Assembly (NCBI GenBank): GCA_027604185.1
Contig: JADGKB010000095.1
Coordinates: 1-55,684, forward strand
DNA length: 55,684 bases
Origin: Boothiomyces macroporosus
Lineage: Eukaryota > Chytridiomycota > Chytridiomycetes > Rhizophydiales > Terramycetaceae
Direction of reading: 5' to 3'
Shown here: positions 1 to 55,684 of the stretch, one piece after another
Layout of the letters: every line of letters starts with the position of its first letter
Position numbering within the stretch: the stretch's first letter is position 1
Translations under genes and position numbers: made by a program
Notes under the pieces: generated by a model
Seen by the model: only the letters and a program-made list of their open reading frames with translations
What the model was told of the DNA's origin: nothing
Databases searched by the model: none

Positions 1-244
1 GTTTTCATTGTTGAACAAATCCTCAGGAATCACTTCTTCCTCTGACTCGCTTGAGTCATATTCTGTCCATCAAATAACATGTACCGTCGCTAATTCCAAA
101 ATCAAGATTTAACTCTGGTGAATCTGGAAGATGACTGATTGGTGAACTGATCGATGAGCTTACTGAGTTGAGTGACTGTGTAGATTGATTTGGGGATTCG
201 GTCCTTCGTCTTTTGAAAAATGATAAAACACTGGATTGTCTCAT
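1..244 (-). CDS. N-terminus of a PIP-box DNA-repair protein, MSH6-like (partial)
   Basis: The reading frame starts with ATG at 244 and leaves the window at base 1. Residues 1-9 (MRQSSVLSFF) form a PCNA-interacting peptide of the Q-x-x-L-x-x-F-F type at the extreme N-terminus, followed by a basic KRRR cluster and a Ser/Thr/Pro-rich linker. A 22-nt intron at 63-84 (donor GTACATG, acceptor GGACAG) restores the frame into an acidic stretch (YDSSESEEEV). An N-terminal PIP box, basic patch, disordered linker and acidic Tyr-Asp-Ser block is the layout of MSH6, the MutS-alpha mismatch-recognition subunit. DNA ligase I and uracil-DNA glycosylase also carry N-terminal PIP boxes, and the catalytic part lies outside the window, so the family assignment is inference. 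It diverges from the gene at 399. Confidence 0.5.
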
Positions 245-398
245 AGCTGTTGTTGAAATCTGCAAGTTCAGAAAGTTGCGCACTAAATTAGAAAATCTGA
301 TTGGCTGTTGAAAAAAAGGTGGAAGAATTTTGATTGGCTGTTGAGCTCCCCGACCATGTTCAGTGGGCCAAAAGGGCTGGGACGAGTAAATTTTGTCA

Positions 399-1514
399 AT
401 GGAAGAAAAGTTGCTGAAAGAGCAAGAAGAATTGATACATACTTCGGTATTAAAGCACTCCAACTATGACTGTAGCTCGTTCAGCGAAAAGCAACTGGCG
501 TTTGCGAAAACGTGCTCCGCGATAAGGGAAATCATCAAGAACAAGCTGTACAGACTCCAATCGACCAACCTTGAACAGTATTTTCTCAAACGATTCAATG
601 TATCGAGAGCACAGGTAAGTTGGTTGTAATTCAAGGTGTATCGTTTGATGGATTGTGCAGCTGTACTAGATTGTCTTACTGATATCTCTCCTATTCCTCA
701 CAAGTACAGAATCTGCAAAGAGCTCAAGAAGAAAGCTTCTCTTGGCCCAGAAATACGTACATGTTGGGAAAAAGTATTGGCGTTCGGTACTTCAGAAGAG
801 CAATTGGACTCTTTTGACTTTGACCAGATTCCAAAAATATCCGCCAAAAGAAAGAGAAGCGAATCACACTTGTCCAAAACTGTAGTGCCTCAATCTCCTC
901 CTCACTCTCCTTCTTCTGCAGTTTCCGACTCGACAGCTTCATCTCCGCAAACGTTAGCCTCCTCTGTAAATGATATTCGGCACACTGATTGGAAAAGAAA
1001 CACTGAATCTTTAAACAAGCCAATGGGTATTAAGCCTGTTCGACTGCCAGGAATAGCCAGCTTCTCTCCTATCATTGATGAGTTTGAATATTGCCGGTCG
1101 TACCAGCTGAATTCATCAGAATCAGTACCACTCTGGAATACCCCACCTGGCAGTTCTTGCGCGTGCATTTATAAAGGCGATGTGCCAAGGTTATCTTTCA
1201 AGCAGTACTTGAATCTATCTAGTCCACCAGAATGCAATGTATGCAGCAAACCGCCTAAATCATCGCCATCTTATGAATACATCAAATCAGAGTTTGAAAA
1301 ATGCCAAGCAGCTCTATCTTCATTGGCCGAAATGGGGTATAAACTCACACCATTTATAAACGGCAGATGGGAAAAGAGTATAATATCTGAATGGAGAATA
1401 GTACCAATATCCCAACTACAAGAAGAAACCTACCCTACAAAGAGATTAAAGAAAACTTCGCTTTCAAGCAATAATTCCTTTGACAGTTTGATCCTCGCTG
1501 CGGGAATACTGTAA
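399..1514 (+). CDS. Hypothetical nuclear protein with N-terminal helix-turn-helix-like region
   Basis: Two exons, 399-614 and 636-1514, around a 21-nt intron (615-635); 364 aa. Unspliced reading hits TAA in the intron. I do not recognise the family. Residues 20-110 are predicted helical, with a segment (NVSRAQVYRLMDC) resembling a helix-turn-helix recognition region, then a helix with an IPHKYRICKEL-like motif. The middle is Ser/Pro-rich with an AKRKR nuclear-localisation-like cluster. The C-terminal third has scattered Cys (two CxC or CxxC pairs) and a hydrophobic tail (FDSLILAAGIL). The start was chosen as the first in-frame ATG, two codons after an in-frame TTG. A nuclear DNA-binding or transcription role is inference from the helical and basic segments only. 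Confidence 0.7.
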
Positions 1515-1539
1515 ATCGCTAAATAAATATTTGCTTGAT

Positions 1540-2193
1540 TTATTTTGCAGTAAGGGTGCCTTTAGTTGAAGGTACATCTTGACCACCAGTAAACGAAACA
1601 GCCTGGCGTAAAGCTAGAGCCATGGCTTTAAACGATGCTTCAGCCCTATCATTAAAATAGAATACTTGTGGTGATCGTTCTTTCCCTTTAACACATCCAC
1701 ATGCAATGTAAGTCCAGCATTACAAGCAAAAGATTCAAAAAAGTGTGGAATCATTTCACAGCTCAATTCGCCAATCTTTTCTCTTTTAAGATCAAGTTCA
1801 ATATGTGCACTTGGTCTGCCACTGATATCAACTACGCAGCGAGAGAGCGCTTCGTCTAATGGAGCGAATGCAGTTCCGAACCGCTGAATTCCTTTCATTC
1901 CTGGTGCTAGCTGCTGTAAAGCTTGAGAGAATGCCGTTCCTAGGGCCAATCCAGTATCTTCGGTAGTATGATGGTCATCAATATACAAATCGCCTTCGCA
2001 TTTCAAAGTCAAGGACCACTTGCTATGCTTTGCTAGTGCATGAATCATCTAAATTAAAATAAAATACATGGTCCAAAAACCCGATTCCTGTAGAAATTTG
2101 GATTTGCTGAGTGTGATATTCTGATGGCTGCAAGAGTGATAGTTTAATTGATACTTTGGTTTCCAGTGTGTTTCGTTCAACTGTTGCAGACAT
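1540..2193 (-). CDS. HIS3: Imidazoleglycerol-phosphate dehydratase (histidine biosynthesis)
   Basis: Three exons on the minus strand: 2193-2068, 2048-1666 and 1645-1540; 204 aa, close to the yeast enzyme. Introns are 19 nt (2049-2067) and 20 nt (1646-1665). Splicing restores the family signatures exactly: [17 protein letters not shown] across the first junction, [10 protein letters not shown], the catalytic-site LDEALSR and VDISGRP segments, GKNDHH, then [14 protein letters not shown] and VPSTKG at the end. The His and Glu ligands of the di-manganese centre (HHTTED, CEMIPHF, DHH) are all present. The enzyme dehydrates imidazoleglycerol phosphate to imidazoleacetol phosphate, the sixth step of cytosolic histidine synthesis. 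It appears complete and functional, which shows the organism is not an extreme auxotroph for histidine. Confidence 0.96.
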
Positions 2194-2604
2194 TTACGGA
2201 AAATTTAAATTTCTTGATTTCTTGATTTGGCGATGGAGATGGCCGATAATACAGTTGAGCATCAGAAAAAAGCTTTGTCTCTTTAGAGAGGAGGAAATAT
2301 CTGAGAAAATGCCCTTGACTTGCCCTGCCATCTGGGGAATGTTCTTTGGTAACTGCAAGCGATAATTTCACATTACTAGACTCTAACTTGCACAAACCCC
2401 AGTCACTGTGCACTTTGGACAGCGTATGTGGACAGAAATTTGGAACCTACAATCCATCCTAGACTAATTCAACCCCAATAGATATCCTGAATGGGTATGC
2501 ATGGTTGGGTTTTGATTGGAAGAAAGAGAATCCGAAAAAGGAAACGGTCGCACCAACCCAGGACCTGGTCATGAACCGCTCTTCTTCTTCAATATAGATT
2601 TTAG
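2194..2604 (+). other. Intergenic region between HIS3 and the LRR array
   Basis: About 410 bases between the divergent starts of HIS3 and the first LRR gene. Short open stretches occur on both strands (for example 2156-2365) but none has homology I recognise and none can be joined by a convincing short intron. It presumably holds two divergent promoters. An in-frame TAG directly precedes the LRR start at 2605. Confidence 0.5.
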
Positions 2605-4245
2605 ATGACTGACTGTCAAGTGTTCTACAACGTATTCCAGCAGCTCGGTGGAATCTATGCCCCTTTGACCAGTACCAACTGCTGCAAAGTTGACAAAACC
2701 ATGGTCCAATGCGACAGCCAAAACAATATCATTCAAATGTATATTTTGCTAATGTAGTTCTTTGCCAAATATGAATACCGGAGGAGCAAAGTTACCAGCA
2801 GAGATTGGGAATTTCAAGCATATTCAAGTGCTTGAAATGCCAAACTGTAAACTGTCTGGAAGTATACCAACTACGTTTGAACAACCAATTTGGGCCAAGC
2901 TGTACTGTTTATTAATATTAGGGACTTGAGTAACAATAATTTGACTGGAACTATCCCGGAATTACAAACAATGAACCAACCCAAAGTTTACTTTGATTTC
3001 AGAAACAATGATTTTGTGGGGCAAATTCCTGCCAATTTAACTAGACCTGGATTAGTTGTTGATAACACTAATAGTCCAGATCAATGTGCATTTGATTCAT
3101 TCATGTGTCCATACAAGAATGTAAAGCCATTTGGATGTAACAACACTGTATTTACCTGTTCTATTAAAGGAGCAAGTAGTAATTCTGCTTCTGCTCTATC
3201 AACTGGTTCAATTGCTGGTATTGGGCTTGGTGCTGCAGTGTTGCTTATTGGTTTTGTTGTGGGAGCTGTATGGTTTTTCAAAAGAGATGCCAAAGTCAGT
3301 GATATCAAGCCTAGAAGGGTACCTACCATGTATCACACTGAAATATCCAATCCACCACCAGCTGCCAATCCACAACAAGCACTTGTCCATCCTGGAACAT
3401 CCCTTTACAGCTCTCCAAACCCATCTTTAAACACATCAATGTCTCATTCCCCTGTAGGTTACGGCCAACTTCCTGATAATAGCACTATGCCTGGCTATAG
3501 TGCTTATTCTGAAGCGTATGTTCGTCACAGTCCTGGCAACATTAATCAAATTACTGAATCTGTTTCTCAAAATACTCCAGTTACGTATGCTGGATCTGCC
3601 CACACTCCGTCCATCAATTCAGGGTATGCTCCACCTTCGCTCTACTCTGCTCATCAATATACACCAGGAAATCTCACTAAAACTCCGTCTCCATCTGTTC
3701 AAACTCCACTCTCGACTGTTTCTTATAAAGCACCCTCTGCTTATTCTCAAACTTCCCATCAAGTAACTCCAGCAGCTCTAGCAAGCACAGTTTACAATCC
3801 AGATGACGAAGTGAATGAATCAGTCCAACGCTCAACTTCAATAATTCAAAAAGATCGATCTCCTAAATATATTGATTTGGATCAGCTACCATACCAAAAC
3901 CCAGCATCTAATCATAGTTATCAAACTGAAAGTAAACATCAGGTCTACCAATCAAAGCAATCACCATTAGAATACGTTTCAAAAGAAATTACCAATAGAT
4001 CATCCGCGATGCAATTTGCGAACCAATTACCGCTACCTATTCCAAAAACACCCGCTAATACTTACAACCCTGTATACTACGATCCTAGTCAAGGGTACGA
4101 GTATACCTTTGTCGATGCATCACAAATTCAAGCTTATGAACAGAGCCAGGTTGATCCTGCACTAGGTTATAGTTATGTTGACCCATCGCAGTTGTACTAT
4201 GTAGACCAAGATCAAGTTCAATACCAAGATGCAGAGCACTTTTAA
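2605..4245 (+). CDS. LRR receptor-like single-pass membrane protein 1
   Basis: Three exons (2605-2738, 2758-2901, 2922-4245) with introns of 19 and 20 nt; 533 aa. The N-terminus carries a plant-type LRR cap with the array's shared features (Cys then Phe near the start, a TNCC motif at about residue 28), then about three plant-type repeats (LSGSIPTTF, LDLSNNNLTGTIPEL, FRNNDFVGQIPANL) and a Cys-rich C-cap. A strong transmembrane helix lies near residues 200-222 (IAGIGLGAAVLLIGFVVGAVW) followed by basic residues, so the long Pro/Ser/Thr-rich tail of about 310 aa is probably cytoplasmic. The tail ends with Tyr-rich repeats of DPSQ-type. No kinase domain or RING is present. No signal peptide is visible and a stop codon immediately precedes the ATG. 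Likely a surface sensor; ligand unknown. Confidence 0.85.
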
Positions 4246-4436
4246 TAAAATGATCTTTTAAAACTCATCTTGATTGTAACCACATGCAATCATTCTAGGT
4301 ATTTGATCATAACAAGACTAACGCGTACCAACTGCCATCGAAATAAGTATAGAGTCGTACACGTTAATGTTCAAGTACGCATTGCAATTTTCTTGATTTT
4401 CCATTCCCTAAATTATTCAAAATAATCAAAAACTTT

Positions 4437-5378
4437 ATGCAATCACATTTAAAGATAAAAAACGAGCGAGTGAAATACAAGCAAAAGAAAATCAAAATAT
4501 TCCGCTCAAACAAGAAAATCAAAGCATTCGATCAGTTCTTGGAAATCCATCGGCAATACAGAGACTTTGTAAAGAAAAGTCTGGAAATTCCATTTGAATC
4601 ACAAGCACCAGTATTCAACTTTGAAGAATTCAGTGGGCTTGATTTTGTTTCATTGGCGCATAATCAATACCAAATAGAATATCTAGAGAATCATGCGGAA
4701 ATCAAACAAGATCAATTGGTTGGAAAAGAGTTCCGGAACGAAACAAAGGATTACCTAATAATTTACATTTCAATTCATGAATATCTTGTCCCACCAAATT
4801 GTAGATTCCGCTTGTGTGATTTCAGTCACTGGAATATTACTGAAAAGTATGATTTGATAGTGATGGATCCGCCATGGATAAACGCTAGTGTGAACCGTAG
4901 TAATTCTTATTCGGAATTAGATCACTACGAGCTGTTTAAAATCCCAATTAAAAAGATATTATCAAACAGTGGAACTTTGATAATTTGGGTTACAAACAAC
5001 AGCAAATATCACAGGTTTATCTTAAACAAACTGCTCCCTGGATATGGTCTTGAATGTACATCAAAATTAGTATGGATTAAAGTGGATTATGATGGAGAGT
5101 TGATTACAGATTTGGATAATCCACACAGAAAACCTTATGAAATTGCTTATATCTGTCAATTCCATTTACACAAGAAACCAATGCCGGAAATGATGAGTAT
5201 AACTAGTATCCCTACATTTCATTCTCGCAAGCCAGTGTTGAACATGTTTGAAGGCGAAAAGAAACTGGAGCTGTTTAGTCGGTGTTGTTTGGAAGGGTGG
5301 ACTTGTATAGGAAATGAAACACTAAAATTTAATAATACCTTGTATATCGATAATATATCTGAATTCAAGTATCTCTGA
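4437..5378 (+). CDS. MT-A70 family adenine N6-methyltransferase, METTL4-type
   Basis: Single exon, 313 aa. The core has the catalytic DPPW motif (YDLIVMDPPWINASV, about residue 140), followed by the METTL4-specific pattern of a serine/asparagine stretch, IWVTNN, WIKV, LDNPHRKPYE, HSRKP and LELFARC-like LELFSRC, then GWTCIGNE. This matches METTL4/DAMT-1 rather than METTL3 or METTL14. The N-terminal 60 residues are strongly basic (many Lys), suggesting nucleic-acid binding. Family members methylate adenine N6 in DNA or in U2 snRNA. Both substrates are of interest here because basal fungi are known for abundant 6mA and this genome depends on unusual splicing. The gene sits between LRR genes 1 and 2 and is unrelated to them. 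Confidence 0.85.
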   Translation: MQSHLKIKNERVKYKQKKIKIFRSNKKIKAFDQFLEIHRQYRDFVKKSLEIPFESQAPVFNFEEFSGLDFVSLAHNQYQIEYLENHAEIKQDQLVGKEFRNETKDYLIIYISIHEYLVPPNCRFRLCDFSHWNITEKYDLIVMDPPWINASVNRSNSYSELDHYELFKIPIKKILSNSGTLIIWVTNNSKYHRFILNKLLPGYGLECTSKLVWIKVDYDGELITDLDNPHRKPYEIAYICQFHLHKKPMPEMMSITSIPTFHSRKPVLNMFEGEKKLELFSRCCLEGWTCIGNETLKFNNTLYIDNISEFKYL

Positions 5379-5382
5379 TTAG

Positions 5383-5460
5383 TTGCAATATTCTACCACG
5401 TCAACATCTTGTAATATTCTACCGCGTCAACACCTTGTAATATTGCACAGTGTCAATATC
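5383..5460 (+). repeat. Three imperfect 26-bp tandem repeats
   Basis: Three consecutive 26-bp units begin at 5383, 5409 and 5435, each starting TTG(C/T)AATATT and containing a GTCAA core. Units 1 and 2 differ at a few positions; unit 3 is more diverged. They start five bases after the methyltransferase stop codon, so they lie in its 3' region. No known element is recognised. Confidence 0.75.
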
Positions 5461-5779
5461 TGGTACTACCGCTTTTGCAGATACTTTGATTCCAGTATGC
5501 TATTACAAACCTGGCTTGAGTTACTCCATGTGTACTTATATAAACAACAAAATTTGAAGCGACTTTTAAATTTCTGTAGGTATAATTTAAACACGCTAAA
5601 TTAGCTCGGAATCGGACCAATTCGCAGAAAGACGTAGCGATGAGCTGGGAGAACAAATATTACTTTGAAATACTAATCTCTAAACTCAGAGTCAATGCCG
5701 AGTTGATTCAGTTATGGGACCCGCGTTTCGGAGTATCAAAGAACTATAGAAGCGAAAAAAGTTGCACAAATACAATAGA

Positions 5780-7101
5780 ATGGATACCAGCAGCTCTCCA
5801 GATTGTCCCGTTTTTGCTCAGATATATCGCACATTAGGCGGAACAAGCACTCAGCTAAATAACACCAACTGCTGTTCAATATTCCCAAAGAATGTAATTT
5901 GTGCGAAACCAGCTAACGTTACAAATATATATCAAATGTACTTTTGCTCTAAACTAGTTCATTTAATTCAGATTCAATCCCTATTAAAGGCGGTGGGATA
6001 TCACCAGCGTTTGCAAAACTGCCCGCTTTGCAAACATTGCAATTGACTGATTTGGGATTGACTGGAGCTATTCCTCAGTTACCACAGACATTAACAGGGC
6101 TGTTGTTGAGTGGGAACCAGCTCACTGGGCCAATTCCAGACCTCTCATTTTATATCAATAACACACAGTTGGGAAATCCATACTTGAATTTGAAGAATAA
6201 TTTACTTGGAGGTGTTGCAATTCCTCCAAAATTGGCATCTATTGCTTGGAATGATAATGTCGGATGTCCATTTGCTACAAATATGGTATACTGCTGTTTA
6301 ATAGTAGTGCACTAATCAGACTGTTGTAAGCTGTCCTGGAGTTACGTTTACTTGTCAGTCAGATAAGAAAACTGCACCAACTGCTTCAAATGCACCATCT
6401 GCAACTCCTGCAACATCAGATACCATTTTGGGATTGGATAAAGCTGCAGCTTATGGAATCGGTGGTGGTATTGTTGCCATATTGGTATTAATCGTTGTAG
6501 CTGCTGTATTGTTTGTTGGAAGAGGGAAACATACTTCCCCAGTTGTGGTAAAGGATGGAAACGTTTTTGCTCAAAATACCCATGGAAACAACCAATCGCA
6601 AACACCTGCTAGTCAGTACAGCCAGCCTTATCAAGTACAAAATCAGCAGTATCAACCAACTCCTCAGACTCCTAGCCCAGTTGGATATGTAATGCCAAAT
6701 GGACAGCAATATGTAGTTCTTGGAGCAAACAGCCAACTTCAAACCAACAATCTATGCCTAAACTGCGGCTTTAACCCCAAAACCCACGTTGTTATTCCAT
6801 GTGGGCACGAAGTATTCTGTACTGCTTGTGCGGAACTAAACGCAGATGGAGGTGTCTGGTACATTCAAACTAACATAGTAACTTGTGTAATCAACGATTC
6901 TTGGTTGCTCAGCCAGCCAATCCGTCCCAAGTGCATCAAGAACCGCGAATTCAAGCTGGTCAGTCAGAAGTTTCCCAACCAAGAGTCTTTGCATCTCCGT
7001 CCCAAGTGTCTGATCATCCTCGGTTTACTCAGCTAGAGTCGAACGAGCCTAGATTTACCAGCCCGCAAGCTGATGACAATCTTCCTAGATTTAGATATTG
7101 A
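5780..7101 (+). CDS. LRR receptor-like membrane protein 2 with C-terminal RING finger
   Basis: Four exons (5780-5937, 5958-6285, 6308-6858, 6879-7101) with introns of 20, 22 and 20 nt; 419 aa. Order of parts: LRR N-cap with the TNCC motif, plant-type repeats (LGLTGAIPQL, LSGNQLTGPIPDL), Cys-rich C-cap (CPF, SCPG, FTC), transmembrane helix (GGGIVAILVLIVVAAVLFV, about residue 220), then a Pro/Gln-rich linker and a C3HC4 RING: CLN-C, CGH-EVFCTAC, then CNLC completed only after the last splice. Without that splice the last Cys pair is lost. The tail after the RING has repeated PR(F/I/V) motifs. A membrane-anchored E3 ubiquitin ligase with an LRR ectodomain is the natural reading; activity is inference. 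Confidence 0.87.
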
Positions 7102-7329
7102 ATAAAAGTGTGTTTCAAATAAACTGTGTATGGTCTTTGGAGTTACTTTGCCCAATAAGAATTTCACAAAGTAGAGATCGCTCAATCATTTCACATACGC
7201 AAAGAGTGGTGACCAAATTTTCTTTGAAAAATATGACTTTATGAACAAGCTGTATTTCCGACTTTTTCGTGTCCCAATTTAGAGATCCCTCGAACTCGGC
7301 AAAGAAAAAGATTTCATAATTTTGAGAAA

Positions 7330-8765
7330 ATGTCAACTACGGATGCGCCGGATTGTCCAGCATTTGCGACGATATATAGAGCACTAAATGGGCAGCTTAC
7401 GAATTTGACGGATTCTAACTGCTGTCAGTGGTCTCCAAGGAATGTCAATTGCTCAACTATCTTTGATAAAACATTGAAAAGGAACATATCCTCAATCAAC
7501 CAAATGTATTTACGTATTGACATAGTATTTTTACTGAAAAGGATATCGCAATTAAAGGCGGGTCAATGTCGCCGTTGCTGGGACAGTTAAAGTCCTTGAT
7601 AAGTTTACAATTACGGTTTCTTGGATTAACCGGGCAAATCCCACCTTTACCTCAACAATTTGCGGTTCTATTATTGGAAGGAAATCAATTAACAGGACCA
7701 GTTCCTGATTTTCAGTTTAATGTAACGAATGTTGCTGGTTTGACAAAGCCATATTTCAATATTACCAATAACCAATTCGGAAAGCAGCAAATACCAGCAA
7801 GTGTAGCTTCAGTTGATTTTAGTGTTGGTTTGTCTGGGTCTCAGTGTCCCTTTGATACAAATATGTGTGCTACAGGACCAGTTACGAGTTGCCCTGGAGT
7901 AGCTTTTACCTGCCAAGCAAACGCTGTACCAACTACTACTCTAACAACCCCTACTACTCCACCTACTCTAAATCAAGATCCTCAAGCCGATACAGTTTTT
8001 GGAATCAACAAGAACGTTGCGTATGGTGTTGCTGGAGGAATTGGAGCTCTCCTTATCCTTATTGTTGCAGCATTTGCTATACTTGGGGGACGCAAAAAGG
8101 TAAATCCCCCATCTGCCAAATCCCAATCTGTTGGAACAAACTTTCGTGCAAATAACTTATCAAATGCATACCCTGCCCCTATTTCGAATTCTGGAAGTCA
8201 TGTCGCAAGTAGTGTTTATCAGCAAAGTCCTCCACAACTGTTTTCTCCATCTGTGTTGCTTGGGCAGCCTGGTGCGCCAATCCAATTAACAGGAACTACA
8301 TCTAATGAATATCAATCTCCAGTTGCACAGCAGCCTCGTATTGCAAATTATGAATCGCCTAGTTTAGACTATTCGGCTCTTCCCACGTCAAATTACAGCA
8401 CACTACCATCATCCACATTAAACACCAACCCAACTTCAAATGTTCTATCGTCTTCCCATTCAAACATTCAACCGCTGAATTACAATTATCCTGGCATCAC
8501 CTCTCCTATAAATAGTAACTATCTGGCACCAAAGAAGGTATGCTTGAATTGCAATGGAAAGCCAATAACACATATAGTTAGTCCATGCAACCATGAAATA
8601 TTTTGTGCAGCTTGTGCTGAACTAAATGCTGAAGGCGGTATCTGGTAATTTAAAATTTATAATAGTAATCAATGCAATCAAAGGTTCTTTGTTGCACAAC
8701 CGATAAGATCACAAGCGATGGAAATACCAATTATCCCGACTTTATATTTCAAAGAGAGAAATTAG
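7330..8765 (+). CDS. LRR receptor-like membrane protein 3 with C-terminal RING finger
   Basis: Three exons (7330-7505, 7526-8644, 8666-8765) with introns of 20 and 21 nt; 464 aa. Closest relative of gene 2: the same N-cap (DCPAF, SNCC), repeats (FLGLTGQIPPL, LEGNQLTGPVPDF), Cys-rich cap, transmembrane helix (GGIGALLILIVAAFAILGG) and C3HC4 RING (CLNC, CNHEIFCAAC, CNQC). The last intron interrupts the RING at the same codon as in gene 2, so the intron predates their duplication. The intron that gene 2 has in the Cys-rich cap (6286-6307) is absent here. The tail after the RING is short. Probably a membrane RING ligase with an extracellular sensor domain. Confidence 0.87.
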
Positions 8766-9141
8766 AATATAAATAATATTAATGAATTTTCAAACTAATT
8801 CAATATTGAAAATCGGAATTCTTTGCTGATCTAATTCGTTAACAAATTTAAGCTGTCCCATATTCTGCTCCAAATATAGTTGAACAATCAAAAAGTTATG
8901 TTTCCAGCGTATTGAATCACATACATTCGGCAAATAGTAAATCAGATGAAAGCACCAAATACAGAGTAAAGTACAGACTGAATATTTCCTATCGCTTCAA
9001 CTCAATCTCTGATTTTCTCTCTTGTCTTTTCTGGCCAAACCTATCCATGTCCCACAAGAAAAAGACCTCTTTGACTGGTGAACCCGAGTTCCATTCGGCG
9101 ATTCCATTTATAGACCACTAAAGAAATTTTTGAAAAAGAAA
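8766..9141 (+). other. Intergenic region between LRR genes 3 and 4
   Basis: About 375 bases. The only open stretch is 8912-9121 (69 codons from a TTG-type start), with low-complexity composition and no recognisable homology. I see no gene here; it presumably contains the LRR4 promoter. Confidence 0.5.
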
Positions 9142-10511
9142 ATGTCAACGGATTGCCCAGCATTTTATAACCTATTTAAATCGCTGGGGGGAAACGATCC
9201 TACACTGACGGCTGACAATTGTTGTACATGGGCGGATCATAAGGTTGTTTGCAAAGATCAAAGAGTCTTTCAAGTCAAATTAGAATTGATGGGACTGAAT
9301 GGAACAATCTCTAGCGATATTGGGAAATTGAATGCGTTGAAATCATTCAGTATCGCTTCGAATAATGTCACTGGTGTACTGCCTCCAGAAATCACCATTC
9401 CTCGATACGCTGTGTTTGATGTGGATGACAATAATCTTTATGGGCCAATACCTGAACTTGCCTTTGACAATTCATATACTTTTTACTATGTTGAATTTCA
9501 TCACAATGCATTCACAGGACCTATCCCGCAGTCCTACTACACTGCAAATATCACTGCAAATGGACAGGATAATGGAGGATGTGTAATTGTTACTTAATTT
9601 AGCCGTTTGATAGTAATTTATGTCCAAAGACACCACCACCAGGGTGCGCAAATGTAAAGTTCACCTGCACCAATGTACCTCCTCGATATCCAGTAGTAAC
9701 CCCGATCCCATCTCCCACAGTAACGCCAGTTCCATCGCCTGCCGATGGCGGTTTCTTTTCACACATTGGCAATGTTATTGGTTTGGCGGTTGGGGTAGTT
9801 GTTTTGATAGCAGCTGTAGTGGGACTTTCCTTGGTTATTTTAGCAAAAAAGAAGCAAGTCGATGACCTTAAAATGACAAACTCTCCACAAACCACGTCTA
9901 CCATTCAAAACTATATTGGTCAACAGACAAATCAGTTCCAGACTGAAGGAGGCTATTTATTTGATCCAGTCTCTGGCAGCTCGATTACCAATCCGCAGTA
10001 TGTTACTAATCCAAATCAGTTAACACTTTCTCCTATACTAACTCTCCCTACCCCGCCTTCACCGTCTCTACAATCTGTTAGTATTGCAGGTGGAAACCCA
10101 ATAGCTTCTCAGCCATTCATTTCTTCAATTAATGGTCAGCCGATTATATCTACAATGCCATCTCCTTCTGTTCACAATAGCCTTCCGAGTATATCTCCTA
10201 CAATTGACCAAATGGCTCCAGATACACCAACTGTAGATCCACAGTTTGCAACTCTTGGCACTCTGGGTCGTCAAGAGGAAAATCAAGAACCTCGATTGAT
10301 CCAGCAAGAAATGGAAGGCGATGAGCCTCGGTTGGTAATTGAATCACCAAAAATTGAAGAATTAGAAATTATAAAGAAAGAAGGCCCCACAGCCGTGGAA
10401 TACATGCCGCCAACCCTTAGCCCTGATACCGCTGTAGAAATAATGCCACCAACTATCCCAAGCAATTTCTTGGCGGAAATGAAGGAGCTAAGAGATAGCA
10501 AATCACAATAA
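9142..10511 (+). CDS. LRR receptor-like single-pass membrane protein 4
   Basis: Two exons (9142-9582, 9603-10511) around a 20-nt intron; 449 aa. The N-cap (DCPAFYNLF, DNCCTW), repeats (LELMGLNGTISSDIGKL, SIASNNVTGVLPPEI, DDNNLYGPIPEL, HNAFTGPIP) and Cys-rich cap are as in the other members; the cap is only complete after splicing (GGC joined to PFDSNLC). The transmembrane helix is IGLAVGVVVLIAAVVGLSLVIL. The cytoplasmic tail of about 210 aa is Ser/Pro/Thr-rich with near repeats (EPRL, YMPPT and IMPPT). No RING and no kinase. Most similar to gene 5 in its ectodomain. The ATG at 9142 was chosen over an in-frame TTG four codons upstream. Confidence 0.85.
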
Positions 10512-10626
10512 AGATACTTGTCTATTGTAGCCCTCATCCAACTCAAGCCACTTTTCTTTGCTTTCCGTTTGACTCGGCACTCTGTAGCCTTTTATGTGAG
10601 AGCGAGTTTCACCAAGTTTTGTAGAC

Positions 10627-12018
10627 ATGTCGGCAGACTGCCCGGTATTTTATAGACTGTATAAAGCGATGGGTGGAACAGACCCGACATTGACTGAAAC
10701 AAATTGCTGTGATTGGCGTGATCCAATTAAATGCTCTGGTGGAAGGCTACAGCAAATTTACTTGAATGAAAACCAACTGAATGGTACAATTACAAGGGAA
10801 ATCGGAAAACTGGATGGCTTGCGATTGTTTAGCGTTGCAGCAAATAATCTGACAGGTGAATTACCTCCAGAAATGGCAAAGTTGAGCTTCTCGGTACTGG
10901 ATATCGACGAAAACAACTTTTATGGCCAAATACCAGCAATTCAAGTAAACACTTCGTTTGGGACGCCTAGATTTGAAATGTACCTCAATTCATTCTCTGG
11001 ATACATTCCCGATTCATTGGCAAATGCAAACATCACTACAATCGACCCAGGAAACAACAATGGATGTCCGTATGATTCAAACTTGTGTGTTAAAACAAAG
11101 CCATTACATTGCGAAAACGTTGATTTTAATTGTACGACTCTCCCTCATCGATTTTATCCAGATTCTCAAACCTCGTCCTCAGATTCCGGATTGTTCGCGC
11201 ATCCACTGAAATTGATTATTGGCATCGTAGCGATTGTTGCCGTCTTGTCTCTATGTGCAATTGGAATCACGTTTTATGTTTCCAGAAAAAAGAAACCAAT
11301 ATCACCAGATTCTTCCTCCTATCCTTTTCCGAAGCTGAATGATGATATTAAACTGGAAGATACACAGCGGTTCGTTGGTCAGCAGGTAGCGAATAGCCAT
11401 AGTGTTATTGAACGTCAAAGTAAAGGAAACTTTAGTTCTGGCACATCGGAAACTGCAATTTCACAATACTCGCCGTCGCTTTCTACCGAATCCCCACTTG
11501 TGGCAAGACAGCCGCTAGATAGAGGATGGAATGATACAGTAAGCGCGAGATCTTCTAAAAGTACTTTTGATTCTCGAGTTCAATCTCTTCGCCAGACGTA
11601 TCGAGATTCTAGTAGAATTCCAGGTACACCAACTTCAAGTGTTGGGTCATATCACTCATCTCCAAGAAACATTTCTCCTGCAACTCCAGCGAATTATCCA
11701 TCAGAGTATCCAAGAAAATATGCAAGCTCAATAGGATCTCCATTAATCAATCCTGCGCTGATAAACTCTCCAACTATTACACACAATGTTATGCCACCGC
11801 TTTTGTTTGACGATTCTGGAATCTCTGCCAATCAAGAAAAGTCTGATATTCATCAATCTGATATTCTGAATAAGGATGAAGAGGATACTATTTTGCCTCC
11901 GTTGATACACCAATCATTCTTAAAAACCCCAGATGATAGAAGGGACTCGGAGACCCTCCCACCAGTGATACGGCATTCGTTCCTTCGCCGTAATAACCCC
12001 AAGGACGCTTTTCAATAA
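10627..12018 (+). CDS. LRR receptor-like single-pass membrane protein 5
   Basis: Single exon, 463 aa. N-cap (DCPVFYRLY, TNCCDW), plant-type repeats (LNENQLNGTITREI, VAANNLTGELPPEM, DENNFYGQIPAI, LNSFSGYIPDSL), Cys-rich cap (CPYDSNLC, CENVDFNC), transmembrane helix (IIGIVAIVAVLSLCAIGITFY) followed by RKKK, then a Ser-rich tail of about 240 aa. The tail ends with a duplicated motif, LPPLIHQSFLKT and LPPVIRHSFLRR, that could be a docking site. It has no intron, unlike gene 4, whose Cys-cap intron position is continuous coding here. Last member of the array, transcribed in the same direction as the others. Confidence 0.85.
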   Translation: MSADCPVFYRLYKAMGGTDPTLTETNCCDWRDPIKCSGGRLQQIYLNENQLNGTITREIGKLDGLRLFSVAANNLTGELPPEMAKLSFSVLDIDENNFYGQIPAIQVNTSFGTPRFEMYLNSFSGYIPDSLANANITTIDPGNNNGCPYDSNLCVKTKPLHCENVDFNCTTLPHRFYPDSQTSSSDSGLFAHPLKLIIGIVAIVAVLSLCAIGITFYVSRKKKPISPDSSSYPFPKLNDDIKLEDTQRFVGQQVANSHSVIERQSKGNFSSGTSETAISQYSPSLSTESPLVARQPLDRGWNDTVSARSSKSTFDSRVQSLRQTYRDSSRIPGTPTSSVGSYHSSPRNISPATPANYPSEYPRKYASSIGSPLINPALINSPTITHNVMPPLLFDDSGISANQEKSDIHQSDILNKDEEDTILPPLIHQSFLKTPDDRRDSETLPPVIRHSFLRRNNPKDAFQ

Positions 12019-12054
12019 ACCATATATCAAATAGTACAAATTTTTATTCCATCT

Positions 12055-12951
12055 TTACAAAGCAGATTTGCTTGAAGCCCAGGGTTTTTCAGCAGCAGAG
12101 TGTGGACCAGAAGTCTGTAAATTGCTAGAATGATCAGATTTGGACTTTATGAATATGTCAATAATATTTTGAAAGACAATAGTGAAAATCCCAATTTGCA
12201 ACCCAGAGAAACCTGTACCGACAGCTGCCAACGGCTCAATTAAACCCAGCGTGTTGGAATCTGCTTTTGATAATACCTTGATCCATCCAGAACTCATGAA
12301 GCAAGCAAATTGAAGAACTTGGAGCAAAATGAACACCAAGATTAGGATTTTTATCCTGCTGAACTTGCTGGTATTTGACGTTTCTTGCGCAGAGTCAGTA
12401 CCCACCTTTGCGTTACTTAGCGTTCTAAAGGTGATTGATGCAATTACAATAGCCAAAATAGCAGTCTCTACGATAGTTATAAACCCGTATGACCCCCACT
12501 GCGCTGCCCAATTGGTTTCTGTTGCTGAAACATACAATGAATATCTGAATACACTTGCAAAATTAGTAACAAAGTTCAATACAGCTGCAACGATTTGGTA
12601 AATGAAAGGATAGGGTTCTTTCAGGAACTTTGAACTGAAAAGCACTTTGATTGGTTTGAGCAGTTCCAGATAGTAGATATTTGAAGTCAGAAAGTATAGA
12701 AATTCGAATATGGTAAAGAGAATTTCGAGTCCAAGTGGTGAATCATTTCCAGATACAAACGATATTTCCATTCCCAATCTACCCACTACCATCAAGAGTG
12801 AAAAGAAAAGCGATGAGAACTGCAGCATGCGCACAAAGGTGATTTTTGCAGTCTTCCTAGCTTCTTTAACTATCAAGATCAGTACCATTAGAAGTGAGAG
12901 GAAGAGGACAGTAATTGCTACAGCAAAAGCTGCAGTTACATATCCTATCAT
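12055..12951 (-). CDS. Seven-helix membrane protein, family 1, copy A
   Basis: Single exon, 298 aa, seven hydrophobic helices predicted: about residues 3-28, 42-62, 75-98, 117-140, 152-175, 205-227 and 246-268. The C-terminal tail is short and Ser-rich. I recognise no known GPCR or transporter signature. Conserved with copy B are GRLGM after helix 2, FLYFLTSN(I/L)YYLELLKP after helix 3, F(A/S)xxFRxSL after helix 4 and LAA(V/I)GTG before helix 7. A receptor-like topology is plausible but the function is unknown. It is transcribed divergently from copy B over about 290 bp, probably from a shared promoter. Confidence 0.8.
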   Translation of the reverse strand: MIGYVTAAFAVAITVLFLSLLMVLILIVKEARKTAKITFVRMLQFSSLFFSLLMVVGRLGMEISFVSGNDSPLGLEILFTIFEFLYFLTSNIYYLELLKPIKVLFSSKFLKEPYPFIYQIVAAVLNFVTNFASVFRYSLYVSATETNWAAQWGSYGFITIVETAILAIVIASITFRTLSNAKVGTDSAQETSNTSKFSRIKILILVFILLQVLQFACFMSSGWIKVLSKADSNTLGLIEPLAAVGTGFSGLQIGIFTIVFQNIIDIFIKSKSDHSSNLQTSGPHSAAEKPWASSKSAL

Positions 12952-13237
12952 TTGGTGTTCTATAGTTAAAAATTACAGAGTGAGGGCACACGTCATATAC
13001 ACGAACGTCATCCTAGATATTGTCCTTTAAAAAAAAGAATAATCACAGCGTATGCGTGTATGATTTAATGATGGGAAACTTTAGGCGACGAAGCTATACG
13101 CGATTAACGAAGCAGAGAGTTTGCGGTTTGAATTGTTTTTTAATTTCTCCAATCGCTTGGCTTGTGGAAAGCCTGAGGTTCCAGATCTGAGGCGCCATCG
13201 TAGATTTTCAATCTGTGATGCCTGTAACTTTCAAAAA

Positions 13238-14032
13238 ATGGAGGGATCATTATTCTATTTCTCAATCATATTCCTTATATTCGCATTGCTGCTAGTCTCC
13301 TATTATGTGGTAAAGCAGGGCCTCAAGAGCAAAACAGTTTCTCTAGTAAAGTTCTTACAACTTGGAGCTTTAGGTAGTTCTCTCTTTATGCTTTTTGGAA
13401 GATTGGGTATGGATATATCTGGATTGATTGGAAACGATTGTCCGCTATGGATATTGGTGGTGTTCACTGTTTCTGAATTCTTGTATTTTTTGACATCAAA
13501 CCTATACTATTTGGAACTACTCAAACCACTATCTGCAGCATTCACGAGCAAGTATCTGAAAAACAAGTACCCGCTATACTACCAAGCCTTTGTTTGCCTG
13601 TTCAATGTAATCTTCAACTTTGCTACCATCTTTAGGTTTTCATTATTCACTGATGGACAAAATACATTCTTGGCACACTGGGCGGGTTTAGGGGCAGCAG
13701 TGATTATAGAAACCGCTATCTTGGGGATTGCAGTTGCAGCAATCATCTATTCCACAATAGCTTCACTTTCCATTTCAAATCAAAAAGAGCGATTTGGAAT
13801 GGTAAAGTGGTTTTTACTGCTTTTTGTTATAGTCCAAATGCTTCAGTTTGCCAGTTATATTATCTCTGGCATTCTCCGGGAATCAAAAGACCCAAATCTC
13901 AACAGATTGGATTTGCCTTTAGCAGCAATTGGGACTGGGATCTCTGGCATTCAAATCTGCATCTTTACCTTTATTTTTGAACAGACATTGAAGCAGTTTA
14001 TATCAAGAACAGCCATTAAATCAACAGTATAA
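13238..14032 (+). CDS. Seven-helix membrane protein, family 1, copy B
   Basis: Single exon, 264 aa, paralogue of the neighbouring minus-strand gene with the same seven-helix pattern and shared blocks (FGRLGMDIS, SEFLYFLTSNLYYLELLKP, IETAILGIAVAAI, DLPLAAIGTGISG). The first in-frame ATG is at 13238; the frame is open upstream but without ATG. It lacks the Ser-rich tail of copy A. The head-to-head arrangement indicates an inverted duplication. Function unknown; small orphan seven-helix receptor or transporter. Confidence 0.8.
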   Translation: MEGSLFYFSIIFLIFALLLVSYYVVKQGLKSKTVSLVKFLQLGALGSSLFMLFGRLGMDISGLIGNDCPLWILVVFTVSEFLYFLTSNLYYLELLKPLSAAFTSKYLKNKYPLYYQAFVCLFNVIFNFATIFRFSLFTDGQNTFLAHWAGLGAAVIIETAILGIAVAAIIYSTIASLSISNQKERFGMVKWFLLLFVIVQMLQFASYIISGILRESKDPNLNRLDLPLAAIGTGISGIQICIFTFIFEQTLKQFISRTAIKSTV

Positions 14033-14505
14033 AATAAATGCTATATCATACTTGTTTGACCAAAGGGAATTCACAAAAGAACAACCCTAATATGGATCAA
14101 AGACATGATAATTACAAGTCCAAAGAAACTGGACTAGCGGATTTTTTCTCTTGTGCATTTTGAGAGTATCCCCGCCCCGGATGAAGGCCCGTTTAAGCCA
14201 GCTTCGGGCCAGAGAGTAGCAAGATAGTAGTAGATGCAATTCAAAACATACTAACCACTAAATAAATCGACCTGGATTATTGCCCAAATATCGGTGCATT
14301 TTCCTATCCGTGCACAATTTCTTGTTAAATCTGGTATTCTAGTAATAACCCGAATTTAGTGTGCATATCTTTACAGTTAGTCTAATCCATTTGATCAATT
14401 CCTTTTACAACGATTTCACCTTGTGTAACAGTCTCTTACATGCCCTTTTCAGTCGGGGTTTCGGGCCGGTCCTCCTATATTTTTAGAGTATAAAGCAAAA
14501 CGAAA
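14033..14505 (+). other. Intergenic region upstream of the ABCG gene
   Basis: About 470 bases without an open frame of note. A GC-rich island near 14165-14215 (containing CCCCGCCCCGG and two GGCCC-type words) stands out in AT-rich surroundings and, with TATATTTTTAGAGTATAAA near 14475-14495, could belong to the ABCG promoter. No RNA gene is recognised. Confidence 0.4.
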
Positions 14506-17117
14506 ATGCAAACTCAAGAAACCATGGTTGCAAAAAACGTAACGATTCCACCATCTAATCAAACCGTTATTCCACCTCAGAATCAAACTGTCCCTGTAAA
14601 TCAAACAGCAATTCCTCAACCACCAACTGAATCTGGATTACCATTTAATGCAACTTGGGCTTGCTTTTCTGCACCAAATACAGATGGACAGCCAATTTCT
14701 AAAGATTTATCGCTCACTTGTCCTGTAGGATTTTTCTGTCCAAATACCACTGCATCCGATCCTGCATCTTTTCCTAGAATATGCCCTCCAAGCGTTGAAT
14801 GCAGTATTCTACGACTAGCTGGTGACGAATGCCCTCCACAGGGCCCACTTGAACCTACAGTATGTCCGCATGGATACTACTGTCCCGATCAAAATACCAA
14901 GCTAATTTGTCCTGAACACCACTTTTGCCCAACAGGCACCGTACAACCTATTTCATGCGGTGCATTAAGTATCTGTAAAGAAGGATCCCGAACTCAATTT
15001 GCGTTTGATGGTGTAATGACTGTTGGAATTATCGATCTGCTCCTGGTTGCGTTTTATTATCTAGTCACTTGGAGAAAGAAAGTAGCTTCAGGGGAAAAGA
15101 AGCCTTTACTGGAAAAGAAAGTGACTGCTGCTCCAGTTGAAAACGTTGTAGGTGAAAAGCTGGTTGCTGAAAAAGAAGAGGCTCTTAGTGAAGTCACTTC
15201 AGAAAAGGAAGTCCTCAGCGATGTTACAACTCAAGCTGCTGAAAAAGAAGTAGCCGTTGATATCCCTGTTGCTGAAGACATGGACTCTTTGGTGCAAGCT
15301 TTCCACAAAGGTTTGAATGGAAGAGAAATTGCAATGGACTTTAAATTTGAGAATATGGGTCTCACTCTGCCTTCTGGTAAAACCATTTTGCAAGGTGTTA
15401 GTGGAAGCATCAAATCATCTAGAATGACTGCCATCATGGGTCCTTCTGGTGCAGGAAAAACAACATTTATGAATGTATTGTGCGGCAAAGTATCTAGAAC
15501 TGACGGGAAATTATATGTTAGCGGAAAAGAAGCTGAAATACATGAATTCAAAAAGATGATTGGTTACGTGCCTCAAGAAGATGTGATGATTCGTCAGTTG
15601 ACTGTTCGTGATGTGCTTACACACTCTGCAAGAATCAGACTGCCAAGATCATGGACTGAAGAAGATATCCGTAGCTATGTTGATGCTTTATTGGTTGCAT
15701 TAAATCTGGCGCATGTTCAAGGTATTCATTTTTTAATTTAGATACAATTATTGGGGACGAAGTGCGTCGGGGTGTTTCTGGTGGGCAAAGAAAAAGAGTC
15801 AACATTGGTATTGAATTGGCTGCAGTTCCAGTTTGTATTTTCTTGGATGAACCTACCTCTGGCTTAGATTCTACTTCTGCTCTCGAAGTCTGTGAAATCT
15901 TGAGAAAAATCACCCGTTTGGGATTAACCACAGTTGCAGTTATCCATCAACCTCGTGTAGAAATTTATGAAAAGTTTGATGATATTTTAATGATTGCGCC
16001 AGGTGGTCGCACCGCATACCTCGGACCAGTCACCTCTGTTCAACCATACTTTGAAAATCTGGGATATGTATTTGACCCTAGAGCAAATCCAGCTGATGTA
16101 CTGATGGATATTCTCAGCGGAAAAGGAATTAATCCAGTCAAGGTGCACACCAGTATTGAATTGGCTGATTTGTGGGCTGCAGAAGCAAAGGATGTAAAGG
16201 AAGGTGAAGAAAAGCAAATGCAAGAAGATTCATCATTCCATGAAGAAGTTCCGAAATTGATCAAAGAACGAGGCGCTTCTTTCATTAAACAACTCACCTT
16301 CTGTCATTATAGAGGGCTTCTTCAACAGATTGCTGTACCGCAATCGTTTGTTTTAGAGGCTGGTCTGTCCGTGTTGGCTGGAGTAGCAATGGGTATTTCA
16401 CTAACCTCCAACCCAAACATGTACACTGGTATGTACTTGCCACCATTAACTCCAATATCTCCAGGTCCTTTGGAATGGGTGCTGCCATTGATGGGTTTCT
16501 TGATTGCCACAGCAGCAGCTCTTGCTGCAGGTCCAGCTGCTGTCAAAGTATTTTCTGAAGAAAAGCCAGTCTTTTGGAGAGAAGCCTCTGCTGGTCATTC
16601 TACACTTGGCTATTATATCGGAAAAACACTATCCTCCTTTTACCGTTTGGCAATCTGCAGTTTACACTTTACTGTTCCTCTGCACTTGATTTCCAAACCA
16701 CTGATCGGGTTCTGGCAGTTTTATTTGATTATCCTTGCAACTTATTTCGGTATCTATGGTCTTTCTGCTGTTGTGTCCTTCTTTGTTGAGCGTGAAGATG
16801 CCTCTTTAATGGCTGTGGTTATCTGTTTGTTCCATGGTATCACCGCTGGATTTGGTATTTCAATTTTAGATGCAAGAAAGGCGCATATCGGTTGGCTGTT
16901 TGATATGAGTTACAACAGATGGATCACCGAAGCCATGTATAACGAAGGTGTGAAGCTATTCTCTGCCATCTATGACACTGAAGGAAGTGCCGATTTGTGG
17001 GGCTATACGTTAGATCGCTTTACATATGACATCCTCCTGGCCATTCTTATTGGGTTTGTGTGGAGAATTGCAGGATACGCAGCAATGATGATGACTAACC
17101 GTGACAAAAGAAGATAG
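14506..17117 (+). CDS. ABCG-family half transporter with Cys-rich N-terminal domain
   Basis: Two exons (14506-15721, 15742-17117) around a 20-nt intron; 863 aa. The N-terminus has clustered NQT/NVT glycosylation sequons, then a Cys-rich region (CPVGFFC, CPHGYYC, CPEHHFC) like plant ABCG24/28, one transmembrane helix, a charged linker, and the nucleotide-binding domain: Walker A GPSGAGKTT, Q-loop VPQEDVM, signature VSGGQRKR and Walker B CIFLDEPTSGLD. The intron falls between Q-loop and signature; splicing gives HVQDTIIGDEVRRGVSGG. The C-terminal ABC2 membrane domain has about six helices. Half transporters of this type dimerise to export lipids or hydrophobic compounds. No classical signal peptide precedes the Cys-rich region and TAA lies in frame just upstream of the ATG. 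Confidence 0.93.
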
Positions 17118-17172
17118 AAAATAAAGCGTGTATTTTATTATCAGTGTATTGCAGGATTTTCAAACCTCCCAT

Positions 17173-17330
17173 TTCGTGACTAACATGAGCTCATAGCAAA
17201 AACTCACATTGCGTTGTGTGGGTCCGAGTTCGAATCCTGGTTGTTCCCTAAAAGCAAGGTTCCTTCAAAATAAAACTGTGGTGTTTCAATTAAACACTTT
17301 GCTTTGTTCAACAACCTTTTTGCTACTTTG
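17173..17330 (+). repeat. tRNA-like interspersed repeat, copy A
   Basis: Contains a B-box-like segment (GAGTTCGAATCCTGG), then TTGTTCCCT, a GTTCCTTC block and a terminal TCAACAACCTTTTTG. The same order of blocks recurs at 17390-17540 and 18650-18815. It does not fold into a complete tRNA that I can verify: the 5' acceptor strand matching TGTTCCC is absent. Best read as a SINE-like, tRNA-derived repeat. Confidence 0.55.
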
Positions 17331-17389
17331 GATTATACTGGTTTTGTTTGTCCATACTTGAAATTTTTGCGTATAAATGAAACAGACAA

Positions 17390-17540
17390 GATCTGAGTCA
17401 TAAGAGCGCAGTGTCAGCACACAAATTTGTGAGCAATGACCTTGGTTCTATGCCTAGTTGTTCCCTGGATTGGGGTTCCTCCATATTCAAAACTTTTCAT
17501 GCTTTCTTACCCCACTCCTTTCAACAACTTTTTTGTACGT
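17390..17540 (+). repeat. tRNA-like interspersed repeat, copy B
   Basis: Shares with copies A and C a D-arm-like CTGAGTCATAAGAGCGC block, TTGGTTCTATGCCTAG in the B-box position, TTGTTCCCTGGA followed by GGGTTCCTCC, and TCAACAACTTTTTTG at the 3' end. It lies immediately 5' of the orphan gene at 17627. Confidence 0.55.
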
Positions 17541-17626
17541 TCGATTCATCCTAATATTGTGCAACCATGTGCTTCTGACTCATGAAAAGTATATATGCTT
17601 GAATATTTATCTTGAAAGGAATTTTC

Positions 17627-18547
17627 ATGACTGTCTACCACGCAAGCAAGAAGGAGCTTGTTCGCTTTTTCAAAATGGCCACCGGAATGATAGAGCCGGA
17701 AGTAGGAAATGGGACACTGATGTGGTATTACATGTACACTGGGAACTGGAATAGTTTCAAGAAAGTTACAAATGGCGAATTCTATATCCCACCAATCAAG
17801 CGGGATGAAGGTTATGACCATTATGAACACAGGCATTTATCAGCAATGACGAGAGGAATACTTTTCAACTCCCAATTTGCCTCCTCTTGCTACAAGGAGA
17901 TATTGCCCTCCAAATACTTTTCCACCTTACATAACGGAGATCAAAGAGCGATAAAAGGAGCAATCAGCAATAGATTTATAATGGACAACAATCTCTCGTT
18001 TATCAAGGAGAATTATTGTATTTGGTACCCAAATTTACCTACCGAAAAGACACTGAAGAGCTTGTTTAGATTAAAACCCGAAATGAAGTACTTGATTGCT
18101 AGGGCGTGTGCGATTGGAAATTACAGTAACTTGTACAAAGAACTGAAGGCTTTACCTGAAGTCGCGGTTGCACGAGAAGCTCATGCTGCAAAGAGTAAAG
18201 AGATATTAGACTGTATTGGTGCACCTGAAAAGTACTACATGATCATGAATGATTATACCGGTGGCTATTTCTATAAACCTGAAACTGTTACCAACCAGGA
18301 AGCGATACCTTTTATTACAGACTATGAATACCATTATATGTTAGAGTGCCCAGGTATTGCTCAAATATATGTTGATGAGGAACCCCGTACTGTAAGTGAT
18401 ATTTATTTACCGAACCAAGATGATTTTCATATTAATCCACCTTTTGGTACTCCCGACTTGTTGGGTACTGGGTTTCTCGTAGTTTGTAATCTCTTTGAGC
18501 TGCTACACCACTTTAGGAACAATTCTAATATAGTTGATGATTATTAG
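17627..18547 (+). CDS. Hypothetical protein between tRNA-like repeats
   Basis: Single open frame, 306 aa from the first ATG (17627); the frame is open five codons upstream from a TTG. I recognise no domain. The protein is hydrophilic, rich in Tyr, Lys and Glu, with an N-terminal segment ASKKELVRFFKMATG, a central helical part (KPEMKYLIARACAIGNYSNL) and a Pro/Asp-rich C-terminus. No intron is needed. It is bracketed by copies B and C of the repeat family. It could be a lineage-specific gene, or a gene carried or captured by repeats; neither can be shown from sequence alone. Confidence 0.55.
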   Translation: MTVYHASKKELVRFFKMATGMIEPEVGNGTLMWYYMYTGNWNSFKKVTNGEFYIPPIKRDEGYDHYEHRHLSAMTRGILFNSQFASSCYKEILPSKYFSTLHNGDQRAIKGAISNRFIMDNNLSFIKENYCIWYPNLPTEKTLKSLFRLKPEMKYLIARACAIGNYSNLYKELKALPEVAVAREAHAAKSKEILDCIGAPEKYYMIMNDYTGGYFYKPETVTNQEAIPFITDYEYHYMLECPGIAQIYVDEEPRTVSDIYLPNQDDFHINPPFGTPDLLGTGFLVVCNLFELLHHFRNNSNIVDDY

Positions 18548-18649
18548 TTAATAGTGTGTTTTATAACCATTTGTCAAATTTGAAGAAATGCAAAAGTATT
18601 ATTTGTCACTGCTGGTCAACAATACTGATTGCAATTGTCAAATAAGGGC

Positions 18650-18815
18650 TGTGTAATTGCTGACTCACCAAGAGCACAAAGTCGTCTCTCATCTTGGAGG
18701 CAAAAGACTCTGGTTCTATTCCCGGTTGTTCCCTGGAGTAGAGTTCCTCCGAATGCAATGGCACAATTCCTTTGAAAACCTACTCTCCTCTGTCCAACAA
18801 CCTTTTTTTGTTGAA
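18650..18815 (+). repeat. tRNA-like interspersed repeat, copy C
   Basis: CTGACTCACCAAGAGCAC, CTGGTTCTATTCCCGG, TTGTTCCCTGGAGTAGAG, GTTCCTCC and TCCAACAACCTTTTTTTG follow in the same order and spacing as in copy B. A fragment of the central block (CTTGGATAGAGTTCCTTTTTG) recurs at about 18890-18910, suggesting a further truncated copy. Confidence 0.55.
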
Positions 18816-19132
18816 CCTCTAAATCTATGGTTAAATAAAACATTACGATCTGATCAATTGTATTGGAGGTGGAATGCCTGTTTGCACCCTTGGATAGAGT
18901 TCCTTTTTGACTGTTTAAATTAATTTAATTCCACCAGCAGTGTTTTACATGAGCGGTTAGTATATTAAATCATCCTCTCTGTATCCACAAAGAAAGGAGT
19001 CCCATATCCTACCTGGAATCTAAATCCAGAATCCAACAAATAATTCTTGCTATAGAATGCTCCTTAGGATAAAGATCTTTTAAACCAGTGTCCAGCTTTC
19101 CATTGACCTGGACATTTTTTGCTAATCTTCAA

Positions 19133-20122
19133 ATGGCAGAATTTGGAAACGCAAACAGATTATTCCTCTCTCAAATAATATCTCACAAAATCATCTCTTC
19201 AGAAGCAGCAAAGCAGCTATACAACAAATGCAAATCGTTCACAAATTCATCCTACGAATCGTATGTGGAATTCATGAAAATCACTAACGCTGGATTGGAA
19301 CTGGTTGATATGAAGATTAGAAGAGGCGCTGATCCATTCTCTGGAGACAAGTTTATTTGTCTGGTGAATTGTAAATCAGATGAAGTATCTCTATCTTCTA
19401 CTAATTTAAATGCAAACGAAATCAATTTCTTTAAAAAGATTGTAATTATTATTGATTCAGATTGATTCTATTTTGACTAGCGATGGCACTGCTTTGGATA
19501 TCAGCTCGACAGAAGTGTTGAACAGCTGTTCCAAATTGGTTCCTCCTATTTCAAAACAACATGGAGAAGAAGCTCTAAATAAACTGATTGCGGAAAATTG
19601 GTTGATTTCTGATAAGGGAAGGATTTCTTTGGGATTGGCATCCATCTTGGAGCTGGATCTTTACTTGAAGCAGCAATACGCAGATTATGTCAAGACGTGT
19701 GTGCTATGCAAGGAAGTAATACTAAACAAAGTAATATTATATTGACAAAGCATGATTATTGTGAAACCAACGACTGTAATTCAGTGGCTCATATTCACTG
19801 CATAGTAAAGAATCCTACAAAGAAATGCCCAGACTGCAAATCGGAATGGATAGCGGATGCATTACCCTGCTCTATTGAGCCTGTTCAAATTAATGAAATT
19901 GCTGAGGATTCTATTGAAATATCTCAGCAAGAGACACAATCTATTTCCGCAGTTCAAAACGATGAGTTGGGAGATGAATTGGAAGAGAGTGATGAAGAAA
20001 CTACCCAAAAAGTATCTTCAATGAAACGAAAAGGGAGCGATGAGGATGATACTCCAAAAAAGAAAAGCAGCCAGCAAAGTCGCAAAGGAAAACGGATTAT
20101 CGATAGTGATGATGATGAATAA
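19133..20122 (+). CDS. NSE1: Non-SMC element 1 of the SMC5/6 complex (RING-like)
   Basis: Three exons (19133-19441, 19461-19730, 19751-20122) with introns of 19 and 20 nt; 316 aa. The N-terminal two thirds match the Nse1 winged-helix region, including LELVDMKIRRG and the block WLISDKGRISLG with LASILELDLYL. The C-terminal variant RING is built across the last splice: CVLC, then HDYCETNDCNSVAHIHCIV, then CPDC. A Lys/Ser-rich tail ends in a very acidic DSDDDE. NSE1 pairs with NSE3 and NSE4 on SMC5/6 and acts as a ubiquitin ligase in DNA repair and rDNA maintenance. All eight zinc ligands appear present. The start is the first ATG in a frame that is open upstream. Confidence 0.88.
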
Positions 20123-20718
20123 AGATATTGATTGTACTAAATCATCGGTATTCATTATTATATTAATCCTTTTCTTTTAGTATTTTAATTATTACCTAAT
20201 TGGGATGTACCAATCGCTACCCATCAAAAGAAGTAATCGTTTGGCTATACCCGCGTTTATCCCGCCTGCTATTCCAGACATCGCTATCGTGTAATCAATT
20301 TCCGGATGTTTTACAGCCAGAATGGAAACAAAGTAGGAACAAAACGCAAAGTGTATCCATGTAGCGCATAAGAGTCATTTGAAGACTAGATATTAAACGG
20401 GTCATTGTGAATGTTCAAATATGCAAACACACATGATAACAATTTGACTCGCTTGTACCCCTATACAACGCGAGTTGGCATAAGCGAAAAGAATGCAAGG
20501 GTCCCAAAAGGACTAAAAAGATTATGAAACCGGAACACCAGGAAACACAATTAAAAAGCTATCCAGTCACTATCCTCCGCAAACAAACACGAATTTCCAT
20601 CTACTTACTGATATTAATAATTTTTTTAATTTTCATTTCATTTGCAAGATATTAAAATCCTCAAGCTCAGACACCAGGCTTGCACATATAAAAATCAACA
20701 TGGAAAATAGGAAATGAT
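20123..20718 (-). other. Intergenic region with a weak minus-strand membrane-ORF candidate
   Basis: About 595 bases. On the minus strand an ATG at 20405 opens a short frame, and an adjacent frame (about 20350-20195) encodes a membrane-like peptide (VSILAVKHPEIDYTIAMSGI and onward, ending WYIPIR-stop). A 31-nt GT-AG segment could join the two frames, but this length is outside the normal intron class here and I recognise no family. Not called as a gene. The rest shows nothing. Confidence 0.3.
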
Positions 20719-21302
20719 ATGATTGGAAATATAGAAGAAAAAAAGAACTTGAAACCGTTACCATTTGCATACTATCCACCAAAGATATCTATAAATTCTG
20801 TTAAAAATTTCGTCACTCCGTTTCAAGTTCCTTATCCTCTACTTCAACAATCATTGATTGACCAGATTTTACAAGGAAAGCCAGATGATAACCCGTACAG
20901 ACAAATAGAGAAACCAAAGAAAAGAGAGCAAGTGAAACTAGCGTGCAGTACTATATTACTAATATAGCCAATTGTAGAAAAGCTTGTAAAAAGTGTTCAG
21001 AATGCCGGCCTTGCCAGCGCTGCAACTCTTACGGAATAGAGTGTGTAGATGCTGTAAGAGAGCCAAGGAAAAAGAAGCGCAAGACTGAACGAGACTCTGA
21101 ACGAACCGATTTCAGTGATCTTGATCCGGAACTAGACAAAATTAAACGAGACTTTTATCAGAAAGAATCGTTTGTTGATACCACAAGTTATTCGCAATTT
21201 CAAGGTTTTGATAAGCAAGTGTTTCTCAAATCGTTAGAAAGCAGTTTTCTAGATATAGACGTGCCTGTATCGCTCGCTCATCCGTCTGATGAGAAAGTCT
21301 AA
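20719..21302 (+). CDS. Zn2Cys6 fungal-type transcription factor
   Basis: Two exons (20719-20947, 20968-21302) around a 20-nt intron; 187 aa. The intron splits the DNA-binding domain directly after its first Cys; splicing yields CTNCRKACKKCSECRPCQRC then CNSYGIEC (CQRC overlaps), a binuclear zinc cluster with all six Cys, followed by DAVREP and a basic RKKKRK stretch. The N-terminus is Pro-rich and the C-terminus acidic. Such short single-cluster proteins are typical of basal fungi. The target genes cannot be inferred. The ATG at 20714 is out of frame; 20719 is the first in frame. Confidence 0.85.
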
Positions 21303-21439
21303 GGTTTTGATTTCGCAATTTTAATAAATTGTTTAATTTATCGCAATAATTAAAACGCGTATTTTGAGCCTCGATGATTCATTGTGATCTGTATGCTACT
21401 CTCAAAAACAGTTTGCAAGATTTATCAAAAAATGTTTAT

Positions 21440-22901
21440 TCATAAGGCTTTGTTGTTTACGAGAATCCTTTCACCGCTACCTGGCTCTATTTTTAAAGTT
21501 ACACATTGTGGTTCATTGATAGGCTGGCACTTGATCTTTAAAATATGGCTAGTGTTATCTGAAACCAGCCCATTCCACTCTGCTTTTGGAACACTAGTGA
21601 CGTTGTATGCAAAATCTGGGTTTGAACAACTTAGTGAAACATTAACACCGCTTGCAAAGTTCTTTGCTGGTAGCGCAATGTTTAGCGTCCCAAGCTCTTC
21701 AATCTTTTCATTTTCCTTTAGTTCTGAAATCACATACTCCATGGAATATAGTGAAGTTGTAACTTCTTTTGATTTGAATGTAATGCCTTGACTTGGTTTC
21801 AGACTGCCTACAAGTGCGAATGGCAAGCAGCCATAATTAGCAAGGTAATTTGACACACCCGCAATGCAAAGCGGAGTTTGTGTTTGGATTGATCTAATAA
21901 TTGCTCATGTTAAATCATTTTTACAATTTGGAATAGACCCTTTCGGATCTACGTGAACGATATATGTAGCAAATATACCATTGGAGCTTTTGGTTAATTT
22001 CCATCCAGCTAACAGGATTTCAGCCCGGACTTTTCCGTTTGCTGGAGGCGCTTGATTCTTTTCATCTTCGACAGACATTGCAACATAAGTCAAAGAATCC
22101 CCATCATCAACAACAGTAATTGCAGTAACCAATTCTCTTGCTGAAACAGGAAAAGTTCCTTTTTGCACATTGTAGACTACCAAATCAGTTTGATCCAGGA
22201 ATTCCAATACTTGTGAGCTGTCAAATCTAGCGTCCCCTAAAATTATCAATATTTACATGTTTTCCTTGCATATGCATTATTAATCACACTAAGAACTTCT
22301 TGAAGAGTGAAATTTCCATTGATGACACCATCTCCTCTGATAAATGGCAATGCCAAGCCGTTAATTGGCAGACTGGAAATATTAACCCCATCTTTTTCCG
22401 ACATTGCTTGCCACTCTTTCAATGGCAATACACGCTTCATTAGCGCTAATCCTCTGTTAATCACTGGCAATCTGTGAGTAATTGGAGGCAGCAATAACGC
22501 ATTTTCATCAGCTTCTTTGATCAATTCATCAACCGTTATTTCTGAAAGCGGTTTGCCCTTGTCAGTTAAGGTATGCGAAGTATTTGATTCGTGTGATTTG
22601 TCTGAATCCGTTGGTGATTTGTCTCCTTCACTGACTTTCTTTTCTGCAGCAATCTTTTTCACATACTTGGCTGTAGCATGGATCTTTTTCTGAGGTTTGA
22701 ACAGCTATATTAATTATCGCTTACTAATTTCTGAATCGTTTCCCTCTTTAAAAAGTACACCCAGGAGAGGAATAAGAGTGTCCATGGGAGTTTGGTGGAT
22801 ATTGGCTGTGCAATGATTTGCTTTATCGAATTGCGGCTATTGTAGAGCCATGTTAGCAGCAGCAACAGCCATGGTAGTTTGGGCTGTCGTATCAAGTCCA
22901 T
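21440..22901 (-). CDS. START-domain lipid-binding protein with N-terminal membrane hairpin
   Basis: Four exons on the minus strand: 22901-22725, 22704-22257, 22236-21925 and 21903-21440, with introns of 20, 20 and 21 nt; 466 aa. The N-terminus has two similar hydrophobic segments (KLPWLLLLLTWLY and KLPWTLLFLSWVYFLK), evidently an internal duplication that could form a membrane hairpin. A charged linker follows, then a START domain recognised by TWDARFDSSQVLEFLDQTDLVVY, the FPVSARELVTAIT strand, a Trp-Lys strand, VDPKGSIPN and PLCIAGVSNYL. The final 120 residues may be a beta-rich GOLD-like module, which is inference. START proteins carry sterols or phospholipids between membranes. It is divergent from SPO11 over 118 bp. 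Confidence 0.83.
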
Positions 22902-22967
22902 TTTGCAAAGTGAACAATGCCAAGTCGCGTGATTTTATAGGCTTTTTTCACATGGTGTAGGCGAAAC

Positions 22968-22985
22968 TTTAAAGTTAACTTTAAA
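22968..22985. promoter_or_regulatory. Perfect 18-bp palindrome between START gene and SPO11
   Basis: TTTAAAGTTAACTTTAAA is its own reverse complement and sits in the 118-bp region between the divergent starts of the START-domain gene (22901) and SPO11 (23020). It is a plausible binding site for a dimeric regulator of one or both genes. No known motif is matched. Confidence 0.4.
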
Positions 22986-23019
22986 CTGGTATAAAAAGCT
23001 CAAATTAATCCATGCCTTT

Positions 23020-24212
23020 ATGCTGCTTGTATCAGAGAACGAATTCAACACACAAAAATCAAAGTATTTGAGATTAACAAGGGAATGGCTAAGTTTACGA
23101 ATAGAAGCAGTTCTGAAATGTCAGCCAAAGAGTGTAATTATTAGAAAACCAAACGAGACTGGATTGAAAACAGTTAAAGCAAGAACGAGTATCGCGAGAC
23201 TAATCAGACCTCTATTTGTATATTCTTCAAGTTATTCTGGATCTGCTCAACCAGAATATCACTATTACAAAGAGGGATTTGTATTATCAGAATGTGGTAT
23301 ACATCACTAACAAGAACTTGTTCAAGACACAATCTTGCTGTGATTTGATTGTGGATGAAATTGCATGTACTTTTAATGTCAGGAGAAGTCAACTCCATAT
23401 TGTACTTTTAGCTAACAAAGGTAGCTTCTTTGAAAGGACTGGTATATGGTAGTATCAAATTCAGGATGAAAGATGGTACCATTCTTGATGCATCTAAACT
23501 GGTAAGTATCTGGAAGCTGTTATGGCTATATTGAAGAGTATGATGACTAATACACAGCCAATCTTGATACCACTGATGGAAAATACAATGGAAATTCTTT
23601 GCACAGTACCGAACGTTTTAGTAGTAGAAAAGGATGCTACTTTTAACTCATTTCTTGCATTTGATTTCGAATCACATCTTCCTAAAACTCTGCTTGTAAC
23701 TGTAATCTGTATGTAATACAGGGTAAAGGCTTTCCAGATGTCAATACAAGAAGATTTCTGAATCGTTTGTCCAAAATGACTGTCCACACAAACTTTTTTT
23801 CAGAAAATGCAACCCATATCAAGATAAAGTGTTTAGTAGATGCAGATCCTGATGGTATAGAAATTATGCTCTGTTACAAGTATGGGTCATTGGTACTTTT
23901 TCCTTTATTTAGGGACAGAAATTTCAGTCAAACAGCCTGATTTCTGAAATGACATGGTCTGGTCTGAAAATATCATCTTGCTCCTCTGATTCCAAACTTT
24001 TCAATCAGCTTATACCTTTATCTCAAAGAGATAGATTGAAAATATACAAGATGTTGCAAAGGAAATTACCACTCGAAACCCAGTAATTTCAGATTAAAAT
24101 TAGTAAAGATCTGGAAAAGATGCTTCACCTGGGTTATAAAGCAGAGCTTCAGATATTCCACACTTTATCACTATTCAACCTTTTAAAAGACAATGGAATG
24201 ACTGATTTCTAG
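23020..24212 (+). CDS. SPO11: Meiotic double-strand-break enzyme SPO11
   Basis: Seven exons: 23020-23188, 23208-23401, 23421-23501, 23558-23701, 23722-23892, 23913-24082, 24104-24212; introns 19, 19, 56, 20, 20 and 21 nt; 345 aa, the size of fission yeast Rec12. Landmarks: TKRDLYYQNV with catalytic Tyr at about residue 83, IACTFNVRRSQLHIVASLKGLVYG (read as two joined exons), LVVEKDATF with the metal-binding Glu, GKGFPDVNTRRFL, and LVDADPDGIEI with the Toprim acidic pair, then YKYGS. The C-terminus has PLSQRDRLK and LEKMLHLGYKAELQ. It makes the breaks that start meiotic recombination, so its integrity argues for a sexual cycle. The 56-nt third intron is the only long one seen. Confidence 0.93.
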
Positions 24213-24293
24213 ATCAATAAACACAGAATTTATAATTGGCTGGACAAACAATGGCCGCTATCTACATCACGGAGTTTATTACCAAAACTTTAA

Positions 24294-26159
24294 ATGGCCA
24301 CCCATTCAGCCCTGGAATTTCCACAAATAATCGAAAGGATTTTATTGTATTCAGAAAATTTGCAAGACTTGAGCATCCTAAACAAGGCTTGGAATGAAAT
24401 TAGTAATTCTGTGGAATTCAGGAAAAAATGGCTCAAATGGAATCATTCGCTGTTGGAAGAATGGATATTGGATGTTACGGATACATTTATGGAAAACAAT
24501 CCTTTTTCCAATGCAAAGAGCTTTCTTGCAAATAAAACGTTTCCAGAGAGGTGCGGTCGCAAATCTGTTGACTCTGCTCTAAAGGACAACAGTCTAGTTT
24601 TGGAATTATCAGCGGCAAAAGGTATTTCAGAATCCAGATTCGACTTTTGGAACAGGTTCTTGCTTTCGAGAGGGGTGTTGTCAGGTTTGGAGCAAGAAAA
24701 GTTTATTTCCACAGACCTGGCTCAAAAATTAATTTACGCTATCTTGTTTGAACCATCAGACATTTCTTTGAATAGTTTGAAAAAGCATGCAAGTAGTATT
24801 AATCAGAATACTCTAGAAGACGCGATAAAACATTGTTGCACTATGTATTCCAGCAGGCATGCCATTGACTGCCTGCAGATTCTACTACCGCAACTAACTT
24901 GCAGAGATGGACTGTTTTTCTGTCTGATTTACTCTTACCGTCTAAACTTAAAAGTGCCATCGACTTGCTTTTAAAATACTGCGATGATTATCTTCAGATC
25001 GCTTTTGCAAACTTTGAGCAAATCACAAAGTGTTTGGATGATGGAAACCCGGAGCTTGCGGTTTCGTTGTTAAAGGACTTTAAAAAATCCAATTACTTGG
25101 TAGAATCTTGGTACCAATTACTGGCAATATCCATAAAATCTCGGAATTCGAATTATGCTAAAATTTTAATTAATTTTGCCCAACAGGATGTGGATATAAT
25201 TTCAATCCCAATGAAATTTTTGTTTGACGCAGTTGACTCGGGCGGTGATGACCTCTCAATTATGCTTTTACCTCAATTAGAAATAATTGTCGATATAGAT
25301 TGTAGCTTAGCACAATGTATGACTTGCGTATTGGAATTCATATGTGCAACTCCAAAGTTTGAGTTATGTCGCCTGCTGTATCCCTTTTCAGATCATATGG
25401 ACCAAAATCAATTACAAAGAAGGATCATCGATTCCCAATTATGATTTTTTGAATATTTCTATAACTATGCTCGAAATATTAACAAAAATTTTGAATTAAA
25501 CACAGAAAATATCTGGAAAGCAGTAGAATTAGGAAATAACGAAATTGTGGATGCTATGCAAATGGTTGGCATTGGATTAAAATGGATGGATGAACTTAAT
25601 TCATGTGCATCATTGGAAATTACGAATACTGTAGTTACCAAGCAAATTAGTCCAGATGCAGTTAATTTAGCCATGTTTGCTGCCTATGGAGGGCAAGCAC
25701 TATCAACAACAGAAAGCCAAAAGAAATGTACAAAACTGGCTCAAAATTAATATCAAATCCCCTCCAATTGTATTCAACAGCTTTGGCCAGCTCCAAGCAT
25801 AGTGATGGAAACTCTTTGGCAAATCTGTCCAGTTCAATTCATGGCTCATCTAAATTAGCTTCTGGAGATATTCATGGATCCATACCAAACTTGAGAAAGA
25901 AAACCCAAAGCTTCATATTAGCAAGCGCAGACGGAAAGACCTATCGGGCAGCTCCAAGAACGCAGACTGTTTATCAATACACTAAAAGTAACAGAATCTG
26001 GGAAAGCTATACTGATGGAAGTGAAAGGATTTAAAACAAAATAGCATTTCCCATGTTAGCTGGATGGAAGCCGCCTCTAGCGGTCCCATTAGCGTCCCAG
26101 AGTCCTCAAACTTACAAAGAGAGCCTTCCATAATCCGGGCACTTGCGGGATTGTACTGA
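24294..26159 (+). pseudogene. Decayed copy of the F-box-like orphan gene at 26232
   Basis: Collinear with the intact gene downstream from its first residues (FPQIIERILLYSENLQ against KPEIITKILLYTEAFL) to its last (EPSIIRALAGLY-stop at 26159 against EPSYVRALAGLY-stop). Disablements: a one-base frameshift in an A-run near 24950; an in-frame TGA at about 25442-25444, with homology continuing on the far side (IWKAVELGNNEIVDAMQ); a second frameshift near 25735; and a stop (26034) plus frame change before the conserved C-terminus. None can be repaired by a 19-23 nt GT-AG intron without deleting homologous sequence. The first could be a homopolymer sequencing error, but four lesions together indicate a pseudogene. 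Confidence 0.78.
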
Positions 26160-26231
26160 GTGTGGTGGCAATCGAAATAAACAAAAATGCACTTTCATTG
26201 TTTCCCATTTTCATCAATCAGCTCTTGTAAA

Positions 26232-28118
26232 ATGAATGAAGCTCTAGATAAACCAGAAATTATTACCAAAATTCTTTTATACACCGAAGCATTCCTGACA
26301 GTATCTCAAATCAACAAAAAATGGCATGGAATTGCCAAGGATCCAAAATTACGCGCTAAATGGCTGTTATCTCGACCAATAAAGCTCAAAATTGTAGCCA
26401 GCACACTCCAGTCGATTAATTCTGATGCTAATGCTTTCAGCTCTTACGGAGACTGGCTTGCAAATAGAATATTTCCCACTGAAATGATTTGTGGAACATG
26501 TACAAAATTTGCCCTACAGCCAGATGTATTAGGCGCTCTCTTGGAATATAGTTTTGAGCATCAAAAAGAATTTATAAACGTTTGGTGGAATGCTCTTGCT
26601 GCTATTGGATCGCTTGCAGGTGTCGCAGTTGCTTTAAACAATGATTCATTCGCCAGTATGCTTAAGAACAACGCCAGCTTTTTGTCCAGTATCGTATATG
26701 CATCAATCTATCCTTTAAAATCTTCAAATGAAGAGATTGGGGTTAGAGTGTTGGAAATATTTTGCAAGCTGTCACCATTGAAATCCACAATTGAAAATGC
26801 ACTACGATTTGCTTGTATCTTAAATAAGGAAAGACATGTCAAAATTCTTTTGCAAATTGAAGGATTGCGCGACAGTATTTTATATGGAATGGCCTACTCT
26901 CAACGAAAAGGATGGACTACGACGTTCAATCTGCTGCACGCATACGCATCAGATGATATACTTCAATTATGGAATATATATGAAGAAGCAAGAAAGCAAT
27001 GTCAAACGACGGGTCCGGACAACCTGGTAGAAAAATTGCATTCTCTACCAATCGACTCTTCAACCATAGTGATGGACATTTTTGATCAACTGCTAGAATC
27101 GGCAATAGAACTAAAGAAAAGCAATGTAGTAAAAAGTCTTTTGGAATCCATGCAGGCGTATGACAAGAACTTTTTTGTTCCACTGCACATATTTGACCTT
27201 GCATTGTCCAGCGAAAACTGGGAGTCAGCCGAAGCGATTCTTTTAAAGCTCGATTTAGGAAACCTGGTTTCCCTGAATTCAACTAAACAAAAGTTGCAAG
27301 TAATTCTTGAGCAATATAGTGTCATTACCAAGAAACAGTTATATATTCGCCTACAACCAATCCCATGCATTCGTCAACCAATTATTGAACAAGAGTTGTT
27401 TCTAACTCGTCATCAAATCGCAGCCATCAAGTTTGTCCATTCTAAACTCAAAGCACTTGACCCGGCATATGAAATTGATTCAAAATTAATCTGGGGTGCA
27501 TTCCAAAGCATAAATCTAGATGTTGCTGCTCTTTTGGGAAGTTTGGGTGGAAAACTCACCTGGATGGAAGGAGCAAAAACGAATGGTAAAACGCTCAACC
27601 TCCCACCTCAACCTAGTCATCCATCAACTCCTGACATGAATGACGAGCGATTTGGTGTCTTTTCAGCGTTTGGAGGGATAAAGCTGGATATCGCCGGGTT
27701 TGAAACTTTGGGAAGAGTCAGGAGATTGTCTGTAACGAAATCCAATCAAAGACTAAATCCAACCTTAAGTTCAGGCTCTCCGCCTGGTTCAGCTCATTCC
27801 TCCTATCAATGCATTCCGGTATTCTTGGGAGGCAAACGGGAGTCCATGAAAAGAACAGACAGCAGAGAACGAGTAAATCTTAGACTTCAACATCAGAAAA
27901 TATCGGGTTCAAAAACTAGCAGTAACGTGTGGAATGAGCTTCTTGGATCTGATTCTTCTAAATTTAGGGATCTTATCAAGTCCATCCCTGAAACTGTCGA
28001 ATGGATGGACAACGTCAAACCTCCTGAAACAGTTTCCAAAATATTCAACGAACTTGAAAATAGAGTGGGCATGACTGAAGAGCCATCTTATGTCCGGGCA
28101 TTAGCCGGATTGTATTGA
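26232..28118 (+). CDS. Orphan family protein with F-box-like N-terminus
   Basis: Single exon, 628 aa. Residues 1-45 resemble an F-box (KPEIITKILLYTEAFLTVSQI then a Trp-containing KWHGIAKD helix). The remaining sequence is helical, with spaced Leu/Ala-rich segments of ankyrin-like or HEAT-like character but no canonical motif. The C-terminus is Ser/Pro-rich with conserved WMD and YVRALAGLY ends. The paralogue at 24294 is a pseudogene, so this is probably the surviving functional copy of a tandem duplication. The ATG at 26232 was preferred to one at 26187 because similarity to the paralogue begins there. A role as substrate adaptor is only inference from the N-terminus. Confidence 0.75.
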   Translation: MNEALDKPEIITKILLYTEAFLTVSQINKKWHGIAKDPKLRAKWLLSRPIKLKIVASTLQSINSDANAFSSYGDWLANRIFPTEMICGTCTKFALQPDVLGALLEYSFEHQKEFINVWWNALAAIGSLAGVAVALNNDSFASMLKNNASFLSSIVYASIYPLKSSNEEIGVRVLEIFCKLSPLKSTIENALRFACILNKERHVKILLQIEGLRDSILYGMAYSQRKGWTTTFNLLHAYASDDILQLWNIYEEARKQCQTTGPDNLVEKLHSLPIDSSTIVMDIFDQLLESAIELKKSNVVKSLLESMQAYDKNFFVPLHIFDLALSSENWESAEAILLKLDLGNLVSLNSTKQKLQVILEQYSVITKKQLYIRLQPIPCIRQPIIEQELFLTRHQIAAIKFVHSKLKALDPAYEIDSKLIWGAFQSINLDVAALLGSLGGKLTWMEGAKTNGKTLNLPPQPSHPSTPDMNDERFGVFSAFGGIKLDIAGFETLGRVRRLSVTKSNQRLNPTLSSGSPPGSAHSSYQCIPVFLGGKRESMKRTDSRERVNLRLQHQKISGSKTSSNVWNELLGSDSSKFRDLIKSIPETVEWMDNVKPPETVSKIFNELENRVGMTEEPSYVRALAGLY

Positions 28119-28150
28119 ATAAATGTTAAACTCTACTTTATTCACAATTG

Positions 28151-29784
28151 CTATTGAGATATATTTCCTAAACCTTTCCATACACCATAAACTTTTTCTT
28201 TGCGCTCAGTTAGAGCTGACTTTTCGTGACTTAAATCAATCATTCTACTTTGATAATTTTGAATGCTCTTTTCAATGGCATTTTGGATTGGCAGATTTTC
28301 CTGCACAATGTCGTCTAATGTTTCCAACCTGTTCTTTAGTTGCTCTATATTTGCCGTAATTTTAGAAATCCCATCCTCTGCTTTCTTGATTACAGATTTG
28401 GACTTTTCTAGTTTTGACAGTTTGTCTTTCATATTCTAGCATTAGTGTCAAGCTACTATTTCAATTTCCCCAGTCTCTTTTTCTAAATTCACAAGGCGTT
28501 TGTCTATCATATCTAGCTGCTCTTGGTATTTCTGTGCTAATTGAACAGGATCTTCAAGTACATTTGTCTCTACTAACTCGGGCGACTTTGAAGCATTTTT
28601 ATCCTTCTTTAAAACCTCTTCCAGAGCTAAATTACGCACATGGTGTTCAACAGGTTTCTGGCAACACGGACAAATCATTTTGGAGCTATTGCTAGCACCG
28701 CGTTGGATTTTCAAAAGACAATTATCACAAAATGAATGACCGCATCTATTTTGTTAGCAGGAACTTACGGGATGGCCAAAATGGCCACTGACATTGTATT
28801 GTTACACGATTTACACATTCCCAACCCTTTATCATTGTTACTTGATTGACAATTTTCCTTTGCTGGACTTGAACTTTGAGATGTGACCTCTTCCGCTCTT
28901 AGTTTATTTGGAGGAGAGGAGACTAGTTGGCTCCGATCTATTTTGAGCTTCTTTTGAAAATGAATATCAGGCGATTTATATGGGCTTGGTGCATTAACAT
29001 TCTGCGTAGAATTATAATAAGGATGATAGTTTAAAGGATGTCCTTGAGGTAGATGATGTGGAATTGGAAATGGTCTATAGTACATCGGCATTACTGGTCT
29101 AAAATTTGCGTTATGAATATCAGTTTGACGGTGTTGATTAAGTTGTGGGCTATTGCTTACATTTGGAATCATTGCTGGCCGAGGGACTGGTCTGAATGGT
29201 CTGGCTCGCGGTGAAGGATAAACCCATGGATATCCGGCATTATAATACTGCTCTGTAGCATTTCCTTTGTATTGCATATTACTTTCTGATTGATTTGAAC
29301 TGTTTGTTACGGTTTCTGCGGAATCCAAAGTATCTGGTTACTAAATTGTTACCTGAAGATTTTCTCCTATACTTTACCAAAAGGCGATGATTGGATTCGG
29401 CCAAACCGCTATTGACATCGTAATCAAAGAGGGGTGCAAGCTGGGGTAATACATTAAGTGCCAACGCCAAAGATCTGGCCGATTTCAGCGGTATCCTAGT
29501 TGAGTACAAAAGTACCAAGTTCCTTGATATGCAGCGTAACCCCCAGTAATCTTTTCATGTGGATATTTTTGGATCTCCTCGGATAGCAGATGAAATCTAT
29601 CATTCTTGTTGATTCCCAAGGCTTTCAAGATTTGTGTCGCGTTTACGTAGCAGTCTTTTTTGCGCATCATGATTGTAGTATTCTGATAGTCAAACATATA
29701 AATCGTGGTGCCGTACGAGTTCTCGACTCGAATAGGATATTGGGGAACTTCATTGCTTTGATTCTGTGCGGCAATCGAAGTCAT
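28151..29784 (-). CDS. APSES/KilA-N DNA-binding protein fused to a RING finger and coiled coil
   Basis: Five exons on the minus strand: 29784-29516, 29495-29353, 29333-28769, 28745-28457 and 28435-28151; introns 20, 19, 23 and 21 nt; 516 aa. The N-terminus is a clear APSES/KilA-N domain: TTIMMRKKDCYVNATQILKA, NKNDRFHLL, EEIQKYPHEKITGGYAAYQGTW, IPLKSARSLA. A Pro/Tyr/Asn-rich linker with KLRAEE follows, then a C3HC4 RING completed by splicing (CKSC, then CGHSFCDNC, then CPCC) and a C-terminal coiled coil. APSES proteins are fungal cell-cycle and developmental regulators; RING implies ubiquitin or SUMO ligation. The alternative is two genes: leaving the 29334-29352 intron in would end the APSES frame at 29279. 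Upstream in-frame ATGs exist (29871). Confidence 0.72.
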
Positions 29785-29933
29785 TGTAGGAGTTTTGGAA
29801 AAATAAGGAAACCAAGTTTGTTTATTAAATTTCGCGTCTGACCACATCGGAGATCGCCACAAGCAACCCATCGCATGGTTCAATATTAGATATTAGGTCG
29901 TTTATAGGAGTGACACTACAATTAAATAGCTTC

Positions 29934-32900
29934 TTACTCTAAATTACCGTATTCCAACGTCACTTTGCACTGACAATCTACATAAGGATAAAAGAAGGAT
30001 TTGGTAGAATTGAAAGTTACCAAAAGTTTCAAAAGGGCAGAATGGTCAACAGAATAAAATGTAGTACTGAGAGCAAATAACTCTTCAGAAGATTTGGCCT
30101 TGGAAAAAGGTTCGAAACTGAATGGAGAACTGGTGAAATTCTCGGCAAGCTCCATGTCCATTGCAAGCCTTTTGAAGGATTCACACATCAAAGACAGTTT
30201 TCGCATTACCTGAAATTAAAACCGCTTACTTGAGACATATCATCCACTGTCCTACAAATCCTTTGGTTCTTGTCAAACTTTTTCAACTGTTCATTAATTC
30301 GAAGTGGATCAATAATCTCAATAAAATCAATATTTCTATTGCATGGACCTTTGACAATAGAAGGCTAAAATTATGAATTATATACCTTTTCATCCGCATT
30401 CATGTATACTAGCGAATTTACTGCAAATTCGCCATCTGCCTTGGAAAAAGTGACACTGAGAGCATCGCTATAAACCCAAGAAATTGCCTGCGTGGAGATC
30501 TCCAAAGGCCTCCATGAGTGAGTCATCAGAAGAATACTATATTCTGATCGAAGAGATACAAGATCTGCAGGATCAAATACCACCAGCTCTTTGCAAACCT
30601 TTTCAGAGTTACTGATTTTGTTCTTTAAATCCGCTTCTTCAACAACTAAAGTTTGAATATCTGCTTCAAATGTTTGATTTTCAGCTTGCAATCTAGCAAT
30701 TTCATGCTCCATTTCGCGCAGTTTAGACAATCTATCGACTTTACGTGCCATTAGTTCCGAGTGTTCTTGAGCCAACTCTTTAGTTTTCTTATCGTTACTA
30801 CGGTTAATATAAACTCACGATTCCTTTGTTTCTGCTATTGATTCAATCAATTGGTTTTTGTATTCGCTTGTTTCAGAACCGTAGATGGAATATCTTTCAC
30901 TAAACGCTTTTACAATTTCAAGATCCTTTTTCAAGAGGGCGTAACTAGATTCAAGATTGCTAAATATTTTGTCAAACAAGAATCTCTTCCATGGGTACCA
31001 ATCCAGGCGGGCTTCCAAGTAGCAATACTTTTTTGAAGTCTGAAGATTTAGTAGGATTTCGTCTCGGTCAAGGTCTGTTCCTTGAGCGTACTCTTCAAAC
31101 AAAAGAGGAACATTTTCAGACATATCTTCAGAAAAGCCATTAATAGTTTCAAATAAATCATTGATGGTTACTTTCAATTCTTCGCAGCCTTGCTCGTAGC
31201 AAACTTGTTCAATCATCTTTGTTCTCGATAACACTCTGTTAGTAACAGAGTTTAGTTCTAAGTGAGAATATGCTTACCAATAGTTTCAGACGCGAGTTCA
31301 GGTTCAGAATAAGAATCTTTGAAAACAATTCCAGTGGCTTTTAGGAAATCTTGGATATTTAGAATTTGTTTTGGCTCTGGATCATCTTGTAACAGTGAAG
31401 TGTCCATGATTGGCAATTGCTCTTCCTCCATCAAGTCACGAGTCTTGTCTGGTGAGAATACCACATTCTCTGGTTTGAGAGGAGAAAATATTGAATCAGG
31501 AGTAGATGCACCTTTGACTGGAGAAGCGACTTTGCTTTCTGCTGGAGAGTTGTCATTGTGAGCTAAATATTCAGCCATTTCATCTTCAAGCTTTTCTCGC
31601 TTAAGGGTTTCCAAAGCGTCACCACCAAGAGACTTTCTTTTAGTTCCTTTTCGCTTTGGAGTTGGTTTGTTTTCTTCACCACGAAGGTTTTCTTCGTTCG
31701 AGACCTCTTGCAGCTTTTGGTTAAAGGTATTTGCTTTCTTTGCACTAGCAACAATCTTATCAGCGACCGCTCTTCTCAAAGGGGTGACAGTTGCTTGCTT
31801 TGGAGTATTAACTTTTCTTTGGCTTCTGGTGACAGGAGAAGCGACTGCAGAGATTGGGGTTTTGGCGAGTTTCTTTGTTTTGTTTCCTGAAGTTGGGGTT
31901 GCAGCTCGTTTCGCAGACTTTGGTGTTTCAGTTTTGATAGGAACAGGGGAAATATCGCTGATTGAGAAATCCTTTTCCTTATGTGGAGTTGACATTAATG
32001 CCCCCCGGTCATCGAGATGCAAAGAAAAATCTACACTATCACTATTGAAGGAATTGTTTTCCTCGATTTTCTTTATGTGAGTTTCTGTCAAATCTTGGCT
32101 TTGATCCAAAATCATAGATTCTTCAATTAAACTATCGTTCTTGACTTCAATTGCTGATTCATCTAGCGAATCTTGATTTTGGATATTTTCAAGAATCTGA
32201 TTCTGATGCTCACTTTCTTGTTTAAAATATTGAATTTGCTCTCCAATGTCGGAAGTATTCATTACTGAATCATCCAATACAGAGTTGTGGGCAAAGAATG
32301 GTGCAATGCTGTCACGGACATTTTTTCCTCCAATTTTACGTTGTTTACCTTTTTTTGGAGTAACTTTTTCAGGTTCTTCCATTTGACTTTGGTCCATCGA
32401 CGTGTTTAACACTGATTCATCGAGTACAGATGCATGAGCAAAGAATGGTGCAATACTATCTCGTACATTTTTACCGCCAATCGTTCTAGTTTTTCTCGGT
32501 TCAGGAGATTCGATACTCTTCAAGTCAGGTTCGTTTTGATTAGCCACCACTACACTGTCATCCAAGACTGATCCTGGAGAATAAACGGCATTTTGATGGG
32601 TGAAAAATGGCGCTACACTATCTCTTGGCTTCCTGATCGGTTTCTTTACCGGGCTTTCCAATTTCGCTGGGCTTGCAACTTCTTCAGCGACCACGACCGG
32701 ACTTTCAGTATACTTGAGTATAGATACTGTTGGGCTTCTACCACGGAAATCGATACTTTCCATAGAGTTATCGAAACTACTGTCAGTAGAGACTTTGGGA
32801 GAAATTGTTTCTCGATCTTGCGGGCTATTAATGGCGCTTTTTGGAAAGAATCCTGCTAAAGAATCCCTGACTTTTTTGGAAACATTAATTTTAGGTGTGC

Positions 32901-33996
32901 TTGAAACACTCTTTGATCTTGTAACTGGACTATTTCGGGCAGGACTGTTAGTTTCGCTTTTGGTAAAAAGCCCACTAATAGAATCTCTGCCTCTTGAATC
33001 CCTTTTGTTGAAAAATCCTGCTATTGAATCCCGAACATTCTTCTTTTTTACTGGTTCAATCGCATTTGCAATTTCTTCTGATTCGATCATACTATCTTCA
33101 AACAAGCCTGTAACCGATGGCACAGGGCTTTCCACAGTAGGTTCAACAGCAGGAGCTACTGGAGAAAATTCAATTGATTCCTCTATTGAAATTTCGTGGC
33201 TAATTTTGAGAGAAGAGCTTGATTTTGGAGTATTATTGAAGAATGGTGCTATACTATCCCTGGCTTTTTTTGGAGTGATTTTAGGGATGCCTTTTTTAGG
33301 TGTGTCTTTCAAGGCTTTTGGAGTGAGTTTGGCTAATGGAGAATTGATGCCGATCCTGCTTGGTGTATTTGTAGATGACGTATCAACCTTGAACTTGCTA
33401 GGTGTATTTGTAGACTCCAAATCCATGCACTGTGATTCTATGTTAACAGTTATTACCTTCAGTTTTGCTAAAAGTCATAGTAGGTGTATCATGCTCGTTG
33501 ACAATCATCTCTAATGAATTGATCGCACCTGTAGGTGTTTGTACGAATGATTCCATGTCTCCCAATGGAGACTGAGTCTTGTGGGTGATTGCCTTGATTG
33601 CACTATCAAGTAGCGGAGTACTGGAACCTATCACGTTTGAAAGCATCTTCTCCTTCACCGGGGTTTCATTTTTAGCCAATAGATTGTTGAATAAATTTGG
33701 CGATCCTGTAAGGGAAACATCAAAGCTATTTTTCGATTCACTAGAATAAAATATAAAGTTACTCTCCAATATCAAACAGATTTTCGCTGTTGGCAGATCT
33801 ATCAGGTGTAGATTCTGCAGGATGAAATTCCGAGAGCATCTTGGCGAGTTCCGCTTCATCTTGATTTTCATGTTCTGAAGAGTCAACAGAATCCTTTTCG
33901 AATAAACGGACGTGAGCAGTCGCTGCAAATGAGACTCTGCGGCCACTTGATTTTCTACGGTCGTCCTGATCCTTTGATTTAGATTTCAAGTACCAT
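29934..33996 (-). CDS. SPC7: Kinetochore scaffold KNL1/Spc105/Spc7
   Basis: Eight exons on the minus strand: 33996-33994 (just ATG), 33971-33763, 33740-33457, 33437-31278, 31257-30819, 30797-30386, 30364-30230, 30209-29934; introns 22, 22, 19, 20, 21, 21 and 20 nt; 1305 aa. Residues 13-16 are RVSF in the context GRRVSFAATAHVRLFEKD, the PP1-docking site of KNL1 proteins. The long disordered middle has seven copies of a (V/A)RDS(I/V/L)(A/S)xxF motif (about residues 225-555), several followed by VLD(D/E)SV(M/L)NTS. The C-terminal Spc7 domain shows a coiled coil, YLEARLDWYPWKRFLFDKI and an RWD-like end. KNL1 links microtubules and the spindle checkpoint to the Mis12/Ndc80 network. Confidence 0.88.
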
Positions 33997-34328
33997 AATT
34001 TTTATGAATTTGTTTTTTAGATTGAAAAGTTTGTCTTTTGCTTCGGACTTTTTTAAACATTTTTTGGTTTAGGCAGCTTCAATGTACCACTGCGTAGTCT
34101 CGATTCGCATTGCACTTGTGTGCTTCTGCTGGGCTCTTAAACACGTAGAATCATACCTATCCACCTCAATATGATAAGAATGCAGAATCGCAGTCTTATG
34201 CAGCACATGTGGTACACTTATAATCTCTTAGTAGCTATGATAGCGGCAGTTCTTAATAGACCCAACTTTAAAAAATCTGTATCCTCCAACCATTTCTCTG
34301 AACTTTGAAAATTACGCGAAAATTGGAA
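33997..34328 (+). other. Intergenic region between KNL1 and the SWIB gene
   Basis: About 330 bases between divergent starts. No open frame, RNA gene or repeat recognised; presumably a bidirectional promoter. Confidence 0.4.
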
Positions 34329-35182
34329 ATGTCGTTTGAACAGTACAGGGACAGAATTACAGAGCTAATAGAGTCCAGCATCGACTCTATAACCAAGAAG
34401 CAACTACGGAAAGCAATTACCTCTGAATTTGGAGTTGACTTGAGTGAAAGTAAAGCTCAATTCGACGAATACGCCATGAATATTCTCCAAGATGTTTTAA
34501 AAAAACGAGAGGAAAAAGAACCCAAGGAAGCAAAAGTAGAAGAGGAAATACAAGACAATAGCGATAACGACAGTGCATTGGTCGACACGCCAAAAAAGAA
34601 ATCTAATGGCGGACTATGCTCGCTTAGTCCTGCATTATCAGAACTGCTCAATGAATCAGAACTAGGAAGAGTAATTGGAATTGATATAGATGCAAGTAAC
34701 CAAAAAGATCTGGGACTATATTAAAGCCAACAACCTCCAGGATGAAAAGGACAAGAGGTACATTCTGTGCGATGAAAAACTACGTAAAGTATTCAAGACA
34801 AACAGGCTCCATATGATGAAGATGGCAACATTACTACAACCGCACTTGACTCCCATTGCGACCGAGAAGCAGCCAAAAAGGAAGAAATCAACTCCCACCA
34901 ATGGCGAACCAAAAAAAGGCGGATTCAACAAGCACCACAAGCTATCCACAGAACTACAACAACTGATCCAAGTAGAAACAGAATCAAGACCGCAAGTAGT
35001 GAAAAAGATTTGGGATTACATCAAAGCGAATGACTTGCAAGACCCAAACAACAAGCAGAATATCCTCAATGATGACTTGATGTACTCGGTATTCAAGACA
35101 AAAAAGATGACCATGTTTGAGATGAACAAGGTAACTAGAGGTAATGTAGCTGATTGGAAAGCATTTATCCCCCATTCAATAA
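34329..35182 (+). CDS. DEK_C plus tandem SWIB/MDM2 domain protein (TRI1/UAF30-like)
   Basis: Three exons (34329-34670, 34690-35130, 35150-35182), both introns 19 nt; 271 aa. Residues 1-60 form a DEK_C-like helical domain (YRDRITELIESSI, KKQLRKAIT). After an acidic/Lys-rich linker come two SWIB domains: LSELLNESELGRMQVTKKIW through KANNLQDEKDKRYILCDEKL, and the second with KKIWDYIKANDLQDPNN and MNKLIGKHLSPIQ-stop created by the last 33-nt exon. This matches the yeast TRI1/UAF30 type. UAF30 is part of the RNA polymerase I upstream activation factor; TRI1 is a nuclear/nucleolar paralogue. Only 23 bp separate its stop from the ALG12 start. Confidence 0.88.
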
Positions 35183-35205
35183 ATTGTATTTTCAACTTTT
35201 CTAAA

Positions 35206-36579
35206 ATGTTCAAATTTGCAATTTTGATTTTTACAGTGTTAACGATTAATGTCTTGTTGGCACCGTATACAAAAGTAGAAGAATCGTTCAATATCCAAGC
35301 CATACACGACCTGCTATACCAAACACCTTACGATCACTTGGAGTTTCCCGGAGTTGTACCAAGGACATTTATAGGGCCGCTACTAATTTTCCCTCCCTTG
35401 CTCCCATTCAAATTCCTCGAAAAGCATTATTTACAAATATTAGCGAGAATTACGCTTAGTCTCTACGTTTCGCTTGCTTACTGGTTTCTCCTGGATTCAA
35501 TTAAACAAAGATATTCAAAAAGAACAGCAACTTACTTTACGCTATTCACAATCACTCAGTTTCATTTTATATTTTGGGCAAGTAGAACTTTACCAAACGT
35601 TTTTGCGTTGATTTGCTTTGTGGTGATATTTGGGTGTTTCTTGCGGTCCAGTTCATTTGATAATTACCAGATCTTGATGATTAGCCTATCCGCTTTTGTG
35701 GTGATATGCTTTAGATCAGAATTGTTTGGATTAGTGTCAGTAATATTATTCTTGGGGTTGCTTAGAGGTACGATTGAGCTGAATATAGGAAACTATACTC
35801 TAAAGCAGTTACTTGTTTGTGGCATTATTAGTTCTGCTATATCGATACTCTTGACTGTTTTGATAGATTCATACTTTTGGGGCTACTGGGTCTGGCCCGA
35901 ATTGGCTGTATTCAAATTTAATGGTATTGAAAACAAGTCGGTGGAGTGGGGTATATCTCCCTTCCACTATTATTTTACTAGACTGCTTCCAAAGATCAGT
36001 CCTTTGGCACTATTGTACTGTCTAAAGAAACCAAACATTTATCACGGATTAGCAGTTGCACATTTACTGATCCTGTCTTTTATACAACACAAAGAATGGA
36101 GGCAAATTTCGTTAATTATAGGTTTATAATCTATGTATTGCCAATAGTGAATTTGAACGCGTCAATTGGTAAGAAGCATCCAATAATTTACTTGCTTTTT
36201 ATTGGAATGTTTTGTGTATCAATGGGAATGTCTTTAATTTCATCATTCAATTATCCAGGCGGTGTCGCTCTAAAAGAGTTTAGAAAATACAACGGAAGTG
36301 TACATTTGGATACGTTTACGTGTATCAGTGGAGCAAGTAGGTTCCAAGAATCACCACATAGTACATATTACAAAAATGAAACACTAACAGTATATGATTT
36401 TGATTATTTGATAACTCATGAACCAGCCAAACACCCAGAGTATTTGTCATTAACCTAGATACCAAAGTATAGAAGCAATTGAAGGTTATTCTGGCGTAAA
36501 ACTGCATTTTGACAAATTCCCTGTAGAAATCAAAATGCAGCCAATGATATACATCATGAAAAATAAAGCACTCGCATAA
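35206..36579 (+). CDS. ALG12: Dol-P-Man:Man7GlcNAc2-PP-Dol alpha-1,6-mannosyltransferase
   Basis: Three exons (35206-36101, 36122-36439, 36459-36579); 444 aa. The first intron (20 nt, GCAAATTTCGTTAATTATAG) is GC-AG; the second (19 nt) is GT-AG. The spliced product has the GT22 hallmarks: KVEESFNIQAIHDLLY, YDHLEFPGVVPRTFIGPL, SPFHYYFTRLLP and HKEWRFIIYVLPI, the last only after the GC-AG splice. The second splice joins HPE to YQSIEAIEGYSGVKL. About ten transmembrane helices. ALG12 adds the eighth mannose to the lipid-linked oligosaccharide in the ER lumen, so a luminal N-glycosylation branch is retained. The ATG lies just 23 bp after the SWIB gene stop. Confidence 0.92.
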
Positions 36580-37190
36580 CTGCAAAATTGGTTTCATTTT
36601 GGGCAAGCAAATGTCCGCTCAGCTCCGTCGGCATTTATCTATGCGAAATCCTGCATTTATCCTAAATGGAAATTTCTTTACGCGCTCCGTGGATGTAGTA
36701 ATTTTGTAAGATTCAGCGCGTGTATCTCTGTAAAACATACGAACGAGCAAAACCTATTTTGCCGAATGTATTAAGACTTGCATAGTATTTATCCGATTAA
36801 ATTACTTTTTCTACCATATTTTGCAAATCTACTGGCTATCAATTAGAAACTCGTTGCGCGTTTTTGCAAAAATCCTTCAATACAGCAAGGCAACAGTACA
36901 AATATTACAATACAAAATTAAAAACTATTTTATTCGGAAAAATGTAAGGGAATTCATTGGAGTGGATCGCTTGAACGACCTTAAGTTTTCTTGCAATGTT
37001 CGCCTGAAAGTAATTGAAGGTTAATCAATTATTAGGTAGATATAGTAAGAATGATTTTGGTGCTCCTTATCAGTGTGTACAAAAATATTGCTCTATTATC
37101 AAGTTGTGGAAACGTCATCCAGTTTGCGCGAATGACATCTCAAGTGCTCAGTGTATAAATTCTGCTACTTTCTTACAAATATATTCTCTA
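36580..37190 (+). other. Intergenic region upstream of seven-helix copy C
   Basis: About 610 bases. Holds a 67-codon open stretch (36821-37024, ATG-less) of low complexity and the open but ATG-less upstream extension of the next gene. No homology recognised. Confidence 0.4.
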
Positions 37191-38083
37191 ATGCTCGATC
37201 CTATTGTACGGCCATCCATTGCGACAATGGCAACTTGGGCGCAGCAACAAACGACCTTGCAGTTCCTAGATTTTTTTTGTGTCTGGTTTATCTACTCTCA
37301 GGTACGTCCAAATGCTGCCGTGTTCTTACTGGCGATTCTCAGCACAGCAAAGTTAGAAACTGTAATTTGGCTTATGACAGGAGCTGACTACGATAGCAGC
37401 TACTCTGATTCTCTTTGTTACGCCATTTGGATTGGGTGTGAATTGGGGTGGTTTGTAAATGACCATATAGCTTCTATTTCCACCTATCACAAGCTTGCAT
37501 CTGTCAGTAAGGAAAATCAATGGCTGTCTATTACTTCTAAGGTTGTTTTGGCCTGCTCACTGGTGATTGGTGCCATTCTTCGTATTTTGCGAAACATGTG
37601 TCGTTTCAATAACTGTATCCTCCCAGAAGCCGATACTCCCATTTCCATTAATGTTCTTCTAACAGAACTTATATTGGTATTGTTGCTCACGTATTATCTA
37701 TTTGATGCGTATCAGAAAGCTCCTATAAAGAGTAACTCTATTGGAATGCTTATTGATAATGGCCTCCTCCGTATTGTATGCCTCTTGCCATTGGGAATAT
37801 TGGAAGCATTAGACTATTACTTGGAGTACATCCACAATGCTGGCACACACATCAATCCCTCATTGCTCTGGTATTCATTATTAATTTCAGGTTTGTTCAT
37901 CTTGGAGTTGATTTCCGCTTGATGTACCCAACAATATTGTCTTTGGCAGTGGTATTGACAAAGTTGAGAATCAAGTCTGACACGCACGGATTTGTTGCTA
38001 GTAAGATAGCCAATGGTCCGTCTAAAGGAGACTCTGAAAAGAGCAAGGCGACAAAGAGTATGGCATCTCAAGACTTTAAATAA
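37191..38083 (+). CDS. Seven-helix membrane protein, family 2, copy C
   Basis: Two exons (37191-37870, 37891-38083) around a 20-nt intron; 290 aa. About seven hydrophobic helices. Conserved with copy D: WAQQQT(T/A)LQ(F/C)LD near the start, CYAIWIGCE(L/I)GWFVNDHIAS, LRNxCRFNxCILPxADTPIS, GLLRIVCLxPLGILEA and, after the splice, LGV(D/N)FRL(M/L)YPTILSL. The C-terminus is Lys/Ser-rich. I recognise no known family; it is unrelated in sequence to the seven-helix pair at 12055-14032. Function unknown. Confidence 0.78.
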
Positions 38084-38783
38084 ATTCTTTCGAGTTGAAC
38101 CCATCAGGATTGAAAACCGCCAACAGGAACACGGGAAAGATCTTTAAATTACTTGATGCGGTATACACATTTATTTGAAAAGTTATCTAAAAACTCTTTA
38201 ATCAAGTTATTCTTGAATTTCATCCAAATAATGATGACATCATCGAGATTGCGATTTTAATTTTGCGTTTCTTTCAATTGCTCTACACTTCAGACTTTGC
38301 TGAACGAATTAGTTATTTAATAGGTTGCGGTGCAGACTTGTATATCCCAGTGTATTTTCCCTTTGAAATGTTTTCAATTGAACTCTGTCTTTTCATTATT
38401 TAATTTGATTACATGTCAAAGAAAGTTTGAGTATTTTTGAATCGGATGGAAGAGATTCTAGTTCATTTACTGCACGATTGGATTGATATAGCTTTCGCGA
38501 CAGATAGAATAGAATGTCTGCTGACAAATTCTTTCAAAACATCTACTTCTTTCCAACCGAATAATTCTAAATGGCGGTATTCTCAATCGTGTTGTAACTT
38601 ATAACCAGCTATAGCCCAAGGTATTTCAACAGAATTTATTCCGTTTAATATTCATTGAAATATCACTTGATTTATCAAGTCGCAATTATTTTAGGAATTA
38701 GATCAAAAAATCCAGCATAGACGCGTATATCTGTACTGAAGTTGGGTGACATCACATCACACACGAGTAAGCATTATTTGGCT
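38084..38783 (+). other. Intergenic region with a possible gene relic
   Basis: About 700 bases between the tandem seven-helix genes. From about 38200 to 38403 one frame encodes about 65 residues of protein-like sequence (EFHPNNDDIIEIAILILRFF, then ISYLIGCGADLYIP), reminiscent of an ankyrin-type repeat, but without a start codon and ending at TAA. A further open piece near 38455-38560 follows. Best read as the remains of a decayed gene; no intact gene is called. Confidence 0.35.
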
Positions 38784-39630
38784 ATGATTGATCCATTAGT
38801 CCGCAAGGATCTATTTGTCATGGCGAAATGGGCCCAGCAGCAAACAGCCCTCCAATGTCTCGATTTATTTTGCGTTTGGTTCATTTACTCACAAGCTGAA
38901 CGGAATACAGCAATTAGGCTACTCGCTATTCTTAGCACAATAAAATTTCAAACCGTCATTTGGCTATATATTGGTGCAGACTATACAGATTCTTATTCGG
39001 ACACAATTTGCTACGCGATTTGGATAGGGTGCGAGATTGGATGGTTTGTTAATGATCACATTGCTTCAGTATCTACATTACACCGCTTGACAATATTAAT
39101 TAAGGACAAATCTTTATTACTTTTAATTGGCAAGTGTATCATGATTTGCTCGCTCGCGATAGGGATTGTGCTTAGAGTCCTGCGAAATTTGTGCCGATTT
39201 AATCAGTGTATTCTTCCAGTAGCTGATACGCCAATATCGGTTAATGTATTACTAACAGAACTTTTCCTACTGACTATCATGCTCATATATATCTACAGCG
39301 TTTACAGCTCCAACAAACACAAATCAGACTTGTTTGATATACTACTAGAGAGTGGGCTATTAAGAATAGTTTGCTTAATCCCGCTAGGTATTTTGGAGGC
39401 GTTTTCATATTATTTAAACTATAAGGCAGAAACCGGATCAATAATTAAAACCTCTACTTTATGGTAACCCATTCTTATTCAGGTTCTTTGATCTTGGCGT
39501 AAACTTTCGGTTACTCTATCCGACAATATTGTCGCTGACCCTTGTTTTAACAAAGTTTAGGGTAGAGGAACATCGACGAAAATCAGACAAACATCCAACT
39601 GTAAGCGGGTATATTAGAATCAATAAATAA
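38784..39630 (+). CDS. Seven-helix membrane protein, family 2, copy D
   Basis: Two exons (38784-39463, 39483-39630) around a 19-nt intron; 275 aa. Tandem paralogue of copy C: the first exons have the same length (680 nt) and the intron is at the identical codon (LW then F). Shares AKWAQQQTALQCLDLFCVWF, IGCEIGWFVNDHIAS and VADTPISVNVLLTE. The C-terminal tail differs and is shorter. Function unknown; receptor-like or transporter-like topology. Confidence 0.78.
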
Positions 39631-39699
39631 TGCCATTAGTTACATGGTTTGAGATTACCGCCCTTGAAATCAATTCCAGCCGCGAAAATCAGATTTAAG

Positions 39700-39888
39700 C
39701 TACTCATCAAATACATCCATATCGTAGGCATACATATCCAGCATAAACAGCACCGTTTCAAAGTCCAAATCCGTATCGATTTCATCCAGCGGTACCAAAT
39801 GCACTTTTTGCAATTCTTTCCGGATTTCAACCATTCTCTTTTCAATCTTTCTCTTCATTTCCTTCAATCCTCGTTCTATTTTTTTCAT
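39700..39888 (-). CDS. Possible small coiled-coil protein, start codon overlapping MTQ1
   Basis: 62 codons from ATG at 39888 to a TAG at 39700. The product begins with a Lys/Glu-rich amphipathic coiled coil (KKIERGLKEMKRKIEKRMVE) and ends acidic (MDVFDE). I recognise no family. Its ATG overlaps the MTQ1 ATG on the other strand through the palindrome CATG, so if real, each gene's 5' leader would lie inside the other. It could equally be chance antisense of the MTQ1 leader. Confidence 0.4.
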   Translation of the reverse strand: MKKIERGLKEMKRKIEKRMVEIRKELQKVHLVPLDEIDTDLDFETVLFMLDMYAYDMDVFDE

Positions 39889-40690
39889 GATCAGAAAACT
39901 ACAGAGAGTCAGCGGGTCTCTCCAGCAAGCCAAAGCGGAATTGAGATGGATGAAGGACGCTGTAAAATCGTATCCGATCGACAAGCAACAGGAGAAATTG
40001 GATTGGTTTATTACCAGGAGGCTGCGACATGTTCCCTTGCAATATATACTTGGGTCGGTAGATTTTCTGGGATTGAACATATTAACAAGACCGCCTGTTC
40101 TGATTCCAAGGTGGGAAACTGAAGAAATCACTGAAAGACTTGTAAATACTATACCAACAATGGATGCATTCCCAAATACTGGAAAAGAGCTCTCTAAAAT
40201 TACAAAAGTGGTAGAGCTATGTTGTGGATCAGGATGCATATCACTAGCTCTCAGTCATTACCACCCGTCTTTGGATATAGATGCGTTTGATATTTCAAAA
40301 TCAGCAGTAAGGCTGTCGAAATTAAATCAACGCAAACTGAACACAAATGTAGATTTTCAAATACAGGATATATTCAAGCACAAATTCAAAGATTACGATC
40401 TACTAGTATGCAATCCACCGTATGTTACTCCTTCCGAATACGAAAATTTGGCAAAGTCATTATACTATGAGGATAAATATGCACTTGTTACTAAGGATAA
40501 ATTAGGGCTCGAGTTTTATGAATATATCAGCAGTTTGAAGATTAGCAAGTATATCTGTTTTGAAATTGGTGAAAAACAGGCAACTCTGGTTCAAGAGATA
40601 CTACAGAAAAACGGGTACTCGAGCATAGTATACAAGGATATGGCAGGTAAAGATAGATCGATTTTCGCAACAAGTCAATTTCATTCGTGA
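39887..40690 (+). CDS. MTQ1: HemK/PrmC-type release-factor glutamine methyltransferase
   Basis: Single exon, 267 aa. Has the HemK N-terminal helical region with PLQYILGSVDFLGLNI and RPPVLIPRWETEEI, SAM-binding motif I VELCCGSGCISLAL, the acidic motif DAFD, and the catalytic NPPYVTPSEY. These assign it to the PrmC/HemK class that methylates the Gln of the GGQ motif in class I release factors. The eukaryotic MTQ1 form acts on mitochondrial release factor; no clear presequence is visible at this ATG. The cytosolic MTQ2 form is shorter and lacks the N-terminal domain, so MTQ1 fits better. Confidence 0.88.
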   Translation: MIRKLQRVSGSLQQAKAELRWMKDAVKSYPIDKQQEKLDWFITRRLRHVPLQYILGSVDFLGLNILTRPPVLIPRWETEEITERLVNTIPTMDAFPNTGKELSKITKVVELCCGSGCISLALSHYHPSLDIDAFDISKSAVRLSKLNQRKLNTNVDFQIQDIFKHKFKDYDLLVCNPPYVTPSEYENLAKSLYYEDKYALVTKDKLGLEFYEYISSLKISKYICFEIGEKQATLVQEILQKNGYSSIVYKDMAGKDRSIFATSQFHS

Positions 40691-40719
40691 GAGAACTCAT
40701 AAGGCAATATATTATTTAT

Positions 40720-42810
40720 TTACATTGAACTATATAGCTTTTCCAGGTTATCAATCAAGGACAAGGTCTCCTGGATAGATTGATAAACCTTGTTTTGCGA
40801 GCGAGTATTTATTACTGATTTTGGTGGTGTTGCTGGTTTTATACTATCTGGCTGTTTCACATGCGATGTTAACCTAGACGGTATATAATCTTGTTTAGCA
40901 CTGTCGGAAGACAATCGTGAGGGAATATAATCGCTTTGCTTTGACAAATCATGGGACTTTGATGAAGTGCGAGGGTTGATGGTAGTCGAATCTGAACGGG
41001 TATGACTACGGGTGTTTATATTCACAGATCCGGTTCGAGAATGTCCATTGGGTTGATTTACCTTTAGGGAATTCTCAAAAATTGACCTTGAATCAACTCT
41101 TTGATGAGATTTCTCTGGTGTGCTGAACTTTGATCCTGTGTTATCAATATTCAGTCCCAAATGATTTCCCGGTTTCAGTTTATCAAACCCATTGTTTTTG
41201 AAATCAAATGGAGATTCTTTAGCATTTTTTGGAGTCTTTAAATCATCTATGTGGTCGTCATTTGTTTCAGATTTCCTCATCATTTCAGTCTTGAAATCAA
41301 ATGGCGAATTTTTGTTGTTTAAATTTTCCAATTCATTTCCTTTAAAATTGAATGGATCTTTCTTTGGTTCAGATTGGAAACCATTCCCATAATCAAACGG
41401 ATTCTCTTTTGTATCTTTATGTGGGTCTTTTGGTGCAGAAATACCTATAGACCAACCAGGAGGCCCTTGCCACGCCCCGTTTTGGTCATTAGTTGTAGGT
41501 TGAACTGGCTTTTTGCGTTTACTGTGCAACAGGCGTATCTTGCTTTGGGCAGCCGCTTCTGAAACTGCAGATTCATCATCCACTCCTTTGTAGGGTAAGT
41601 TAGGATGCGAAGGAGTTGGTGTAGGTGTTTCGGTTTCAATTGATTCCGTGATTGACTTTGCTGTTCTTTGTCTTTCAAGATATTGGTCCATCTGATCACT
41701 AAATAGTGATTGCTGACTCGGATCATTTTGGCTAGTGTTCAGATACAATCTTTCTACATCCTGACTGAATATACGAGATGATTTACCACCTTTAATAGTG
41801 GTAAAATCCCAAGAATCAAATGTTCCATCCATTTCATCAGGGCTGTTAGAGCTGGTATCTAAAATTAGCACAGGGATACCAGATTGATTGGTTTGGTCGT
41901 TTAGCCAAATAGCATGCCTTTTCAAAAGTTTTTGTAGAACTTTAGGCCCATCACTTGGGGCTAACTTTAAAAATTTGGCCTTCAGTAATTCTTCAGTAGT
42001 GGGTCGCTGGGTTAGAAGAATAATACATCATCTGGGTCTTCTTTCAAACAGATACTTATAAAATCCTTGATTAGAGTCGAAAAATTTCCAGATAATTTGG
42101 GAGGTCTACTTCTAGGAATTAAAAACAAAGCATTTCTAATATCCTGATCCGCGAATGGTGGGTTTCCGGTAGCCATTTCAATAACAGTTATGCCCAGTGA
42201 CCATATATCTGCTTTATATCCGTAATTTGATTTTTGAATGACCTTGAATTAGACAGGTTTACTTCTGGCGCCATCCAATATGGAGTGCCAACAAAAGAGT
42301 GTCTCTTTGAATTCATTGTTAATTGTCCAGCCACTCCAAAATCACACAACTGAACAGTGCCATTACTGTGTAGTAAAATATTGGCGGCTAAGTCAGGAAG
42401 AGCTACCTTTTATATCACGATGTATAATCCCTGCAGTCTTGTGGAGATATACCAAAGCAAGCGTTGTCTGTTGCGTAATAACAGCAATTGCATTTTCAGG
42501 AATCAGCCCAGACTTTAACAAGTGTCGAATTGAGCCACCTTCAGCAAAGTCCATTACTATCCACAATTTGGTTCCAATAAGCACCGAGGTGTGATACCTC
42601 GTAACCAGCGGCGAATCACACGTCGACAGTATTGCAATTTCCCTCCTTACTGTAGCGATATCTTCCTCGTCGTTATCCATATCCACCACCTTGATGGCCA
42701 CAATTTGGCCGGTAGAATTATTGACTCTATGATTATTCCCAACCAAACCCTCGAAATACTTGTCCGTATGAACCCTTTCCTATCCGCTCGTAGAGGGAAT
42801 AGTCATTCAT
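40720..42810 (-). CDS. STE20-family (GCK-III/SPS1-like) Ser/Thr protein kinase
   Basis: Five exons on the minus strand: 42810-42749, 42726-42407, 42387-42263, 42242-42027 and 42006-40720; introns 22, 19, 20 and 20 nt; 669 aa. The kinase domain is restored by splicing: [26 protein letters not shown] (catalytic Lys), [32 protein letters not shown] and [15 protein letters not shown]. The TPYWMAPE context marks a germinal-centre-type STE20 kinase close to MST3/SPS1/KIC1. The C-terminal 390 residues are Ser/Asn-rich with repeated NPFDY, DPFNF and SPFDF motifs, duplicated DYIPSRL and a terminal coiled coil. Fungal members act in polarity, septation or sporulation. Its first intron has a GTTTG donor. 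Confidence 0.9.
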
Positions 42811-42866
42811 AAGCGCAAAATTGATCAGAAAAAAAGTTTGAAATTCCAAAATCTACATCGCAAGTA

Positions 42867-45800
42867 ATGGATTTCGAGTTTGGCAATTCTTAATTAACGA
42901 AAGAGAACGAACAAGAATATGGAGAGGTAACTCAAGTAGATTGCTGGGCTGTGATTACTTCGTTTTTCGATGAGAAATCTCTTGTCGGTCAGCAAATTGA
43001 ATCCTTTGATGAATTTGTGAATAATACAATGCAGGAAATCGTAGACGATGATTCGAGAATTATCCATCAGACAAATGCACAGTTTTCTGGATTAGAAGAT
43101 GATGTGACTGTATAAAATTTCTCATGTAGAAACAATTCACGATCATGTTTGGCCAGATTTATCTTTCAAGAGCAATGATGACAGAAAGCGATGGAAGTAC
43201 ACAACAATTATCACCACATGAAGCGAGGTAGATTGATTGTAACATAGATTGCGAAATTTAACCTATTCTGCACCGTTATATGTAGATATGAAAAAGGAAA
43301 TTAGAGTAGCTGATCCAAACCATCCATCAAACGCTGATGCTACAAATTTGCAAGACATGGTTTGGGAAGTAGAAGAATCGGATATGGAATATCAAAAAAT
43401 TTTTATTGGAAAAGTCCCAATTATGCTTCGATCCTCCTTCTGTATGCTGAGTGGTTTGGAAGATTCAGAATTGGAGCATGTCGGCGAATGTCCATATGAT
43501 CAAGTAATTAGCTATTCAACGATAGGGTGGCTACTTTGTCATTAATGGATCGGAAAAAGTATTGATTGCTCAGGAGAGAATGTCGTCCAATCATGTTTAT
43601 GTGTTCCAAAAGTCTGACAGTTCAGCATTCTCTTATTCGTGTGAAATTAGAAGTCAAATGGAAAGAGGATCCAAGCTGGCATCACCGTTGTTCATCAAAC
43701 TGATGGCATCCAAATCTGGTAATATTCTTTTAATTGCAGGCGAGAAATCTGGCTCTGGACAAGTTATTAGAACTTCATTGCCGTATATCAAGGTTGATAT
43801 TCCAGTTGTTATTGTTTTCAGAGCCCTCGGTATTGTAGCCGATAGGGACATTCTTGATCATATTTGTTATGACTTTAATGACTTTGAAATGTTAAATATG
43901 TTAAAGCCATGTATCGAAGAAGCATTTGTTATTCAAGGAGAAGAAGTGGCATTAGATTTCATTGGAAAGAGAGGAACAACTGTTGGTGTGACTAAAGAAC
44001 GCCGTGTAAAACTGGCAGCGGATATTTTGCAAAAGGAAATGTTGCCTCATGTGGGCACTAAGCCGCACACTGAAAACCGTAAAGCATTCTTCTTTGGCTA
44101 CATGATTCATAGATTATTATTGGCAGCCCTTGATCGAAGAGAAACAGATGATCGTGATCATTTTGGTAAGAAGAGACTGGATTTGGCCGGACCATTGCTT
44201 GGAGGTTTGTTCAGAATGCTTTTCAAAAAACTGACAAAAGATATTAGTAAATATGTCCAGAAATCAATGGAGCTGGGAAAAGAGTTCAACTTGAGTTTAG
44301 CAGTCAAATCTGGAATCATTACCAACGGATTAAAATACTCTTTGGCAACAGGAAATTGGGGAGATCAAAAGAAATTCATGCAAGCAAGAGCTGGTGTATC
44401 CCAAGTATTGAACAGATATACCTTTGCATCTACGTTATCACACTTGCGTCGTTTGAACACCCCTATAGGCAGAGATGGAAAATTGGCCAAACCTCGTCAG
44501 TTGCACAACACTCACTGGGGTATGGTGTGTCCCGCAGAAACTCCTGAAGGGCAGGCTTGTGGGCTAGTAAAGAACTTGTCTTTGATGGCGTATATTACAG
44601 TTGGTTCGGCTTCCAGACCAGTGCTAGAATTCTTGGATGAGTGGACGATGGAGTCTTTGGAGGATATTAACCCTGGGCAGATACCTTCGGCCACAAAAGT
44701 ATTCTTGAACGGTGCTTGGGTAGGTGTTCATCGTTATCCCGACGAACTTGTTAATAACTTGCGTACCCTCCGTAGATCACTTGATATTTCTCCAGAAGTT
44801 TCTGTTGTTCACGATGTGAGAGACAAGGAACTTCGTATTTACACTGATCCTGGCAGAATTTGTAGATCCCTGTTTATTGTCTCTCCAGAACAAAGGTTGC
44901 TCTTGACCAAACCGATTGTAGAAGCATTGAACTCGAAAGAAATGACATGGAACGATTTGCTAGCAAACGGCATTGTAGAATATATTGATACTGAAGAAGA
45001 AGAAACGATTATGATTGTTATGTCACCAGAAGACTTGATGGATGCCAGATTAGCTGTTCAGGGTCAACAAATTACCCAACAGGAGGGACATCAGAGATTA
45101 AAGTCTGCTGTATACGCCAGAAACTACACTCACTGTGAAATTCATCCTAGTATGATCTTGGGTATCTGTGCCAGTATTATTCCCTTCCCTGATCACAACC
45201 AGTCTCCTCGTAACGTTTATCAGTCTGCTATGGGTAAACAAGCGATGGGTATTTTCCTTACAAACTTCCAGATGAGAATGGATACTATGGGTAATATTCT
45301 ATTTTATCCACAAAAACCTCTGGCTACAACTCAAGCCATGAGATATATGAATTTCGGAGAATTGCCTGCCGGCCAAAACGTTGTGGTTGCCATTGCTTGT
45401 TACACTGGATACAATCAAGAAGATTCTTTGATTATGAACCAATCTTCAATTGATAGGGGAATGTTTAGATCTCTGTACTACAGAGTGTATATGGACCAAG
45501 AAAAGAAGAGCGGTTTGTTGGAGAGTGAATGCATCGAAAAACCAACTCGTGATACCACCCTAAGAATGAAACATGGCTCGTATGACAAACTTGAAGATGA
45601 TGGTTTAATTGCGCCTGGTGTACGTGTTTCAGGTGAAGATATTGATATTATCATTGGCAAGACTGTGCCAATTCCGGAAAACAGTGTGGAGCTGGGCCAA
45701 CGAACAGTCAATCATACCAAAAGAGATGCCTCGACACCTCTTAAATCTACTGAAAACGGTATTGTTGATAATGTTATGGTAACCACTAATCAAGATGGGT

Positions 45801-46626
45801 TCAAGTTTGTCAAAGTTCGTATCAGAAGTATTCGTATTCCACAAATGGGTGATAAATTCGCATCCCGTCACGGACAAAAGGGTACAGTGGGCATTACCTA
45901 TCGTACTGAAGATATGCCATTCACTGCTGATGGTATCACCCCTGATTTGATTATTAATCCGCACGCCATTCCATCTCGTATGACTATCGGGCACTTGGTC
46001 GAGTGTTTGCTGTCCAAAGTGTCCACATTTACCGGTAATGAAGGTGATGCAACACCTTTCACTGATGTTACCGTAGAAGCTATTTCCCAAGCTTTGGCTG
46101 CCCAAGGCTATCAACGTCGTGGATTTGAAGTACTATACAATGGCCACACTGGTCGTAAACTTAATGCTCAAATTTATACCGGTCCTACCTATTATCAGCG
46201 TCTCAAGCACATGGTGGATGACAAGATTCACAGGTAATTGTTTCTAATATCAGTCGTGCTCGAGGGCCATTACAAATTTTAACCAGACAGCCTGTAGAAG
46301 GTAGATCAAGAGATGGTGGTCTCCGTTTCGGAGAGATGGAGCGTGATTGCATGATTTCCCACGGTGCTGCTAATTTCTTGAAGGTATTTTCATTTTAATT
46401 CCAGGAACGTTTATTCGATGCTTCTGATGCCTATCGTATCCATGTTTGTGACCTGTGTGGTTTAATGGCGGTCGCTCACTTGAAAAAGTCTGCATTTGAA
46501 TGCAGAGCTTGCAAGAACAAGACTCAAATATCACAAATCCATATTCCATACGCCTGCAAATTGCTATTCCAAGAATTGATGGCCATGAACATTGCTCCTA
46601 GATTGATGGTCAATCCACCTGCTTAA
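42867..46626 (+). CDS. RPB2: RNA polymerase II second-largest subunit
   Basis: Seven exons: 42867-42882, 42904-43109, 43130-43227, 43248-43503, 43526-46233, 46254-46383, 46405-46626; introns 21 (GC-AG), 20, 20, 22, 20 and 21 nt; 1211 aa, the normal length. The N-terminus reads [22 protein letters not shown] only if intron 1 is GC-AG. Recognised blocks: [99 protein letters not shown], the active-site loop [35 protein letters not shown] and the C-terminal zinc pairs CDLCG and CRAC. Conservation leaves little doubt about each junction. Confidence 0.97.
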
Positions 46627-46651
46627 TAGGGTTAATAAATATAGCATAAAT

Positions 46652-47470
46652 CTAAAACGCCTTGTATTTATTCTGTGATATTTGAGTTATTTGATCACTC
46701 CTGACTAGTTCATCCAAGATCTTATTCATTTGCTTGAACCCAACATTCTTGAACTCTGGTTTGAGATAGTAACGGATTAGATCAAAGCCAATAGAACCTG
46801 ATTTCATGGTTTCTCGTTGAACGATTTCAATAATATCTCTTCCCAGATTCGATGCATCTACCATTGTAAATTCATCTCGTTCTTCGTTTGAAAGGTAGAT
46901 GAAACCTTCCTCTTGTAGGGTTTTAACATGTTTCCGCTTTGTTGCAACAGACATTCCCCATGAATTATCTTGTAGCAGTTGGTGAAATTCAAACGAATGC
47001 TGCAGCTTTATCCAATCTCTAATTATTCTCAAGTCGTCATCTGGCTCTGTCAAAGCGGCCTTGATTTGCTCTTTTATAACCACTGGTTTGGAATAAATCT
47101 CCATCAAGTCAGCCGCTCGAAGCCAATGCAGTATTTCATCATTGAATCCGACGAATTGGTAATTCTCTATTGTGAGTTGAATCTGTTCGCGAAATACGGT
47201 TAGTTTCCCAATTATCTGAATAACGTCTCCCAATTTGAATATTGGATCATCGTTATTAAGCCAATAAACACATGTGATTACTCCGGTTCCATCATCTACT
47301 CCTATGGAAGTCCTATTGGATGCTTTTGAAACTGCGGTAATCATCCCAGTGACTTGTGCCCTTGTAATAGGTTGAGTGCCAATGTAGAATGAATCTGTGT
47401 ATTTTATATTGCATATAAAAGTAATGACTGGGACATAACACACTGTTGAGACTCCACTGTAAAAATTCAT
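46652..47470 (-). CDS. STN1: CST-complex telomere-capping subunit STN1
   Basis: Open frame of 272 aa from ATG at 47470. The N-terminal OB fold is recognised by FYIGTQPITRAQVTGMITAV, SIGVDDGTGVITCVYW, LGDVIQIIGKLTVFREQIQL; the C-terminus has tandem winged-helix features (LQEEGFIYL, FDLIRYYLK, NKILDELVRSDQI). STN1 with CTC1/CDC13 and TEN1 caps telomeres and recruits polymerase alpha. The first 25 residues (MNFYSGVSTVCYV) do not align well with the family. An upstream exon joined by a 23-nt GT-AG segment (47457-47479) would give an LWSLNS start like the LWGLD of animal STN1, but then a further irregular intron is needed, so the true 5' end is unsettled. Confidence 0.8.
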   Translation of the reverse strand: MNFYSGVSTVCYVPVITFICNIKYTDSFYIGTQPITRAQVTGMITAVSKASNRTSIGVDDGTGVITCVYWLNNDDPIFKLGDVIQIIGKLTVFREQIQLTIENYQFVGFNDEILHWLRAADLMEIYSKPVVIKEQIKAALTEPDDDLRIIRDWIKLQHSFEFHQLLQDNSWGMSVATKRKHVKTLQEEGFIYLSNEERDEFTMVDASNLGRDIIEIVQRETMKSGSIGFDLIRYYLKPEFKNVGFKQMNKILDELVRSDQITQISQNKYKAF

Positions 47471-47745
47471 GATTCAAACAAGTCCAAGAATTCTGGACAC
47501 CTTTATTATGAGAGCATTTCCCAACCACCAAATCCGTTTAGAGCGACTCTCCACTGCCAAATGCGATGAATATTCGCTTGGGAATACTGCCCACTAGTCT
47601 GCCACCGCATATTATCTTCAAACAGTAGTTTATCTTCAAATGCACTCGATATCTCTATTGGAATGCGTCTGATCTGCAGACATTTCTAAATTCTCTGTCT
47701 CAGGATTTCAATTTTCAAATTGAAAAAAGTTTGATTTTATAATTC

Positions 47746-48255
47746 ATGGACCAACAGCAACAACAGCAGGCTCAGACAGACTTTCAACAACTACAGCAAA
47801 TGTATCCCCAATACCCAAACCTGGTATATACGCACTAATAAAGCTCGCTCAGCAGCCAATCAATAGTTCACAAATGTTACTTCCAACAGCTACAGACGAA
47901 CCGCTTTATGTAAATGCCAGACAATATCATCGGATACTTCGGCGCAGAGAAGCGAGAGCGAGATGGGAGCATGCTCATCAAACCAAACTGAATCAAAAAG
48001 TAAGAGGTTTTAATATAGGGGTATATCCATGAATCCAGACATAAACATGCAATGAGGAGACCAAGAGGACCTGGAGGTAGATTCCTTTCTTCTGCAGAAA
48101 TGGCTGCATTGAAAGCAACTGGGAGACTGAATGAAGATGGAACGATTGCCCAACCCCCAGAGAATACAACCGGTGTATTAAGCGAGCATGAAATTGTGCT
48201 TCAAAAGCTCAATGAAGAAATGAAAGCTGCTAAAGCAAAAGAGGCTAATAAATAG
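47746..48255 (+). CDS. HAP2: CCAAT-binding factor subunit NF-YA/HAP2
   Basis: Three exons (47746-47823, 47844-47999, 48019-48255), introns 20 and 19 nt; 156 aa. After a Gln-rich N-terminus comes the core: EPLYVNARQYHRILRRREAR (subunit association), then across the second splice GYIHESRHKHAMRRPRGPGG, the CCAAT DNA-binding part, followed by RF. The linker between the two is a little short. NF-YA/HAP2 with HAP3 and HAP5 binds CCAAT boxes; in yeast it drives respiratory genes. A C-terminal helical tail is Lys/Ala/Glu-rich. The stop at 48253-48255 is one base from the stop of the convergent WDR59 gene. Confidence 0.95.
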
Positions 48256-48256
48256 T

Positions 48257-51200
48257 TTAATATTTTTTACAATTGCAGGTACAACCAGTTGGGCACTCTT
48301 CATACTCTGTAAACCATTTCAACAAACACTTTGCATGTCCACCATGCTTGCAGACAAAGCAAAAAGTCGAAATTCCTTTACAGGGCAGTCGACATACCAC
48401 GCAACTGGCAAACTTCTTTCTAGTGCAGTTAGGACAGTTTGACAAGTTTGAACCGCACTTGCATGCCAAAGATATATCTAAGTTAACTCAATTATACTTA
48501 TTTGATCTCCAAGCTGACTACCAAATGTCTTTGTGGTTACAAGGAGCTGAGTGCGCTGTTCTAGCAATCCCAAACTATACAGGTAATTGGCATAACTCTG
48601 AATGTGGTAACTATACTTTACAAAGAGCTTGTTGGGAAGTAACGTTTTGTGATGAGAGTGTGAGTTGGATTTAGATGGCAAGGTTCTTGATATGGAAAAT
48701 TTCGTTTTGTTTGATGGTGATGGATTGGGAATCGATAGTGGGCGATGTAGCGAAGAAGCAAGCCTAGATTTCCTAGGTTTTGGATACTCTACAGAGATGG
48801 CTTTTAACTGCGAAGACTTTGTGGCAAACGCCAAGGAAGATGTCAACGAATTCATTTGGATTTTCTTGGACACTGGCTTGATTTCCGATTTGCTCAACTC
48901 TGACATAAACTAAACGTGAGAATGAGATTACTGTAGATCCAAAAAGAGACAATATCATTGAAATGGTTTGATAATCACCAATCTTGTCCAGGTATTCTAG
49001 GCTAACATTAGTAATAAATACATTTGACTCAAGATAATCTCCTCTTGCTTAGTTAATCCACTTTCAAAATTTAGAAACTCTAGAATAATATCAATCGTGT
49101 TCCATATCTGCACCAAGTCTGGTCTCCTGTAATCCCTTGATATCTGCTTGTTGTATTTGGAGATTGATTTTTTATCAGTGCCTTTGAAACTAGAATTAGA
49201 ATAAAGATACACATAGTTTTTGGCAAGATATTGGCTAATAGGTAAAATATACTCCATTTTGCGGACATAAACAAGCGTTCCGTATCCTATATGCTCCTCC
49301 GTTGGTTGAACAACTTGTAAATCGCTTGTAGCAATTTCTTTTGGAAATGAAGAATTAGAGTTTTGTAGTTTAGTGTCTACTGCGTGTGTATCAGACACAA
49401 TTCTTTTGTGCTTCTTCTGTGCGTTATTGGAGAGCATATTGAGAATATGTTCTGGAGGTTCCAGATCAAATGATTGTTTGACCATCTCATAGTCGCCATG
49501 TAGTGGCAAATTGCTATTTTCCATAAAGGGTATTCCCAATCCATCAGCATCTGGATCAAAAGATTGTTTAATAGGCTTTGCTCCTGGGAAATCACCTACA
49601 GAATTGCTTCTCTGGATTGGAATATTATGAGATCCTTCCGGAATTGCGGAAACAGTTGAATCAGGAATTGCAGGGTTTTGTGGAATGACCAAGGAAGATA
49701 GTCGTTGGATTTTATCTGGAATTGAGGGTCTTCTACTTTCTACAGAGATAATTTGAGTCGGTTTAGATAGTTTGATGTACTTGTACAATCGTGCGAGAAA
49801 ATCTGTTGCCGCTTCATTTTGTGGTTGGATTAGCGAAAGCTACATTAAAGACCTATTACCTTGGATCTGGAGAAAATCCGAGGTCTGTCATCATCCAGCT
49901 CTTCATCATCTAACCAGTAATCTAACTTGCGATCCTTTGGCTTATCATCCTTGAGTTTGATATCAATTTGGGCTTGTCCATCTAAATTGGACATACTATT
50001 CCCAATGTACATCCGTGGGTATTTAGATAATACAAAATTCCGATAGCTTTCGTATAGCGGATAATTTTTGGGTTGTGTTGCGTGTAACGTAGCATTTGGG
50101 GAATTTTGTTTTGGAGTGATACAGGTTTGAGAGAATTTCGATAACGACGGGTGAGGAATTGGAGAGAAAAAGTAAATTAAATCTCCAGAGGGTGAAAATC
50201 GTGCACCACACAAAACTGGGAACGGTACATTGTTATTTGTCTTTCCAAAAGTTTTCTTTGGTTTCACTCGCGGCCCTAGTGGCATCAGCTCGTCATCGTC
50301 ACCACTTGAGGACGAAGTGCTTAATCCTGCATCGATCAATGCCTCTGGTGTTGTGGATCTCTTGATGGCCGGCGCGTCTGGTTCATCTTCAGCGTCAGCG
50401 GTTGTATAGGGCACTGGTATTTCATTTTTTGTATTCCCTAGCAAGTAATTTACCAATTCGCTTATGCAAGGAATCTTTTTTTCTGCAAAGCTAGTTCCGA
50501 TTTGCTGAATTTTGTTTTTCAAGTAATTTCTGTTAATCATAGACATCATTGAAGTCTTTTTCAGTTCAAATACTGGACTTTCCTCTGGATACTTTTCCGG
50601 AAATGTCACGTCGACCTGGAAAAGCATATTTGGACTGGATTTGTTACCCGATATTTTCGATGGATCTAACGACCTGTCCAGTCTGATGGTGCACTGTCTA
50701 CTAATCCGCAATCTGGATTTGTCGATATATACGCCGGGGAATTTTAGAGAGACGTGCACGAGCTCCTTTTCTATTTGTAACATATCACTTGAAAAGTCTT
50801 CCTCAGATATTGGATACCCACTCGGCGAAACTGAAGCCCTATCTAAACTGGCATCGACTGATTCAGCAACATACAGCTGCGGTTCTGAATGAGTTCTTTT
50901 GGCTTGAAATAATGATTTGCCAAGCTTTCCCCTGATTTGAATTGGGTCTAGTAAAAATTGGTCTTCCAGCCTTTCTGGAGACACTGCTTTCACCAAATCG
51001 CTACTGATAGGCCAAAGTCTGAGATGCATATCTTTAGACCAAGTCACTAACTGGAAATCTTGATCTACTAATGTTAGTTGGATTTACCATGATGGAAAGA
51101 AGAATCTCGATTATACCTCCATACAAACTCTGTAGGGACATCTTTATGGCCTGTAAAAGTATACACTGGTGCTCTGGGGTTATTTCTATTCCACATATAC

Positions 51201-52073
51201 AAATTATTATCCTTTCTTTGTGGCATTGTAACTATTCCGTTTCCAAAAGGCTGGTGTTAGACAACTAATTACAGTATATCTTGCTCTCCAGCAGGGACTT
51301 GACGTTTCAATTGTTGCTTGACAGGTCCTGGATTGATCTATATGCCAAATCTGTGTTAAAATACATGTACTTTGACTAATTTATCCTGGCTGCAGGATAA
51401 TATTTCATTTTCCTGAGACATACTCCAGTCTATTCCATATATCTTTGTCATGTGTGCGGTTATTAACGTTACAGGTGCGGATCCTTTCTGAAATCAAGCA
51501 AAAGTTACTCTGGTGTCCCATATTCGAATATCAGTGTCGTGAGATGAAGCAAGCAGGTACTCATTCACCCGATTAAACTTTACTTGTGACGCTCCAGCTT
51601 TAATTAATTCAAATTATACCGTTCCATCCACAGAATGAATTTGACGGTTTATCTGACTTTGTTCTCAAGTCCCATAAATGCACATAGGCGTCATATGAAC
51701 AGGAGGCTAGAAGATCTGGAAAGAAAGGGCTCCAATGTATATCCGAAATTGCCCTTAAATGCTTGTTCAATACAAACTCCACAGGTGATGCTCCAGAATT
51801 ACATCTCTCTATATTCCAAACGAGAGCCTTTTGATTCGAGGTTGAAGCAATCCAATTGGATCTGGCCAAGTGCGGATTCCAATATACATCTGCAACATCC
51901 CACTTTGACACATGTTGAAACATCTTTGGCTGTTGAAATGGGTGTTCAAGGTCAATGATATACAATCCTCTTTTCGCAGCTAAAACCGCATCGGTTCCTA
52001 GAGGCGAAATACTTAGACTGGTTACTGGATGCTCGAATGGTACTGAAATCGACTGATATATAGTTGAATCCAT
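48257..52073 (-). CDS. WDR59: WDR59/SEA3 subunit of the GATOR2/SEACAT complex
   Basis: Ten exons on the minus strand: 52073-51620, 51597-51509, 51487-51371, 51350-51273, 51250-51088, 51067-49860, 49839-49022, 49001-48932, 48909-48498, 48477-48257; introns 22, 21, 20, 22, 20, 20, 20, 22 and 20 nt; 1209 aa. The WD40 propeller (about residues 1-330) has SDIHWSPFFPDLLASCSYDAY, HLWDLRTK, LASSHDTDIRIWDTR and FQLVTWSKDMHLRLW. An RWD domain follows (about 390-510, EKELVHVSLKFPG onward). The C-terminus carries the zinc cluster CKCGSNLSNCPNC, CVVCRLPCKGISTFCFVCKHGGH and CPTGCTCNC. WDR59 (yeast Sea3/Mtc5) regulates TORC1 amino-acid signalling at the vacuole or lysosome. It has the most introns in the window. 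Confidence 0.94.
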
Positions 52074-52117
52074 TTTCACTGTGATTGCAAAACGAAAAAG
52101 GTAAAATAATATTACAT

Positions 52118-52353
52118 TTATTTGAAAAACGTTCTAGGAGTGAGTGGAGCGCCTTTCTTTGATTTCGGTTTCCAAGGCCCTCTTGATTTCCTTTTCCTCG
52201 TCGACACTTTTCCATTCTTTCCTCTCGATCGTTTGAATTGGAAACCGCTTTCAAATGCCATATAAGAAACGAGACTGATTAAACTCATTCTTACCTTATG
52301 CTACACAGAAAGGCGCATATGTATATCACCGTCAAAGGCTTTAAACTTGACAT
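52118..52353 (-). CDS. Small basic single-helix membrane protein
   Basis: Two exons on the minus strand, 52353-52295 and 52274-52118, around a 20-nt intron (52275-52294, donor GTAAG, acceptor TTTAATCAG); 71 aa. The first exon plus the start of the second encode a single hydrophobic helix (LTVIYICAFLCSISLVSYMAF), the remainder is strongly basic (KRSRGKNGKVSTRKRKSRG) and ends PLTPRTFFK. Without splicing, an internal ATG at 52261 gives just 47 basic residues. I recognise no family. The single-pass design with a basic tail suits an ER or mitochondrial membrane protein. It lies between WDR59 and the DMA1-like gene, in the same direction, with short spacers (44 and 64 bp). Confidence 0.6.
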
Positions 52354-52417
52354 GCCTGAAAAAGAAGAAAAAATGGAAAGGGCCCTAAAGAATACAAGTA
52401 TATTTCATAACAATACC

Positions 52418-53584
52418 CTAATCCAATTCAGCCTCATCTATTTCCATCTTGTGCTCTACATCTGGGATAGCATTTATTCCATCGTGGGAAGCGGTTATTG
52501 GAGCATTATGGTCAATCTCAACTCTGTTTGCCAGTTCCAATCCAAAGAGTGGACGTGCCATCTGTGAGGATAAATCCGCCTCTAATTCTCCTAACGCCAA
52601 GCTTGAATTTGATTTCCTTAACAAGCTTAAATCTGGTTTTTCAAATAGGCTTTCCATTGAAACCGAAGCATCTAGGTTTGCTACTTGTCTACAAACTGGA
52701 CACGGAAACATGATTGATTCGCGGAGGATATGTTGAATGCATTTGTAGTGGAAGCAATGAGAGCATGGTGCTATGAATAGCCCCTGGAAAGGCCCAATTG
52801 CAGATATGCAAATACAACAGTCTACACTAGCATCACTTTTATGATCGTGGTCTTTCTGTGTAGAATATGGATTCGCTGCCATCAGCAACAACACCAACGC
52901 GTGCTTGAATCTGTTTAGGATTTGTAATTGCTTTCTAGCATGGGACTCTGAAGTTTCTAGCGAAACTTTAAGCTCGACTGCTTTGTATATTTCTGCATTA
53001 GGAAAATGTACCTTCCGTTCGTCCTTGATAGTCTACTCCGAGTTGAATTACGTCCCCTTCTTTTAATGGATATGGTCTAGATATCTTGTTGGCAGGGCTT
53101 AGGCGTAATTTATTCAAAAAGGTTCCTGAAGAACTGCCCGCATCTCTCAAATATATCTAATTAAGAAAAAACGAACCTGCCCTTCTTTTAACCATATTTC
53201 TGCATGCGATCGACTGACTACTTTGCTTTTGAACCATACTGGTTCTGTATTTTGATTGGTACTGGCTGGTCCACCCTTTTCTGGAGATGATGGAACTGAA
53301 TTTGCGAATGCAGGTGTCGAATCTGCACGCTGTCTTACAGTATCTTGTCCATCTTCAGTCCCTGCTAATTGTGCCAGCAACTTTTCTTGAGGAGACTTTA
53401 CCTGTCGTCCTATTTTAAGGGTGACTTTTTCTGGAATTACCCTTTCAATTATCTCCTTGTCAGTGATTAGTTTCAGTAGAATCGCTTGCTTATTGGTTTG
53501 AATTTCAGGGGTTGTAGTGTCGTTGGACATTGCGAGGGTAACTGCAAACAGCTCAGTTTGAATTACTAACGAGGATGATGTCAT
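52418..53584 (-). CDS. FHA-RING E3 ubiquitin ligase, DMA1/CHFR-like
   Basis: Three exons on the minus strand: 53584-53177, 53156-53012 and 52992-52418; introns 20 (GTTCG donor) and 19 nt; 375 aa. The FHA domain is rebuilt by splicing: LKIGRQV, FKSKVVSRSHAEIW, then IYLRDAGSSSGTFLN and YPLKEGDVIQLGVDY. A linker (EIYKAVELKVSLE) leads to a C3H2C3 RING at about residues 242-290: CCIC, CSHCFHYKCI, CPVC. This is the layout of fission yeast Dma1 and budding yeast Dma1/Dma2 (related to CHFR/RNF8), which delay mitotic exit by ubiquitinating septation and spindle factors. The C-terminus is acidic. An internal ATG (53530) is an alternative start. Confidence 0.9.
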
Positions 53585-54247
53585 GAGCGTGTCGATGTCG
53601 GCTGTCTTGAAGCATATCTAAATAATATTTCAAAATATGTAAAAATGAAGATAAAACATTTGTCTGTCAGTTGACCGGTTTAGTATCCAACAAGAAGACC
53701 GTGTATTTGTTACTTGATAATGTATAAAAATACCTGGAAACAACTTGGGAGCTCTCAAGAGCTGATCAAGAACAATCGAGCTATCGGAGTGTTGTTTTGA
53801 ATTTGACAACTTTAAAAATATGATAAATTACAGTTGGGCGTGAAGTCTTTGTTCAACGAGAAAGTGATATTCCCTAATTCCTTGTTAATGCAGTGTGAAT
53901 ACAATTTATTTGTGTCAAAAGGTTGAACACCGAGATTAGTCTACAAATCCAGGTCGCACTCAAGTTCTTTGGTATTATAATTATCGCAACCTACAATATC
54001 GGTCTATTCAAAATTAATGGGCTTTTAGTGCTCAAAGCTGGAATGTAGATCAAAAGTTTAAGGAAATCACTGAACGATTCTCGGTATATTCAGAAATACC
54101 GTCAAGTAAAAAATGCGCAGCAATAAAGCATGAATCGTATGTGTGCAAGTAGCCTACCATTCACTCTATTCTTAGTAATCATGAAACATTCAAAGTGCCA
54201 CCGCCACAGGAACAATTTAAACAGAAAATTTTGTATTCCTTCCACAA
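53585..54247 (+). other. Intergenic region with fragmented coding-like stretches
   Basis: About 660 bases. Several frames on the plus strand encode protein-like pieces: near 53785-53840 (LSECCFEFDNFKNMINYSWA), 53835-53925 (VKSLFNEKVIFPNSLLMQC), and 54040-54245 (WNVDQKFKEITERFSVYSEI, then HETFKVPPPQEQFKQKILYS). They cannot be joined into one frame with convincing introns. They are best read as the remains of an unidentified gene, cut at its 3' end by the dioxygenase sequence that begins at about 54247. Confidence 0.4.
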
Positions 54248-54875
54248 TGGTATTACAACGAAATTGAAGAAGATCCTAGGGCTCTTCACCAATTCACCCC
54301 AAACAGAGAAGTGACAAGGGAGCAATTGGATGCTCTCGGTGTACTTCAATGGCACTTTAACCCAGATACCGAAATGGATAAGGTGAACGAGTTGGCAAAC
54401 TTGAGAAAGTATGCCAATAGAGATGAAGTAATTCATTCTAATGTAGGTTGATATCTCCAAAGAAAAGCTTCCAAACTATGAAGACAAGCTAAAGATTTTC
54501 TTTACCGAGTAATCCAATACTAATTAGACACTTGCATGACGATGAAGAAATCCGATATATCCTTGGTGCTGTATTGCTAATATAGATGGATCCGGTTATT
54601 TCGATGTCCGAAGCAAAGATGACAAGTGGATCAGAATTGCGTGCAAGAAAGGCGATTTAATGGTTCTCCCAGCAGGTATTCTGTATTAACAAGAGGCGTG
54701 TACCACAGATTCATTCTTGATGAAACCAACTACTTGAAAGCAATGCGTTTGTTCAAGGAAGTAATTTTAGCATAAAACGTAGGATCCAAAGTGGACTCCA
54801 TTCAACCGCTCTGATGAAGCAACTGATACAATGCCAGTCAGAAAGAGCTACATTGCCTCTTTAACTGAGGAATAA
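54248..54875 (+). pseudogene. Acireductone dioxygenase copy 1, lacking a start codon
   Basis: Six exons (54248-54427, 54447-54508, 54528-54565, 54586-54675, 54696-54760, 54783-54875) with introns 19, 19, 20, 20 and 22 nt. The spliced product is an otherwise intact ARD: LQWHFNPDTEMDKVNEL, the metal-ligand segment [28 protein letters not shown] and RLFKEDPKWTPFNR. ARD oxidises acireductone in the methionine salvage pathway. The first codons MVxA found in copies 2 and 3 are missing; homology starts at WYYNE and the upstream in-frame sequence has TAA with no ATG. The only ATG at the junction (54247) is out of frame. It could be a truncated duplicate or use an unseen upstream exon. Confidence 0.75.
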
Positions 54876-54945
54876 AGAATTCATAATTTTCCGTTCGGGC
54901 GAAATGCGCCTATTTAGCTATCAGAAAATTTAGTATTTTTTGAAC

Positions 54946-55555
54946 ATGGTCACTGCATGGTATTATAAAGAAAGTGAAGCGGAAAACACTGAACCCCATC
55001 AATATAGCCCGAGTCAGCCAGTATCGAATGAAAAGCTGGATGAACTCGGTGTACTGCAATGGCACTTTGATCCTGATACGGAGTTTGATAAAGTGAATGA
55101 ACTGAGCGACAAAAGGGGATATACATTCAGAGATCAAGTGGATATTTCTAACCTAGATTGACATTCACAAGGACCGATTTCCAAATTACAAAGAAAAACT
55201 TGGAATATTTGCTACCGAGTACTCTACAGCTAATATAGACATTTGCATGACGATGAAGAAAGCAGATATGTTCTCGATGGTGCTGGGTTTTTTGATATCA
55301 GAGGAAAAGATGAAAAGTGGATCCGAATTCATGTTCAAAAAGGCGACTGGATCATTTTACCTGCTGGTGAGTTGAACCTAACCTAGGCGCCTATCATCGC
55401 TTATTCCTTGATCCATCCAAATACCTGAAACTACTGCGCTTGTTTAAAGAAGTACTTTGATTTAATTATAGGATCCAAAATGGACCGCGTTTAATCGCTC
55501 TCCAGAGTCTGACCAAATGCAAGTCAGGGCAGACTATGTAAAGTCGATTGCTTAA
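54946..55555 (+). CDS. ADI1: Acireductone dioxygenase (copy 2)
   Basis: Five exons (54946-55137, 55157-55218, 55239-55366, 55387-55451, 55472-55555) with introns 19, 20, 20 and 20 nt; 176 aa, the normal ARD length. Starts [10 protein letters not shown]. Contains [19 protein letters not shown], the cupin metal site [19 protein letters not shown] (two His, Glu), [15 protein letters not shown] (third His) and [14 protein letters not shown]. Catalyses the O2-dependent step that yields the methionine precursor 2-keto-4-methylthiobutyrate. The donor sites include GTGGA and GTGAG variants. It lacks the intron that copy 1 has in the YILDG segment. Complete and probably functional. Confidence 0.93.
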
Positions 55556-55630
55556 TAAATGCACTTTCTCTTTGCCAGATTACCTAATGATGGTGGCTTA
55601 ACCCTCCACCAGAAAAAAAGTTTACAAAAA

Positions 55631-55684
55631 ATGGTTCAAGCATGGTATTACAACGAAACTGAAGAAGATCCTAGGGCTCTTCAC
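55631..55684 (+). CDS. Acireductone dioxygenase copy 3 (cut by window end)
   Basis: ATG at 55631 opens MVQAWYYNETEEDPRALH before the window ends. From ATGGTATTACAACG onward it matches copy 1 with a single difference (GAAACT against GAAATT) over about 43 bases, so copies 1 and 3 are recent duplicates, while copy 2 between them is more diverged. Only the first 18 codons are visible. Confidence 0.85.
   Translation, partial: MVQAWYYNETEEDPRALH

Follow-up and report, generated by a model that had tools for sequence, protein, structure and literature searches.

Predicted U2-type introns of about 20 nucleotides in the chytrid fungus Boothiomyces macroporosus

Ultrashort introns in other eukaryotes and in a chytrid

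Introns of 15-24 nt are already known from ciliates, nucleomorphs and mikrocytids (PMC9505925, PMC6461891, PMC10245619, PMC12862383); for these and the other systems, the comparisons made here draw on parts of the cited papers. Introns measure 15-16 nt in the heterotrich ciliate Stentor coeruleus (PMC9505925), 18-21 nt in the Bigelowiella natans nucleomorph (PMC6461891) and 16-17 nt in mikrocytids (PMC10245619), have a median of about 24 nt in Paramecium (PMC12862383, PMC5014332), and reach 23-25 nt in the short type B class of Trichomonas vaginalis (PMC12316389). In the literature searched, no report was found of a 15-24-nt intron class in chytrids. An initial annotation of a 55,684-nt stretch of DNA (the window) from Boothiomyces macroporosus (Chytridiomycota, Rhizophydiales) had described ultrashort introns throughout and likened them to those of Stentor and nucleomorphs; the observation is confirmed. 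Segments of about 19-22 nt in this genome are very probably shrunken major-type (U2) spliceosomal introns, a reading of the DNA which is based on the length peak, the GTA..AG ends, a YTAAY motif in a fixed place, the restored proteins, and canonical snRNAs and splicing factors.

Stentor and Boothiomyces each have one narrow length class, keep the Yju2 N-terminus, and share the U1 (ACUUACCU), U2 (GUAGUA) and U6 (ACAGAGA) recognition elements; GUAAUU, which starts the commonest Stentor intron, is also the commonest Boothiomyces donor, and the Isy1 N-terminus is unconserved in the former and eroded in the latter. However, the chytrid introns are longer and have a clear YTAAY motif with its A at +14 or +15, whereas in Stentor the A lies at position 10 and a strong motif is absent; the MGGG plug of Cwc25 is kept in Boothiomyces and lost in Stentor, and only 18% of Stentor genes contain introns, while Boothiomyces has them at a density of about 2.3 per kb of coding sequence (PMC9505925). 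The B. natans nucleomorph comes nearly equal in length range and in density (about 3 per kb) and likewise keeps the U1, U2 and U6 recognition motifs, but obvious donor and branch motifs, which Boothiomyces keeps, are missing from its introns, and shortened forms occur among its snRNAs, whereas U1, U2 and U6 of Boothiomyces are full-length and its introns lie in a nuclear genome of 15.2 Mb (PMC6461891). Mikrocytids share ultrashort, highly uniform introns in a nuclear genome, but in these parasites 17-19 spliceosomal proteins have been identified and 224 introns predicted, and no comparable reduction was seen in Boothiomyces on a partial list of parts (PMC10245619). Paramecium is similarly intron-rich; in the parts of the sources used, a +3 to +6 donor consensus is not reported for P. 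bursaria, whereas Boothiomyces keeps GTA, and, unlike in Paramecium, its introns show neither a shortage of lengths divisible by three nor an enrichment of stops, by a biased test (PMC12862383, PMC5014332). In T. vaginalis the type B donor is relaxed at +5 to +7, a likeness to Boothiomyces, but 24 type B introns stand beside a longer class, while the ultrashort class is the main one here (PMC12316389). Cryptococcus neoformans is likewise a fungus with introns termed ultrashort, although the term there means less than 60 nt (mean 56 nt), and its few introns below 40 nt are poorly spliced (PMC11913375).

Length class of the predicted introns

A gene finder lacking both a splice-site and a length model was run on the window and five 10-kb stretches (105.7 kb). 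Of 85 frame-restoring GT..AG gaps, 44 measured 19-23 nt, compared with 4-10 gaps of this length for each of nine control dinucleotide boundary pairs. In a larger sample (31 stretches, 185.7 kb), the untrained finder gave 96 GT-AG gaps of 19-23 nt versus 9-18 for five control pairs. In addition, GTA..CTNAY..AG strings of 19-23 nt occurred 45 times in the window versus about 16 times in dinucleotide shuffles.

The window intron set comprises gaps common to two runs with differing gap limits and costs, which are not independent as both came from the same trained model. The runs agreed on 82 gaps, 78 of them of 19-23 nt (16, 36, 13, 12 and 1 at 19, 20, 21, 22 and 23 nt) and the others of 18, 26, 53 and 56 nt, close to the 74 of 75 with a peak at 20 nt counted initially. 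These trained counts by themselves prove little, since self-training fills control boundary pairs equally (262-382 gaps of 15-30 nt versus 331 for GT-AG), the control lengths being flat. Of the 78, 75 stand, one is coding and two are undecided. The MT-A70 gene candidate at 4900..4920 (+) was rejected as coding because the Pfam MT-A70 score rises when the stretch is kept (85.8 bits versus 74.7 when removed). The undecided 21-nt candidates, found in both trained runs, divisible by three in length and free of stops, lie in an ALG12-like gene (by eye; 35768..35788, +) and a protein kinase gene (41859..41879, -).

It might be argued that the introns are real but form only one class, many longer ordinary introns having been missed by the models. 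The 26-, 53- and 56-nt candidates persist in both trained runs, calls of 30, 31 and 46 nt occur in spliceosomal gene models, and, provided that the DNA is identical here, the Isy1 protein of a congener (P0121) would require the first intron to measure 49 nt. However, in the untrained analysis of 105.7 kb, GT-AG gaps of 24-40 nt (10 versus 9-23) and 41-80 nt (8 versus 17-25) were no commoner than those of controls, so that a second, longer class is not demonstrated, and wherever alignment forced an intron gap in RPB2 or Prp8, its length was 20-22 nt. We therefore regard this possibility as unlikely.

Predicted introns and their genes

RPB2 was aligned, with its 5' end left out and with no splice-site or length model, to the proteins of three relatives; the relatives' proteins used in this and the other alignments are mostly public annotation predictions. 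Gaps of 20, 20, 22, 21, 20 and 21 nt, the same in all three, were placed on the plus strand at 43110..43129, 43228..43247, 43504..43525, 43719..43739, 46234..46253 and 46384..46404. Elsewhere in the genome, removal of 21, 21 and 22 nt gave a gapless 571-residue match of Prp8 to human Prp8 (1207 bits). For the 12 modelled introns of WDR59 (minus strand), alignment returned the same length in eight with the congener, three with Terramyces and five with Globomyces: 49840..49859 (20 nt) and 51598..51619 (22 nt) with all of these, 49190..49210 (21 nt), 51251..51272 (22 nt) and 51351..51370 (20 nt) with the congener and Globomyces, 51488..51508 (21 nt) with the congener and Terramyces, and 51068..51087 (20 nt) and 49002..49021 (20 nt, also in the trained model) with the congener only. 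Four of the 12 were not reproduced with these proteins, among them the trained-model introns at 48376..48397 (22 nt) and 48478..48497 (20 nt) in the 3' part and, as regards its length, the one at 48910..48931 (22 nt); gaps of other lengths are present as well in the alignments with Terramyces and Globomyces. The earlier claim is supported: in conserved genes of this fungus, RPB2 and WDR59 included, the segments behave like spliceosomal introns of ultrashort length.

Tandem acireductone dioxygenase paralogues (plus strand) carry predicted introns at 54428..54446 (19 nt), 54509..54527 (19 nt), 54676..54695 (20 nt) and 54761..54782 (22 nt) in copy A and at 55138..55156 (19 nt), 55219..55238, 55367..55386 and 55452..55471 (20 nt each) in copy B, the latter placed by protein alignment and paralogue comparison. 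All four copy B introns match copy A in position and phase, while the intron letters are unrelated, and the protein alignment is gap-free at all four junctions. Two 20-nt introns, at 54250..54269 and 54566..54585, occur in copy A only (both trained runs; paralogue comparison). The imidazoleglycerol-phosphate dehydratase gene (HIS3) on the minus strand, with introns in both trained runs at 1646..1665 (20 nt) and 2049..2067 (19 nt), aligned to 6ezm with no gap at either junction.

The following were likewise predicted in both trained runs. On the plus strand, they lie in LRR-membrane sequence (by eye) at 2739..2757 (19 nt, GTATATTTTGCTAATGTAG), 2902..2921 and 9583..9602 (20 nt); an LRR-RING gene (by eye) at 5938..5957, 6859..6878, 7506..7525 (20 nt) and 6286..6307 (22 nt); an ABC transporter gene at 15722..15741 (20 nt), the junction falling within the ABC_tran match; an Nse1-like gene (SMC_Nse1 domain) at 19442..19460 (19 nt) and 19731..19750 (20 nt); a SPO11-like gene (Spo11 domains) at 23189..23207, 23402..23420 (19 nt), 23702..23721, 23893..23912 (20 nt) and 24083..24103 (21 nt; retention gives a stop); SWIB-like and ALG12-like genes (both by eye) at 34671..34689 and 36440..36458 (19 nt); a membrane protein gene (by eye) at 37362..37380 (19 nt), 37451..37470 and 37871..37890 (20 nt); a HAP2/NF-YA gene (CBFB_NFYA domain) at 47824..47843 (20 nt) and 48000..48018 (19 nt); and further at 615..635 (21 nt; retention gives a stop) and 20948..20967 (20 nt). 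On the minus strand, they lie in a gene truncated at the window edge at 63..84 (22 nt); at 21481..21502 (22 nt), 21904..21924 (21 nt; retention gives a stop), 22237..22256 and 22705..22724 (20 nt); in a KilA-N/RING gene at 28436..28456 (21 nt; retention gives a stop), 28746..28768 (23 nt), 29334..29352 (19 nt) and 29496..29515 (20 nt, GTACTTTTGTACTCAACTAG); a KNL1/Spc7-like gene (Spc7 domain) at 29916..29937, 33741..33762, 33972..33993 (22 nt), 30210..30229, 31258..31277 (20 nt), 30365..30385, 30798..30818 (21 nt; retention of either gives a stop) and 33438..33456 (19 nt); the protein kinase gene (Pkinase domain) at 42007..42026, 42243..42262 (20 nt) and 42388..42406 (19 nt); and an FHA-RING gene (FHA and RING domains) at 52993..53011 (19 nt) and 53157..53176 (20 nt). 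The two examples quoted in the initial annotation, at 2739-2757 and 29496-29515, are exact.

Splice signals and the spliceosome

By their signals, a GTA donor, a YTAAY branch and an AG 5-6 nt on, the introns look U2-type. The window introns start with GTA in 72, GTG in four and GTT in two of 78 cases; the GTA start described earlier thus stands, but the whole proposed pattern fits only 44 of 78 and was too strict. A G at +5 occurs in only 17% of donors, and the commonest donor, GUAAUU, in 26 of 248 introns. The A of the best branch motif lies at +14 or +15 in 243 and 5-6 nt before the last intron base in 247 of 334 introns, the motif being partly built in as the model's search was seeded with CTAAC-like words.

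The genome encodes a U1 RNA with a canonical 5' end (AUACUUACCUG), two U2 RNAs keeping GUAGUA, a canonical-looking U6 RNA, canonical-looking SF1, U2AF65, U1-70K, Prp8, Yju2 and Cwc25, and two U1A/U2B''-like proteins (recognised by eye). U1C was not found in the genome search, for which an intron within its 38-residue finger could account, and none of the RRM loci read was recognised as U2AF35. The eroded Isy1 N-terminus is the one oddity among the parts found. An adapted spliceosome had been proposed, with a check for losses among U1, U2, SF1, U2AF and Prp8. No loss was shown, the U1, U2, SF1, U2AF65 and Prp8 found being ordinary-looking, and the proposal is weakened; however, the relaxed donor, with +5 G lost, and the eroded Isy1 N-terminus, adjoining a tight 14-15-nt lariat, may be adaptations. 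Overall, the initial interpretation is partly supported.

We suggest that an ordinary spliceosome removes the introns, recognising three short, rigidly spaced signals: the donor at +1 to +6, the branch at about +11 to +16 and the AG 5-6 nt after the A. The donor and branch RNA helices could form together, about 4 nt apart, but the geometry suggests that U1 and U2 snRNPs would be unable to bind such an intron together; these bulky particles probably hand over sequentially rather than sit side by side, and a polypyrimidine tract would have no room. Removal by a reduced or divergent spliceosome without U1-side factors, to which the scarcity of +5 G and the failure to find U1C might point, appears improbable given the canonical U1 5' end, U1-70K, the two U1A/U2B''-like proteins and the possible cause of the U1C search failure.

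Yeast mitochondria carry translational bypassing elements, and the segments might stay in the mRNA, the ribosome skipping or frame-shifting across them. Skipping would restore the proteins equally, and the stopless 21-nt segment of RPB2 at 43719..43739 is counted as coding, as seven residues, in the public protein P0001. However, it is very hard to reconcile with the GTA..YTAAY..AG structure and its fixed motif position, the early splicing factors encoded in the genome, the use of all three phases (92, 90 and 66 of 248) and the lack of excess for nine other boundary pairs. Although the raw observation is one of frame breaks in conserved genes, it is next to inconceivable that these arose as indels in assembly or sequencing, or that they mark pseudogenes: errors would not combine a length of 19-22 nt with GT..AG ends and a branch motif, gap positions and phases are identical in two paralogues, and eight of the 12 modelled segments are absent from the public WDR59 of a different isolate, JEL0866.

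As U2-type introns, the predicted chytrid segments of about 20 nt would rank among the shortest introns known, and B. macroporosus may offer a fungal system for asking how small an intron can be.

Length and ends of the candidate introns

A two-strand gene finder without prior training, which used codon usage, start and stop codons and flat-cost gaps of 10-200 nt between two chosen dinucleotides, was run on the window and five other 10-kb stretches of the genome, with GT..AG and with nine other boundary pairs. GT..AG yielded 85 gaps, 44 of which were 19-23 nt long, as opposed to 4-10 gaps of this length for each of the nine control pairs; AT..AC gaps, the pair that bears on U12-type introns, remained at background with eight. 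GT-AG was the only one of the ten pairs that occurred in excess, and outside of 19-23 nt no excess over the controls was detected in these stretches. In a larger sample of 31 stretches (185.7 kb), the untrained finder returned 96 GT-AG gaps of 19-23 nt compared to 9-18 in five controls. In the window, untrained counts of GTA..CTNAY..AG strings also peaked at 19-23 nt (45 versus about 16 in dinucleotide shuffles). After self-training, 89, 127, 69 and 30 GT-AG gaps were obtained at 19, 20, 21 and 22 nt, respectively, and 331 in total at 15-30 nt. As self-training on control pairs also produced 262-382 gaps at 15-30 nt, albeit with a flat length distribution, we did not rely on the trained counts but on the protein alignments, the peak in length and the excess seen before training. 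Gaps of more than 100 nt in the trained model on the 31 stretches were not accepted, as by eye they mostly bridge adjacent genes. Like the introns of heterotrichs, chlorarachniophyte nucleomorphs and mikrocytids, the candidate introns of B. macroporosus form a single narrow length class that does not exceed about 23 nt.

For the window, the inventory was restricted to gaps common to two trained-model runs, both of which use one site model. The runs agreed on 82 gaps, 78 of them 19-23 nt long with a peak at 20 nt; the two introns cited in the initial annotation (2739-2757, plus strand, and 29496-29515, minus strand) were found exactly in the window sequence. Five of the 78 candidates cannot be judged by frame alone, since they lack a stop codon and their length is a multiple of three. 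The segment at 4900-4920 turned out to be coding, as the MT-A70 domain scored 85.8 bits with and 74.7 bits without it, whereas 43719-43739 in RPB2 and 49190-49210 in WDR59 were confirmed by alignment to relatives; 35768-35788 and 41859-41879 may be either intron or coding sequence and were left out of the count. Thus, 75 introns stand in the window, the majority judged by frame and motif alone, and for 20 of these a homologue alignment covers the junction (RPB2, six; WDR59, eight; HIS3, two; acireductone dioxygenase, four). An 18-nt call in WDR59 (49235-49252) received no support from relatives, and removal of a 30-nt call at 19776-19805 would cut out a Cys-His stretch; calls outside 19-23 nt were therefore not trusted.

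Alignment of the genes to proteins of relatives

A 903-residue reading frame at 43526-46237 is identical to the public RPB2 of B. macroporosus. The surrounding sequence (43001-46650) was aligned to the Globomyces, Entophlyctis and Kappamyces proteins, starting at QEIVD, allowing gaps of any length at any place and using no splice-site model. With all three relatives, gaps of 20, 20, 22, 21, 20 and 21 nt were obtained, positioned within 1-3 nt of the GT..AG introns; a 27-nt difference occurred against Kappamyces only. The 5' end had been trimmed off before the alignment, and gaps of 27 and 42 nt proposed there were not trusted. In the public protein (P0001), a 21-nt intron without stop codon is kept and translated into seven additional residues, which the three compared relatives lack, illustrating the hazard that stopless introns of a length divisible by three pose to annotation. 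RPB2 also carries a six-base coding insertion, an ATTGAT repeat at 45638-45643, that is missing from the three relatives.

Among the 12 introns modelled in WDR59, the same length was recovered for eight with Boothiomyces sp. JEL0866, three with Terramyces and five with Globomyces, while four, including the 18-nt call, were recovered with none of the three. Other gap lengths in these alignments were 12, 17, 120 and 297 nt for Terramyces and 5-28 nt for Globomyces. In the Prp8 gene, located elsewhere in the genome, removal of gaps of 21, 21 and 22 nt left the part spanning these three introns with a gapless 571-residue match to human Prp8 (1207 bits). The alignments were also gap-free at both junctions of HIS3 and at all four of copy B of acireductone dioxygenase, and a junction in an ABC transporter gene falls inside a Pfam domain.

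The acireductone dioxygenase genes lie in tandem at 54130-55555 and have four intron positions and phases exactly in common, with lengths in copies A and B of 19/19, 19/20, 20/20 and 22/20 nt and unrelated letters. Copy A has two additional short introns, so that the pair preserves a minor trace of introns gained or lost, and an untrusted 59-nt gap.

Further gene models in the window include a KNL1/Spc7-like kinetochore gene at 29825-34060 (Pfam Spc7 and Knl1_RWD_C) with seven RDS[IVL]xxFF-like repeats; other KNL1 proteins have MELT repeats at that place. At 28151-29784, one gene encodes both a KilA-N domain and a RING finger. By eye, five gene models arranged in a row at 2605-12018 are for LRR-membrane proteins, two of them with a RING-like C-terminus.

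Intron anatomy and the splicing machinery

Intron anatomy was determined from 334 introns of 17-26 nt out of 388 trained-model gaps in the 31 stretches. Donors begin with GTA in 87%, followed by A at +4 (53%), T at +5 (44%) and T at +6 (55%), and G is the last exon base in 46%; G at +5, a common but not defining trait of U2-type introns, occurs in 17%. The best branch motif, YTAAY, places its A at +14/+15 in 243 and 5-6 nt before the last base in 247 of the 334 introns, its strength being partly built in by seeding the search with CTAAC-like words. In the available parts of earlier studies, a chlorarachniophyte nucleomorph is described as having a weak donor consensus alongside intact U1 and U6 motifs (PMC6461891), and Paramecium bursaria as missing the +3 to +6 donor consensus (PMC12862383; PMC5014332).

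In 99 complete gene models, 248 short introns were present, equivalent to 2.33 per kb of coding sequence, with a median internal exon of 166 nt. No link was found between G at -1 and G at +5 in these introns (19/110 versus 24/138). Lengths divisible by three were not depleted (70 of 248) in a test biased by the harder detection of stopless introns of this class, and with the same bias such introns were not enriched in stops (50% versus 56% and 61% in the other frames). Boothiomyces hence differs, by this biased test, from the depletion and stop-richness seen in Paramecium.

The machinery was searched over the whole B. macroporosus assembly (15.2 Mb, 216 contigs), in which the window is contig C95. 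A U1 RNA with the 5' start AUACUUACCUG scored 68.8 bits, 0.7 under the Rfam cut-off of 69.5; there are two U2 genes, both with GUAGUA, and a U6 with ACAGAGA. SF1, with helix-hairpin and KH domains, as well as U2AF65, U1-70K, Prp8, Yju2 and Cwc25 are present, and SF3A3, SF3B4, SF3B6, two U1A/U2B''-like proteins, RBM22 and Y14 were recognised by eye. The initial annotation had proposed an adapted spliceosome and suggested inspecting U1, U2, SF1, U2AF and Prp8 for losses; such losses were not seen, as U1, U2, SF1, U2AF65 and Prp8 all occur in this partial parts list. U1C was not found, the protein query of the genome, by itself an uninformative search, being without match, and the sole zf-U1 match (locus L049) is by eye SF3A3. 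Of the RRM loci that were read, none was recognised as U2AF35 or RBM17. The spliceosomal genes themselves were modelled with introns of mostly 17-24 nt, Yju2 being intronless, along with less certain calls of 30, 31 and 46 nt in Cwc25 and Isy1. Judged by sequence, the candidate introns and their genome display U2-type traits in GT..AG ends, a branch motif near the 3' end and canonical U1, U2 and U6, but not in the donor position +5, where G is infrequent. Two pairs of loci, L023/L024 (both on contig C20) and L046/L047 (C49 and C100), hold identical gene models in two places, to be explained by a recent duplication or else by an assembly in which copies were left uncollapsed.

The conserved start of Isy1, M-A/S-R-N-x-E-K-A...L-x-R-F, is altered in both Boothiomyces sp. 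JEL0838 (MAPKTLAQKQEANILKKY) and Globomyces sp. JEL0801 (MANNQKEKQKSVVHRF), and kept in Homolaphlyctis (named from its JGI code), Fimicolochytrium and Thoreauomyces. An M[AS]RN start occurs in 67 of the 120 Isy1 homologues listed; most others start with MARS/MARD-like words or at an internal Met, and a few look mis-annotated. When Boothiomyces Isy1, represented by the congener's public protein, was compared to solved structures, the alignment started only at residue 29-38 in eight of eight Isy1 sequences, whereas the Fimicolochytrium control aligned from residue 1 in seven of nine. When all three forward frames of the B. macroporosus locus were scanned for the motif words, only RNGEK was found, in another frame and within the coding region. 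Three splicings fit the start of the gene (L044:1468-1516): a 22-nt intron, a pair of 20-nt introns separated by a one-base exon, or a 49-nt intron. The segment may be a nested (twin) or an alternatively spliced intron, and the exact first exon is uncertain. The available text on Stentor reports an Isy1 N-terminus that is not conserved, proposed to avoid a clash with the tight lariat (PMC9505925). Alteration of both the Isy1 start and the Cwc25 plug, as in Stentor, is a proposed and not a defining feature of ultrashort-intron lineages; in Boothiomyces the Isy1 start is altered, but, unlike in Stentor as described in that text, the MGGG plug of Cwc25 is conserved.

Intron recognition and distribution

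During splicing, the donor pairs first with U1 and then with U6, and the branch site pairs with U2. In the anatomy set the donor consensus occupies +1 to +6 and the branch motif about +11 to +16, which by computation leaves some 4 nt between the helices. Both helices would fit on one intron of about 20 nt, but U1 and U2 particles side by side seem unlikely, from which we infer that U1 may hand over to U2 sequentially on an intron recognised as a rigid 20-nt unit.

According to the available parts of the respective papers, introns measure 15-16 nt in heterotrichs (PMC9505925), 16-17 nt in mikrocytids (PMC10245619), 18-21 nt in a chlorarachniophyte nucleomorph (PMC6461891), about 24 nt in Paramecium (PMC12862383) and 23-25 nt in Trichomonas (PMC12316389), and in Cryptococcus 'ultrashort' refers to introns under 60 nt (PMC11913375). 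Among the literature matches listed, from a search with most subscription papers outside its scope, none described introns of about 20 nt in a chytrid, or in any fungus as the predominant class, and the accessible part of a survey of 644 fungal genomes does not mention them (PMC8476143). Boothiomyces is a new lineage among the ultrashort-intron systems already described. B. macroporosus, a member of the Terramycetaceae (Chytridiomycota, Rhizophydiales), is a free-living soil saprobe.

Two further RPB2 proteins come from the sources lgn and ena and are probably metagenomic. Among the listed homologues, these two, P0045 and P0046, are nearest to Kappamyces (88.8% identity). Near the start they read LPWIILVSYNINSGKRGNAV, where relatives have a different 12-letter stretch; P0045 begins at its MPW. 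A 22-nt intron, GTAAGTTATAATATTAATTCAG, with codons chosen by us, gives exactly these letters when translated in the wrong frame. To judge from the protein letters, the frame-shifted stretch looks like a retained 22-nt intron, at a site that is intronless in Boothiomyces.

It is conceivable, though on balance doubtful, that ultrashort introns are common to a larger part of the Rhizophydiales, and that lariats of 14-15 nt are tolerated there by a nearly unchanged spliceosome in which the N-terminus of Isy1 is withdrawn from the active site, convergently with Stentor. The start of Isy1 is eroded in Boothiomyces as well as in Globomyces. Extrapolated from 75 introns in 55.7 kb to 15.2 Mb, the genome may perhaps contain some 20,000 such introns. 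The open questions of how short an intron may become, and of whether U1 and U2 have to occupy it at once, have up to now been addressed in ciliates, relic nuclei of algae and parasites. If a fungus has such introns together with an apparently ordinary spliceosome, both questions would become testable beside the well-studied fungal spliceosomes.
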